Assembly (NCBI RefSeq): GCF_030052815.1
Contig: NC_079507.1
Location: 17,878,141 to 17,942,140, forward strand
Reading direction: 5' to 3'
Length of the DNA stretch: 64,000 bases
DNA from: Hevea brasiliensis
Taxonomy: Eukaryota; Streptophyta; Magnoliopsida; Malpighiales; Euphorbiaceae
The stretch's first letter is position 1, and each line of letters starts with the position of its first letter. The notes beneath the pieces were generated by a model that was given only the letters and a program-made list of their open reading frames with translations, had not been told where the DNA came from and searched no databases. This document shows positions 1-64,000 of the stretch, one piece after another. Made by a program: the position numbers and the translations under genes.

Positions 1-486
1 TCATTTCTGTCGAAACTCCCTCAAAAAGTCTGACCAAGTAAGGACTGGAGGTTCTACTAGGCTGTGGGGGATGGTCTTCCACCATTCATACACATCCCCT
101 TACAACAAGGAAACAAAATACTCAAACTTCATCTCTTCCGTACACTACAGTTTTCTGAAAACTCGTTCCATTCTTTCCAACCACTGTTTTGCCTCCAGTG
201 GATCCACAGTGCCTTTAAACTCGATGGCCCCAAATTTCATCAACTTTTCATATTGCCGAGCTGAGGGCTGTGGTTGTGCTACAGGTAATGGCATTTGAGC
301 TTGGGGTGGCACATTACCCGCCATTTGCTAGAAAAATGCAGCCATCTGCTATACAAACTGAGCAGGGAAATGCGGTGCTGGAGTAAGAGCTGGAGTGGCT
401 GACCCACTCACATTTTGGAGTGCTGGGGCTTCCCCTTGAACCTCAGCCTCAACAGATTGTTCTTCTGAATGATCTCCTCTTTCCAT
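1..486 (-). pseudogene. gag: gag N-terminal fragment, element L
   Basis: Capsid-precursor (gag) start of a Ty3/gypsy element, cut by the left window edge. The chosen start is the ATG at 486-484, which matches the gag start of element D. Reading down the minus strand it shows a Pro/Ala/Gln-rich N-terminus, then QYEKLMKFGAIEF and QWLERMERVF, then YEWWKTIP and FLREF, the conserved gag order of this clade. At least four in-frame stops (two TAG at Gln positions before QMA) make it a pseudogene. The PBS and 5' LTR of the same element follow at higher coordinates. Gag would form the virus-like particle in the cytoplasm. Identification as gag is firm; the clade is inferred from related copies in this window. 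Confidence 0.85.
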
Positions 487-510
487 TCCATTTTCCAAAA
501 TTTTCTACTT

Positions 511-514
511 CCTG
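511..514 (-). promoter_or_regulatory. Putative 3' splice site before gag, element L
   Basis: Sense-strand TTTGATCTCAG|GAAG lies about 25 bases before the gag ATG. The same T-rich CAG|GA context recurs in elements B, D and E. It pairs with the donor at 3244-3239. This is inferred from conservation, not proven. Confidence 0.4.
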
Positions 515-656
515 AGATCAAACACAAAGGAGGTTGACCTCCGTTAGTGCATATTCATGATGTAAATATGTCATATGTATCAATTAAAGACACTTGAGCA
601 GTTGTACTTATCAATAAAATGTTCATACACATAGTCAAAATTTATTGCAAAACCAT

Positions 657-668
657 GCTCTGATACCA
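657..668 (-). other. Primer-binding site, element L
   Basis: Sense strand reads TGGTATCAGAGC, the 12-base match to the 3' end of plant initiator tRNA-Met, used to prime minus-strand DNA synthesis. It lies 8 bases from the LTR end at 677 and fixes the polarity of element L as minus. Confidence 0.9.
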
Positions 669-1326
669 CTAAAACATGTCACACCTTACCCCTCCGTAAG
701 GCATAACATGATCCCGTAGAATACTTAATGAACTACAGAACTTCACCTACCGATAACTCATTAAGTACCCTACAAGGGATTTTAAAATAATTTTCTTACA
801 TTTTGGAAGTGGTGAGCATTTTGGTAGGAATTAAAATCATTTATTCAAAGTTTAAATACTAGTAAAAATTTTTGTCCATTTTAATTTTGCCGCAAATTTT
901 ATAAAAATTTTGACAGAGTTCCGTTTGTAATTAGAGAAAATAGTTCTTCAAATACATGAGAAAAACACTTCCAAAAATTTTTCACATCTCCCAATCTCCA
1001 ATAAATCTCAATCAACTCAATTCAATCACTTCAAAGTAATTTCCACAATACAAATCAAAATTCATCATCTCAAAATATTTAATACTTCATTCACAAGGCA
1101 TAAATCATGAAATTCATATGTACAAATATTAAATTTACGGAAGGAAATCCAAAATAATATTATTACAATTTATTTACAACTGCTCAACTTACATTGATAC
1201 ATACAACATTTCTATATTTACATCAAAATTATCTACAAGGGTATAAAATAATACCCGTACAAAATGATCGATGTGGTCCACAATTCGATAGCAGCTCACT
1301 CTACTGCTTTCTCCTTGCTCTTATCT

Positions 1327-1368
1327 GCGACAGCAAAATAAGCTATCGCTAAGTATAAAAATACTCAG
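1327..1368 (-). other. LTR double hairpin, element L
   Basis: In sense, hairpin 1 has stem CTGAGTAT/ATACTTAG with a TTTT loop. Hairpin 2 follows at once with stem GCGATAGC/GCTGTCGC. The pairing is seen directly; the function is unknown. Confidence 0.6.
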
Positions 1369-3238
1369 TGGTGCACAATAAAAATTTAAAATACGATACA
1401 TAATCATTCATTACCAAAACACAATTTAAATATTTCTCATTCACATTTCACAAATATCAAAGCTCATAATAACGCCATTTAGTCAAATAATTCATTAAAC
1501 ACAGTGTTGCCAAAATCATACACAACTTAAGCCATAACACAAAATTTTCGATCAATGCCGTGTTGTACACCATGACAAAGCAATCTACAACCTCATTAAT
1601 CGAAATCAATGAGGGAGGTGGCTAGCTAGCTAATGAGTACTCATCCGATCTCAACCTCAACTAGCAAGCCAGAGAGGGAGGAAAATAAACGATCTCAACC
1701 CCATAAATGGAGGAGGAATAATGTGATACTGTCATGCTAAGTGTGAACATAAAATCAATTCAAAAAAATTTATTCAAATAATTTATGAAAAATCTAATCA
1801 ATTTCCAAAGTCATATTTACGATTATAAAATGGCAACACAGTACATAATTAATCACAGAAGTCAAATTTTTGCGAATAAAATATTTGAACAAGAATTATT
1901 GTGCACAGACCTGACGTGAGTCGCCTTTAGGCCTTGACTTAGTCTCTTCGAGTTTCCAAGTCTTTTTTAGCTGAAACACACAATTTCATAGTGTTTCAGT
2001 ATCATAACTTAGCATAAATCCAAAAATAAATTTCACTTCATTTTTACCTAGCTTTAATGTGCTAATTTCGACGTTCTCGAAGTTTTTGTGTTTCGGGTTA
2101 CTATTCACTATACTATTCAAGTCAAATTGTTGACTTTTTAAGGCTTAATAGGTATGGGAACTCCAACTTCACCCACATACCACATTTTGGTCATTAAATT
2201 TGTTGGTTTTGGTCATTTTCTCAAAGTTTAAATCCTTTTGGCCAAATTGTCAAATTTTCAGTTTTGGTGCTCCAAGTTGCACTGTTCCATTGGTAATTTT
2301 ACTGTTGGAATTTGACAAAACTTCCTTCATAGAAAATGTTCCTTAATGTCGTAAGTTTATTCTCATTTTTAGATCACCCCAATTGGAGTTTTTTAGCTCA
2401 AGTTATGGCCATTTGAACCAGGGCTGCCGGATGGAAAACAACCCTGATTTTCTGGGTAATTTTGGTGCTGGCAGATTTGGGTCACCAAATTGGGGTGGCC
2501 AAATGGCTTGGTTGCTGGTAGAATTTGGACTTGTGTTCCTCATGAAAGCTTTAGGTCTATATCCCATCTAACCACTGGTAAAAGTTCAGGTCAATTTGAC
2601 CTGACTAGCTCGAGTTATGACCAAATGAACAAACACTGTTCATTTGGTCAGTTTGTACAGTGGCAGACTGCTCTTATTCAACATTGGTCAATTTGTTCAC
2701 TAGGTTTTGGTCAGTTTTTGAGCATGGTTCCTAAATGAAAATTGTGTCATTTTATGTCTATTTTCATCCCCAATTGATACCATATCAATTGGACTTGTAA
2801 AATTTTAGTTTTGGTCCTTCAAAGTTGACTTGGTCATGCTGCCAGTAGCATGACCATATACCCTCTGAATTTGGCTTCAACTCCAACAATTCAAACACAA
2901 CTCATTTGGTCACAATTGACCATTTTTCACTTCACAATAGGTCAAACATGCCATTTACTAATTTCTTACATTTTTGGTTTACAAACCCTAAGTCCCAAAA
3001 CCCTAATTCACATAATTGTTGCAATTAACTAAATTCAAAGCTTTCAACCATAATCAATCAACTAATGGAGGTCCATAAACTCATTTAAATCCATCAAACC
3101 ATACAAGATCATGCTCCCCTTTAATAGGCCAAAATTTCAGTAATGGTCCTCACCTCATATTTTTATTTCATTTCATTAATTTCTAAGCTCATTTCAACAA
3201 CTAATAATGGATTTAATTAACTAATTGATAGTTAAGAG

Positions 3239-3244
3239 ACTAAC
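3239..3244 (-). promoter_or_regulatory. Putative 5' splice donor, element L LTR
   Basis: Sense AAAG|GTTAGT, at the same place as GTAAGT donors in the LTRs of B, C and G. With the acceptor at 513-512 it would remove about 2.7 kb including the PBS. Confidence 0.35.
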
Positions 3245-4135
3245 CTTTGCTTAGATCCTCAAATCTCAATCTTTTGTTCTGCTTTCTTATTTCAATCTTC
3301 TTCTTAAGTTGAGATTACAAGCTCTAGTAAGGTTTTTATGGGATTTATGAAGGGTAAGTGAACAAATTAAAGCTTGAGTGCAAGCTTTAATGGAAGATTA
3401 AAAATGGTGAAATAAAGGAGAGAGTGAGGCGGCAAGGGAGATGGAAGATGACCAAATAATGTTTTTTCTTTCTTTTCTTTTCTTTATTTATTTTAGGTTA
3501 TGGAAGACCACAAAATCTAAATTAATAATTAAATTAATTAATTTATTTATGGCATCATGGATGAGGTCATGCATGATGTCATCACCTTTTTACTTTTTCA
3601 TTTTTCTCTTTTTTTTTCTATTTTTCTGTTAGTTCTTTAATTTAATTCTCGATTCCGAAATTTTCTTTTTTCTGATTTTATTTGACAGTTAGGTCAGGAG
3701 TCAACTCTCGGGGTCAATTGACCAAATTGCCCCTCGTCGGTTCATCCTGGTTTGCAAATAATTCCATATTTCTTCCGGCTCCCTAACCTAATTATTTGAC
3801 TGGCTTAACAGTTCTTTTTCGTGATTTTCTCTTTTCCACTGTGTTCATAAGGGTCCTAAGGACCGCAGCGTCATATTTTACGGTTCGAAATTTGAGTTTA
3901 AATCGACTTCGTAGTCGTTCCCGAGGAGGTCACCCATCGCTGTTACTCTCTGCTCGTTTAACTTCTTATGTTCTGTTTTTCTTATTTATACTTAACTAAT
4001 TCAACATTACTAATTATTTGTGTTTATGGTTTCTCTAGTTGTCTTAATTGTGGTTCTAATCCCCTTAATTGTCCGGACCGACACCGGTCACCGGAACAAT
4101 GAAATATACCAGGCTATACAAATAGGGGTGTTACA

Positions 4136-4467
4136 TATACCCTTGTATATTAGATTTTGATGTAATTCTATAATTATATGTATGTAATTTCATTCGAGCA
4201 GTGGTATCAACTCTTTTGTAATATATTTTTGGAATGTAACCAAATACAAATTATGGTAATATTATCTTGAGATTTTATGAACTTATAAAGTTTTGTGTTA
4301 GTAAATTTTTTATACTCCCATGAATTTAAATATTAAATTTGTTACCTTAATGAGATGATTCAATGTTTGATTTATTTTAAACTGGGTATTGGGTTTCTTG
4401 TGTTGATTTGTAATATGAAATTGAATAATGGAGTTGTGGTTTAGAAAATAAATTTGGAGTGTTTTTC
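4136..4467 (+). repeat. 5' LTR fragment of element B, middle part
   Basis: Matches the 3' LTR of B at about 21412-21742 (shared TTGATGTAATTCT and CGAGCAGT stretches). It is what remains between the insertions of L (ending 4135) and A (starting 4468). The LTR continues at 15087. This shows that both L and A are younger than B. Confidence 0.85.
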
Positions 4468-5091
4468 TGTGACACCCCTTACCCGTCTACAGTATATCCG
4501 AGTAAGCTATGTCACACGGTGTACCGGAACACTCCATTTTATCTTAATTATTTTTATTCTTCCTTAATTAATTTTTATCATAGTTTTGAATATAACTTGT
4601 GAAATATAATTCATTTAAGTCATTTATTGAAATTATAATTTATTTGAGATTCTGAAAATTTTATAGAAAATCTGGCAGAGTACCGACTAAAAATGGAGAA
4701 AACAGTTCTTCGGAACCTGTTAAAAACACTTCCAATAATCATTTCCAACAATCCCAACTTCATTTCATCAACAAAATCTCAATATGTTTTTCAACAACAT
4801 TTCCATTTCTCAATCATTCATCTCATATGATAATCATGTAAAAGTCATAAATAAATATTCACTTTTTCATTCACAAACACAATATCTACTATTTACATTA
4901 ATACCAAAATACATTACATAAGTTTCAATTACATATGAGAAAATAAAAGTTATTACAAAATATCAAAATAAAACCTAGTGTCCTACCAATGCACTGATGA
5001 CGGTGAGGTGACATGGGCACTATGTAGGGCTGTAGGAGGTCTCACCCAGTCTGTGGTCTACTGGGCTCTCGATCAGTATCTCCAGAACCTA

Positions 5092-5129
5092 CGCGTGGCA
5101 AAAGCAACGCGCTAAGCAATAATGCTTAG
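5092..5129 (-). other. LTR double hairpin, element A 3' LTR
   Basis: Hairpin 1 stem CTAAGCA/TGCTTAG with a 4-base loop, then hairpin 2 with arms CGCGTGGC/GCAACGCG on the + strand. The stem sequences differ from family 1 but pair at the same place. Confidence 0.6.
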
Positions 5130-7080
5130 TGGTGCCAATAATAAAATACAAAGAAATAACAAAAAAATAAATATGCAGTGAATGTATCGATGTCTTATTG
5201 CAAATAAATTTTCAATGAGTATTTGTAGTCTTACTTATTGTATACTTGTTATATTCATTATTTTGTTAAATTTATCCACTTTCATTTTTTTTTTTTTGGT
5301 TTTTCAAGTAACCCATACTGGACGGCTAGACTGGATAAATGGGTAAACTGGCACTGGGTATCAAGTACCTCGGGCCATCACACCATCGGTCACATATGTA
5401 TCTCCTGGTGTGGAACAGAACAGCTAATAAGCTGTAATAACATCAGGCACTAGGCCAAATTTCAATACAAGGTCAGAATGGCTAAAAGCCATGAAATCAC
5501 AGAATGGCATAATGCCATGTGCAGTACTGCTAACTGAGCCCTATTGGCATGCCAAACTATCCAAACCAATCTAGTTAGGTATACTAGGGCATTTGTTACT
5601 TTGGAATCTTTCAATTTTTGAATTTCAAGTTTTGGTGTTACTATTCCCTTCATTAGTCAACAAAAATATTGACTTTTGTATAGAAAATAGGTACGTTGAT
5701 TTTAACACTCCCAACATACCACATTTTGCATTCAAAATTTGTTGGCATTGATTACCAATACCATTTCTAAGCTTAAAATTAATGGAGCAGAATTTTTAGT
5801 TTTTATACCCTATCTTTACTGTTCCATTAGTTACTGTTGCAGTGGGAATTTGAGAAAATGATAAACATGAAAGTTGTTCCTTATTTTGTCTAGTTGAATT
5901 TATTTTTTAGAATTACACCATTTGGAGTTTTGTAGCTCAAGTTATGGTTCAAAAACCACAACTGGCCGAATTGAAAAATTTCAGAACTGACCATATCTAC
6001 AGTGCAGTAAACAGTAACTTCGACTCTCTTGTTGAATAGGTTCTGGTCATAATTTGGGGTAGGTTCCTTCATGAATGTTGTTGGTCTATATCTCAGCTTG
6101 TTTCTAGTGAAATTTCAGGTCAATTGGGCCATTCTACTCTGAGTTATTGCTAAATGAACAATCACTGTTCATTTGGTCATTCTGCAGAAACTGGTTGCAG
6201 GACACCCGGATTGAGGCAAGTTTTTGGTCCACTTGGTTTGGTCTTTTTGGCATGGTTTCTTCACCAAAGTTGTGCCATTATGTGTCTAGTTTCATGTCCA
6301 ACTGGCCAAATACCAATTGAACCTACACAGCCCAAGTTGTGGCTGTCCAAACAGGCTGGACTTACATCCAAACCTGCTGCTCTCACTAGGCAGCATACCA
6401 AATCAGTTTTCTAATGCTATAATTCACTCCAAGTTATGGTCAATTTCCCTCAAATGGTCACTAATTGACCCTTAGAATGTTCATTCAACATTACATAAAC
6501 AAAGTCCAAATTTCTCTTCAAAACCCTAATTCCCCATTCCAATTCGCACAATATGCATTAGTTAAACACACTAATTCATTATCAATATGTATATACACTT
6601 CAAACACCATCTCTAATCCATTCTAAGCCCATCAAAACAATCAAATCCCCACTCCCAATAGGCTGATGAAATTTACCTCTACCCTAGCATGCATAATTCT
6701 CTTCAAATCCCACAATTTCTTAGCTTAATTTAGTGCCTTAACATGATTATCCAAAGAAAAAAAAGAAAGATGGCACTAACCTTGTTGGAGCTAACTCCCA
6801 AGCTTGCAAAAACTTTCTTTTCCTTCTTCTTTTTACTGGTTAGAGAGAGTTTAAGGTACAAGGAAGAATTTTTGTGAAGTGATTAAGTGAGTTTATAGTG
6901 AAACTTAGTGGGGTGTGAAGCTTGATGAAGTTTTAGTGGAGGTTTGGCTTAAGGGCAAGAATTCGGCTGGTTTGAGGGAGAAGAAGGCAGATGGTATTTT
7001 GATTTTTTTTTGGTCTCAATTGTCTCTTTTTATTAGTTAATTAAGTGGTTGTTTAAATGTAATTGGTGGGAATTTTTAAA

Positions 7081-7099
7081 TGACATCATAATGATGTCA
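7081..7099. promoter_or_regulatory. U3 palindrome, element A 3' LTR
   Basis: TGACATCATAATGATGTCA, a perfect 9-bp inverted repeat around one A. Near-copies lie at 14524-14542 and 47175-47193, with family 1 variants at 28438-28457 and 40166-40185. It resembles a paired bZIP-type half site; binding is inferred. Confidence 0.45.
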
Positions 7100-7647
7100 T
7101 AATTTGCAATATATTTCATTTTCTTTCCTTTTCTTTTCTTTTTTACTAACTTCAAATTGATTTTTCATCAACATTAATTCATATTTTATGTCATATAATT
7201 TATGTACTTAATTGGACAAGTTGGTCAAAAATCACCTCTGAAGGCGAAATGACCAAAATGCCCTCCATTTGGCTTAACGGGTCAAAATTGTCTGTATCGA
7301 TTGAAAAATTTTTCTAAATATTTTCTTGGCATTCTAATATCATAGGAACCTCAATGAACCTTCTCTGGAGTCCCAATAATTATTTTATAATGTTTCTCCC
7401 GGGTCTAGGGCTCCTAGTTGCGAGAACCGCAACTTCTCACTAGGTTACCCATCTCTAGGGCACCGGCTCATTTAACTTGGTTGTATTTTATTTCTAAAAT
7501 TTTTCCTAAATTTTTCTTATTAATATTTGAGTTAATTATGGTTCCTCACTTTAGTTTAAATATTTTTCCGAATGTTCTAGCTGTCGATCAAACCTTTGGT
7601 CACCAGGAGCGATAGAATGTCTGAGTTGCTCTGAGGAGGGTGTTACA

Positions 7648-7662
7648 ACACTTCCCCTCTAA
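7648..7662 (-). other. Polypurine tract, element A
   Basis: Sense AGAGGGGAAGTGT lies directly against the 3' LTR start and is the expected plus-strand primer. The preceding CGAAATTT-type sequence is shared with elements B and E. Confidence 0.75.
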
Positions 7663-7709
7663 TTTAAATTTCGTCCTCGAAATTTACCTGATGCAAACAG
7701 TTGAGGGAC

Positions 7710-8570
7710 CTATTGCCTCATCGTCTCTTCACTTTCCCAACTTGCCTCTTCGGTGTTGTGGTGCCTCCAAAGCACTTTCACCAGTGGAATCTGCTTATTC
7801 CTCAACTCTTTCACTTCCCGAGCCAGGATCCGTATGGGTTCTTCTTCATATATCAAATCCGGTTGTACTTCAATTTCTTCTATGGAGATGACATGTGAAG
7901 GATTTGAGCGATATCTTCTTAGCATAGATACGTGGAACACATTGTGGATCTTGTCCAGCTCTGGTGGTAAAGCTAGCCTATAGGCCACTGGACCCACACG
8001 TTCAATGATTTCATATGGGCCAGTAAACCTTGGGTCTCGATCAGATATGATGGAAAGTGGAATTCCATGCAGTCTAACTCTCTCACTGATATACAATTCT
8101 GCTAACTTCTCCAGTGAGTAGTCAGTCCTAACTGGCAGAAAGTGTGCTGACTTTGTCAATCTATCCACTATCACCCATACTGCATCATGTTTCTTCTGGG
8201 TGAGAGGTAAACCACTTACAAAATCCATAGTGACCCGATCCCATTTCCATTCAGGTATGCGTATAGGCTGTAGCAAACCTGATGGAACTTGATGTTCTGC
8301 CTTGACTTGCTGACATGTCAAGCATTTAGTCACATAGTCAGCTATGTTCTTCTTCATACCAGGCCACTAATACTGAAGTTTCAGATCATGATACATTTTT
8401 GTACTTCCTGGGTGCATAACATAAACACTGGCATGTGCCTCTTTCAGAATATTGGCTTTTAATTCCCCATTATCTGGTACACATACTCTTCCTTTGTAGT
8501 ATAGACACCCATCTGCTTTCACTTCATAGTCAGTTGCCTTCCCTTCTAGGATTTTGCTCATAATAGCCAT
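7710..8570 (-). pseudogene. int: Integrase and chromodomain remnant, element A
   Basis: Integrase inserts the cDNA into the host chromosome. The N-terminal zinc-binding part (HPGSTKMYHDLK, then CLTCQQVK) and the first two catalytic acids (TMDF and SDRD) are visible. A TAG at a Trp position (LQY|WPGM) splits the frame near 8364-8366. After SDRDPRFT the frame jumps directly to GPYEIIERVGPVAYRL, so about 167 residues are missing, including the catalytic Glu (DGQ-E in E and C) and the following IN segment. The C-terminal chromodomain (KELRNKQIPLVKVLW) remains. The frame after the deletion is open. Strand transfer activity must be lost. Confidence 0.9.
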
Positions 8571-9137
8571 TAACTTTTCATCTGCCTTTTGCCCATCTAA
8601 AATCTGCTGTAGCAGGTTTGGCCTTACTTACAACTCAGCCAAAATAGCTCCATCTCGAACCAAAGATAGACGGGCATTCAATGATCTCAAAGCTGTGATG
8701 GATTTTCTGTTCAAAGCATCAGCAACTACATTTGCCTTCCCAGGATGGTAGTCAATTACACAATCATAGTCCTTCAGGAACTCAATCCATCATCTCTGTC
8801 TAAGGTTGAGCTCCTTCTGGGTTGGCAAGTATTTCAGGCTTTTGTGGTCCGTGTAAATGTAGCACTTTTCACCATATAAGTAATGCCTCCATATCTTCAA
8901 TGCGAAGATAATTGCTGCAAGCTCTAGATCATGGGTAGGGTAATTCTGTTCATGTGGCCTTAACTGCCTGGAAGCATAAGCGATCACCTTCCCCTCTTAC
9001 ATCAATACACACCCTAACCCATTATGAGAGGCATCTCTGTAGACCACAAAGTCCTTTCCCGACACTGGCTGTGTTAACACCGGTGCCTTTGTCAACATAG
9101 CCTTTAACTTCTCAAAACTAGTCTGACACTTGTCATT
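8571..9137 (-). pseudogene. RNase H remnant, element A
   Basis: RNase H degrades the RNA strand during reverse transcription. The best preserved block is 8790-8987, with [23 protein letters not shown] and [10 protein letters not shown], the Asp-bearing motifs of the Ty3/gypsy domain. It follows RT after TAG at 9135-9137 (a Trp site by comparison with E), and has further stops before AYASRQ (TAA at a Gln site) and after LNLRQR. The stretch 8571-8789 links to integrase and is conserved in element C (near 59630-59830), but is frame-broken here. Confidence 0.85.
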
Positions 9138-9914
9138 CTAGTCAAATATGACATTCTTATGTAACAACTTGGTCATTGGAGCAGCTATTAAGGAAAATCC
9201 CTTCACAAATCTTCTGTAATATCCAACTAGCCCCAAAAAGCTTCTGACCTCATTTGTATTTCTGGGAGGCTTCCATTCCATCACTGCTTCTATTTTCTTG
9301 GGATCCACCCTAATCCCATCAGCTGACACTATGTGTCCAAGGAATGCAATCTCATTCAACCAGAAGTCACACTTTGACAACTTAGCATACAACTTCTTTT
9401 CTCTCAGGGTTTGCAGAACAATCCTCAAATGTTCATCATGTTCTTCCCTGGTCTTGGAATACACCAAAATATCATCAATAAAGACCACTACGAACCGATC
9501 TAAGTATGGATGGAAGATACGGTTCATAAGGTCCATGAATGCTGCTGGTGCATTCGTTAGGCCAAAGAGCATCACCAGAAACTCATAATGCCCATACCGG
9601 GTCCTGAATGCAGTCTTTGGCACATCTACATCCTTCACCCTCAACTGATGATACCCTGATCTGAGATCAATCTTAGAAAATACTCCTGCTCCCTTCAACT
9701 GATCAAACAGATCATCAATTCTAGGCAACGGATATTTGTTCTTCACAGTCACTTTATTCAACTGTCGGTAATCGATGCATATCCTCAAAGTCCCATCCTT
9801 CTTTTTCACAAACAGCACTAGAGCTCCCCATGGTGGCACACTGGGGCGTATGAACCCCTTATCAAGCAAATCTTGCAACTGAGTTTTCAACTCCCTCAAT
9901 TCAATGGGTGCCAT
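9138..9914 (-). pseudogene. rt: Reverse transcriptase domain, element A
   Basis: 258 open codons covering the whole RT core: [53 protein letters not shown] and the catalytic FIDDILVYS. The palm motif FIDD is intact. The frame is closed by TAG after VIFD and is separated upstream from the protease part by a TAG at a Gln site (about 9955-9957). Copies in C, D, E and F agree closely. It would copy element RNA into DNA inside the particle. Confidence 0.93.
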
Positions 9915-9956
9915 CCTATAAGGAGCAATGGAAATGGGTGCTGTACCTGGTAGTGT

Positions 9957-10883
9957 CTAAATAGTAAACTCAACTTCCCTTTCTGGTGGCAAACCAGGCA
10001 ATTCTTCAGGGAATACATCTGGGAAGTCTTTTACTGTGGGTATGTCACACAGATCTGGCTTAGCCTGCCTAGTATCCACCACATGTGCTAGGTAGGCTTC
10101 ACAGCCTTTTCTCATCATTCTTCTTGCAACTGTGGCTGAGATAACATTGGACAGGAAATCTATCTTTTCACCCACAACAGTGATCTCATTACCCTCAGGA
10201 GTTTTCAAAGAAATCTTCTTCAGTTTACAATCAACTGTTGCTTGATGACGTGACAACCAATCCATTCCCAAAATCACCTCAAACTCGTGGAAGGGCAACT
10301 CAATTAGATCTGTCGAGAATTCCTACCCCTGAATCCTTAATGGGCAACCCTTGTACACTTTGTTCACCACTACACTGTGGCCCAACGGATTAGTGACCAG
10401 AATGTCTTGGTCACTCTCCCCTACTAGTATCCCCCTTTCTACGGGTAGGTTAATGCAGATGTATGAATGAGTGGATCCTGGATCCACCAATGCATGCACA
10501 GATGTAGTGTAGAGGGAGAACATACCCCTGATAACGTCTGGGGCATCTTGCTCCTCCTGAGCTCTCATAGCATATGCTCTGGCAGGTGGTCTGCCCTCAG
10601 GCCTCTCTGCTGGCTCAGATGCAGGCCTCTGTGATGGTCCCACTGCCTCAGATTTGCCAGATTTCCTTCCCCTTTGTGGTGCAGGAGCAGGTCTGTCTGT
10701 TTGTGTTGGAGCAGCTGTAGTAGTTCTGCGTGGACAATTCCTTAGCTGATGCTCTGTCGACCCACACCTTAAGCAGGCACCAGTCACTCTCCAACACTCC
10801 CCCTTATGCCACTTCAGGCAATGTGGACATGCAGAAGATGCTGGGGCTGGTCCCCTGAACCCCATCCCTGGAGAGCTGCCCAC
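9957..10883 (-). pseudogene. Zinc knuckles and aspartic protease, element A
   Basis: From 10883 down, a nucleocapsid region with two Cys/His knuckles: C-x2-C-x3-H-x3-C (residues 19-30) and C-x2-C-x4-H-x4-C (residues 37-50 of the open segment). A Pro/Arg/Ala-rich linker follows, then the protease active site LVDPGSTHSYI. A stop at about 10320 (a Tyr site by comparison with C) splits the frame. It continues 10298-9957 with the conserved VILGMDWLSRH and FPDVFPEELPGLPP. The protease would cut the gag-pol polyprotein. DPGS in place of DTG/DSG is common to the copies here. Confidence 0.88.
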
Positions 10884-10905
10884 TGATGGTGTGGACTGAC
10901 CTCTC

Positions 10906-11792
10906 CTAGGGGTAACCGTGGCTCTGGGCCCCGAGACCGACTCGACCTTGTGATTGACCTAAACTCTGTGCAGGTGGACCCTTGAACTTCTTCCCAGATG
11001 CAGGAGATGAACTAGACTGACCTGGGCCCCTCTTCTGCTGTCTCTCTCTTCTGGTCTGCTCACTTATTCTTACTTTTTCAACTTTTATTGCAGCTTCCAC
11101 TAACTTGGTGAAGTCGGTGATTCCCAAGGCAGTGATCATGATCTTTATGTTGTCATTTAATCCCTCTTCAAATCTCTTACACCTTTCAGCCTCATTAGGG
11201 ACTATCTCCCTTCCGTAGCGGCTCAATCTGACGAATTCCTTTTCATACTCGGCCACTGTTAGCTGTCTCTGCCTCAAGTTAATGAACTCTCTTCTTCTCT
11301 CTTCCAGGTATACACTACCCACGTATTTCTTCTTGAATTCAGAGAGGAAGAAGTCCCAAGTTATTACTTCTGGCTGTACTTCACTGGACACCGTATCCCA
11401 CCATTCATATGCATCATCTTGCAACAGAGATACAACAGCTTCTAGATTTTGCTCTGGAGTGCAGTGGAGTTGTTTTAAAACCCTGCCTGTTCTGTTCAAC
11501 CAATTTTCGGCTGCAACAGAATCATCTTCTCTCTTGCCAAAGAAGTCCACTGCTCCAAATTTTCTTAGTCTTTCCAGGTGTGATTTCTGCTGTGGAGGTG
11601 GTGGTGGTGGTGGTGCTGGCATTACCCCAGCCATTTGTTTGAAGAATTCGGCCATTTGCTGGAACATGGCCTGTGGAGGCTGAAAGCGCACTCGCTTGAG
11701 CTGGAGTAGGTTCTCCTACCCAGCCTCACCGCTGCAGGTGGAGCATGACTCTCCACTTCTTCCTCAACTGCTCTCTAAGATGTAGGGTCCAT
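10906..11792 (-). pseudogene. gag: gag, element A
   Basis: The gag start is taken as ATG 11792-11790 (MDPTS), the same start as in element C, but a TAG follows after five codons. From 11691 a 261-codon open segment begins with AMFQQMAEFFKQMAG and a proline run. It then has LERLRKFGAVDFFGK, YEWWDTVSSEVQP, FFLSEFKKKYVGSVY and ALGITDFTKLVEAA, the gag capsid region. It ends at a TAG near 10908, where a small frameshift separates it from the zinc-knuckle segment. Gag packages the RNA. Confidence 0.88.
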
Positions 11793-11795
11793 ATC

Positions 11796-11797
11796 CT
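11796..11797 (-). promoter_or_regulatory. Putative 3' splice site before gag, element A
   Basis: Sense TTATTTTGAATAG|GATATGG, immediately before the gag ATG. It is identical in element C (56603-56604) and pairs with the donor at 14223. Confidence 0.4.
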
Positions 11798-11902
11798 ATT
11801 CAAAATAACAAAGATAAACAGATCTGCATTAGTGTCACCTCGACTCTTACAAATGCAATGCATGGTATGGACTCAATCTAGGCCCAGAAACGCCTAAACC
11901 GT

Positions 11903-11914
11903 GCTCTGATACCA
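11903..11914 (-). other. Primer-binding site, element A
   Basis: TGGTATCAGAGC in sense, complementary to initiator tRNA-Met, 5 bases from the 5' LTR. Confidence 0.92.
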
Positions 11915-12539
11915 CTAAATGTGACACCCCTTACCCATCTACAGTATATCCGAGTAAGCTATGTCACACGGTATACCGAAACACTCCATTTTATCTTAAT
12001 TATTTTTATTCTTCCTTAATTAATTTTTATCATAGTTTTGAATATAACTTGTGAAATATAATTCATTTAAGTCATTTATTGAAATTATAATTTATTTGAG
12101 GTTCCGAAAATTTTATAGAAAATCTGGCAGAGTACCGGCTAAAAATGGAGAAAACAGTTCTTCGGAACCTGTTAAAAACACTTCCAATAATCATTTCCAA
12201 CAATCCCAACTTCATTTCATCAACAAAATCTCAATATGTTTTTCAACAACATTTCCATTTCTCAATCATTCATCTCATATGATAATCATGTAAAAGTCAT
12301 AAATAAATATTCACTTTTTCATTCACAAACACAATATCTACTATTTACATTAATACTAAAATACATTACATAAGTCTCAATTACATATGAGAAAATAAAA
12401 GTTATTACAAAATATCAAAATAAAACCTAGTGTCCTACCAATGCACTGATGACGGTGAGGTGACACGGATACTATGCAAAGCTGCAGGAGGTCTCACCCA
12501 CCGTGGTCTCATGGGATCTCACAAGATCTCCAGAACCTA

Positions 12540-12577
12540 CGCATGGCAAAAGCAACGCGCTAAGCAGTAATGCTTAG
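12540..12577 (-). other. LTR double hairpin, element A 5' LTR
   Basis: Hairpin 1 stem CTAAGCA/TGCTTAG (7 bp, loop GTAA on the + strand) and hairpin 2 with arms CGCATGGC/GCAACGCG. One arm base differs from the 3' LTR. Confidence 0.6.
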
Positions 12578-14217
12578 TGGTGCCAATAATAAAATACAAA
12601 GAAATAACAAAAAAATAAATGTGCAGTGAATGTATCGATGTCTTATTGCAAATAAATTTTCAATGAGTATTTGTAATCTTACTTATTGTGTACTTGTTAT
12701 ATTCATTATTTCGTTAAATTTATCCACTTTCATTTTTTTTTGGTTGCCCAAGTAACCTATACTGGATGACTGGACTGGATAAATGGGTAAACTGGCACTG
12801 GGTATCAAGCACCTCGGGCCATCACACCATCGGTCACATATGTATCTCCCGGTGTGCAACAGAACAGCTAATAAACTGTAATAACATCAGGCACTAGGCC
12901 AAATTTCAATACAAGGTCAGAATGGCTAAAAGCCATGAAATCACAGAATGGCATAATGCCATGTGCAGTACTACTAACTGAACCCTATTGGCATGCCAAA
13001 CTATCCAAACCAATCTTGTTAGGTATACTAGGGCATTTGTTACTTTGGAATCTTTCAATTTTTGAATTTCAAGTTTTGGTGTTACTATTCCCTTCATTAG
13101 TCAACAAAAATATTGACTTTTGTATAGAAAATAGGTACATTGGTTTTAACACTCCCAACATACCACATTTTGCATTCAAAATTTGTTGGCATTGATTACC
13201 AATACCATTTCTAAGCTTAAAATTAATGGAGCAAAATTTTCAGTTTTTATACCCTATATTTACTGTTCCATTAGTTACTGTTGTAGTGGGAATTTGAGAA
13301 AATGATAAACATAAAAGTTGTTCCTTATTTTGTCTAGTTGAATTTCTTTTTTTGAATCACTCCATTTGGAGTTTTGTAGCTCAAGTTATGGTTCAAAAAC
13401 CACAACTGGCCGGATTGAAAAATTTCAGAACTGACCATATCTACACTGTAGTAAATAGTAATTTCCACTCTCTTGTTGAATAGGTTCTGGTCATAATTTT
13501 GGGTAGGTTCCTTCATTAAAGTTGTTGGTCTATATCTCAGCTTGTGTTGGTAAAATTTCAGGTCAATTGGGCCATTCTACACTGAGTTATGGCTAAATGA
13601 ATAATCACTGTTCATTTGGTCATTCTGCAGAAACTGGTTGCAGGACACCCGGATTGAGGCAAGTTTTTGGTCCACTTGGTTTGGTCTTTTGGGTATGGTT
13701 TCTTCACCAAAGTTGTGCCATTATGTGTCTAGTTTCATGTCCAATTGGCCAAATACCAATTGAACCTACACAGCCCAAGTTGTGGCTGTCCAAACAGGCT
13801 GGACTTACATCCAAACCTGCTGCTCTCACTAGGCAGCATACCAAATCAGTTTTCTAATGCTATAATTCACTCCAAGTTATGGTCAATTTCCCTCAAATGG
13901 TCACTAATTGACCCTTAGAATTTTCATTCAACATTACATAAACAAAGTCCAAATTTCTCTTCAAAACCCTAATTCCCCATTCCAATTCACACAATATGCA
14001 TTAGTTAAACACACTAATTCATTATCAATATGTATATACACTTCAAACACCATCTCTAATCCATTCTAAGCCCATTAAAAAAATCAAATCCCCACTTCCA
14101 ATAGGCTGCCGAAATTTACCTCTACCCTAGCATGCATAATTCCCTTCAAATCCCACAATTTCTTAGCTTAACTTTGTGCCTTAACATGATTATCCAAAGA
14201 AAAAAAAGAAAGATGGC

Positions 14218-14223
14218 ACCAAC
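14218..14223 (-). promoter_or_regulatory. Putative 5' splice donor, element A
   Basis: Sense CAAG|GTTGGT here and CAAG|GTTAGT in the 3' LTR, at the place where element C has CAAG|GTAAGT. The implied intron to 11796 is about 2.43 kb. Confidence 0.3.
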
Positions 14224-15086
14224 CTTGTTGGAGCTAACTCCCAAGCTTGAAAAAACTTTCTTTTCCTTCTTCTTTTTGCTGGTTAGAGAGAGTTTAAGGT
14301 GCAAGGAAGAATTTTTGTGAAGTGATTAAGTGAGTTTATAGTGAAACTTAGTGGGGTGTGAAGCTTGATGAAGTTTTAATGGAGGTTTGGCTTAAGGGCA
14401 AGAATTCGGCTGGTTTGAGGGAGAAGAAGGCATATGGTGTTTTGATTTTTTTTTGGTCTCAATTGTCTCTTTTTATTAGTTAATTAAGTGGTTGTTTAAA
14501 TGTAATTGGTGGAAATTTTTAAATGACATCATAATGATGTCATAATTTGCAATATATTTCATTTTCTTTTCTTTTCTTTTCTACTAACTTCAAATTGATT
14601 TTTCATCAACATTAATTCATATTTTTTGTCATATAATTTATGTACTTAATTTGACAAGTTGGTCAGAAATCACCTCTGAAGGCGAAATGACCAAAATGCC
14701 CTCCGTTTGGCTTAACGGGTCAAAATTGTCTGTATCGATTGAAAAATTTTTCTAAATATTTTCTTGGCATTCTAATGCCATAGGAACCTCAATGACCCTT
14801 CTCTGGAGTCCCAATAATTATTTTATAATTTTTCTCCCTGGTCTAGGGCTCCTAGTTGCGAGAACCGCAACTTCTCACTAGGTTACCCATCACTAGGGCA
14901 CCGGCTCATTTAACTTGGTTGTATTTTATTTTTAAAATTTTTCCTATATTTTTTCGTATTAATATTTGAGTTAATTATGGTTCCTCACTTTAGTTTAAAT
15001 ATTTTTCCGAACGTTCTAGCTGTCCAGTCCGACATTGGTCACCGAAACAGTAGAATGTACGGAGTTGCTACAGGGAGGGTGTTACA

Positions 15087-15359
15087 ATTTCTTTTCATGT
15101 TTTGAATAACTGTTTTCTTAAAATACAGATGGCATTCTACCGAAATTTAATTTATCCAAAAAAATTTAATTTATGACTTAGTGTCAAATAAAGGTTTTTA
15201 ATATTTGTGAAAAAAATATACCCACCGCTTTCAAAATGAACGAAAATTGTTTCAAAATCCATTGAGTATATTTAATGAGTTATCAGTAGGCGAAGTATGG
15301 TAATTCATTAGGCGTACTACGAGATCATGTTATGCCTTACAGAGGGGTAGGGTGTGACA
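15087..15359 (+). repeat. 5' LTR fragment of element B, 3' end
   Basis: Resumes the B LTR after element A and ends GGGTGTGACA, followed by the PBS. It matches about 21743-22028 of the 3' LTR, with visible divergence. Confidence 0.85.
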
Positions 15360-15366
15360 TGTTTAG

Positions 15367-15378
15367 TGGTATCAAAAC
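15367..15378 (+). other. Decayed primer-binding site, element B
   Basis: TGGTATCAAAAC, two changes from TGGTATCAGAGC, 7 bases after the LTR end. Confidence 0.75.
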
Positions 15379-15517
15379 AATTGTTTTAAAGTAAATTTTG
15401 AATTGTGTACTTGAATTATTTTTCGATAAATACAACTGCTCAAATGTTTGATACATATAGTACATTTACATCATAAATATGAACCAATAGAGAGAAATCT
15501 CCTTGTGTTGGTTGTAC

Positions 15518-15519
15518 AG
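15518..15519 (+). promoter_or_regulatory. Putative 3' splice site before gag, element B
   Basis: GTTGGTTGTACAG|GAAATAG, 26 bases before the gag ATG at 15545. It matches D (GGTTGTTCAG|GAAGTAG). Confidence 0.4.
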
Positions 15520-15544
15520 GAAATAGAAAATCCTGTGAAAAGAT

Positions 15545-16140
15545 ATGGAAGAGAAGGATGAGACAAAAGAATAGTCTGTGACAGCAAAAGTACAAGGTGA
15601 GGCCTAGCTCCTCAGAGTGTCGGAGGCTCGACTGTACCAGTTTTACTGGTACAAATTACTGCACAAATGGCCCAGCAAATGGCCACTTTCTTTCAGCAAA
15701 TGGCTAATAATATGTCAGTCCAGGCCAAGTACAAATCCAACCCCCATAAGGGCAACATGAAATAGAAAAGAGTGAGAAACCTATGGGTTAGAATTTGAGT
15801 AGTAATTTGAGAAAGAGAAAAGATTTTGAGGGACCCCGACCTCCTAAGTATGACAAAGGCAGATCTTCAGGGCAGAACCAATCAAGAACCATTCATCAAA
15901 GAACCAGAAGTTCCTATCCTATTCGTATCTATGATGTTTGTGGAAAATTACATGGGGGCATTTGTCGTAAGGTCACTGGAGCCTACTAAAATTTTGGTGG
16001 AATCGGGCATTACACCCGAGATTATACTAGCACACATCGATTTATGCCACATACTACACCAGAGGAATCAGTCCAAGGTTCTGATTTTAGAGACTCATTA
16101 ATAGTTAGTAGGGGCAGAGGCAAAAGTTGAGACAACACTT
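15545..16140 (+). pseudogene. gag: gag remnant with decayed zinc knuckle, element B
   Basis: The start ATG 15545-15547 aligns with the gag start of D. The N-terminus AQMAQQMATFFQQMANNMSVQ is readable near 15664-15725. The capsid centre seen in A, C and D is missing, and the text jumps to a basic linker (LRKRKDFEGPRPP) near 15800. Next comes a knuckle-like CGKLHGGICRKVTGAY (about 15940-15987), then HYTRDYT, in which knuckle cysteines have become Tyr. Frequent stops and frameshifts show it is long dead. Confidence 0.75.
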
Positions 16141-16189
16141 TGGGTAATCCTAGCATAATGGACCAACCCGAGTAGAGGAATACATTAGA

Positions 16190-16490
16190 AAGAGTGTACG
16201 CCATGCATCGAGGGGCAAAAAACAGAGACTTTAGATGTAGTTGCCAATACGTTCTTAACTTTTGAAAGGAATAATTATGTACTATTTGATTCTGGCTCTA
16301 CTTATTTATATTCTAATACTAGAATTATATGTTCTACGGCTATTTCCTTTAATGGAAATAATTTTTGATATATTAGTGATTAGCCTATTAAGATAAGAAC
16401 TATGATAATAAGCGTGACTAGAATTAGTATTGGCAGAGTTTATCATAAAAAATATTTGCTAGCATACAATAAATTATAAAGCTAATTAGT
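16190..16490 (+). pseudogene. Protease remnant, element B
   Basis: A readable YVLFDSGSTYLYSNTR block near 16275-16322 is the aspartic-protease active site (DSGS here, DPGS in the other elements). Downstream text weakly follows the protease of D (VTRISIGRVYHKKY) with stops. Confidence 0.65.
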
Positions 16491-17540
16491 GAGCCTACTT
16501 AATATAAGGCAAGAGGACCTAAAAGTAAATTACAATAATAGAGTTGCTTTAGATGAGGGCAAAGATGTTACTGTTAGTAATTGTCAATGGATATTGTAAT
16601 TAGAATAAGTTTCGGATATTAGTGAATTCGAAAAGGACAAAATATAGAAAAGTTTGATCTATTAGAATTTATCGTAGTAACTATGCAATGTTCTTGATGT
16701 TTGTGCTGTAAGCTGCAGATTACAGTATTGACTTGAGATTATTATATAGAGCTATGTAGTACTCGATAGTGCACTAGTATAAGGATAGCTGCCAACGGTA
16801 TCTGTTTTGATATAGTTATGTCAAGACCGAATTTTATTGTTGGAAATGAGTTTAAAAATCCTACTTAGGGGTTTAAAACTCTAAAGTTAGGTTATGGTTA
16901 TAAGATAGCTAGAGTCATTAACTCAGTTATCTAACCCGAACTATGATACATCAAGAATTGCTATAAAACTAAAGATTTCAGTATAGTCATAAATTAAAGA
17001 TAACATTGATAGTGTAAGGTCATCCGATCTCGGATATGGGGTTATAATTATTTGATATGGTCATTTCACCTAAAGTTTAGCGAAAAACAGTATCATAATA
17101 GTATAACAGCAAGGCATAAAGAAAAATTTTGTTCCCCTAAAGGCGACAGGATGCCATGGATGGAATAAATAGTTGAATGATGTTCTAATTAAGACAAGGA
17201 AGGATGAAGATGGTAAAAAAGAATGACATTAGGAAAAATATTTATGGCATAAAAGTGCAAATATCGAAATACATTAAACAAAAGCAAACAAGATGGTGTA
17301 AAATGGCACATAGGCTTAGATTTAAAATAAGTGACAGGATAAGATAACAATTATGAATCTATGGCAAATGATAGATAAGTAATTCTAATACAACCACAAT
17401 GATCATTCGATAAGGAAACTTGAATCGAAATATTAAATGGAATAATAGTAAGAGAAAGTAGTGTTATACCCACAAATTAAACATTATATTAAATTGTTAA
17501 AAGTCTTACATAGACTCAAAGATAAGAAGATTGTAAGAGA
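16491..17540 (+). other. Unreadable interior of element B
   Basis: About 1 kb between protease and integrase remnants. No open frame, and no RT or RNase H motif seen in any frame. By position it should hold pol, so it is either decayed beyond recognition or largely replaced. Confidence 0.5.
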
Positions 17541-17680
17541 GAAAAACTAAGTTCTCACTTCATAGGATTATATGAGGTCTGAGAAAGAGTGGATCCGTCA
17601 GCACACAGGATTGCTTACCTCTAGAATTGAAAGGAATTCATATTTAACTTATGACAGAAGCTCATAAGGAATTGGGCACA
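17541..17680 (+). pseudogene. Integrase C-terminal remnant, element B
   Basis: Near 17550-17630 the text follows the LSPRF-GPYEV-ERVGP-AYRLALP block of the other integrases with substitutions and stops (read as LSPHFIGLYEV, then RVDPSAHRIAYL). The chromodomain is not recognisable downstream. Confidence 0.55.
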
Positions 17681-17840
17681 TGAGGTGAGCAATCGATCTG
17701 TAATATTATTGGCTAAAGTGCTACGGACCATCATTCAGATTATAAGACTACATGGAAATGTGAGAGAGACATAAGAAAACAACACATACGGATGATTAAG
17801 GACTGACAATGGGCAAAATTTCGAGGTCGAAATTTCTTTT

Positions 17841-17864
17841 AAGGGGGGGGGGGGGGGAGAGAAT
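17841..17864 (+). other. Polypurine tract with a 15-G run, element B
   Basis: AA, then 15 G, then AGAGAAT immediately before the 3' LTR. Element E has a similar but shorter tract (29015-29030). Confidence 0.8.
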
Positions 17865-18504
17865 TGTAACACCCCTATATGCATAGTCCTGTGCAAATCA
17901 CTGTTCTAGTGACCGGTGTCTGTAGATAGCTAGCATGTCTGGAACTACACTTAAATGATATTAAGAAGACATAAAATGATGAAATATAAGTTAAGAAAAT
18001 ACAAGAAAAATTAAGAGAAAATAGAAGAGATGAAGTGCAATTAGGTTAAACGAGCCAGAAACCGTAGCGATGGGTGACCGCACCGGAAAGTTACGACGAA
18101 GGCAATTGCCAACCCCAGACCGTGGGGAACTCTCGAAAATAATTTTTGAGACATAATTAAATGCCTATAGAGGTGTAATTAACATTAGAAATGTCAAAGA
18201 AAATTAATGAATTAATATAAAGAAAAACAAAAAATCAAGAAACTGATAAAAATTGGTGTTATCGAAAAATCAGGAATATAACCCGAAGAGGGGAATTTTG
18301 GTCAATTTACACTTAGAGTTGACTTTTGACCTCAATGTTCATTAAAAATAAGTGGTATTACACTTTGAAAATATCATGAAAATAAGAAATGTGGTACATA
18401 ATGTAAATAGTAAAAGAAATGAGGTAACTTTGCAAATTAAGTAACTTTAATTAACTAAGTCATTAATTTAAGTTAGTGCTCCACTAACTGCATATCATGG
18501 GACC

Positions 18505-18512
18505 TATATAAA
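18505..18512 (+). promoter_or_regulatory. TATA box, element B LTR
   Basis: TATATAAA about 640 bp into the LTR. The predicted start about 30 bp downstream gives a leader exon of about 200 nt before the donor at 18738. Confidence 0.45.
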
Positions 18513-18737
18513 CTATCTTGAATAGAATTTAGTCATCTTCAACCTTTAAAACATAACCAGCCGAGACAAAAATACCATGGAAATTCCATGGCCGAACTTG
18601 AAAACACCACCATGCACTCCCATTCGAATCCTCATTTCACCATAATTCCTTCATTAAAGCTTGCACACTCCACTTGAGGAAGCTATTAGGAGCAAGGAAA
18701 AGAAGATTTAGTGAGGTTTTGGGAAAGCTCTCAAGAG

Positions 18738-18743
18738 GTAAGT
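18738..18743 (+). promoter_or_regulatory. Putative 5' splice donor, element B LTR
   Basis: AAGAG|GTAAGT, a full match to the plant donor consensus, at the same relative place as in C and G. Confidence 0.45.
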
Positions 18744-20681
18744 GTCCAATCTTTCCACTTTTCTTTAGTAATTTTTATGTTTAGGTTAAAGGAAATTGAT
18801 TGGTGATGAAATTTGAAAGAAAATTTTGAGTTAGCAAACTGTCCAATTTTGGCAGCCATTAGAGGTGAAATTTCTTGAGTTTTTCTTACATTAAAATGAT
18901 GGGAATTAGTGTTGATTGGGTGAATTTGATGTATTGGTAAATTATTTCCCATGTATGTATATTGAACACTTGAAGTTAGGAGTTTGGAAAGTGTAATGGA
19001 AAGCCTTGGCATATGGCTAATTTCGGAAGCCTTGAATTTTATGGATTAATGTTTGATTTCATGAATTCAAATGATGAATTATGGTATTGATGGATTAAGG
19101 GTAGTATATGTAAGTAATGGTTGGAATTGTATGCAGTAAAAGTAAGTGATTTCATGTATATGTGAATGTTGAATTTAACCTTGAGAATTAGGGTTGTAAT
19201 ATGTGCCTTGAATACTTGTCTATTCTGCCCAAATTGACATAATTGAGCTGTGATGAATGGTATAGAAGTGCCATGAATGCAGTATTATAGTATTGGGAGG
19301 AGGAGAATTGTCAATTGGAAGTGCCTTGTTATATGCAGGTTGTGTTTGTTATTGGCTGTAGCTAAATTGAGCCATAAGTACAAAATTGTGACCCTAATTG
19401 GTATGAGGCCAATTGGAGGCAAAACTAGACATAAAATAGGCCAACTTTCATGTAGAAATATTGCCAAAATTTTGCCTAAAAATTGACCTAAAAAGTGACC
19501 GAATCCGGAATTGCCTAACATAGGAACCCAGAATTTGACCATATGAATAATATCCGTTTAATTGGTCATAACTCACTCAAAACAGGTCCAAATGACTTGA
19601 AATTTATACCGTTGGAAAGCTTAGACATAGGGCTACAACTTTGGTAAAGGCCATTAACTAAGTCAAATTGCTTGCATAAACAGAGGTACCAAAACTGTCC
19701 AGAACCATTGCAACCCAGAATTTGCCAAATAAATGTAACTTGACCAGTTTTGGTAAAAAGAACATATCTTGGTCTATACAACTTCAAATGACATGAAATC
19801 AGTACCAAAATTTCAATAATACATAGACCTACAAAATTGGTAATTTGACCAACACCCAGAAATCAAGAGAAATAGGTCAATTAGCTTGATCAAGTTGATG
19901 TACAAAATCTGGAAATGGTATAATTGACCATTAAATCCAGCATATTCATTTAAGCATGTCTCCCACAAGAAGTCTTCAATTGAAAGGTGCCATACCATTC
20001 TGGAAAACTAAGAAACAGAACTAAAACATTGCTTTGGACACTCTCCTCAAATTATGAATACAAGAAGTCTGAATTATAGGTCAATATTTTTGACCTAATT
20101 AAGGACCATGCCAATACAAGACCTTTGAGTCCAGCCCAATAAGTTGACCATAAGTAATTTTACAAGACTTGAAAAATTCCAATTAAAATTTCTAAGTGAC
20201 CTTAAGATATAGGACAACAAATCCTATGAAGAATGCTAAGCCTAAACATTGCTATAAGCTGTCCAAATAAATTGGTTAAATTCCATACCAAAATTGCCTA
20301 GTAAGGAAACTAAAATTCAGATTTGACCTAGTTATGATTAATTGATCATAACTTAAGCTATACAACTCAAAATGGAGTGATTCAAAAAGGGAACTAAAGA
20401 AGACACAATAAGAAATAGTTTGATGAAGAGAATTTTGGTAAATTTTCACTGTAACATTGGACCAATGGATAGTAAACATTGGCCATGAATATGAGAATTT
20501 AAAATAACATACACTGAGCTTTGAAATATTATTTGCAATTAAGGCCAACATGAGTTAAACTCAAATTGAGGGATCATAGTGCAACTAGAATTAATTATTA
20601 GAAATGGTTCGAATGGATACTAAAACACTTTAAAATTGAGTGTTTCAGTTGAAGAGGACTTTGAGAAGCATAAGGAACATT

Positions 20682-20704
20682 GAGTCAAGGCCTAGAGGCG
20701 ACTC
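20682..20704 (+). other. GAGTC hairpin before GTGCAC, element B LTR
   Basis: Outer stem GAGTC/GACTC and inner stem GCC/GGC with a 4-base loop, followed 13 bases on by GGTTTGTGCACAA. Also at 1918-1940, 26635-26657 and 38352-38374 (minus strand). Confidence 0.5.
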
Positions 20705-21296
20705 AAATCAGGTTTGTGCACAATAAACTTATTTAAGTATTTCTTATTGAAATTTGATTTAGTATGTGATATGAATAGTTTTTTATTGTTTTAGCTTTGG
20801 GAATTTTATTTGGAAATTATTGTGTTGCCTACTTTGTAAATGAAAATTTTGAGATAAAATGCAATTTGTGGTTTGTATGAAATATTTAAATATTGTGATT
20901 TGAAATTGCTTTTGATTCACACTTGGCATGGCAATATCACTATGTTCTTCCTCCATTTATGGGGTGAGTTTGATTATATTCCTCCTTCTCTGGCTTACCA
21001 GTCTGAGGTGAGTTTGGATGAGTACTCATTAGCTAACTAGCCACCTCCTTCATTGATTTCGATTAGTGAGGTTGTAGTTTGCTTTGTCGTGGTGTACAAC
21101 ATGGCATTGTTTGAAAATTTTGTGTCATGACCTAAGATGTGTATGGATTAGTAACACTGTGTTTATTACATTATTTTACAAAATTGTATTATAAATGTGA
21201 TTTGAAAATTGTGAAATATGAGTGTGAAATGTTTGAATTATGATTTATCAGTGAATATTTTATATTCAGCATTTTAAATTCTTAGTTTATGCACCA

Positions 21297-21335
21297 CTGA
21301 GTTCACCACTCAGTGATAGCTTTGTATGCTGTCGT
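21297..21335 (+). other. LTR double hairpin, element B 3' LTR
   Basis: Stem CTGAGT/ACTCAG, then stem GTGATAGC/GCTGTCGT, which keeps pairing through G-U pairs. Confidence 0.6.
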
Positions 21336-22028
21336 AGGTGAAGGAAAATATAGAGCAGCTGAGTGAGATTAATTGAAGACACAGTGAGACTATCTTCGAG
21401 TATATCATAAGTATACCGTTGTACATTAGATTTTGATGTAATTCTGTAATTATATGTATGTAATTTCATTCGAGCAGTTGTATCAACTCTTTTGTAATAT
21501 ATTTTTAAAATGTAATCAAATACAAATTATGGTAATATTATCTTGAGATTTTATGAACTTATAAAGTTTTGTATTACTAAATTTTTAATACTCCCATGAA
21601 TGTAAATATTAAATTGTTACCTTAATGAGATGATTCAAAGTTTGATTTAATTTAAACTGTGTGTTGGGTTGCTTGTGCTGATTTGTAAAATGAAATTGAA
21701 TAATGGAGTTGCGGTTTAGAAAATAAATTAGGAGTGTTTTTCTTTTCATGTTTTGAAGAACTGTTTTGTCAAAATACAAACGACATTCTGCCGAATTTTT
21801 TGTAAAAATTACGGAGATTCTAAACATCCAAAAAAATTTATTTATGACTTATTGTGAAATAAAGGTTTTTAATATTTGTGAAAAAAATTTACCCACCACT
21901 TTCAAAATGAACGAAAATTATTTTAAAATCCCTTATAGTATATTTAATGAGTTATTGGTAGGCAAAGTACAGTAATTCATTAGGTGTACTACGGGATCAT
22001 GTTATGCGTTATGGAGGGGTAGGGTGTT

Positions 22029-22733
22029 AGTGTGATTAATTGTGTGGGCTCAAGTATAGGTATTTATAAGAAATTCCTTGTTTTCTTTTTTTTTTTTTTT
22101 ACCAAGGGGGAGTCAAATTAATTTTTCATTTTTGAATGTTGCAAAATTAGTTTTTAAAAATGTTTCATTGGAAAATTTATTGAATTAGCTTTCTAGCACT
22201 TCAACGAATAAAAAATCTAACTTTGGGACCAAAAGTTGCATCGATTTTGAATATTTTGATATTTTCAGTAGAATGGACTTCGATAGTTGAAGTAGGAGAC
22301 TTCTGTAGCCAAAGTCAACTTTTAAAATTTGAACTTGTGGTAGACTAAACTTTAGCAACTGAGTTAAGGGATTTTGGTAGCCGAACCTAGGTTTCTGGAA
22401 GTCGAAATAATGAGATTTTAAGTGGTTGAATGACTATTTTTGTATTTAATGCACCCCCAATAGTCATTTTCTTACCAAATGACTATAAATAGAGAGTTAC
22501 AACAACCATCCATTTGAGAATTTATTGATTTCTACTCTTTCTCTCTCTAGAACTTGAGCCTTTCAATTAATTCTTTGAGAAGTTTGTGTTTGAGCTGCAA
22601 TTTCTTGTGTTCTAATAGTCGTTTCAAATGTTATATTTTTGTTATTGAATACTTAGTCTTTTGAGTTTGTTTCTTGTTTAATTAGCACGTTAATGCTTAT
22701 TTTTATGTTATTAGGTGTTTACAAGAGCATGGA
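22029..22733. other. Spacer between elements B and D
   Basis: The only stretch not assigned to a gypsy element. It has a T16-type run near 22086-22101, reiterated GTAGCCGAA/GTAGCCAAAG-like words at about 22300-22400, and TATAAATA at 22484-22491 followed by a CT-rich leader (about 22532-22550). There is no convincing open frame. It may be host DNA or part of another repeat's promoter (for example a Copia-type LTR). I cannot tell which. Confidence 0.5.
22484..22491 (+). promoter_or_regulatory. TATA box in the spacer
   Basis: ACTATAAATAGAGAG with a pyrimidine-rich tract about 50 bp downstream is a good plant core promoter by sequence. No downstream gene is visible before element D begins at 22734. 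Confidence 0.4.
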
Positions 22734-23163
22734 TGTAACACCCTGAACCTCCGAGCTATGAATAGTACTATTTTTGGTCCGTGACTAGTACTATTCAAAG
22801 ACACCTTGAGGATCAAAAATAAATAGAAAATTAATTGAGATAGACACAATAAAAATTCAATTGACCCAAAAATATAAGGACTCACCGGGCATATTGTAAA
22901 AGAGGGATTATGACCCGATAAGGGGCATTTTGGTCAATTCACTTTAAGAGTTGATTTTTGACCAAAATATCAATTTAAGTAAATGAAAATAATAAATTTA
23001 ATTATGAATAAATTTTTAAGGAAAAATTTAAGTAAAAATGTGTAAGGGGAAATTTAAGAAGTGAAAACTTAAATTTTCATTTTCATTAAGACAAAATTTA
23101 AAATTATGACTTATGGGCTTTTGATAATTAAATTCAATTTTTAATTAAAAAGGAATAAATAAG

Positions 23164-23171
23164 TATAAAAG
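23164..23171 (+). promoter_or_regulatory. TATA box, element D LTR
   Basis: TATAAAAG with CCTCATTCTTTCTCC about 25 bp downstream as likely initiator. This would drive genomic RNA from about 430-460 bp into the LTR. Confidence 0.5.
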
Positions 23172-23399
23172 AAGACAAAGCCTCATTCTTTCTCCCCATC
23201 GTGCCACCACCCTCTCCACTCTCTCTTTCTCTTCTCTTTTCTTTACTTCCTCTATTAACACTTATTCCCCATCTTTCATTTCCTCACTTTCCTTCCATGG
23301 GTCCTTCATCTATTTAGTAGGAAATATCAAAACAAACTTTGATTGAGAGATTAAAAAAATTAGAAGAGATTTGAAGTGGAAAAAAAATCATCAAGTGAG

Positions 23400-23405
23400 G
23401 TAAGC
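23400..23405 (+). promoter_or_regulatory. Putative 5' splice donor, element D LTR
   Basis: GTGAG|GTAAGC, about 200 nt after the predicted transcription start. The partner acceptor is at 41673-41674, about 2.8 kb away before E inserted. Confidence 0.4.
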
Positions 23406-24187
23406 TCTCTCTTTCATGCTTGATTAACTAGGTATGCTTTGAATCAAGTTTGGATGTGATGAATGTACATGAGAAAGCATGAAAAACATGCATAAATCTT
23501 GAAAGGGATTTTTAGCTAGCTTGGGTAATCTAGGGTTTTGGCCAATTTGGGAAAAATTAGGGTTTGATGTGTTTTAGTTAAATTAATGATGAATTCAAGT
23601 TTAATTGAAGTAGTTTACATGATTGGGTTAGTGAGATTGCATGGGATTTGCATAAATTGAATTATGGAAGATTAGGGTTCATGGGAAAAATGGAGCTTTG
23701 GTGCTAGAGAGTGAAAATGGTGTGTGTAGTGTTAAATTATTGTCATTTGAGGTTTATTTAGTTTGAATTGACATTGGGTTGATGAATGGAAATAATGAAA
23801 TGGTAGGATTAGGGAAAATTGCTAACTTTGGTGTTTGAAAATTGTGGAGTTTGTACTAGAAAGTGCCATTGATATGTCAATCCTAAATTATAGTCATTTT
23901 GGGTAAATTAAATGTGAATTGAGGTTGGTTAGTGGGAATAATTGAAGAAATGAAAATTTGAACCTATGGCAGAATTTACACACTGAGTTCAGTGTGTTTG
24001 ATAGCCCATAAATTGAGCTACACAACTCCAATTGGTGTGAAACCAATTGCAAATGCAACTTAAGACATAGAGCTAGAATTTTCATGAAGAGACCTAACCC
24101 AGAAATTGCCTAGAAATTGCCTAAAACTTAGCTTGAACTTGGAGACAAAATTCTGGAACCTGCAGAATTAGGAATGTGAATAGTAAA

Positions 24188-24590
24188 ATTTGCATGGCCA
24201 TAACTCTCTCTAGAAAACTTTGATTTAGGTGATTCTTGAACTAATAGAAACTCAAAACATAGTAGAACATCTCATATGAAGAACTTAAGGCCAAATTATG
24301 GACTTAACCCAATCAAATTGCTAAGCAAATTTGAATCACCAAATCTGCAGATTTCTAGAAATTTGCAGATTTACCATATGAACAGTAAATTTTACATGGC
24401 CATAACTCTCTCTAGAAAACTTTAATTTAGGCAATTCTTGAACCGATGGAAACCCAAGACATAGTAGAACATTTTGTATGAAGAACATTAGACCAAATTA
24501 TGGACTTAACTGGATCAAATTGCTGAACGAACTTGGATCATTAAATCTACCAGAACTAAAACTGTAGGGTAAATAGTAACATAAACAGTA
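24188..24590 (+). repeat. Two 201-bp direct repeats in the D LTR
   Basis: Two adjacent copies share CATGGCCATAACTCTCTCTA, a GA(T/C)GGAAAC/AATAGAAAC region, ACATAGTAGAACAT, TGAAGAAC and CAAATTATGGACTTAAC. Weaker relatives precede (about 24000-24100) and follow (about 24597-24720). Confidence 0.75.
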
Positions 24591-25313
24591 ACCGTGTTTT
24601 GATCTTAACTTGAGCTACATAGCTTCGAATTAGGCAATTCAAAAAGGAAAATAAAGTTAAGACCCAGATGAACAATTTTTATGAAGAACACCTCATCAAA
24701 TTATGATCGAAACTAGGTAAATATTAGGTTCAAATATTCAGGCACCAAGTTGTCCAAAAACCAAAACTCTCTAAAATTTGCAAAGCTAAGTTGGGATACA
24801 TTAGACATTCATGTAATAAGTTCTTGGTAGCAATTGATATTAGTATTGAGTATTCTATTTTTGTATTTTCAGTTGAAAAAGAAGTTGGAACGGACAAGTA
24901 GAAGTAGGTAATAAGGAAAGAGAATTATTGAAGGTTTGTGCACAACTAACCTTTTTCTTTATTTTAACTTCATAAATTGATTTGAATGATTTTACTTGAA
25001 TGAGTTTGATTTGAAATGAGTTTATTTTGAATGAGGTATGGTTTTTCTCTTGCATTTCAGAAATTTGTGTGTTGCCACCCCTTTTATGGGTTTTATGATG
25101 ATTTGAATACGTTATTCTTTTGCAAACGTGATTATTGATTTAGAAACTCTTGAAAGTTATTTTGAAACCACAGTTAGCATGACAGTCCCTTCGAAACTCT
25201 CCAGCAGTAACAGCTACTTGGGGTTTGATATTTGATATGATTATGTCTCCCATTAATAATGGTTAGTGGGGTAAGACTACATAAGTACTCATTAGCAAGC
25301 TAGCCCTTCCCTC

Positions 25314-28300
25314 TGTCACACCTTAACCCTTTGTAAGGCATAACATGATCTCGTAGAATACCTAATGAACTACCGAACTTCACCTACCGATAACTCATTA
25401 AGTACCCCACAAGGGATTTTAAACAATTTTCTTACTTTTGACAAGTGGTGAGCATCTTCTAATAGGCATTTAAAACATATGATTAAAAGTAAATCTAATT
25501 AATATTTTTGGTCTATTTTAGTTTTTCGCAAATTTTATAAAAATTTTAACAGAGTTCTATCTGTATTTTGAGAAACCAGATCTTCAAATACCTATAAAAA
25601 GCACTTCTAAAAGTTTTTCTCAACCACTACTTCGATTTCACAACCAAACTCAATCAATTTCACAATCATTTCAATAAATTTCTCAAGTTCAAAATTCAAT
25701 AATCCTCAGCATACTAGCAATACATTTCATTTAAATTAATTTAAATAGTTCCACTCATATTTCATTAAAGACAAAACAATTTATACACATCCTTACAAAT
25801 TTATATCAAAAGAAACACAAACTAAACTTTATTACAAACTTCATATAAATTTTTATACAAGCTGCTCAGGACCCATATGCACGTCCATACATTTATATGT
25901 AATACATACATGAAAAGAAATATTTACAATTAGGGTATAAATTATACCCGAAGACTTTAACTTGATAGCTCTTCACACCTCAGCAGCTTAGTCTGCTGCT
26001 CCTCTAGTCTCTGTATCTGCGACAGCAATAGAAGCTATCGCTGAGTACTAGGACTCAGTGGTGCACAATATACTAAAATAATCTTTATGCAAAATATAAA
26101 TCACACTTATTCAAAAATTTGATTAAACATGAGCATTAAACACAAAACATGAATTATGAGGTTTTAATGCAAACCAAGTTCATTTCGAAGTATCAAAACA
26201 CGTTTCATAAATCCCACAGTTAGATCATGCCATTCAAAACAAATAGAATCTCAATAGCCAGAGGCTAAAGAGAAATCACATCACAAGGCTAGCTAGCTCA
26301 AATATATGGATATCCATTCACATCCTCTTCTACTGGCACACCTCATCACTTCTCCAGAGAAGGAATCAAAATTCGAAACTAATTACCCCCACTAATCGTG
26401 TTAGTGAGGTGTTCAAATATATGGTCATGATACTGTGGTTTCAAAACTTATCTTAACAATTTGTTAAACATTGTCATTTCAAATATACACAATAACTTCC
26501 AACAAATTAAGTCAAAACATCATAACTAATGTCACAAATAAATTCTCAATAATTCAAGCAAATGTAAAATACATATTTCATTCACTTTATCAACACATTT
26601 TAAAGCATAGTGATGTTGTGCACAAACCTCAAATGAGTCGCCTTTTGGCCTTAACTCGACTCCTCGGTTTCTGTCCCGGTATTCTTTTCTGCTGAAACAC
26701 ACAATTTTATAGTGTTTTAGTACCATAATTTAACATAAATCCAAAAATAAATTTAACTTCACTTATACCTAGCTCTAACGTGCTAATTTCGATGTTCTTG
26801 AAATTTTTGTGTTTCGGGTTACTATTCAATACACTATTCAAGTCAAATTGTTGACTTTTTAAGGCTTAATAGGTATGGGAACTCCAACTTCACCCACATA
26901 CCACATTTTGGCTATTAAACTTGTTGGTTTTGGTCATTTTCTCAAAGCTTAAGTCATTTTGGCAAAATTGCCAATTTTCGGTTTTAGTGCTCCGAAGTTA
27001 CACTATTCCATTGGTCAATCTACTGTTGGAATTTGGCAAAACTTCCTTCATAGAAAATGTTCCTTATTGTCTTAAGTGTATTCTCATTTTTGGATCACCC
27101 CAATCGGAGTTTTGTAGCTCAAGATATGGCCAAAATACAATTACTGTTCACGTGCACTGTTCATGCTGAGATTTTAGTTCTGGCAGATTTTTGGTCCAAC
27201 TTTGTTCAGTAATTTGATCAAGTTAAGTTCATAATTTGCTCTAACTTTCTTCATATGAAATGTTCTACTATGTCTTAGGTTTGCATCGGTTTAAGAATCG
27301 GCTAAATCTGAGTTTTCTAGAGAGAGTTATAGCCATTGGAACTTTACTGCTCAATGGCAATTCTGCAGAATCGCAGGTACAGTAACTCCACTTTGCTCAA
27401 TAATTTGACTAGGTTAATGGCATAATTTGGGATGGTGTTCTTCATAAACGTTTTAGGTCTATATCTTATCTAATTTCTGGTAAAATTTCAGGTCAATTTG
27501 ACCTTCCTAGCACGAGTTATGACCACTGTTCATTTGGTCAGTTTGGTGCAGTGGCAGCCTGCTCTCATTTCACTTTGGTCAATTGGTTCACTAAGTTTTA
27601 GTTAGTTTTTGGCCGTGATTCCTTAATGAAAATTGTGCTATTTTATGTCTATTTTCGTCTCTAATTGGTGGCATATCAATTGGGCTTGTAAAATTCCCAT
27701 TTTGGTCCTTCAAAGTAGGTTTGGTCATGCTGCCAGCAGCATGACCATTGGACCTACGAATTTGGTTTTCATTTTCACAATTTCCACACATCTTTTTTTT
27801 GTCATTATTGACCATTTTTCATCTCACAATAGACCAAAGTCATCATTTAAGCATTTCTCCAAAATTTGGTTCACAAACCCTAGCATTCAAACCCTAACTT
27901 ATACATTTCATGCAATTAACTACATCTAATGGTTTTAATGCTAATCAATCAACTAAGTAAGGTTCCTAAACTCATTCAAAACCCTCAAGCCATACAAAAT
28001 CATACTCCCTCTAAGCTGGACAAAATGTTAGCAATGGTCCTTCCCCATATTTGTTTCATTTAATCAAGTTTTAAGCTCACTTAAATACCTAAACATGCAT
28101 TTGAAGTAGAAAATTGAAAGTTAGCACACTAACCTTTCCTAAATCCTCCAAACCCTATCTTTAACTCCTCTTTCTTCTTGTAATCCTTGTGCTTAAGTTG
28201 AGATTGCAAGTTCTAACAAGGTTTTTAGGGGATTTATGAAGATTAAGTGGAGCAAATTAAGCTTAAGTGTAAGTTTAATGGAAGAAACTTTCATGGAGAA

Positions 28301-29014
28301 GAGAGGGAGAAGGTGGGGCGGCACAACAAGGAAGAAGGAAGCTAAAATAATTTTTGTTTTTCTTTTATTTTCTTTAATCTTATCCCTTTTGAAGAACAAA
28401 AATCCCAAATTAATAAAATAAGTTAATTAATCTTTTATGACATCATTCATGATGTCATCACCTTTGACTTTTCTAACTTCTTTCTTTTTTTTTCTATTTA
28501 TTTTTTTCTATTAGTTCTTTAATTTAATTCTCGATTCTGAAATTTTCTTTTCTCCGTTTTTATTTGACAGTTAGGTCAAGAGTCAGCTCTCGGGGTCAAT
28601 TGACCAAATTGCCCCTCGCTGGTTCATCCCTATTTGCAAATAATTCCATATTTCTTCTGGCTCCCTGACCTAATTATTTGACTGGCTTAACAGTTCTTTT
28701 TCGTGATTTTCTCTTTTCCACTGTGTTCATAAGGGTCTTAAGGACCGCAACGTCACTTTTTACGGTTCGAAATTTGAGTTTAAAATGACTTGTGATGCGT
28801 TCAGGAGGTCACCCATCGCTGTGACTCTCGGCTCGTTTAACTTCTTCTATTCTATTTTTCTTATTTATAGTTAACTAATTAAACATTACTAATTATTTGT
28901 GTTTATGGCTTCTCAAGTTGTCTTAAGTGTGGTTCTAATCCCCTTAATTGTCCGGACCGACACCGGTCACCGGAATAGTGAAATCTACCAGGCTATGCAA
29001 ACGGGGGTGTTACA
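25314..29014 (-). repeat. 3' LTR of element E
   Basis: 3,701 bp, TGTCACACC to GTGTTACA. Collinear with 37032-40742. Contains the double hairpin (26019-26058), GAGTC hairpin (26635-26657), four modules of about 190-205 bp (about 27045, 27247, 27440 and 27621) and a U3 inverted repeat (28438-28457). Open stretches inside, such as 27633-27929, recur in the other LTR and are not genes. Confidence 0.95.
26019..26058 (-). other. LTR double hairpin, element E 3' LTR
   Basis: Stem CTGAGT/ACTCAG with a 6-base loop, then stem GCGATAGC/GCTGTCGC in sense. The stretch GTGCACCACTGAG leads into it. Confidence 0.65.
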
Positions 29015-29030
29015 ATTCTCCCCCCCTTAA
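29015..29030 (-). other. Polypurine tract, element E
   Basis: Sense TTTAAGGGGGGGAGAAT directly before the 3' LTR. Same form as in element B. Confidence 0.85.
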
Positions 29031-29060
29031 ATAAATTTCGTCTCGAAATTTTACCTGGTA

Positions 29061-29391
29061 TCAATCTCTGAACAGCTGTGGGTGCTGTCTCCTCATGTCC
29101 TCTTCTCGTTCCCAAGTAGCCTCCTGGCCCGAATGATGGTTCCACAACACTTTTACCAACGGTATTTGCTTGTTTCGTAGCTGCTTCACCTCATAAGCCA
29201 GAATCTCTATGGGTTCTTCTTCATATGTGAGGTCTGGATTCACTTCAATTTCCTCTACTGGTAGTACATGAGATGGGTCTGATCGATACCTCCTCAACAT
29301 AGACACATGGAAGACATTATGTATCTTCTCCAACTCTAGAGGTAGTGCCAACCGATATGCCAAAGGACCTACTCTTTCCAAAACCTCATAT
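29061..29391 (-). pseudogene. int: Integrase C-terminus and chromodomain, element E (part 2)
   Basis: After the F insertion the frame resumes with YEVLERVGPLAYRLALP and IHNVFHVSMLRRY, the conserved GPY/F-type C-terminal integrase module. It ends in a chromodomain (LAYEVKQLRNKQIPLVKVLW, then ATWEREEDM). Chromodomains of plant Del/Tekay-type elements are thought to guide insertion to heterochromatin through modified histones. The segment is open over about 110 codons to its natural stop at 29061. Only the F insertion at its upstream end damages it. Confidence 0.9.
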
Positions 29392-30291
29392 TGTAACACC
29401 CCGTTTGCATAGCCTAGTAGATTTCACTGTTCCAGTGACCGGTGTCGGTCCGGATAATTAAGGGGATTAGAACCATACTTAAGACAATTAGAGAAGCCAT
29501 AAACACAAATAATTAGTAATGTTCAATTAGTTAACTATAAATAAGAAAAACAGAACATAAGAGGTTAAACGAGCCGAGAGTCACAGCGATGAGTGACCTC
29601 CTCGGGAACGACTGCAAAGTCGTTTTAAACTCAAATTTCGAATCGTAAAAAGTGACGCCGCAGTCCTTAGGACCCTTATGAACACAGTGGAAAAGAGAAA
29701 ATCACGAAAAAGAACTATTAAGCTAGTCAAATAATTAGGTCAGGGAACCGGAATAAATATGGAATTATTTACAAACCGGGATGAACCGGCGAGGGCCATT
29801 TGGTCAATTGACCCCGAGAGCTGACTCTGACCTAACTGTCAAATAAAATCGGAGAAAAGAAAATTTCGGAATCGAGAATTAAATTAAAGAACTAATAGAA
29901 AAATAGAAAAAAAAAGAAATAGAAAAATAGAAAAAAAAAGAGAAAAATGAAAAAGGTAAAAAGTTGATGACATCATGCATGATGCCATAAATAAATTAAT
30001 TAATTTAATTAATTAATTAGGTTTTTGTAGTCTTCCATAAACCAAAATAAATAAAAGAAAAGAAAAAAAAATTTTTTTACTTCTCCATTCCCGTCACTCC
30101 CTCTCTCCCATTTCTCTCCCTCATTTTCTCTTCATTTCCACCATTTTTAAACTTAGAAAGCTTGCTTTTCTCTAGTTTCTTCCCATAAATTTCTTAAACT
30201 CCAACACAAAATCACACTCTTAGACCTAGATACATCACTTGGGAGTAAAAAGGAGAAGAAAAAACTCGAAGAAAAGAAAAGGAAAAAGGGA
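29392..30291 (+). repeat. Left arm of F: truncated LTR start
   Basis: Matches the sense strand of the E and L LTRs from TGTAACACC through the U3 inverted repeat (about 29968-29986) to an A/G-rich leader. It stops abruptly before the donor region and joins gag. The distal about 2.8 kb of LTR, the PBS and gag N-terminus are missing at this joint. Confidence 0.85.
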
Positions 30292-30840
30292 GTGAAATTA
30301 CAAGAATTCCTGAGTTTGAAGCAAGGGGACCGAACCATAGCAGAGTATGAGAGAGACTTTTCAAGGCTAAGCCACTATGCTGGAAGCTTAGTCTCCACCC
30401 CCAGAGACAGATGCAAGAGGTTTGAGTCCGGGCTAAGACAGAGTCTAAGAATGCAAGTTGTGGGTTTCAGACATCAGAATTTTGCTGAATTGATCTCACA
30501 AGCTTTGGAATTAGAAAGGATAGAATCCGAAGGGGCAGTGAAAAAGGGTTCACAAGAGAAAGAGAAGGCTGAAAAGACTACTGGACAAGCATCTGAAAGT
30601 AGTTCTGGCAAGAGGAAATAGTTTGGGGGATCTAGCTATCATAGAGGCAGAGGCAGATTTTCTGGCCAAAGACCACCTCGGTCTGGTCAGCCAACCTAAC
30701 AAGCTTCTCGAGGATCTCTATCAGTCCGGCAGTGTGAAACGTGTGGTAGAACTCATGGTGGGGTTTGTTTCAAGGCTACTGGTGCATGTTTTAACTGTGG
30801 AGGAAGCGGACATTTCGCTAAGGATTGCACTAGTTCGCGC
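30292..30840 (+). pseudogene. gag: gag C-terminal part with zinc knuckles, element F
   Basis: Starts at the joint with KLQEFLSLKQGDRTIAEYERD and RCKRFESGLRQSLRMQ, then a Lys/Glu-rich, Ser-rich linker. It runs to a TAG at 30619-30621. Beyond it, in a shifted frame, two knuckles are readable at about 30733-30830: C-x2-C-x3-H-x3-C (CETCGRTHGGVC) and C-x2-C-x4-H-x4-C (CFNCGGSGHFAKDC). The capsid N-terminal half is absent. Confidence 0.85.
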
Positions 30841-31002
30841 CGGTCTGGATCTTTCGCCACATTTGAAGGATCAACCCAAGTCTCTGCACCTAGAGGGTCG
30901 CCGTCAGTTACTAGAGGTAGAGGTAGAGGTAGGGGTCCTGGTAACACTCCTGGAAGTCAAAGCACTGTTAACTAGCCAGCACCCAGTGGTGCACCAGTCA
31001 GA

Positions 31003-31683
31003 GTGTATACTATGCGTCAGAGGGAGGAAGCTGAAACATCAGACGTAGTAGCTGGTATTTTCTCCATCCTTGACCAAGATGTGTATGTGTTATTTGATCC
31101 TGGCTCTACTCATTCATATGTTAGTGCTAGCATAGTTAGTTCACTTGCTGTTCCATGTGTGCAAATGGGTTTTGAAGTGCTAGTAACTAGTCCGTTAGGA
31201 CAAGAGGTCTGGGTCAACATAATATATAGAGATTGTCCTTTGATGATCCAAGGACACACTTTTCTGTCTGATTTAATTGAAATGCCCTTCAGAGATTATG
31301 ACATTATCTTGGGCATGGATTGGTTAGCCAGGCATCATGCTATGATTGACTGTAGACTGAAGACAGTCACTTTTGGTCTCCCTCAGTATGGTGATGTAGT
31401 AATACATGGGGAGAGGCAATTATTGCCTTCAAACATCATTTCAGCTGCATTAGCAAGAAGGATGATCAGAAAGGGGTGTGAAGCATACTTGGCACATGTG
31501 ATAGACACCCAAGTGGGGAGTCCAGCACTAAGGGACATCCCTACTGTATGTGACTTTCTGGATGTGTTTCCTGATGAATTGCCAGGATTACCTCCAGAAA
31601 GAGAGGTGCTGTTTGAGATTGATGTTATGCCTGGTGTGGACCCAATCTCCATAACACATATAGAATGGCACCTGCAGAATTAA
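31003..31683 (+). pseudogene. Aspartic protease region, element F
   Basis: Open over 226 codons with the active site LFDPGSTHSYV (about residues 31-41) and the conserved DIILGMDWLARHHAMIDC and VFPDELPGLPPERE. It leaves frame at about 31655, where a single base seems to be missing (CACATATAG where E has the equivalent of CACCATATAG), so RT starts in another frame. Otherwise the best preserved protease in the window. Confidence 0.88.
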
Positions 31684-32470
31684 AAGAGTTGAAAGTACAA
31701 TTGCAAGAGTTGCTTGACAAGGGCTTCATCCGCCCTCGTGTGTCACCTTGGGGAGTGCCAGTGTTGTTTGTAAAGAAGAAGGATGGCACTCTCCGGTTAT
31801 GCATTGATTATCGGAAGTTGAATAAGGAGACAATAAAGAATAGATATCCATTGCCCCGTATTGATGATTTGTTTGATCAGTTGAGGGGTGCAGCTGTGTT
31901 CTCCAAAATTGACCTGAGATCAGGTTATTATCAGCTGAAAGTACAAGAGCAGAGTATTGCTAAAACTGCCTTCAAAACCCGCTATGGCCATTATGAATTC
32001 CTAGTCATGCCATTCGGGTTAACTAATGCTCCGGTTGCTTTTATGGATATGATGAACACTATCTTCAGACCATACCTCGATCAGTTTGTTGTGGTATTTA
32101 TTGATGATATATTGGTCTATTCGAGGAATGCAGAAGAGCATGATAGACATCTGCGGATTATACTGCAGACTTTGAGGGAGAAACAGCTATACGCTAAATT
32201 GTCAAAATGTGAATTTTGGCTGAAGGAGATATCCTTTTTGGGGCATGTAGTATCAGAAGAGGGTATTAAGGTAGATCCAAGTAAGATTAAAGCTGTCCTT
32301 AATTGGAAGCCACCCAGAAATGTCACAGAGATTCGCAGTTTTCTGGGTTTAGCTGGATACTACCGTAGATTTGTGAAGGGATTCTCCATGTTTGCATCTC
32401 CATTGACAAAGCTGCTTAGAAAGGATGTGAAATTTCAGTGGACGGACAAATGCCAGCAGAGTTTTGATGA
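31665..32470 (+). pseudogene. rt: Reverse transcriptase, element F, fused to LTR
   Basis: The RT core is complete: [49 protein letters not shown] and catalytic FIDDILVYS, then [15 protein letters not shown]. At about 32460-32475, after CQQSFDD, the sequence switches to LTR text. The frame stays open by chance to 32681. RNase H and integrase are absent. The junction lies at TTTTGATGA, a word shared by pol (compare D near 50118) and the LTR. Confidence 0.92.
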
Positions 32471-32862
32471 TCATTGGATAGTGGATTTGAAATTGAAAGT
32501 TGATAAATGTGTTGAGAACTTGATTGAGATTGCGTATGAAATTGAAGCAGTTGTTGAGAAAATTTTTAGAAGTGCTTTTTATAGGTATTTGAAGAACTGT
32601 TTTCTCAAAATACAGAGGGAACTCTGTCAAAATTTTTATAAAATTTGCGGAAAAATAAAATGGGCTAAAATTTCCAACTAGCTTTCAACTTAATTACATG
32701 TTTAAAATACTTATTAAAAATGCTCACCACTTATCAAAAATAAGAAAATTGTTTTAAAATCCCTTGTAGGGTACTTAATGAGTTATCGGTAGGTGAAGTT
32801 CGGTAGTTCATTAGGTATTCTACGGGATCATGTTATGCCTTATAGAGGGGTAAGGTGTGACA
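32471..32862 (+). repeat. Internal LTR 3' end inside F
   Basis: Matches the end of the family 1 LTR in + orientation and ends GGTGTGACA. It is followed directly by TGTTTTAG and the PBS (32871-32882), so it is an upstream-LTR end, not a downstream one. Confidence 0.85.
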
Positions 32863-32870
32863 TGTTTTAG

Positions 32871-32882
32871 TGGTATCAGAGC
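32871..32882 (+). other. Primer-binding site inside F
   Basis: TGGTATCAGAGC, intact. It is joined through its last bases GAGC to an inverted gag segment (32883-32907) equal to + strand 302-326 of element L. Confidence 0.9.
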
Positions 32883-32907
32883 TTGGGGTGGCACATTACC
32901 TGCCATT

Positions 32908-33593
32908 ATTTTTTTTTCTTTTCTTTTATTTATTTTGGTTTATGGAAGACTACAAAAACCTAATTAATTAATTAAATTAATTAATTTATTTATGGCATCA
33001 TGCATGATGTCATCACCTTTTTACCTTTTTCATTTTTACTTTTTTTTTCTATTTTTCTATTTCTTTGTTTTTTTTTCTATTTTTCTATTAGTTCTTTAAT
33101 TTAATTCTCGATTCCAAAATTTTCTTTTCTCCGATTTTATTTGACAGTTAGGTCAGGAGTCAGCTCTCGGGGTCAATTGACCAAATTGCCCCTCGCCGGT
33201 TCATCCCGGTTTGTAAATAATTCCATATTTCTTCCGGTTCCCTGACCTAATTATTTGACTAGCTTAACAGTTCTTTTTCGTGATTTTTTCTTTTCCACTG
33301 TGTTCATAAGGGTCCTAAGGACTGCAGCATCACTTTTTATGGTTCGAAATTTGAGTTTAAAATGACTTTGTAGTCGTTCCCGAGGAGGTCACTCATCGCT
33401 GTGACTCTCAGCTCGTTTAACCTCTTATGTTCTGTTTTTCTTATTTATAGTTAACTAATTGAACATTACTAATTATTTGTGTTTATGGCTTCTCTAATTG
33501 TCTTAAGTATGGTTCTAATCCCCTTAATTATCCGGACCAACACCGGTCACCGGAACAGTGAAATCTACCAGGCTATGCAAACGGGGTGTTACA
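32908..33593 (-). repeat. Right arm of F: inverted LTR start
   Basis: About 690 bp, inverted relative to the left arm and matching the last part of the E 5' LTR (about 40080-40742) in minus orientation. It ends GGGGTGTTACA. The two arms of F form a long imperfect inverted repeat. Confidence 0.85.
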
Positions 33594-34680
33594 TATATGG
33601 CCCGACAAAACGAGGACTTAGTTTCCCCTTCCTGCCGAATCTCATAATTCTCTTCCAAGGAGAAACTTTGAGGAAAACTTTCTCACCCACTGCATACTCA
33701 ATATCCCTTCTTTTCAAATCAATATAGGACTTCTGACTGTCTGATGCAGTCTTAAGTCGACCTCTAATCACCCTGATTTTCTCTTCAGTTTGCTGAATGA
33801 TTTTAGGTCCAATCATCTTTCTTTCACCCATGTTATCCCAACACAATGGGGTTCTACATTTCCTGCCATACAAAGCTTCATATGGAGGCATCCCAATGCT
33901 TGATTGGTAGCTATTGTTGTAAGCAAACTCAATCAAAGGCAAGTGTGTATCCCAACTGCCCTCAAACTCAATCACACAAGCCCATAGCATGTCCTCCAAT
34001 ATCTGAATTACCCTTTGAGACTGGCCATCCGTCTGTGGGTGGAATGCAGTACTGAAGTTCAATCTAGTTCCTAGGGCTCTCTAAAGACTACCCCAGAATC
34101 TAGAAGTGAACCTAGGATCTCTGTCTGACACGATGGATACTGGCACTCCATGCAGTCTTACAATCTCATTGATGTATAACTTGGCCAATCTTTCTAAACT
34201 GTAGTCCATTCGGACTGGCAGAAAATGAGCAGACTTGGTTAGTCTGTCAACAATGACCCAAACTGCATCATGACTCTTCTGTGTCCTCGAAAGTCCCATC
34301 ACAAAATCCATCGTTATTCTCTCCCATTTCCACTCTGGTACTGGTAGTGGATGTAACAACCCAGCGGGTACTTGATGCTCTGCCTTCACTTGCTGACAAG
34401 TCAGGCATTTGGATACAAACTCTGCCACGTCTCTTTTTAAACCCATCCACCAGTAATGCTCCTTTAGCCCTCTATACATTTTTGTACCACCAGGGTGTAT
34501 AGCAAAAGGAGACTCATATGCTTCTTTCAAAATGATCTGCCTCAAATTAACATCATTAGGAACACACATTCTGCCTTGGTGTAGCAGTAAACCATCATCT
34601 CTGATTGAGAACTCTGGTTTCTTGCCCTGCTGGACTTCTTCCAACAGCTTCTGATACTTTTCATCATTCTGAGCAGCCAT
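33594..34680 (-). pseudogene. int: Integrase core, element E (part 1)
   Basis: From 34680 down: HPGGTKMY and CLTCQQVK (zinc-binding N-terminus), then ITMDF (first Asp), [12 protein letters not shown] (second Asp), FHPQTDGQSQRVIQ (catalytic Glu replaced by Gln at the SER/SQR position), EFAYNNSYQSS and KVFLKVSPW, to LSPRFVGPY, where F begins. A TAG at about 34078-34080 lies within the core. The region upstream (34681-34798) links to RNase H. The E-to-Q change and the stop both suggest inactivity. Confidence 0.9.
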
Positions 34681-34800
34681 TCTGATCTAATTAATTAACA
34701 CTGGCTGTACATGCCATGCAACTACTGTCTGCCCATCATCATTAATCTCTAAGCTGGCATGCAATGATCTCAACTCGTGTACCAAGGACAAAGGAGTAAC

Positions 34801-35235
34801 TCATAGACTTGCCATAGTCTTGCGACCTAAGGCGTCAGCCACAACATTAGCTTTCCTTGGCTGATAGTCTATCAAATAATCATAGTCTTTTGTCAACTCT
34901 AACCATCTCCTCTGTCTCAAATTCAACTCTTTCTGGGTGCCCAAATACTTCAAACTCTTATGATCTGTATAGATGTAGCACTTCTCCCCATACAAATAAT
35001 GCCTCCAGATCTTAAGAGCAAACACAATAGCTGCAAGCTCCAAATCATGTGTTGGATAGTTCCTCTCATGCGGTTTTAGCTGGCGTGATGCATAGGCAAT
35101 GACATTTCGATCTTGCATCAATACACAGCCTAACCCATTGTGAGAAGCATCACTATATACTGTATATTCTTTACCTGGAGTAAGTAAGGTCAGGACTGGA
35201 GCTTCAGTCAAACATCTCTTCAATTCATCAAAACT
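34801..35235 (-). pseudogene. RNase H, element E
   Basis: 140 codons with [50 protein letters not shown] and [14 protein letters not shown], so all acidic motifs of the Ty3/gypsy RNase H are visible. It ends with TGA after MASL, and a TAG at 35233-35235 (a Gln or Trp type site) separates it from RT. Confidence 0.9.
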
Positions 35236-35943
35236 CTACTGGCATTTATCCGTCCACTGAAATTTTACATCTTTTCTAAGCAGCTTGGTCAATGGAGATG
35301 CCAACATGTAGAATCCCTTCACAAATCTACGGTAGTATCCAGCTAAACCCAGAAAACTACGAATCTCTGTGACATTTCTGGGTGGCCTCCAATTAAGGAC
35401 AGCTTCAATCTTACTTGGATCTACCTTAATGCCCTCTTCTGATACTAGATGCCCCAAGAAAGATATTTCCTTTAGCCAAAATTCACACTTCGACAATTTG
35501 GCATATAGTTGTTTCTCCCTCAAAGTCTGCAGTACAATCCGCAGATGTCTATCATGCTCTTCTGCATTCCTCGAATAGACCAATATATCATCTATGAATA
35601 CCACAACAAACTGGTCGAGGTATGGTCTGAAGATAGTGTTCATCAGATCCATAAAAGCAGCCGGAGCATTAGTTAACCCAAATGGCATGATTAGGAATTC
35701 ATAATGGCCATAGCGGGTTCTGAAGGCAGTTTTAGGAATACTCTGCTCTTGTACTTTCAGCAGATAATAACCTGATCTCAGGTCAATTTTGGAGAACACA
35801 GCTGCGCCCCTCAACTGATCAAATAAGTCATCAATACGGGGCAATGGATATCTGTTCTTTATTGTCACCTTATTCAACTGCTGATAGTCAATGCATAACC
35901 GGAGAGTGCCATCCTTCTTCTTAACAAACAATACTGGCGCTCC
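35236..35943 (-). pseudogene. rt: Reverse transcriptase, element E
   Basis: 231 open codons from [19 protein letters not shown] through [19 protein letters not shown], catalytic FIDDILVYS and [11 protein letters not shown] to KFQWTDKCQ. It is separated from the upstream part by a TAG in SP|GAPV (a Trp codon in related copies, about 35942-35944). Confidence 0.92.
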
Positions 35944-36479
35944 CTAAGGTGACACACTAGGGCGGATAAAGCCCTTGTCAAGTAATTTTTGCAACTGCAC
36001 TTTCAACTCTTTCAATTCTGCAGGTGCCATTCTATATGGCGTTATGGAGATTGGGTCCACACCAGGCATAACATCAATCTCAAACTGCACCTCTCTTTCG
36101 GGAGGTAATCCTGGCAATTCATCAGGAAACACATCCGGAAAGTCACATACTGTAGGGATGTCCCTCAGTGCTAGACTCCCCACTTGGGTGTCTATCACAT
36201 GTGCCAAGTATGCTTCACACCCCTTTCTGATCATCCTTCTGGCTAGTGCAGCCGAAATGATGTTTGATGGCAGTAAATGCCTCTCCCCGTGTATTACCAC
36301 ATCACCGTACAAAGGGAGACCAAAAGTGATTGTCTTCAGTCTACAATCAATCATGGCGTGATGCCTGGCTAACCAATCCATGCCTAAGATGATATCATAC
36401 TCTCTGAAGGGCATTTCAATCAAATCGGACTGGAAAACATGTCCTTGGATCACCAAAGGACAGTCTCTATAAATTCTAT
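35944..36479 (-). pseudogene. Protease C-terminal part, element E
   Basis: Carries VIQGHVFQSDLIEMPF, DIILGMDWLARHHAMIDC, RRMIRKGCEAYLAHVIDT and FPDVFPDELPGLPP, then the linker to RT. The active-site block (DPGSTHS in F) is absent: at about 36480 the sequence jumps to gag. The protease is therefore truncated by an internal deletion. Confidence 0.88.
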
Positions 36480-36844
36480 TGACCCGATAACTTCAATTCA
36501 TCTTGGCAGTGTAACTTCTTAAATACTCTGTCCATTCTTTTAAGCCATTGCTCTGCCTCTAAAGGGTCCACTGTACCCTTAAATTCTTCAGCCCCATACT
36601 TCAATAATTTATCATCTTTATGCATTTGGGCGATGGTTGTGCCACAGGTGTCTGAGGTGGAGCTTGAGTAGGCATACCCCCAGCCATTTGTTGAAACATT
36701 GCGACCATCTCATGCGGCTATGCGATGCAAGCTGCGGCATTTGCGGGGCTGGTGCTACAGATCCACTAACATTCTGTAAAGCTGGGGTTCCCCTTGTGCC
36801 TCAGCTTCAACAAATTGCTCGACTGAGCGATCCCCTTCTTCCAT
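36480..36844 (-). pseudogene. gag: gag N-terminal part, element E
   Basis: Start ATG at 36844-36842 by alignment with D and L. The N-terminus with MFQQMAGG-like text, the KYGAEEFKG-like block and QWLKRMDRVFKKLHCQDELK can be read in pieces, with a frameshift. At about 36480 it is fused to the protease. About 1.2 kb (capsid C-terminus, knuckles, protease active site) is missing compared with D and F. Confidence 0.75.
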
Positions 36845-36867
36845 TTCAGTCTGGAGTAAGATATCTC

Positions 36868-36869
36868 CT
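36868..36869 (-). promoter_or_regulatory. Putative 3' splice site before gag, element E
   Basis: Sense TTATTTGTTCAG|GAGATATC, 24 bases before the gag ATG. It pairs with the donor at 39862. Confidence 0.4.
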
Positions 36870-37011
36870 GAACAAATAACACAAGGAGATTTCCCTCCGT
36901 TAGTTCATATTCATGATGTAATGCACTGTATGTGACAATTATGGACATTGAGCAGTTGTACTTAACAAGAAAGACACAAATTCTCAAGTTAAAACATACT
37001 TTAAAAATTTT

Positions 37012-37023
37012 GCTCTGATACCA
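37012..37023 (-). other. Primer-binding site, element E
   Basis: Sense TGGTATCAGAGC, 8 bases from the 5' LTR. Confidence 0.92.
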
Positions 37024-37735
37024 CTAAAACATGTCACACCTTACCCCTTTGTAAGGCATAACATGATCCCGTAGAATACCTAATGAACTACCGAACTTCA
37101 CCTACCGATAACTCATTAAGTACCCCACAAGGGATTTTAAACAATTTTCTTACTTTTGACAAGTGGTGAGCATCTTCTAATAGGTATTTAAAACATATGA
37201 TTAAAAGTAAATCTAATTAATATTTTTGGTCTATTTTAGTTTTCCGCAAATTTTATAAAAATTTTAACAGAGTTCTGTCTGTATTTTGAGAAACCAGTTC
37301 TTCAAATACCTGTAAAAAGCACTTCTAAAAGTTTTTCTCAACCACTACTTCTATTTCACAACCAAACTCAATCAATTTCACAATCATTTCAATAAATTTC
37401 TCAAGTTCAAAATTCAATAATCCTCAGCATACTAGCAATACATTTCATTTAAATTAATTTAAATAGTTCCACTCATATTTCATTAAAGACAAAACAATTT
37501 ATACACATCCTTACAAATTTATATCAAAAGAAACACAAACTAAACTTTATTACAAACTTCATACAAATTTTTGTACAAGCTGCTCAAGATCCATTTGCAC
37601 GTCCATACATTTACATGCAATACATACATGAAAAAAATATTTACAATTAGGGTATAAATTATACCCAAAGACTTTAAGCTGATAGCTCTTCACACCTCAG
37701 CAGCTCAGTCTGCTGCTCCTCTAGTCTCTGTATCT

Positions 37736-37775
37736 GCGACAGCAATAGAAGCTATCGCTGAGTACTAGGACTCAG
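37736..37775 (-). other. LTR double hairpin, element E 5' LTR
   Basis: Identical pairing to the 3' LTR copy at 26019-26058. Confidence 0.65.
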
Positions 37776-39856
37776 TGGTGGACAACATACTAAAATAATC
37801 TTTATGCAAAATATAAATCACACTTATTCAAAAATTTGATTAAACATGAGCATTAAACATAAAACATGAATTATGAGGTTTTAATGCAAACCAAGTTCAT
37901 TTCGAAGTATCAAAACACGTTTCATAAATTCCACAGTTAGATCATGCCATTCAAAACAAATAGAATCTCAATAGCCAGAGGCTAAAGAGAAATCACATCA
38001 CAAGGCTAGCTAGCTCAAATATATGGATATCCATTCACATCCTCTTCTACTGGCACACCTCATCACTTCTTCAGAGAAGGAATCAAAATTCGAAACTAAT
38101 TACCCCCACTAATCGTGTTAGTGAGGTGTTCAAATATATGGTCATGATACTGTGGTTTCAAAACTTATCTTAACAATTTGTTAAACATTGTCATTTCAAA
38201 TATACACAATAACTTCCAACAAATTAAGTCAAAACATCATAACTAATGTCACAAATAAATTCTCAATAATTCAAGCAAATGTAAAATACATATTTCATTC
38301 ACTTTATCAACACATTTTAAAGCATAGTGATGTTGTGCACAAACCTCAAATGAGTCACCTTTTGGCCTTAACTCGACTCCTCGGGTTCTGTCCCGGTATT
38401 CTTTTCCACTGAAACACACAATTTTATAGTGTTTCAGTACCATAATTTAACATAAATCCAAAAATAAATTTAACTTCACTTATACCTAGCTCTAACATGC
38501 TAATTTCGACGTTCTTGAAATTTTTGTGTTTCGGGTTACTATTCACTACACTATTCAAGTCAAATTGTTGACTTTTTAATACTTAATAGGTATGGGAACT
38601 CCAACTTCACCCACATACCACATTTTGGCCATTAAACTTGTTGGTTTTGGTCATTTTCTCAAAGCTTAAGTCATTTTGGCAAAATTGCCAATTTTCGGTT
38701 TTGGTGCTCCGAAGTTGCACTGTTCCATTGGTCAATTTACTGTTGCAATTTTGCAAAACTTCCTGCATAGAAAATGTTCCTTATTGTCTTAAGTGTATTC
38801 TCATTTTTGGATCACCCCAATCGGAGTTTTGTAGCTCAAGATATGGCCAAAATACAATTACTGTTTACGTGCACTATTTATACTGAGATTTTGGTTCTGG
38901 CAGATTTTTGGTCCAACTTTGTTCAGTAATTTGATCAAGTTAAGTTCATAATTTGGTCTAAATTTCTTCATATGAAATGTTCTACTATGTCTTAGGTTTC
39001 CATTGGTTTAAGAATCGCCTAAATCGGAGTTTTTTAGAGAGAGTTATAGCCATTCGAACTTTACTGCTCAATGGCAATTCTGCAGAATCGCAGGTACAGT
39101 AACTCCACTTTGCTCAATAATTTGACTAGGTTAATGGCATAATTTGGGATGGTGTTCTTCATGAAAGTTTTAGGTATATATCTTATATAATTTCTGGTAA
39201 AATTTTAGGTCAATTTGACCTTCCTACCTCGAGTCATGATCAAATGAACAGTTAACTATTCATTTGGTCGATTTAATCTTGATGTGACTGCTCTCATTTC
39301 ACTTTGGTCAATTGGTTCACTAAGTTTTAGTCAGTTTTTGGCCATGGTTCCTTAATGAAAATTGTGCTATTTTATGTCTATTTTCATCTCCAATTGGTGG
39401 CATATCAATTGGGCTTGTAAAATTCCCATTTTGGTCCTTCAAAGTAGGTTTGGTCATGCTGCCAGCAGCATGACCATTGGACCTACGAATTTGGTTTTCA
39501 TTTTCACAATTTCCACACATATTTTTTTTGTCATTATTGACCATTTTTCATCTCACAATAGACCAAAGTCATCATTTAAGCATTTCTCCAAAATTTGGTT
39601 CACAAACCCTAGCATTCAAACCCTAACTCATACATTTCATGCAATTAACTACATCTAATGGTTTTAATGCTAATCAATCAACTAAGTAAGGTTCCTAAAC
39701 TCATTCAAAACCCTCAAGCCATACAAAATCATACTCCCTCTAAGCTGGAAGAAATTTCAGCAATGGTCCTTCCCCATATTTGTTTCATTTAATCAAGTTC
39801 TAAGCTCACTTAAATACCTAAACATGCATTTGAAGTAGAAAATTGAAAGTTAGCAC

Positions 39857-39862
39857 ACTAAC
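39857..39862 (-). promoter_or_regulatory. Putative 5' splice donor, element E
   Basis: Sense AAAG|GTTAGT. The implied intron to 36868 is about 3.0 kb and includes the PBS. Confidence 0.35.
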
Positions 39863-40742
39863 CTTTCTTAAATCCTCCAAACCCTATCTTTAACTCCTCT
39901 TTCTTCTTGTAATCCTTGTGCTTAAGCTGAGATTGCAAGTTCTAACAAGGTTTTTAGGGGATTTATGAAGATTAAGTGGAGCAAATTAAGCTTAAGTGTA
40001 AGTTTAATGGAAGAAATTTTCATGGACAAGAGAGGGAGAAGGTGGGGCGGCACAACAAGGAAGAAGGAAGCTAAAATAATTTTTTTTTTCTTTTATTTTC
40101 TTTAATCTTATCCCTTTTGAAGACCAAAAGTCCCAAATTAATAAAATAAGTTAATTAATCTTTTATGACATCATTCATGATGTCATCACCTTTGACTTTT
40201 CTAACTTCTTTTTTTTTTCTATTTATTTTTTTCTATTAGTTCTTTAATTTAATTCTCAATTCCGAAATTTTCTTTTCTTCGTTTTTATTTGACAATTAGG
40301 TCAGGAGTCAGCTCTCGGGGTCAATTGACCAAATTGCCCCTCGCCGGTTCATCCCGGTTTACAAATAATTCCATATTTCTTCCGGCTCCTTGACCTAATT
40401 ACTTGACTGGCTTAACAGTTCTTTTTCGTGATTTTCTCTTTTCCATTGTGTTCATAAGGGTCTTAAGGACCGCAGCGTCACTTTTTACAGTTCGAAATTT
40501 GAGTTTGAAACGACTTCGCAGTCGTTCCCGAGGAGGTCACTCATCGCTGTGACTCTCGGCTCGTTTAACTTCTTCTATTCTATTTTTCTTATTTATAGTT
40601 AACTAATTAAACATTATTAATTATTTGTGTTTATAGCTTCTCAAGTTGTCTTAAGTGTTGTTCTAATCCCCTTACTTGTCCGGACCGACACCGGTCACTG
40701 GAACAGTGAAATCTAACAGGCTATGCAAACGGGGGTGTTACA

Positions 40743-41506
40743 CCCTCATTAATAACGGTTAGTGAGGTTGAGATTGCTTTGTCGTGGTGTACAACATAGC
40801 ACTAATCGTGAAATTTTGTGTCATGGCCTGAACTGTGTGTTGATGTTGGCAACACTAATGCTTTGTGAATTGTTATTTATGAAGTGTGATTTCTCAATTA
40901 AAATGTTATTCCAATAAATGGCTCTTATGAACTTAGAACTATTGTGATGTTTTCATGTTTAAGAAGGATGTGATTTATTATGCTTTGACAAATTGTGTTT
41001 TACCTTAAGTTTTGAAATTTTAGTTGTGCACCATTGAGTGATATACTCAGCGATAGCTTCTTTATGCTGTCGCATGTAAGGGAAAGGAGAAGGCTGCCGA
41101 GTGAGAGACTTGGAAGCAGCATTTTGGTATTGTTTGTGGGTATTTACATTAAGTATACCCTTGTGATTCCTTTGGATGTATTTTGTACAGACATTGAGCA
41201 GTTTGTATTTAAAAGCATTGCATTGCTATCACATTTTGAGTTTATAACCATTTTGTATTTTACTTTGAGACTTATGAAAATGTAACTCTTGCAATATTTA
41301 GTCTATCATTATTTCTGATAAATGTTTACATGGAATTTTAACTATCCTCATACAGTTTTCCACAAAAGAATTGATAAGATAAAAAGCTATGATTTGTTTT
41401 AAAATCCTTTGTAGCATAACTAATGGGTTATCGGTAGGTGGAGTTCGGTAATTCATTAGGTATGCTATGGGAGCATGTCATGCCTTACCAGGGATAAGGT
41501 CTGACA
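40743..41506 (+). repeat. 5' LTR of element D, second part
   Basis: Resumes with the duplicated CCCTC and ends AAGGTCTGACA. Contains GTGCACCATTGAGT and the double hairpin (41034-41073). Confidence 0.9.
41034..41073 (+). other. LTR double hairpin, element D
   Basis: Stem TTGAGT/ACTCAG (one T-G pair) with loop GATAT, then stem GCGATAGC/GCTGTCGC. Confidence 0.6.
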
Positions 41507-41514
41507 TATTTTAG

Positions 41515-41526
41515 TGGTATCAGAGC
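41515..41526 (+). other. Primer-binding site, element D
   Basis: TGGTATCAGAGC, 8 bases after the LTR end. Confidence 0.92.
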
Positions 41527-41672
41527 TTTGGTTTTCATACAAGTTTTGAAATTGCATGTTTGAAATTTTTTTTTTATAAGTACAACTGCTCAATTATCAT
41601 TAGTTGATACATATAGTGCATTACATCATAAATATGGACTAACTGAGGAAAATCTCCTTATGTTGGTTGTTC

Positions 41673-41674
41673 AG
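41673..41674 (+). promoter_or_regulatory. Putative 3' splice site before gag, element D
   Basis: TGTTGGTTGTTCAG|GAAGTAG, 25 bases before the gag ATG at 41700. Confidence 0.4.
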
Positions 41675-42397
41675 GAAGTAGAATTGTTTGTGTTTCGGTA
41701 TGGAAGAGGGGGATCACACAGTAAAACAATCCGTAACAGCTGAGGTATAGGGGGAGGCCCCAGCTCCTCAGAATGCCAGTGGGTCAGTTGCACCTGTGTC
41801 ACACCCTACCCCTCTGTAAGGCATAATATGATCCCGTAGTATACCTAATGAATTACCAAACTTCACCTACTGATAACCCATTAAATACACTATAAGGGAT
41901 TTTAAACCTTTTCTTACTTCTTTTTACAGTGGTGAGCATTATTGACAGGTGTAAAAAATTTTCTTTTACTGAAGTGAAACAAAATAACAAATCTGAGTAT
42001 CAATAATTTCTATAAAAATTTTGGCATAGTGCCATCTGTATTTTGAGTGAAGCAGTTCTTTAAAAACCTGTAAAAAGCACTTCCAATATTTTTCTCAATC
42101 TCAAACTCCAATAATAGTTCAACACAATAATTTCCTCAATAATTGTCAACACAATTCAACAATCAATTTTCTAGTGTTTTCTAAAGATGAGATAAAAGAA
42201 ATAAGTCACAATATTTTTACAAGCCAACATAATTTACAATTTTAGTTTACAACTGCTCAAGACCAAGTACAATATATACATATAGTGAACATACATTACA
42301 ACAAAAACTACACAAAATGGTATACTCGATATACCCGAAAAAACCTCAAAATGTGGCACAAGCAGCCTACTCTGCTGCTCTGTTCGTCTGTCTACCT

Positions 42398-42438
42398 GCG
42401 ACAACAATGAAAAAGCTATCGCTGAGCCAATGTCTCAG
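42398..42438 (-). other. LTR double hairpin, solo LTR G
   Basis: Stem CTGAG/CTCAG, then GCGATAGC/GTTGTCGC. A changed base is tolerated as a G-U pair. Confidence 0.55.
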
Positions 42439-43681
42439 TGGTGCACAAAATTAAGAAAATGCAATTTAAAACCATAAACCATAAATCATATGAACTGTGG
42501 ATACTTAAAATCATAGTTGAATTCAAAAGATAGTGAATGTCATGAAGAATTAAACTCCATTTCACAATATCATAATAAAATCAATAAATCACACACACAG
42601 CTTAATCATGAATCCAAAGTCCAATTTGTTCCAAAAGTCGATGGCTAGCGAGGAATAACATAGCTAGCTAGCAATTATATGAGTACTCATCCTATTTGTC
42701 CTCAAATGACACACACCTCAACACTTCAGTCAGAGAGGGAATTCAAAGCCAATTCGTCCCACTAGACAAGCTAGTGAGGAATTCAATCAATATAAATGAT
42801 AGCTGTGGTTTCAAACCATTTGCAATATTTTTCAAGCAATAAGTATCAATCAAATATCATTCAAACAATTTTCCACAATTTAAACAATAACAGACAAATA
42901 GTCATAATTTATTTCAATTTAAAAATTCAAAAGAAATAATTGTTGTGCACAAACCTCTGAAGTGTAACCTCTTGGCCCTGACTCAATGTTTCCTTCCCCT
43001 TCTCTGAGTCTTTGCTAACTGAAACACACAATTTGAAGTGTTTTAGTACTCATTTAAACTGTCTCTAACAATAAGGCTTAATAATTAATTTATTTAACCA
43101 AAACCATGTTTACCAATTACATCTTCACTTCCCCACAACATTCTGCATTTGGCACTAACCAAAACCATTCACTTCTTTACATTATAGGTCAACTTGGACA
43201 GAATATAACCACTTCAAAATGCACCAAATGCAATCATAATTCACAAAGTCCAAATCCAACAATGTACACACATAAACATTCCTAATTATTACACATAATT
43301 TCACTAATAAATTACATACATACTTAGCAACTCTAAAATCACATTACATCAAATAATCATCATGAATTCAAGCATTCCTCATGACTTTCTCAAGGCTGCC
43401 GAAATACTCCAACTTACCAAAGTTTCCCATACTTCGTTCAATTTCAAGATCAATTGCTCAATCACCACATACATTTAATACACATTGGCTACAACATCTT
43501 AAAACATTAATCAACATATTTTCCCATCATTTACATGTAAACAATAAGTTAAACATTTTAACTTTCATGGCTGCCAAAATAGTACATCACCAATAATTCA
43601 TCAAACCTCAAAACTTCTTCCACAAATCAAACAACCACAACCTTAGTTACACTTTTAATGAAACAAGAATTGAAAACACCC

Positions 43682-43687
43682 ACTTAC
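43682..43687 (-). promoter_or_regulatory. Putative 5' splice donor, solo LTR G
   Basis: Sense CAAAAGAG|GTAAGT, matching B and C. Confidence 0.4.
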
Positions 43688-44714
43688 CTCTTTTGAAGCT
43701 TCTTTAAGACTCACCAAAACTTATCTTTCTTGCTCCCTTATTGCTGCCCAAGGTGTGTAAGTAAAGATTAATGAAGGAACTTAAGGTTTTTATGGCTAAA
43801 TCATGGTGGACTTAAGCTTGGAGTGTGGACGACAATGGAGGATTTCCATGGAGGCTTTCAGCTGGTTTGCAAGGTAAGGTTGAAGATGAGTTCTTGACAT
43901 TCCAAGTGTCCCTTTAGGTGTCCCAAGGTTGAGGTTAGTGGAGCACTAATGTAATATATTGATTATTTATTCCAAAGTTTCTAAATTCCCACATTTTACC
44001 TCATTTTTTTTACTATTTAATTTATGTACCATCATTTAATTTTTTTATGACATTTCAAAGTTTAATATCATTTATTTTTAATGGACATTGAGGTCCAAAG
44101 TCAACTCGGGGTATCAAATGACCACAATGCCCCTTTCGGGTTGTGTTCCTAATTTTTCGATAACACCGAGTTTTGTTGATTTCTCGATTTCTCGTTTTTC
44201 TTTGTACCAATTAATTAATTTTTCTTTGATATTTCTAATGACATTTATACTTCAATAAATCTTTAATTATGTCTCAAAACTAAATTTTGAGGGTTCCCTA
44301 CAGTCCTGGGGTCGGCTATTGCCTACGCCGTAACTTCTCCGTGCGGTCACCCATCGTTGTGGTGCTGGCTCATTTAACTTAGATTCATTTCATTGCTATT
44401 ATTTTTCCTTTATTTTTCTTGTATTTTCATTTCTTATATTTCATTATTTTATGTCTCCTCACTAACATTTAAATGTAGTTCTAGGCATTCTAACTGTCCG
44501 GACAGACACTAGTCACTAGAACAGTAGAACGCACTATCGAACATAGGGGTGTTACACAGTTCGCTCAGCAGATGGCTGCACTATTTTAGCAAATGGCTGG
44601 CAATATTCCAGTCCAAGCTCCTGTGCAAGCACCTCCAGTGCAACCACCACCTCTAGCCAGACAGTATGAAAAGTTAATGAAGTATGGGGCGATAGAGTTC
44701 AAGGGTATAGTGGA

Positions 44715-47700
44715 TGTGACACCCCTTACCCGTCTACAGTGTAGCCGAGCAAGATATGCCACGCAGTGTACCGGAACACCCTATTTTAATTCAATCATTT
44801 TTATTCTTCCTAATTTATTTATTTTTTTTCATAGTTATGAAGTCCAATTTGTGAAATGTAATTCATTTCAGTCATTTATTGAAATCATAAATTTATTTGA
44901 GGTTCCGCAAATTTTATAGAAAATCCGGCAGAGTACCGGCTAAAAATGGAGAAAACAGTTCTTCGGAACCTGTGAAAAACACTTCCAATATTTTTAATCA
45001 ATCCCAAACTCCATTTCATCAACAAAATCTCAATATGTTTTTCAACAACATTTCCATTTCTCAATCATTCATCTCATATGATAATCATGTAAAAGTCATA
45101 AATAAATATTCACTTTTTCATTCATAAACACAATTTTCACTATTTACGTTAATACCAAAACATTACATAAGTTTCAATTACATATGAGAAAATAAAAGTT
45201 AATTACAAAATACCCAAAATGAAACCTAGTGTCCTACCAATGCACTGACGTCGGTGAGGTGACACGGACACTATGCAGAGCTGCAGATGGTCTCACCCAG
45301 TCTGTGGTCTATTGGGCTCTCGGTCGGTCTCTCCAGAACCTACGCGTGGCAAAAAGCAACGTGCTAAGAAATAATGCTTAGTGGTGTCAATAATAAAATA
45401 AAAAGAAATAATAGAAAATAAATATGCAGTGCATGTTTTGATGTCTTATGCAGACAATTTTTCGATCAGTATTGGTAATCTTATTTATTTTGTATTTGTT
45501 ATATTCATAATTTCATTAAATTTATCCACTTCCATTTTTAGTTGCCCAAGTAACCTATACTGGACGACTGGACTGGATAAATGGGTAAACTGGCACTGGG
45601 TATCAAGTACCTCGGGCCGTCACACCATCGGTCACATATGTATCTCCCAGTGTGCAACAGAACAGCTAATGAGTTGTAATAAATATTAGGCACAAGGCCA
45701 AGTATCAACACAATGTCAGAATGGCTAAAAGCCATAAAATCACAGAATGGCATAATGCCATGTGCAGTACTGTTCAGAGCATGCCAACCTATCCAAACCA
45801 ATCTTGCTAGGTGTACTAGGGCATGTTACACTTTTAAACTTTACAATTCTTGAAATTTAAGTTTAGGTGTTACTATTCATTTTATTAGTCAACTAAAATG
45901 TTGACTTTTGCATAGACAATAGGTACATTGGTTCTAATACTCCCAACATACCACATTTTGCATTCTAAAATTGTTAGTATTGGTTGCCAATACCATTCTA
46001 AGCTTAATGTTAATTGTTCAAAATTTTCAGATTTCAAGCTTTGTATTTACTGTTCTATTAGTCATTTTTGCAGTGGGAATTTGGCAAAATGATCAACATG
46101 AAAGTTGTTCCTTTTTTTGTCTAGTTACATTTCCTTTTTTGAATCACTCCATTTGGAATTTTGTAGCTCAAGTTATGGCCCAAAAACCACAACTGGCTGG
46201 ATTGAAATTTTCCAAAATTTCTGGACTGACCAAATCTATAGTACTTGGAACTATGACTGCAACTCACTTTTTGAATATGTTCTGGTTATAATTTGGGTTA
46301 GGTTTCTTCATGAAACTTGTAGATCTATATCTCAAATTTTTGTTGATAAAAGTTCAGGTCAATTGGACCTTTCTACATTGAGTTATGGCCAAATGACCAA
46401 ACACTATTCATTTGGTCATTTTGCCCAGGTAGAATGCAGGTCACCCGGATTAGGGCAAGCTTTTAGTCAACTTGGTTTGGTTTTCTGGACATAGTTTCTT
46501 CACCAAAATTGTGCCATTATGTGTCTAGTTTCATGTCCAATTGGCCTTGCACCAATTGAACCTCTAGAATTCAAGTTATTGCTGCCCAAACCTGCTGGAC
46601 TCATGCCCAGCCCTGCAGGTCACCAAGGGCAGCCACACCAACTTCATTTCCCACTACATAAACCACTTCATTTCTAATTCACACATAACCAAATGGTCAT
46701 TAATTGACCATTAAAACTTACTTTCATCATTACATGATCAACATCTCAATTTTGGGTCCAAACCCTAGCTCTACCATTTCAATTTTTCAAACACATACAA
46801 TCAATGGATCAATTCTAACTCCTAATGATGCATATACAAGTTTAAAGAATTAATTGACACTAACCTTTGTTGGAGAGTTTCCCTAGCTTAGAAAACTTCT
46901 TGATTTTTCTTTCTTTTTGTTGCCCAAAGCTTCCTCAAGGTGCTAGGTTAATTATTTGTGAAGAAGGCTAGGGTTTTAGAGTGAGATTTGGTGAGGTTGG
47001 GAGCTTGGGTGAGCTTTAATAGAGTTTTCCTTCCTCTCTCTTTCTCTCCACGTTTTTGGCTGCCCCAAAGGTTGAAGAAGCAACTGATTTTTCTTTTTTT
47101 TTTTCTGCCCATTAAGTCATTTTAAATAAGTTAATGCCATGTGTCAAAGTTTGATTGGGTGGGAGGGTTTTTAATGACATCATAATGATGTCATAATTCT
47201 AATTCTTCAATTTTCCTTCCTTTTCTTGTCTACTAAATTTCAATTTAATTTTTAGCTATATTTATTCACATTTTATGTCATAATAATTATTTAATTAACT
47301 GGACAAGTCGGCCAAAAATCATCTTTGAAGACAAAATGACCAAAATGCCCTCTGTTTGGCTTAACAAACTAAAATTGTCTGTACCGATTTAAAAATTTTT
47401 CTAAACCTTTTCTTGGCATTCTAATGCCATAGAAACCTCAATGACCCTTCTCTGGAGTCTCAAAAATTATTTTATGAATTTTGCCTCGGGTCTAGGGCTC
47501 CTAGTTGTGAGAACCGCAACTTCCCACTGGTTTACCCATCGCTAGGGCACCGGCTCATTTAACTTGGTTGTATTTTATTTCTAAAATTTTTCCTAAATTT
47601 TTCTTATTAATATTTGAGTTAATTATGGTTCCTCACTTTAGTTTAAATATTTTTCTTGACGTTCTAGCTATCCAGACCAACATCGGTCACCGGAATAGTA

Positions 47701-47734
47701 GAATGTACGGAATTGCTATAGGGAAGGTGTTACA
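44715..47734 (-). mobile_element. Solo LTR H (family 2) in D gag
   Basis: 3,020 bp, TGTGACACC to GTGTTACA, collinear with the A LTRs and with C in reverse. Double hairpin 45343-45381, U3 palindrome 47175-47193. Left flank GTGGA and right flank CTGAA give no target duplication. The D codons GTGGATCCTGAA expected from L suggest that two bases were also lost. Confidence 0.88.
45343..45381 (-). other. LTR double hairpin, solo LTR H
   Basis: Hairpin 1 weakened to CTAAG/CTTAG. Hairpin 2 arms CGCGTGGC/GCAACGTG on the + strand, with one new mismatch. Confidence 0.5.
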
Positions 47735-48639
47735 CTGAACCCATTAGAAGCAGAACAATGGCTTGAGAGAATGGAGAGAGTATTCAAGAAATTACACTGC
47801 ACAGATGATCTAAAGTTTGAATACTCCATTCCTTTGTTGCAAGGGGACGCTTATGAATGGTGGAAAACCATTCCCTACAGCCTGGTAGAGCCTCCAGTTC
47901 ACACTTGGGAAGATTTTCTAAGGGAGTTTAGATAGAAGTATGTTCCGGACACGTATGTGGATATGAAGCTATAAGAGTTCCTCAGTCTGAAGCAAGGTGA
48001 TAGGACTGTGGCAGAGTATGAGAGGGATTTCTCTCACTTGAGTCACTATGCTGGGAGTTTACTCACCACTAGCAGAGACAGATGCAGGCACTTTGAAGTC
48101 GGATTGAGGCCTATCTTACGAATGCAAATGGTAGGGTTCTGACATGAGAACTTCTCAGAATTGATATCCCAAGCCTTGGAATTAAAGAGGATTGAGTTAG
48201 AAGGGGCTGTTAAAAAGGTAACAGAAGAAAAAGAGAAAAGTGGGAAGACTTCAGGTCAGAGTTCAAGTAGCAATCCGGGTAAGAGAAAGAGCTTTGGGGG
48301 ACCAAGTAACAGAGGATCTAGTAGGGGAAGATTCTCAGGGCATAGGCCACCTAGATCCGGACAGCAGACATCTAGGGGTTCCTTCTGCTCGTGCCTGTGA
48401 AACCTGTGGCAGGAATCATGGAGGAGTATGTTATAAGGCCATAGAAGCCTGTTACAACTGTGGTGGAAGTGGGCATTTTGCTAGAGATTGCACTAGTGCT
48501 CGCAGGTTTGGGCCACCTACCACCACTGAGGGATCTGTTCAAGGTTCTGTTTCCAGAGGACAATAGACAGCAAGTAGAGGCTGAGGCAGGGGTAGGGGTA
48601 ACACTTCTGGCAGCCAGGGCATAGCGAGCTAACTAGGCC

Positions 48640-49380
48640 AGAGTGGTGCATTAGCCAGGGTGTACACCATGCGCCAAAGGGAGGAGGCTGAGACATCAGA
48701 TGTTGTGGCTGGTACTTTTGCCATCTTTGGTAGAGATGTATATGTGTTGTTTAACCCTGGTTCTACACATTCTTATGCTAGTGCCAGTATTGCATGTTTT
48801 GTTGCCATTCCTTGCTTGAAAATGGATTATGATGTGCTAGTGACTAGTCCCTTAGGGTAAGAGGTTAGGGTGAACAAATTGTATAAGGATTGTCCTTTGG
48901 TGATCGAAGGACATACATTCCTTTCAGACTTAATTGACATGCCCTTTTGAGATTATGATATCATCTTGGGCATGGATTGGTTAGCCAGGCATTATGCCAT
49001 GATCGACTGTAGACTGAAGACAGTCACTTTTGGTCTTCCCGAGTATGCAGATGTAGTAATACACAGGGAGAGGCAGTTATTGCCATCCAACATCATTTTA
49101 GCTGCACTTGCTAGAAAGATGATTAGAAAGGGATGTGAAGCTTATCTAGCTCATGTGATAGACACCCAGGTAGGGAGTCCAAATCTTAAAGATATTCCTA
49201 CGGCATGGGATTTTTTGGATGTCTCTCCGAAAGAATTGCCAGGATTGCCTCCGAAAAGAGAGGTACAGTTTGAAATTGAGACTATGCCTAGTGTGGAGCC
49301 AATCTCCATCACTCCTTATAGGATAACACCTATTGAGTTGAAAGAGTTGAAGGTTGCAATTGTAGGAATTGTTAGATAAG
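48640..49380 (+). pseudogene. Aspartic protease region, element D
   Basis: YTMRQREEAETSDVVAGTF leads to the active-site block LFNPGSTHSYA (near 48750-48780), where the catalytic Asp of DPGS is replaced by Asn. GMDWLARHYAMIDC (about 48970) and the LPGLPPKRE linker follow. TAA at about 48858 and TGA at about 48948 (Gln and Arg sites) break the frame. The D-to-N change alone would abolish activity. Confidence 0.88.
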
Positions 49381-50070
49381 GGTTTCATTCGCCCTAGCGT
49401 GTCACCTTAGGGAGCACCACTATTATTTGTGAAGAAGAAGGATGGTACTCTTCGCCTATGCATAGACTACAGACAGTTGAATAAGGTGACCATAAAGACT
49501 AGATATCCTCTACCATAGATCGATGATTTGTTTGATCAGTTGAAGGATGCAACTATATTCTCCAAAATTGACTTGAGATTAGGCTACTACCAGTTGAGGG
49601 TGCAGGAGCAAAGTATTCCTAAAACTACCTTTAGGACTTGGTATTGTCACTATGAGTTCTTGGTAATGCCATTTGGGTTGACTAATACTCCAGCTGCTTT
49701 TATGGGCCTGATGAACACTATCTTCAGGCCGTATTTGGACTAGTTTGTTGTGGTATTCATTGATGATATTTTGGTGTACTCAAAGAATGCAGAGGAACAC
49801 GATAAGCACTTAAGGATAGTATTGCAGACTTTGAGGGAGAAGCAGTTGTATGCCAAACTGTCGAAATGTGAGTTTTGGCTAAAGGAGATTACATTTTTGG
49901 GGTATATAGTATCTGCAGAGGGTATCCAGGTGGATCCTAGCAAAGTGGAAGCCATTCTTAATTGGAAGCCACCTAGAAATGTCATGGAAGTTCGAAGTTT
50001 CCTTGGTTTAGCTGGGTAATATCGAAGGTTTATGAAGGGATTCTCCATGCTAGCATCTCCACTGACCAAG
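49371..50070 (+). pseudogene. rt: Reverse transcriptase, element D
   Basis: [13 protein letters not shown], a TAG at a Trp site, then [39 protein letters not shown], another TAG before [13 protein letters not shown], and FLGLAG followed by TAA at a Tyr site. The catalytic FIDD is intact. At least four stops. Confidence 0.9.
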
Positions 50071-50457
50071 CTACTTAGGAAGGATGTAAAATTTCATTGG
50101 ACCGATTGGTGCCAGGAAAGTTTTGATGAGTTGAAGAGGCGTTTAACTGAAGATCCAGTCTTAACCTTGCCCACTTTGGGTAAAGAGTACACCATATACA
50201 ATGATGCTTCTCATAACGGATTAGGCTATGTGTTGATGCAAGATAGAAACGTCATTGCCTATGCTTCACGCTAGCTTAAACCGCATGAGAGAAATTATCC
50301 TACACATGACTTAGAGCTAGCAGCTATTGTCTTTGCCTTGAAGATCTGGAGACATTACTTGTATGGAGAGAGATGTAATATGTACACAGATCATAAAAGT
50401 TTGAAATACTTGGGCACACAGAAAGAGTTAAATTTGAGGCAGAGGAGATGGTTAGAG
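50071..50457 (+). pseudogene. RNase H, element D, cut by LTR I
   Basis: [69 protein letters not shown]. The first catalytic Asp region reads YNDAS where E has YSDAS. The text ends at 50457, where LTR I begins. Confidence 0.88.
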
Positions 50458-53316
50458 TGTCACACCATAACCCTCCGTAAGGCATAACATGATCCCGTAG
50501 TATACCTAATGAATTACCAAACTTCGTCTACTAATAACCCATTAGATATACTACAAGGGATTTTAAACCTTTTCTTATTTCTTTTTACAGTGGTGAGCAC
50601 TTTTGACAGGCGTAAAAAAATTTCTTTTACTAAAGTGAAACCAAATAACAAATCTGGAGTATCAATAATTTCTGTAAAATTTTTGGCAAAGTGCAGTTTG
50701 TATTTTGAATAAAATAGTTATTCAAAAACCTGTAAAAAAAACACTTCCAATATATTTGTTCAATCCAAAACTCCAATAATAGTTCAATACAAATAAATTT
50801 CTCAATATTTGTCAAACTCAATTCAATATCAATTTTTAGTATTTCCAAAGATAGACTACAAAATGATTGAGTAGTTCAAAAGCTGAGATAAGAAATAAAT
50901 ATATTACAACTTTAGTTTACAACTACTCTAGACCAAGTATAATATACATATAGTTCACATACATTATAACAAAAATTATAAAAATATGGTATACTCAATA
51001 TACCCGGCAGAATCCCAAAATATAGCACAAGCAGCCTACTTTGCTGCTCTGTCTGTCTGTCTACCTGTGATAGCAATGAAAAAGATATCACTGAGCCAAT
51101 GTCTCAGTGGTGCACAACATTAAGAAAATGAAATTTAAAACCATAAACCATAAATCATATAAACTGTAGATACTTAAAATCATAGTTAAATTCAAAAGAT
51201 AGAGAATGTCATAAAGAATTAAACTCCATTTCACAATGTCTCAATGAATATCAATAAATCACACACATAGCTTAATCATCATTCCAAAGTCCAATTTGTC
51301 CCAAAACCAATGGCTGACGAGGAATAACATACCTAGCTAGCAATTATATGAGTACTAATTCTATTCGTCCTCAACTGATACACACCTCAACACTTTAGTC
51401 AGAAAGGGAATTCAAAGCCAATTCGTCCCACTAGATAAGCTAGCGAGGAATTCAATCAAATATACATGATAGCTATGGTTTCAAACCACTTGCAATATTT
51501 TTCAAGCAATAAGTATCCATCAAATATCATTCAAACAAATTTTCCACAATTGAAGCAATAACATACAAATTGTCATAATTTATTTCAATTGAAAATTCAA
51601 AAGAAATAACTGTTGTGCACAAACCTTTGAAGAGTAGCCTCTTGGCCTTGACTCAGTGTTTCCTTCCCCTTCCCTGAGTCTTTGCTAACTGAAACATACA
51701 ATTTAAAGTGTTTTAGTACTCAGTTAAATTGTCTCTAACAATAAGGTTCAATAATTAATTTATTTAATATTATTGCTTTCATTAGTCAACCTATAATATT
51801 GACTTTTGATGCACTCTAGGGGAATAAATTTTAAAATTACCAATATGTCACATTTTATAGCCCTTTAGTGTTGGTATATGTTACCAATTTCATTTTCAAG
51901 TGTATTACAATTTATTGTAATTTATCGGATTTCGGTATGCTGTTTTGACCTAGCCGGATGACCTAGTTTCCTTAGTTTCTGGTTCTGGTCAAAATTACAA
52001 ACTTGTAGGTGTATGTCTTAATTAACTTTTGCCACAAATTTTAGGTTATTTGGAGTTTACTATACCAAGTTATGGTCATTTTACTATTGCTAGACAGATT
52101 ATACTAAAATGGCAAACTTAGGTCATTTTTAGGTCATTTTCGATTCTTGTAGTTTTTATGCCCGAACTTGTGCAAGTATTTTGACTTGCTTATCGTCATT
52201 TCTAGGTTTTGTGGTCTCTATAAAAGATGTAGCCCTATGTCTAAGCTTTCCAACCATATAAACTTTAGGTCATTTGGACCTGTTTTGAGTGAGTTATGGC
52301 CAAAATACTGACTGCTATTCAAATGGTCAATTTTCAGGTTTGCAAAGTCACTAATACGGATTTGGTCAATTTTCATGTTACTTTCTGGACAGAATTTAGG
52401 TAGGCTTCCAACATAAAAGTTGGCACATTTTGTGCCTAGTTTCACACACTTAGGGTTATAGGCTCATTTGCATACTGCCCTTTACATGTCTCTCAAATGC
52501 CAATCCAAATACACATTAACCTTGTTATAAGTCCACTTCTCTACCAAATTCTGAATTGGTACTAACCATAATCACTCAACACAACACATTCAGGTCAACT
52601 TGGGCAGAATATAACAACTCACAATACACCAAATGCAATCCTAATTAACAAAGTCCAAACCCAACAATATATACACATAAACACTCCTAATTATTACAAT
52701 TTCCACTACTATATCATTTACATATGCTGCCACTTTTAGTACCATAATTCAACAAACTTTTTATGAATTTAAACACTTCTAATCTTCACCATGAGGCTGG
52801 CCAAGTAACACATATACATCAAGCTTCCATTTTAACTTTTCAAACTTAAAATTCAAACTATATACATGGTAAATCATTCCTATACATTTAAACACTTAAT
52901 TCAACATCTCAAAACACCAATTTACATGAAGAAATAATTCATTAACCTTGATATTCCATGGCTGCCAAAAATAATACCTTCCAATAACTCATTAAAACCT
53001 CAAAGTTTCTTCATAAATCTACTCACCACAACACCCACACAAACTTTAATGAAGCAAAAATGGAAAATAAGCACTTACTTAATTTGAAGCTTGTTAAAAA
53101 CTCATCAAAACCTTTCTTTCTTGCTCCCTAAATGCTGTTCAAGGTGTGGTGATCAACTTTAATGAAGAGAACTAGTGGAAACAATGGCTAAATGAGGAGT
53201 GCATGGAGGATTGTGTGAGGTTTGGCTATGGAGGATTTTCTTTTGGGAGGTTTTTAGCTGGTTGTTGAGTGAGGTTAAAGATGACAGATTTTCTATCCCA
53301 AATGCTATAAATAGGT
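50458..53316 (-). repeat. LTR I (family 3), interrupted by element C
   Basis: Starts TGTCACACC against D's RNase H (left flank TAGAG) and is collinear with G. The double hairpin (51067-51107) keeps pairing through compensating changes. It contains about 750 bp with modules (about 51765-52560) that G lacks. The far (U3) end lies beyond C, outside the window, so I cannot say whether I is a solo LTR or an element end. Confidence 0.85.
51067..51107 (-). other. LTR double hairpin, LTR I
   Basis: Arms on the + strand GTGATAGC and GATATCAC. Compared with G, both arms changed so that the outer six pairs persist (GTGATA/TATCAC). Hairpin 1 CTGAG/CTCAG is kept. Confidence 0.55.
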
Positions 53317-54184
53317 TGTAACACCCTCCCTATAGCAACTCCGTCCATTCTACTGTTCCGGTGACTAGTGTCGGTCCGGACAATTAGAACGTCTGAAAAA
53401 AAAAATTAAACTAAAGTGAGGAACTATAATTAACTCAAATATTAACAAGAAAAATTTAGGAAAAATTTTACAAATAAAATACAACTAAGTTAAATGAGTT
53501 GTTGCCCAAGCGATGGGTAAGCTAGTGGGAAGTTGCGGTTCTTGCAACTAGGAGCCCTAGACCCAAGAAAAAATTCATAAAATAATTTTTGGGACTCTAG
53601 AGAAGGGTCATTGAGGTTCCTATGGTATTAGAATGCCAAGAAAATGTTTATAAAAATTTTTCAATTGGTACAGACAATTTTAGTTTGTTAAGCAAAACGG
53701 AGGGCATTTTGGTCATTTCGCCTTCAAAGGTGATTTTTGCCCAACTAGTCCAGTTAAGTAAATAATTATTATGACATAAAATATGAATAAATATTGTTAA
53801 AAATTAAATTGAAAATGAGTAGAGAAGAAAAGAATAGGAAATGATATAAAAGGCCCATTTATGACATTATTATGATATCATTAAGCAAATCCCACCAATC
53901 ACATTTAACTAACACTTGAATTAACTAATAAAAAGGGATAAGGATACAACAAAATGACAAAAAAAAAGGCAATAGCCATCTCCTTCAACAAGCCAGCCGA
54001 AACCCACCTCCCATACCCAAACCTCCATTAAAACACCCCAAAGCTTCATTACCTCACCAAATTTCACTTGAAACCCTAACCTAGCTTCACAAAAAAATTA
54101 ACCTAGCAACTTGAATATCCTCTAGGTAGCCAAAAGAGGAAGAAAGAAAGAAGTTTATGAAGGGAGAAATTCTGCCCCAACAAG

Positions 54185-54190
54185 GTAAGT
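54185..54190 (+). promoter_or_regulatory. Putative 5' splice donor, element C
   Basis: CAACAAG|GTAAGT. The intron to 56604 would be 2,420 nt and joins the leader to the gag ATG. Confidence 0.45.
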
Positions 54191-55830
54191 GACCAAACTC
54201 TTGGTCTTTTTAGTTTAAGTCATGTTTAATGGCATCATATGTGTAGGAAATGTAATAAAATGAAACAAACAAGTGTGTGTGTACACCCTACAAGTTTAGG
54301 CAGTTAGGGTTAGTTAGGGTTGGTGATTTTGCTTGATAGCAAAGTGTTGATGAGCAGCCCTTAGTGCTAAATGCATGATTGAACTTAGTTGTGTAGGTGA
54401 AATGCAAAGATTAGGCATGTTTGAACATGGAAAACATATGGACACTTAATAACATTAGGGTTTGCTCATGTGATGGTTCATTAACCTTTTAATGGTCAAT
54501 TAGTGACCATTTGAATGTGTATGATGAGGAAATGAAGTGAGTTGAGGCTTGGCATTTGTGTATGGGTGAGCTGCCTTAGCTGACCTGCAGGACTGAGCAT
54601 GAATCCAATAGGTTTGGGCAGTTATAAATGGAGTTGTAGAGGTTCAATTGGTGCAAGGCCAATTGGACATGAAACTAGACACATAATGGCATAACTTTGG
54701 TGAAGAAACCCTACCCACAAAACCAAACAAAGTTGACCTAAAAATTACCCTAATCGGGGTGACTTGCATCCTACCTAGGCAAAATGACCAAATAAACAAT
54801 GTTTTTTCATTTGGTCATAACTCAGTGCAGAAAGGTCAAATTGACCTGAAATTTTACCAACTGAAAGCTTAGATATATACCTATAACTTTTATGAAGAAT
54901 AAAAATCCAAATTCTGACCATAACCTAGTCAAATTGCCAACCAAACTTAGGTTATCAAATCTGGCAGAACCATTTTTGCATAGAATTTTGGATTTTGTCT
55001 AATCCGGCCAGTTATGGTATTTAGGCCATAACTTGAGCTACAAAACTCCAAATCGAGTGATTCAAAATAGGAAATGTAACTAGACAAAATAAGGAATAAC
55101 TTTCATGCAGACAATTTTGCCAAATTCCTATTGTACAAATGACCAATTGAACAGCAAATATGAGGCTTGAAATCTGAAAATTTTGAATAACTAACACTAA
55201 GCATAGAAATGGTATTGGCAACCAATACCAACAATTTTAGAATGCAAAATGTGGTATGTTGGGAGTATTAGAACCAATGTACCTATTATCTATGCAAAAG
55301 TCAATATTTTAGTTGACTAATGAAATGAATAGTAACACCTAAAATTAAATTTCAAGAATTGTACAATTTAAAAGTGTAACATGCCCTAGTACACCTAGCA
55401 AGATTGGTTTGAATAGGTTGGTATGCCAATAGGGTTCAGTTAGCATTACTGCACATGGCATTATGCCATTATGTGATTTCATGGCTTTTAGCCATTCTGA
55501 CATTGTGATGATGCCTTGTGCCTAATATTTATTACAACTTATTAGCTGTTCTGTTGCACACTGGGAGATACATATGTGACCAATGGTGTGATGGCCCGAG
55601 GTACTTGATACCCAGAGCCAGTTTACCCGTTTATCCAGTCCAGTCATCCAGTATAGGTTACTTGGGCAACCAAAAAATGAAAGTGAATAAATTTAATGAA
55701 ATTATGAATATAATGAGTACAAAATAAATAAGATTATCAATAATGATCGAAAAATTATCTGCATAAGACATCAGAACATACACTGCATATTTATTTTCTG
55801 TTATTTCTTTTTATTCTATTATTGGTACCA

Positions 55831-55868
55831 CTAAGCATTATTGCTTAGGGCGTTGCTTTTGCCACGCG
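55831..55868 (+). other. LTR double hairpin, element C
   Basis: Stem CTAAGCA/TGCTTAG (loop TTAT), then GGCGTTGC with GCCACGC in sense. Confidence 0.6.
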
Positions 55869-56485
55869 TAAGTTCTGGAGAGACCGATAGAGAGCCCAGT
55901 AGACTACAGACTGGGTGAGATCATCTGCAGCTCTGCATAGTATCCATGTCACCTCACTGACGTCAGTGCATTAGTAGGACACTAGGTTTCATTTTGGGTA
56001 TTTTGTAATTAACTTTTATTTTCTCATGTGTAATTAAGACTTATGTAATATATTTTGGGTATTGATAATGGAAACTATGTTTATTAATGAAAAAGTGAAT
56101 ATTTATTTATGACTTTTATATGAATATCATATGAAATGAATGAATGAGAAATGGGAGTATATTTGAGAAATATTGAGATTTTGTTGATGAAATGGAGTTT
56201 GGGATTGATAGAAAATTTTTGAAGTGTTTTTCATAGGTTCCAAAGAACTGTTTTATCTATTTTTAGTCGGCACTCTGTCGGATTTTCTATAAAATTTGCG
56301 AAACCTCAAATAAATTATAATTTTAATAAATGACTTAAATGAAATATATTGTACTTCCTCACTATGATAAAAAAAATTAATTAAGGAAGAATAAAAATGA
56401 TTGAGATAAAATAGGGTGTTCCAATACACTGTGTGACATATCTTACTCGGCTATACTGTAGACGGGTAAGGGGTGTCACATTTAG

Positions 56486-56497
56486 TGGTATCAGAGC
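56486..56497 (+). other. Primer-binding site, element C
   Basis: TGGTATCAGAGC, 5 bases after the LTR. Confidence 0.92.
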
Positions 56498-56602
56498 ACG
56501 GTTTAGGCGTTTCTGGGTCTAAATCGAGTTCACACCATGCATTGCATTTGTAAGAGTCGAGGTGACACTAATGCAGATCTATTTGTCTTTGTTATTTTGA
56601 AT

Positions 56603-56604
56603 AG
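56603..56604 (+). promoter_or_regulatory. Putative 3' splice site before gag, element C
   Basis: TTTGTTATTTTGAATAG|GATATGG, with the gag ATG only 4 bases on. The T-rich tract is a good acceptor context. Confidence 0.45.
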
Positions 56605-56607
56605 GAT

Positions 56608-57560
56608 ATGGACCCCACATCTCAGAGGGCAGTTAAGGAGGAAGTCAAGAGTCATGCTACATCTGCAGCGGTGAGGCGGGGGTCGGGAGAACTCGCTCGC
56701 CCGACTCAGTGAGCACCTTTCGGCCTCCACAGGCCATGTTCCAGTAAATGGCCGAGTTCTTCAGAAAAATGGCTTTGGTAATGCCACCACCACCACCACT
56801 TCCACAGCAGAAATCATATCTTGAAAGATTGAGAAAATTTGGAGTAGTGGATTTCTTTAGCAAGAGAGAAGATGATTCTGTTACAGCCAAAAATTGGTTG
56901 AACAGAACAAGAAGGGTTTTAAAACAATTCCACTGTACTCCAGAGCAAAATTTAGAAGTTGCTGTATTTCTGTTACAAGATGATGCCTACCAATGGTGGG
57001 ATACAGTGTCTAGTGAAGTGCAGCCAAAATTAATAACTTGGGATTTCTTCCTCTCAGAATTCAAGAGGAAGTATGTGGGTAGTGTATACCTGGAAGAGAG
57101 AAGAAGAGAGTTCATTAACCTGAGGTAGAGTCAGCCGACAATAGCTGAGTATGAAAAGGAATTAGTCAGATTGAGTCGTTATGGAAGGGAGATAGTCCCT
57201 AATGAAGTCGAGAGGTGTAAGAGATTTGAAGAGGGATTAAATGACAACATAAAGATCATGATTACTGCCTTGGGAATCACAGACTTCATCAAGTTAGTGG
57301 AAGCTACAATAAAAGTTGAAAAGGTTAGAATAAGTGAGCAAACTAGAAGAGAGAGACAGTAGAAGAGAGGCCCGGGTCAGTCTAGCTCATCTCCTGCACC
57401 AAGAAAGAAGTTCAAAGGTCCACCTGCACAGAGTTCAGGTCAACCTCAAGGTCAGGGTTAGTCCCAGGGACCCGGCCCATAGTTCACCCCTAGGAGAGGT
57501 CAGTCCACACCATCAGTGGGCAGCTCCCTAGGGATGGGGTTCAGGGGACCAGCCCCAGCA
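56608..57560 (+). pseudogene. gag: gag, element C
   Basis: Start MDPTSQRAVKEE at 56608. After a frame break near 56700 the body runs from 56748: MAEFFRKMALVM, a proline run, LERLRKFGVVDFF, YQWWDTVSSEVQP and FFLSEFKRKYVGSVY. A TAG (57126-57128) follows, and a second piece runs 57171-57362 with ALGITDFIKLVEA. It is collinear with A gag. The basic Ser/Gln-rich tail up to the knuckles contains more stops. Confidence 0.88.
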
Positions 57561-58520
57561 TCTTCTGCATGTCCGCATTGTTTGAAGTGGCATAAGGGGG
57601 AGTGTTGGAGAGTGACGGATGCCTGCTTAAGGTATGGGTCAACAGAGCATCAGTTAAGGAACTGTCCACGCAGAACTGTATAGCTGCTCCAACATTAGCA
57701 GACAGACCTGCTCCTACACCATAAAGGGGTAGGAAATCTGGCAAATCTGAGGCAGTGGGACCATTATAGAGACCTGCATCTGAGCCAGTAGAGAGGCCTA
57801 AGGTCAGAGCACCTGCTAGAGCCTATGCCATAAGAGCTCAGAAGGAGCAAGATGCCCTGGACATCATTAGAGGTACGTTCTCCCTCTATAATATATTTGT
57901 GCATGCATTGGTGGATCCAGGATCCACTCATTCATACATCTGCATCAACCTACCCGTAGAAAAGGGGATATTAGTAGGGGAGAGTGAACAAGACATCCTA
58001 GTCACGAATCCATTGGGCCACAGTGTAGTGGTGAACAAAGTGTACAAAGGTTGCCCATTAAGGATTCAGGGGTATGAATTCTTAACAGACTTGATTGAGT
58101 TGTCTTTCCATGAGTCTAACGTGATTTTGGGAATGGACTGGTTGTCACGTCATCAGGCAATGGTTGATTGTAAATTGAAGAGGATTTCTTTGAAAACTCT
58201 TAAGGGGAATGAGATCACAGTTATGGGGGAAAGGATAGATTTCTTGTCCAATGTCATCTTAGCCACAGTTGCAAGAAAATTAATGAGAAAAGGCTGAAAA
58301 GCCTACCTAGCACATGTGGTGGATACTAGGCAGGCTAGGCCAGATCTGTGTGACATACCCATAGTAAGAGACTTCCTAGAGGTATTCCCTGAAGAATTGC
58401 CTGGCTTGCCACCAGAAAGGGAAGTTGAATTTGCTATTGAGATACTACCGGGTACAACACCAATCTCTATTACTCCTTATAGGATGGCACCCACAGAATT
58501 GAAGGAACTGAAAATGCAGT
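57561..58520 (+). pseudogene. Zinc knuckles and protease, element C
   Basis: First knuckle CPHCLKWHKGEC intact (about 57570-57605). The second reads CLRYGSTEHQLRNC, with its second Cys changed to Tyr (TGT to TAT). A shift and stops follow in the linker. The active site LVDPGSTHSYI lies at about 57908-57940, then VILGMDWLSRHQAMVDC and FPEELPGLPP. TGA at about 58296 replaces a Cys codon. Confidence 0.87.
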
Positions 58521-59280
58521 TATAGGAGTTACTGGATAAGGGGTTCATACGCCCCAGTGTGTCACCATGGGGAGCTCCAGTGCTGTTTGTAAAGAAATAA
58601 GATGGGACTTTGAGGTTATGCATTAATTACTGGCAGTTGAATAAAGTGAAAGTGAAGAACAAATATCCGTTGCCTAGAATTGATGATTTGTTTGATCAGT
58701 TGAAGGGAGCAGGAGTATTTTCCAAAATTGATCTCAGATCAAGGTATCATCAACTAAGGGTGAAGGATGTAGATATGCCAAACACTGCATTTAGGACCCG
58801 GTATGGGCGTTATGAGTTTCTGGTGATGCCCTTTGGCCTAACAAATGCACCAGCAGCATTCATGGACCTTATGAACCGTATCTTCCATCCATACCTAGAT
58901 CAGTTCATAGTGGTCTTTGTTGATGATATTTTGGTGTATTCCAAGACCTGGGAAGAACATGATGAGCATTTGAGGATTGTTCTACAAACCCTGAGAAAAA
59001 AGAAGCTGTATGCTAAGTTGTCCAAGTGTGACTTTTAGTTGAATAAGATTGAATTCTTAGACACATAGTGTTAGCTGATGGGATTAGGGTGGATCCCAAG
59101 AAAATAAATATAATGATGGAATGGAAGCCTCCCAGAAATACAAATGAGATCAGAAGTTTCTTAGGGCTAGCTGGGTATTAAAAAAGATTTGTGAAGGGAT
59201 TTTCTTTAATAGCTGCTCCAATGACCAAGTTGTTACACAAGAATGTCAGATTTGACTAGAATGACAAGTGTCAGACCAGT
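58450..59280 (+). pseudogene. rt: Reverse transcriptase, element C
   Basis: PYRMAPTELKE, TAG at a Gln site, [59 protein letters not shown] and catalytic FVDDILVYS (Val instead of Ile). A TAG at a Trp site after KCDF (59036) is followed by a frameshift near 59058. FLGLAGY ends in TAA near 59180. The text then continues to the conserved KCQTSFEKL. Confidence 0.9.
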
Positions 59281-59830
59281 TTTGAGAAGTTAAAGGCTAT
59301 GTTGACAGAGGCACCAGTGTTAACACAGCCAGTGTCAGGAAAAGACTTTGTGGTCTACAGTGATGCTTCTCATATTGGGTTAGGGTGTGTATTGATGCAA
59401 GAGGGGAAGGTGGTCGCCTATGCTTCCAGGTAGCTAAGGCCATGTGAACAGAATTACCCTACCCATGATCTAGATCTTGCAGCAATTATCTTCGCACTGA
59501 AGATATGGAGGCACTACTTGTATGGTGAAAAGTGTTACATTTACACAGACCACAACAGTCTGAAATATTTGCTAGCCTAGAAGGAGCTCAACCTCAGACA
59601 GAGGCGATGGATTGAATTCCTGAAGGACTATGATTGTGTGATTGATTACCATCCTAGGAAAGCAAATGTAGTTGCTGATGCTTTGAGCAGAAAATCAATC
59701 ACAGCTTTGAGATCATTGAATGCCCATCTATCTTTGGCTCGAGATGGAGCTATTTTGGCTAAGCTGCTAGTGAGGCCAAACCTGCTACAATAGATTTTAA
59801 ATGGGCAGAAGGTAGATGAGAAGCTAAAGG
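59281..59830 (+). pseudogene. RNase H and linker, element C
   Basis: [29 protein letters not shown] at a Gln site, [34 protein letters not shown], then [18 protein letters not shown] and the linker towards integrase. Every motif seen in A is present, with four or more stops. Confidence 0.87.
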
Positions 59831-60718
59831 CTATTATGAGTAAAATCCTAGAAGGGAAAGAAACTGACTATGAAGTAAAAATAAATGGGTGTCTATACTA
59901 CAAAAGAAGATTATGTGTACCAGATAATGGGTAATTGAAAGCCAATATTCTGAAAGAGGCACATACCAGTGTTTATGCTATGCACCCAGGAAGTACAAAA
60001 ATGTATCATGATCTGAAGCTTCAGCATTGGTGGCCTGGTATGAAGAAGGACATAGCTGATTATGTGACTACATGCTTGACATGTCAGCAAGTCAAGGCAG
60101 AACATCAAGTTCCATCAGGTTTGCTGTAGCCTATACGCATACCTAAATGGAAATGGGATCGAGTCACCATGGATTTTGTAAGTGGTCTACCTCTCACCCA
60201 GAAGAAGCATGGTACAGTATGGGTGATAGTAGATAGATTGAAGAAGTCAGCACACTTTCTGCCAGTTAGGACTGACTACTCAGTGGAGAAGTTAGCAGAA
60301 TTATATATCAGTGAGATAGTTAGACTGCATGAAATTTCACTTTCCATCATATGTAATCGAGACCCAAGGTTTACATCAAGATTTTGGAAGAAGTTACATG
60401 AATCCTTGGGTACACAACTCCACTTCAGCACAGCTTTTCATCCTCAGACGGATGGGCAATTAGAAAGAGTAATCCAGGTAAACAATTGAAACCAATTGAA
60501 TAAATACAAATATTGAACTGAAATGATAATAATAACATGAAATATGTGTCAGGTCCTTGAGGATATACTGAGGAGTTGTGTCATTAAGTTTGAGGGAAGT
60601 TGGGATAGATACCTCCCACTGGCAGAATTTGCATACAATAATAGTTGCCAAGCTAGCATCCAAATGCATTTGTATGAAGCACTGTATGGGAGGAAATGTA
60701 CAACTCCAGTGTGCAGGA
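59831..60718 (+). pseudogene. int: Integrase core with intron-like insert, element C
   Basis: Zinc N-terminus HPGSTKMYHDLK, then [17 protein letters not shown] (first Asp), [15 protein letters not shown] (second Asp region, with SDRD changed to CNRD), FHPQTDGQLERVIQ (catalytic Glu). A 75-bp GT...AG insert follows, then [23 protein letters not shown] and [11 protein letters not shown], where unit J begins. Stops at Gln sites (GLL|PIRIP) are also present. The chromodomain must lie right of the window. Confidence 0.9.
60478..60552 (+). other. Putative 75-bp spliceosomal intron in C integrase
   Basis: Exon ATCCAG | GTAAAC ... TGTGTCAG | GTCCTT exon. Removing the 75 bases restores the reading VIQ-VLED, exactly as in element E, which has no insert. 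The insert is very AT-rich with several TGA/TAA-like words and an AACTGAAAT possible branch site. Confidence 0.55.
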
Positions 60719-62784
60719 TGAAGGAACGGAAGCGTGAAAAACACAAGTTTATACCATTGAATTCAAAAATTTTCACCTAGGGTCACATGCATCATGCAAG
60801 ATTTATTTTTATCTATTTGATTTCAATGATAAATAACATATTAAAACTCTTTTAATATGTTTTTGGATATGTATTTGCCATTTAAGATTTTAAAATTAAT
60901 CAGATTAATTTTAGAACCCTAGATTAAATCAAGAACGATTACACTAACCTCTTGATGCACTACAGCGTGTCTGCGCCTTTAAGATTCATCTTCAGGACAC
61001 CAGATGTTGTCCCTCTAGCTTGTCCACACCAAGAACACCTATGGCAGCCATTGAATAGCTTCTAAAGCCTTTTCTATTAATTAGAAATTCAAATTCTACC
61101 TTTTAAGAGATTAGAGATGTAAACAGGACACTAGAAACAATTTCTAGTGTTCTTAATTCAAGAGATTGATGGCTAATCTCTTTGAATTGATGAGAGATGA
61201 AGAAGAATAGAGGGAGGGCTGCAAAATGGCGTGACCAAGGAGTGTGGCTGCTGGTTGTATTTTATTTTCTCATAACAACACTTAAATAGCTAGGTTAGCA
61301 CATTAAACCCTTACCACATGTCACCCTTTGATTAGCTCTAGGTTTAAGTGACCCAATCACATTGTGCCAAGTGTCAAACCTATATGTAATCTTGATTTTA
61401 ATCATCTTACATGATTAAAAAAACACTTGGCAAGCTTATGTGTTATGCCATGTGTCACCATCTCATGGTGCCACGTGTCACACTGCAAAATGACCAAAAT
61501 GCCCCTGTGTCTTAATTTTGAGTTCTCAACCCAAAATAATTATTTTTCTTCTTCTAATTAATTTATATCAAATATAAATTAATTAATTAATCTCTATTAA
61601 TTAATTTCTCATTAATTAAATTCATATTTAAACACTTTAAATATAAATTTAACTTATATTATACATCCAATAATCTAGATTTGGTTTCAAGTCATGCTAG
61701 GGACTTTGCAAACTAATTGCAAACCAAACCTATTTAATTAATCAATTAAACTCTTTAATTAATTAATTAAATCATATTTAATTAGGTGATAACTTGTGTA
61801 TGTGTGTGACTTACTAGGCTCATCACTAATTGGCAATGAGACATGATATCAACTCTTAATATCATCAGAACTCTTTCTTACCATAAATGATTTCTCTAAA
61901 TCATTTTATGAACCTCATAGACCATGGTTAACACCTAGCATAGCATGCCATGGCCACCCAATTAGTAATAAGGTTTACCTTAAATGAACCTATAATCATA
62001 TGTTACCATACACTAGAATCTCTCTGTTACAAAATTCCAACTCAAGCTGGAGTCAGGGTTTGTGTCAAACTCCATTTGCTATGAATATTATGTTCTCTTT
62101 TAATTCCAGTTCTTGATTAAAAAGATTTTCTCATCAGAAACTCTTTTCTGAATAAATCTATCTGTCCTGGCCAGGAACTTGAAACATCAAGAACAATTAA
62201 ATGAACATAGGATTTTATCTCTATTTACTTAGAGGAACAGATTCTATCTTGATCAACACCTACCTCCATATATAACTAGTAGGAGCCAACACATGCCTAT
62301 ATACCCATACATAGTACAAGTATGAAAGTAGTATCAAAGTCAAACTACCTATATACAAGATAACTGTGCTATCTCAGGTCTAAAGATTATATGCACTGAT
62401 ATGATTTATGACAAAACATTAATAAGAGTAAACTCCATGTGCTTGTCATAAGTGTCACTGGTTCGGCCTACTTATCATTTATAAGTGCCTATCATGTTTG
62501 TTATATGGCATGAGACTTACCATTCCATCTTATTTATATCTCATATAAATAACTTGGGAACAAACATGAATACAATCTTTCTGGATAAGTCATGTCCTTA
62601 TTATGAAGTATCCTCGATTGTGAACCTATTTATGATACTTCGTGCTAGAAATATTGTCACTCATATTCTTAACAACTTAAGAATAATATTTCTAACAAAA
62701 TATCAATGGACCTTTTCTATTACACATAAATATATTATGTAAACGGAAAAGTGAAAATGCCTTTTATTAATAAAAATATATACA
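60719..62784. repeat. Unit J1, first 2.07-kb non-coding tandem unit
   Basis: Inserted in C's integrase. Starts TGAAGGAACGGAAGCG and ends ATATATACA, so has TG...CA ends like an LTR. It is followed by AGA and then a second copy. No open frame of interest and no terminal inverted repeat. AT-rich blocks (TTAATTAATTAA) occur at about 61555-61620 and 61735-61780, and CCACGTGTCAC at about 61470. I do not recognise a coding function. The minus orientation looks like an LTR (TGTATATATTTT...CCGTTCCTTCA), perhaps Copia-type. Confidence 0.7.
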
Positions 62785-62787
62785 AGA

Positions 62788-64000
62788 TGAAGGAACGGAA
62801 GCGTGAAAAACACAAGATTATACCATTGAATTCAAAAATTTTCACCTAGGGTCACAAGCACCATGCAAGATTTATTTTTATCTATTTGATTTCAATGATA
62901 AACAACATATTAAAACTCTTTTAATATGTTTTTGGATCTGTATTTGCCATTTAAGATTTTAAAATTAATCAGATTAATTTTAGAACCCTAGATTAAATCA
63001 AGAACGATTACACTAACCTCTTGATGTGCTTTGTGTCTGCGCCTTTGAGATTCGTCTTCAGGACACCAGATGTTGTCCCTCTAGCTTGTCCACACCAAGA
63101 ACACCTATGGCAGCCCTTGAACAGCTTCTAAAGCCTTTTCTATTAATTAGAAATTCAAGTTCTGCCTTTTAAGAAATTAGAGATGTAAACAGGACACTAG
63201 AAACAATTTCTAGTGTTCTTAATTCAAGAGATTGATGGCTAATCTCTTTGAATTGATGAGAGATGAAGAGAAATAGCTGGAGGCTCAAAGTGGCGTGACA
63301 TATGAGAGGAGAGGCTGCTGGTTATGTTTTCCATTCATAACCACACTTAAATAGCTAGGTTAACACATTAAACCCTAGCCACATGTCACCTTTTGATTAG
63401 CTCTAGGTTTAAGTGACCCAATCACATTGTGCCAAGTGTCAAACCTATATTTAATCTTGATTTTAATCATCTTACATGATTAAAAATATTTGGCAAGCTT
63501 ATGTGTTAAGCCATGTGTCACCATCTCATGGTGCCACGTGTCACACTGTGAAATGACCAAAATGCCCCTGTGTCTTAATTTTGAGTTCTTAACACAAAAT
63601 AATTATTTTCTTCTTCTAATTAATTTATATCAAATATAAATTAATTAATTAATCTCTATTAATTAATTTCTCATCAATTAAATACATATTTAAACACTTT
63701 AAATATAAATTTAATTTATACTACACATCCAATAATCTAGATTTGGTTTCAAGTCATGCTAGGGACTTTGCAATTTAATTGCAAACCAAATCTATTTAAT
63801 TAATCAATTAAACTCTTTAATTAATTAATTAAATCATATTTAAATAGGTGATAACTTGTGTATGTGTGTGACTTACTAGGCTCATCACTAATTGGCAATG
63901 AGACATGATATCAACTCTTAATATCATCAGAACTCTTTCTTACCATAAATGATTTCTCTAAATCATTTTATGAACCTCATAGACCATGGTTAACACCTAG
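62788..64000. repeat. Unit J2, second tandem unit, cut by window edge
   Basis: Collinear with 60719-61930 or so, by eye about 94-95 per cent identical. The largest difference is the block at 63270-63340 against 61198-61270. It starts 3 bases after J1 ends. The window ends inside it, so it is unknown whether more copies or an interior follow. Confidence 0.75.

What the first reader, a model, noticed from the sequence alone, without database searches (positions are those of the whole stretch)
1327..55868. Covarying double hairpin at the same place in every LTR type
Ten LTR copies have two adjacent hairpins, 0.4-0.7 kb (longer in B) before the LTR 3' end: 1327-1368, 5092-5129, 12540-12577, 21297-21335, 26019-26058, 37736-37775, 41034-41073, 42398-42438, 45343-45381 and 51067-51107, plus C at 55831-55868. 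Family 1, B and D use CTGAGT/ACTCAG and GCGATAGC/GCTGTCGC; family 2 uses CTAAGCA/TGCTTAG and a CGCG-type second stem. The stems change sequence but still pair: L has CTGAGTAT/ATACTTAG, and I changed both arms to GTGATA/TATCAC. Such covariation points to selection on RNA structure, for example packaging, dimerisation or 3'-end formation. I know of no description of it.
Basis: partly seen in the sequence, partly recalled or inferred. Interest (0 to 1): 0.78.

Follow-up and report, generated by a model that had tools for sequence, protein, structure and literature searches.

The report
Paired hairpin in plant retrotransposon LTRs
Thousands of jumping-gene copies in one large genome, likely a plant's, share two adjacent short hairpins in their long terminal repeats, and the two arms of each hairpin change together between families, so the RNA is predicted to fold there and the fold likely helps the element copy itself.

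Summary
All eleven double hairpins are at the stated places, 433-705 nt before the LTR 3' end in the nine copies where that end was found. The elements are Ty3/gypsy, probably chromoviruses, with 3.2-3.7 kb LTRs. I located 121 copies (30 flank clusters) by flanking sequence and aligned them without using pairing. Pairing and covariation exceed a tree-aware null (0 of 1000 simulations each); a second tool agrees on four of its five measures. Six of 16 pairs covary individually, four of them by transversions. Sense RNA folds better than antisense (33 of 38).

New here: the hairpin is a joint between LTR modules. Three kinds of mosaic LTR switch parentage within about 80 nt of it, one in this window (21297). 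A TGTA-rich stretch typical of plant poly(A) signals follows 80-240 nt downstream. Both fit the 5' end of R. Best reading: a sense-strand R-region double hairpin, like HIV TAR plus poly(A) hairpin in layout only, probably acting in first-strand transfer. A TATA-box test was negative and no transcript ends were available, so R placement and function are inferred.

The parts
1327..1368 (-). double hairpin, type b (CTGAGTAT/ATACTTAG + GCGATAGC/GCTGTCGC)
   Evidence: z -5.44
5092..5129 (-). double hairpin, family 2 (CTAAGCA/TGCTTAG + CGCGU.GC/GC.ACGCG), in the 3' LTR 4468-7648
   Evidence: z -3.98
12540..12577 (-). double hairpin, family 2, in the 5' LTR 11920-15087 of the same element
   Evidence: z -2.88
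21297..21335 (+). double hairpin, type c, in a mosaic LTR (upstream like type b, downstream like type c)
   Evidence: (z -3.48)
26019..26058 (-). double hairpin, type a, in LTR 25314-29014
   Evidence: z -3.95
37736..37775 (-). double hairpin, type a, in LTR 37032-40742
   Evidence: z -3.95
41034..41073 (+). double hairpin, type d
   Evidence: z -5.37
42398..42438 (-). double hairpin, type e; inner pairs of hairpin 1 lost (other copies read CTGAGACATTGTCTCAG)
   Evidence: (z -2.45)
45343..45381 (-). double hairpin, family 2, decayed
   Evidence: z -0.88
51067..51107 (-). double hairpin, type e, decayed
   Evidence: z -0.65
55831..55868 (+). double hairpin, family 2
   Evidence: z -3.66
21238..21366 (+). 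interval that holds the parentage switch of the mosaic LTR (-59 to +69 from the start of hairpin 1)
   Evidence: like L006 (type b) from -684 to +69, like L024 (type c) from -59 to +730
4468..7648 (-). 3' LTR of the family-2 element
   Evidence: 95.8% to 11920-15087; TGTAACACCC...GTGTCACA ends
11920..15087 (-). 5' LTR of the family-2 element
11903..11914 (-). primer binding site TGGTATCAGAGC (initiator tRNA-Met type, recalled)
7710..11715 (-). gag, protease, RT and integrase fragments (weak chromodomain match) that set the sense of the family-2 element
4852..5012 (-). predicted poly(A)-signal region (+80 to +240 after hairpin 2) in the copy at 5092; position taken from the 24-context profile
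   Evidence: inference

Best explanation
In the Ty3/gypsy elements (likely chromoviruses of a plant) of this genome the LTR carries, 0.4-0.7 kb before its 3' end, two adjacent hairpins whose arms change together across LTR families and are therefore predicted to fold in the sense RNA; the pair likely marks the 5' start of the R region and likely helps minus-strand DNA jump from the 5' to the 3' end of the genomic RNA. Shown: position, abundance, covariation in one register, sense-strand preference, and mosaic LTRs whose parentage switches at the hairpins. Inferred: that R begins just before hairpin 1 (so the pair would be cap-proximal at the 5' end and upstream of the poly(A) site at the 3' end), that reverse transcriptase pauses at the pair, and that this favours strand transfer and exchange of U3 against R-U5 between co-packaged RNAs.
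For: Covariation: pairing-blind alignment of 121 contexts (30 flank clusters), with changes re-dropped on a tree built from the flanks. Summed paired fraction is 13.74 of 16 against 8.58 +- 0.62, G 930 against 334 +- 78, 0 of 1000 simulations each. Pairs p3, q3, q4, q5, q7 have p <= 0.006 on both measures and p6 p <= 0.03. Registers slid by -1 and +1 (14 pairs each) give summed pairing 5.05 (123 of 1000 simulations reach it) and 2.73 (1000 of 1000). Independent tool on the 30 cluster representatives: 85.3% of cells paired against 71.0 +- 1.4 shuffled, cells changed on both sides 66 against 26.8, pair types 34 against 27.7, covariation score 0.431 against 0.178, 0 of 500 each; slid registers 22-38% paired. 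The same summed result with 38 and 58 contexts. Pair q4 is GC, UG, GU, UA, CG or AU; q5 mainly AU or UA and q7 mainly GC or CG, i.e. transversions. Sense MFE is below antisense in 33 of 38. R placement: three kinds of mosaic switch within -59..+79 of hairpin 1, namely L007, window 21297 with L026, and L230 with L239. Among 37 long contexts, HSPs of 150 nt or more start at -50..0 (48) and end at +50..+100 (22) more often than in any other 50-nt bin between -600 and +250. TGTA peaks +80..+240 after hairpin 2 (30, 52, 42, 36 per 40 nt against 12 or fewer in the other bins; 24 contexts). In the plant element Onsen most LTR recombinants fit the first template switch in R (PMC5668417, passages).
Against: No transcript ends were available. 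A TATA-like motif is not enriched 28-38 nt upstream (18 of 58 contexts, shuffled 17.0 +- 3.2), so the start site is not shown. The hairpin island is shared in 10 of 10 pairs of the five CTGAG-type parents and the LTR 3' end in 9 of 10, with some U3 patches, so homologous recombination of any kind could put joints there; the largest pile of HSP starts is at the shared LTR 3' end (129 at +300..+449). Over all 37 long contexts the island is too drifted to align in most unrelated pairs (aligned in 63 of 476). For L007 the downstream parent is less clear (70-76% to type e, 62-70% to the others). One measure of the second tool, pairs with a change on both sides, is not above shuffles (9 against 8.8). 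Per-pair values shift between runs (p3 pairing p 0.46, 0.001), and q6 is mostly unpaired (38%). Single-pair decay is not clearly RNA-like: 65 steps from a Watson-Crick pair to GU against 47 to AC, some GU favoured by the pattern behind 20 contexts. In longer folds stem 2 is often displaced (mean pair probability 0.43-0.48, below 0.1 in 10 of 24; 0.19 antisense), and stem 1 is as probable antisense (0.83) as sense (0.74). All copies come from one genome.
Confidence: 0.42

Rival explanations
1. A sense-RNA double hairpin that controls 3'-end formation: it holds off poly(A) signal use in the 5' LTR or presents it in the 3' LTR.
For: The TGTA-rich stretch typical of plant far-upstream elements (recalled) begins 80 nt after hairpin 2. 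HIV uses a TAR-adjacent hairpin this way (PMC2645353, abstract).
Against: No AATAAA lies inside the hairpins (0 of 121 contexts), and AATAAA is sparse downstream (10 in 0-280 nt over 24 contexts). It does not predict the mosaic joints at the hairpin.
Confidence: 0.22
2. A Gag- or host-protein-bound packaging or retrosome signal of the genomic RNA.
For: Structure kept while sequence drifts. One large family keeps GNRA loops in hairpin 1 (GCAA 13, GAAA 10, against TCAA, ACAA, AAAA 1 each, with the TTAT family, 9, and two chance picks set aside).
Against: Loops and stem sequences differ widely between families; no protein data. [quoted passage not shown]
Confidence: 0.2
3. A DNA-level dyad: a palindromic binding site or cruciform near the promoter, not an RNA structure.
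For: Sirevirus LTRs carry palindromic repeats near the TATA box (PMC2829016, passages). Hairpin 1 is close to a perfect palindrome on both strands.
Against: Stem 2 has quite different sequences in different families, which a protein reading DNA would not be expected to tolerate. It holds sense-strand GU pairs common in whole families (q4 TG in 29 of 121, q0 GT in 52 of 121), and the sense strand folds better (33 of 38).
Confidence: 0.08
4. Pure descent: a few old families that happen to hold inverted repeats, with no selection now.
For: Much covariation separates deep families; dead copies decay, with GU and AC steps nearly equal.
Against: The tree-aware null keeps descent and is exceeded in 1000 of 1000. 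Different stems occur inside the CTAAG group (GGAGAGTT/AACTTTCC, GTGAAGA/TCTTCAC, TTGC/GTAA).
Confidence: 0.06

Closest known systems
HIV-1 TAR plus poly(A) hairpins in R (PMC2645353, abstract)
   Same: Two adjacent hairpins in the LTR, present at both RNA ends if the R placement is right.
   Different: No AAUAAA in hairpin 2; much shorter stems (TAR size recalled); no Tat counterpart known; R placement here is inferred. No sequence comparison was run.
Sirevirus palindromic repeated motifs and PPT inverted repeat (PMC2829016, passages)
   Same: Conserved inverted repeats in plant LTR elements.
   Different: Ty1/copia; single palindromes repeated upstream of the TATA box, read as DNA elements; no covariation reported in the passages seen.
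HMM models of LTRs (PMC3601003, passages)
   Same: Links leftover conservation in long R regions to stem-loops.
   Different: That study could not model plant Metaviridae LTRs because of their length variation.
First template switch recombinants in Onsen R (PMC5668417, passages)
   Same: LTR joints explained by the first strand transfer in R.
   Different: Another plant element; no hairpin described in the passages seen.
Ty3 genomic RNA structure by SHAPE-MaP (PMC11381356, passages)
   Same: Ty3/gypsy RNA with functional hairpins.
   Different: Yeast; palindromic dimerisation site in the apical part of a hairpin; no tandem R hairpin in the passages seen.

Membership tests
Plant chromovirus, Tekay/Del lineage | gag, protease, RT, integrase | tested here: met
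   Pfam Retrotrans_gag, RVP_2, RVT_1, Integrase_H2C2, SH3_Tf2-1
Plant chromovirus, Tekay/Del lineage | Chromodomain at the integrase C terminus | tested here: inconclusive
   Chromo at E 8e-4, 19.7 bits, below the curated 25.1, in 1 of the 13 fragments scanned
Plant chromovirus, Tekay/Del lineage | Primer binding site TGGTATCAGAGC after the 5' LTR (initiator tRNA-Met; lineage use recalled) | tested here: met
   6 exact sites in the window
Plant chromovirus, Tekay/Del lineage | Place in the lineage by RT/integrase tree | not tested
   no reference set was aligned; long LTRs (3.2-3.7 kb) fit Tekay from recall only
HIV-type TAR/poly(A) tandem hairpin in R | Two adjacent hairpins in sense RNA | tested here: met
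   by folds and covariation, not by probing
HIV-type TAR/poly(A) tandem hairpin in R | First hairpin at +1 of the transcript | tested here: inconclusive
   TATA test negative; mosaic joints agree; no RNA ends
HIV-type TAR/poly(A) tandem hairpin in R | AAUAAA inside the second hairpin | tested here: not met
   0 of 121 contexts have AATAAA anywhere in the double hairpin
Retrozyme hammerhead ribozyme LTRs | Hammerhead motif | tested here: not met
   0 Rfam matches at gathering score in the window
ENE/dENE poly(A)-triplex element (definition recalled) | U-rich internal loop between two stems | tested here: not met
   folds are stem-loops with at most small mismatches
Sirevirus palindromic motifs | Ty1/copia element | tested here: not met
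   Ty3/gypsy-type gag and chromovirus integrase domains

The most novel reading that the evidence does not exclude
A covariation-supported double-hairpin RNA element marks the U3/R border of a whole lineage of plant Ty3/gypsy chromoviruses. It is the joint at which U3 and R-U5 modules are exchanged between families, and it is the first structured R-region element known in plant LTR retrotransposons.
Probability: 0.45. Interest if true: 0.76.

Novelty: new variant of a known kind. Interest (0 to 1): 0.62.

Why it matters
Plant Ty3/gypsy LTRs have resisted alignment, and an earlier LTR modelling study left them out (PMC3601003, passages). A structured landmark kept across families would give a fixed point to place U3, R and U5, to find LTRs by structure when sequence has drifted, and to test how plant retrotransposon RNA ends are handled in reverse transcription. 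It also offers a concrete account of how LTR families mix: U3 promoter modules are swapped at a hairpin joint. This can be tested with RNA end maps and short RNAs, without a mobile element.

Tried and rejected
Splice donor: hairpin 2 is often followed by AGGTA, but type a and type b copies have AGATA, so a conserved donor was rejected.

TATA box at a fixed distance: a first count looked enriched 31-36 nt upstream of hairpin 1, but shuffles that keep dinucleotides removed it.

Wobble asymmetry as proof of RNA: equal in the 58-context set (22 against 20 steps), 65 against 47 in the 121-context set; kept only as weak support.

Kissing-loop dimerisation: loops hold no palindrome shared across families (by eye).

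One search printed those of the 170 with six or more pairs in hairpin 1, which the pattern largely imposes; by eye none of these has hairpin 2 and an AGGTA-like word as here. This says nothing about spread among plants.

Genome-wide 2x2 count of pair p3: G-C 36,443 and G-U 1,850 were answered. A-C was asked seven times and never answered; A-U was asked once. No ratio is drawn.

enod40 structures with transposon pieces (PMC10578108, passages): nothing like this motif in the passages seen.

Rows dropped: of 80 flank-only picks, 14 were dropped by fixed anchor scores (at least four look like real copies: L223, L234, L253, L271) and 3 more for lack of any flank homology. L013 was dropped for a deletion. 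In three rows the 3' anchor was set by hand from flank homology (L022+, L030, window 55831). Two 3' anchors among the 30 representatives look wrong (L252, L291) and were left in; by eye they lower the score.


Full report
WHAT WAS CHECKED. The eleven stated places were read directly and turned into the sense of their elements. Every one holds CACCA, hairpin 1, hairpin 2 with no spacer, then an AGGTA-like word. Nine of eleven fold far better than dinucleotide shuffles; two (45343, 51067) are decayed. Hairpin 2 ends 433-705 nt before the LTR 3' end in the nine copies where that end was found. The elements are Ty3/gypsy with gag, RVP_2, RVT_1, integrase domains, SH3_Tf2-1 and one chromodomain match below its cut-off. 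Their LTRs are 3.2-3.7 kb and begin TGTAACACCC, and the PBS is TGGTATCAGAGC. Chromovirus, and within it Tekay/Del, is the likely lineage from these features, LTR length and recall; no lineage tree was made. The window lies in an unnamed 1.88 Gb genome of 755 contigs; that it is a plant is inferred from the elements.

HOW COMMON. CACCACTGAG N5-10 CTCAGCG occurs 36,443 times with 0 for the reversed pattern. The bare 13-base upstream flank TATTATTGCACCA occurs 21,672 times against 8 reversed; by eye 39 of 40 such places that I fetched carry a CTAAG-type hairpin 1 or a decayed form, L244 being the exception. Two looser flanks are less specific: 12 of 20 places of TTTGTGCACCA and 16 of 20 of ATTTATGCACCA carry hairpin 1 by eye. 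Of 13 PBS-like sites in the window and twenty 10-kb stretches (18 picked blind, two flanking the window), 11 follow a chromovirus-type LTR end and 9 of those have the hairpin 461-732 nt upstream. The two misses are window 32871, where pol matches run to within about 0.4 kb upstream, and L014 1759. The two sites with another kind of LTR end have none.

COVARIATION. Copies were located by flanks, and arms were numbered from three anchors: CACCA, the CTYAG junction, and the AGGTA-like word. Pairing played no part; three anchors were set by hand from flank homology. With 38 flank-found contexts the summed paired fraction was 14.03 over 16 pairs against a tree-aware null of 10.05 +- 0.62 (0 of 2000). 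With 58 contexts it was 13.31 over 15 pairs against 10.36 +- 0.52 (0 of 2000). With 121 contexts in 30 flank clusters it was 13.74 over 16 pairs against 8.58 +- 0.62 (0 of 1000), and the covariation G 930 against 334 +- 78 (0 of 1000). The register slid by -1 gave 5.05 over 14 pairs against 4.49 (123 of 1000 reach it) and by +1 2.73 against 4.09 (1000 of 1000). Their G values are above the null mean too (45 and 15 of 1000), as linked columns would give. Six pairs stand out one by one: p3, p6, q3, q4, q5, q7; single-pair values shift between runs (p3 pairing p 0.46). The outer pairs p1, p2, p4, p5 hardly vary and say nothing; q6 is paired in 38% and q8 in 53%. The null keeps the number of changes per column and drops them at random on a FastTree tree of the flanks, so shared descent is in it. 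Caveats: mosaic LTRs mean that one flank tree is only approximate; 20 of the 121 contexts came from a pattern that fixed the outer part of stem 1 and allowed only G or T at q3. An independent counter on the 30 representatives gave 85.3% paired against 71.0 +- 1.4 and covariation 0.431 against 0.178 (0 of 500 each), with slid registers at 22-38%; its count of pairs with a change on both sides, 9, equals the shuffles (8.8).

WHAT CHANGES. Stem 1 is CTGAGT/ACTCAG, CTGAGTAT/ATACTCAG, CTGAGTAA/TTACTCAG, CTGAGAC/GTCTCAG, CTAAGCA/TGCTTAG or CTAAGCTA/TAGCTTAG. Stem 2 is GCGATAGC/GCTGTCGC, CGCGTTGC/GCCACGCG, GTGATGGA/TCCTCGC, GTGAAGA/TCTTCAC, GGAGAGTT/AACTTTCC, GTGTTGC/GTAACGC and more, some with a mismatch or bulge. 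The exchanges at q3, q4, q5 and q7 include transversions, which deamination does not give; those at p3 and p6 are transitions.

RNA OR DNA. The sense strand folds better than the antisense in 33 of 38 contexts and in 11 of 12 non-redundant ones. Common GU pairs (q4 TG in 29, q0 GT in 52 of 121) would be AC mismatches on the other strand. Against this, single decay steps towards GU and AC are 65 and 47, not a strong skew, as expected if most copies are dead. In folds with 200 nt on each side stem 2 keeps 0.43 mean pair probability in sense and 0.19 antisense, and with the RNA started at CACCA it is below 0.1 in 10 of 24 contexts; stem 1 does not tell the strands apart (0.74 and 0.83).

WHERE IN THE LTR. 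Every LTR base is in full-length RNA, so the motif cannot lie outside it. Two results point to R. First, TGTA is strongly concentrated 80-240 nt after hairpin 2 in 24 non-redundant contexts (30, 52, 42, 36 per 40 nt; 12 or fewer in the other bins), as in plant poly(A) signals (far-upstream UGUA, recalled). Second, LTR parentage switches at the hairpin. L007 is type b upstream (75-77% identity) and nearest type e downstream (70-76%, others 62-70%). Window 21297 is type b upstream (79-82%) and type c downstream (86-87%), with L026 sharing its upstream and the first 119 nt of c. The shuffled baseline is 57%. L230 and L239 are type c upstream (93 and 90%) and type a downstream (82%). Switch intervals are -10..+79, -59..+69 and -10..+40. 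Among 37 long contexts, alignments of 150 nt or more begin at -50..0 (48) and end at +50..+100 (22) more often than in any other bin between -600 and +250; a larger pile of starts lies at the shared LTR 3' end (129 at +300..+449), and pairs are not independent. In the plant element Onsen most LTR recombinants fit the first template switch in R (PMC5668417). The weak point is that the hairpin is an island shared by all five CTGAG-type parents (10 of 10 pairs), so any homologous exchange could land there. The TATA test was negative.

MECHANISM. I commit to an R-region sense-RNA double hairpin at or near the RNA 5' end, repeated upstream of the poly(A) site, that favours first-strand transfer. 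Shown: structure by covariation, strand preference, joint position. Inferred: the start site, pausing, transfer. Rivals are 3'-end control and protein recognition; the GNRA loops kept in one large family (23 of 26 of its 18-nt hairpins among the flank-only picks; GNRA class recalled) would suit the latter.

LITERATURE. Eight answered full-text searches of open-licence papers listed no title or abstract start on a tandem hairpin in plant chromovirus LTRs. I read passages of PMC3601003, PMC11656987, PMC10578108, PMC6317226, PMC2829016, PMC5838962, PMC2832683, PMC11381356 and PMC5668417, and the abstract and outline of PMC2645353. Subscription papers are not covered.

Noticed in passing
window 2581-2654 (sense = minus); degenerate at 6110, 13553, 39200, 46349, 52260: The U3 part of these LTRs holds a second pair of inverted repeats, GACCAAATGAACAnnnnnTGTTCATTTGGTC then AGGTCAAnTTGACCT (MFE -31.0 in the best copy), in a stretch shared by six places of the window (D18).
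   Followed up: partly
window 21297 LTR; L007; L230; L239; L026: Mosaic LTRs that combine the U3 of one family with the R-U5 of another, joined at the double hairpin.
   Followed up: yes
window 60714-61938 and 62783-64000: A 94.6% identical direct repeat 2.07 kb apart at the right edge; its start does not look like these LTRs.
   Followed up: no
window 32486-32882: A chromovirus-type LTR 3' end with PBS at 32871 and pol matches ending about 0.4 kb upstream of it, hence probably an LTR cut short and without hairpin.
   Followed up: partly
LTR contexts L203-L222, L029-L032: Downstream of the hairpin the words AGGTAYTGGAGA, GTCACCTC and TTTTGGTAGGGC recur in several CTAAG-type families.
   Followed up: no
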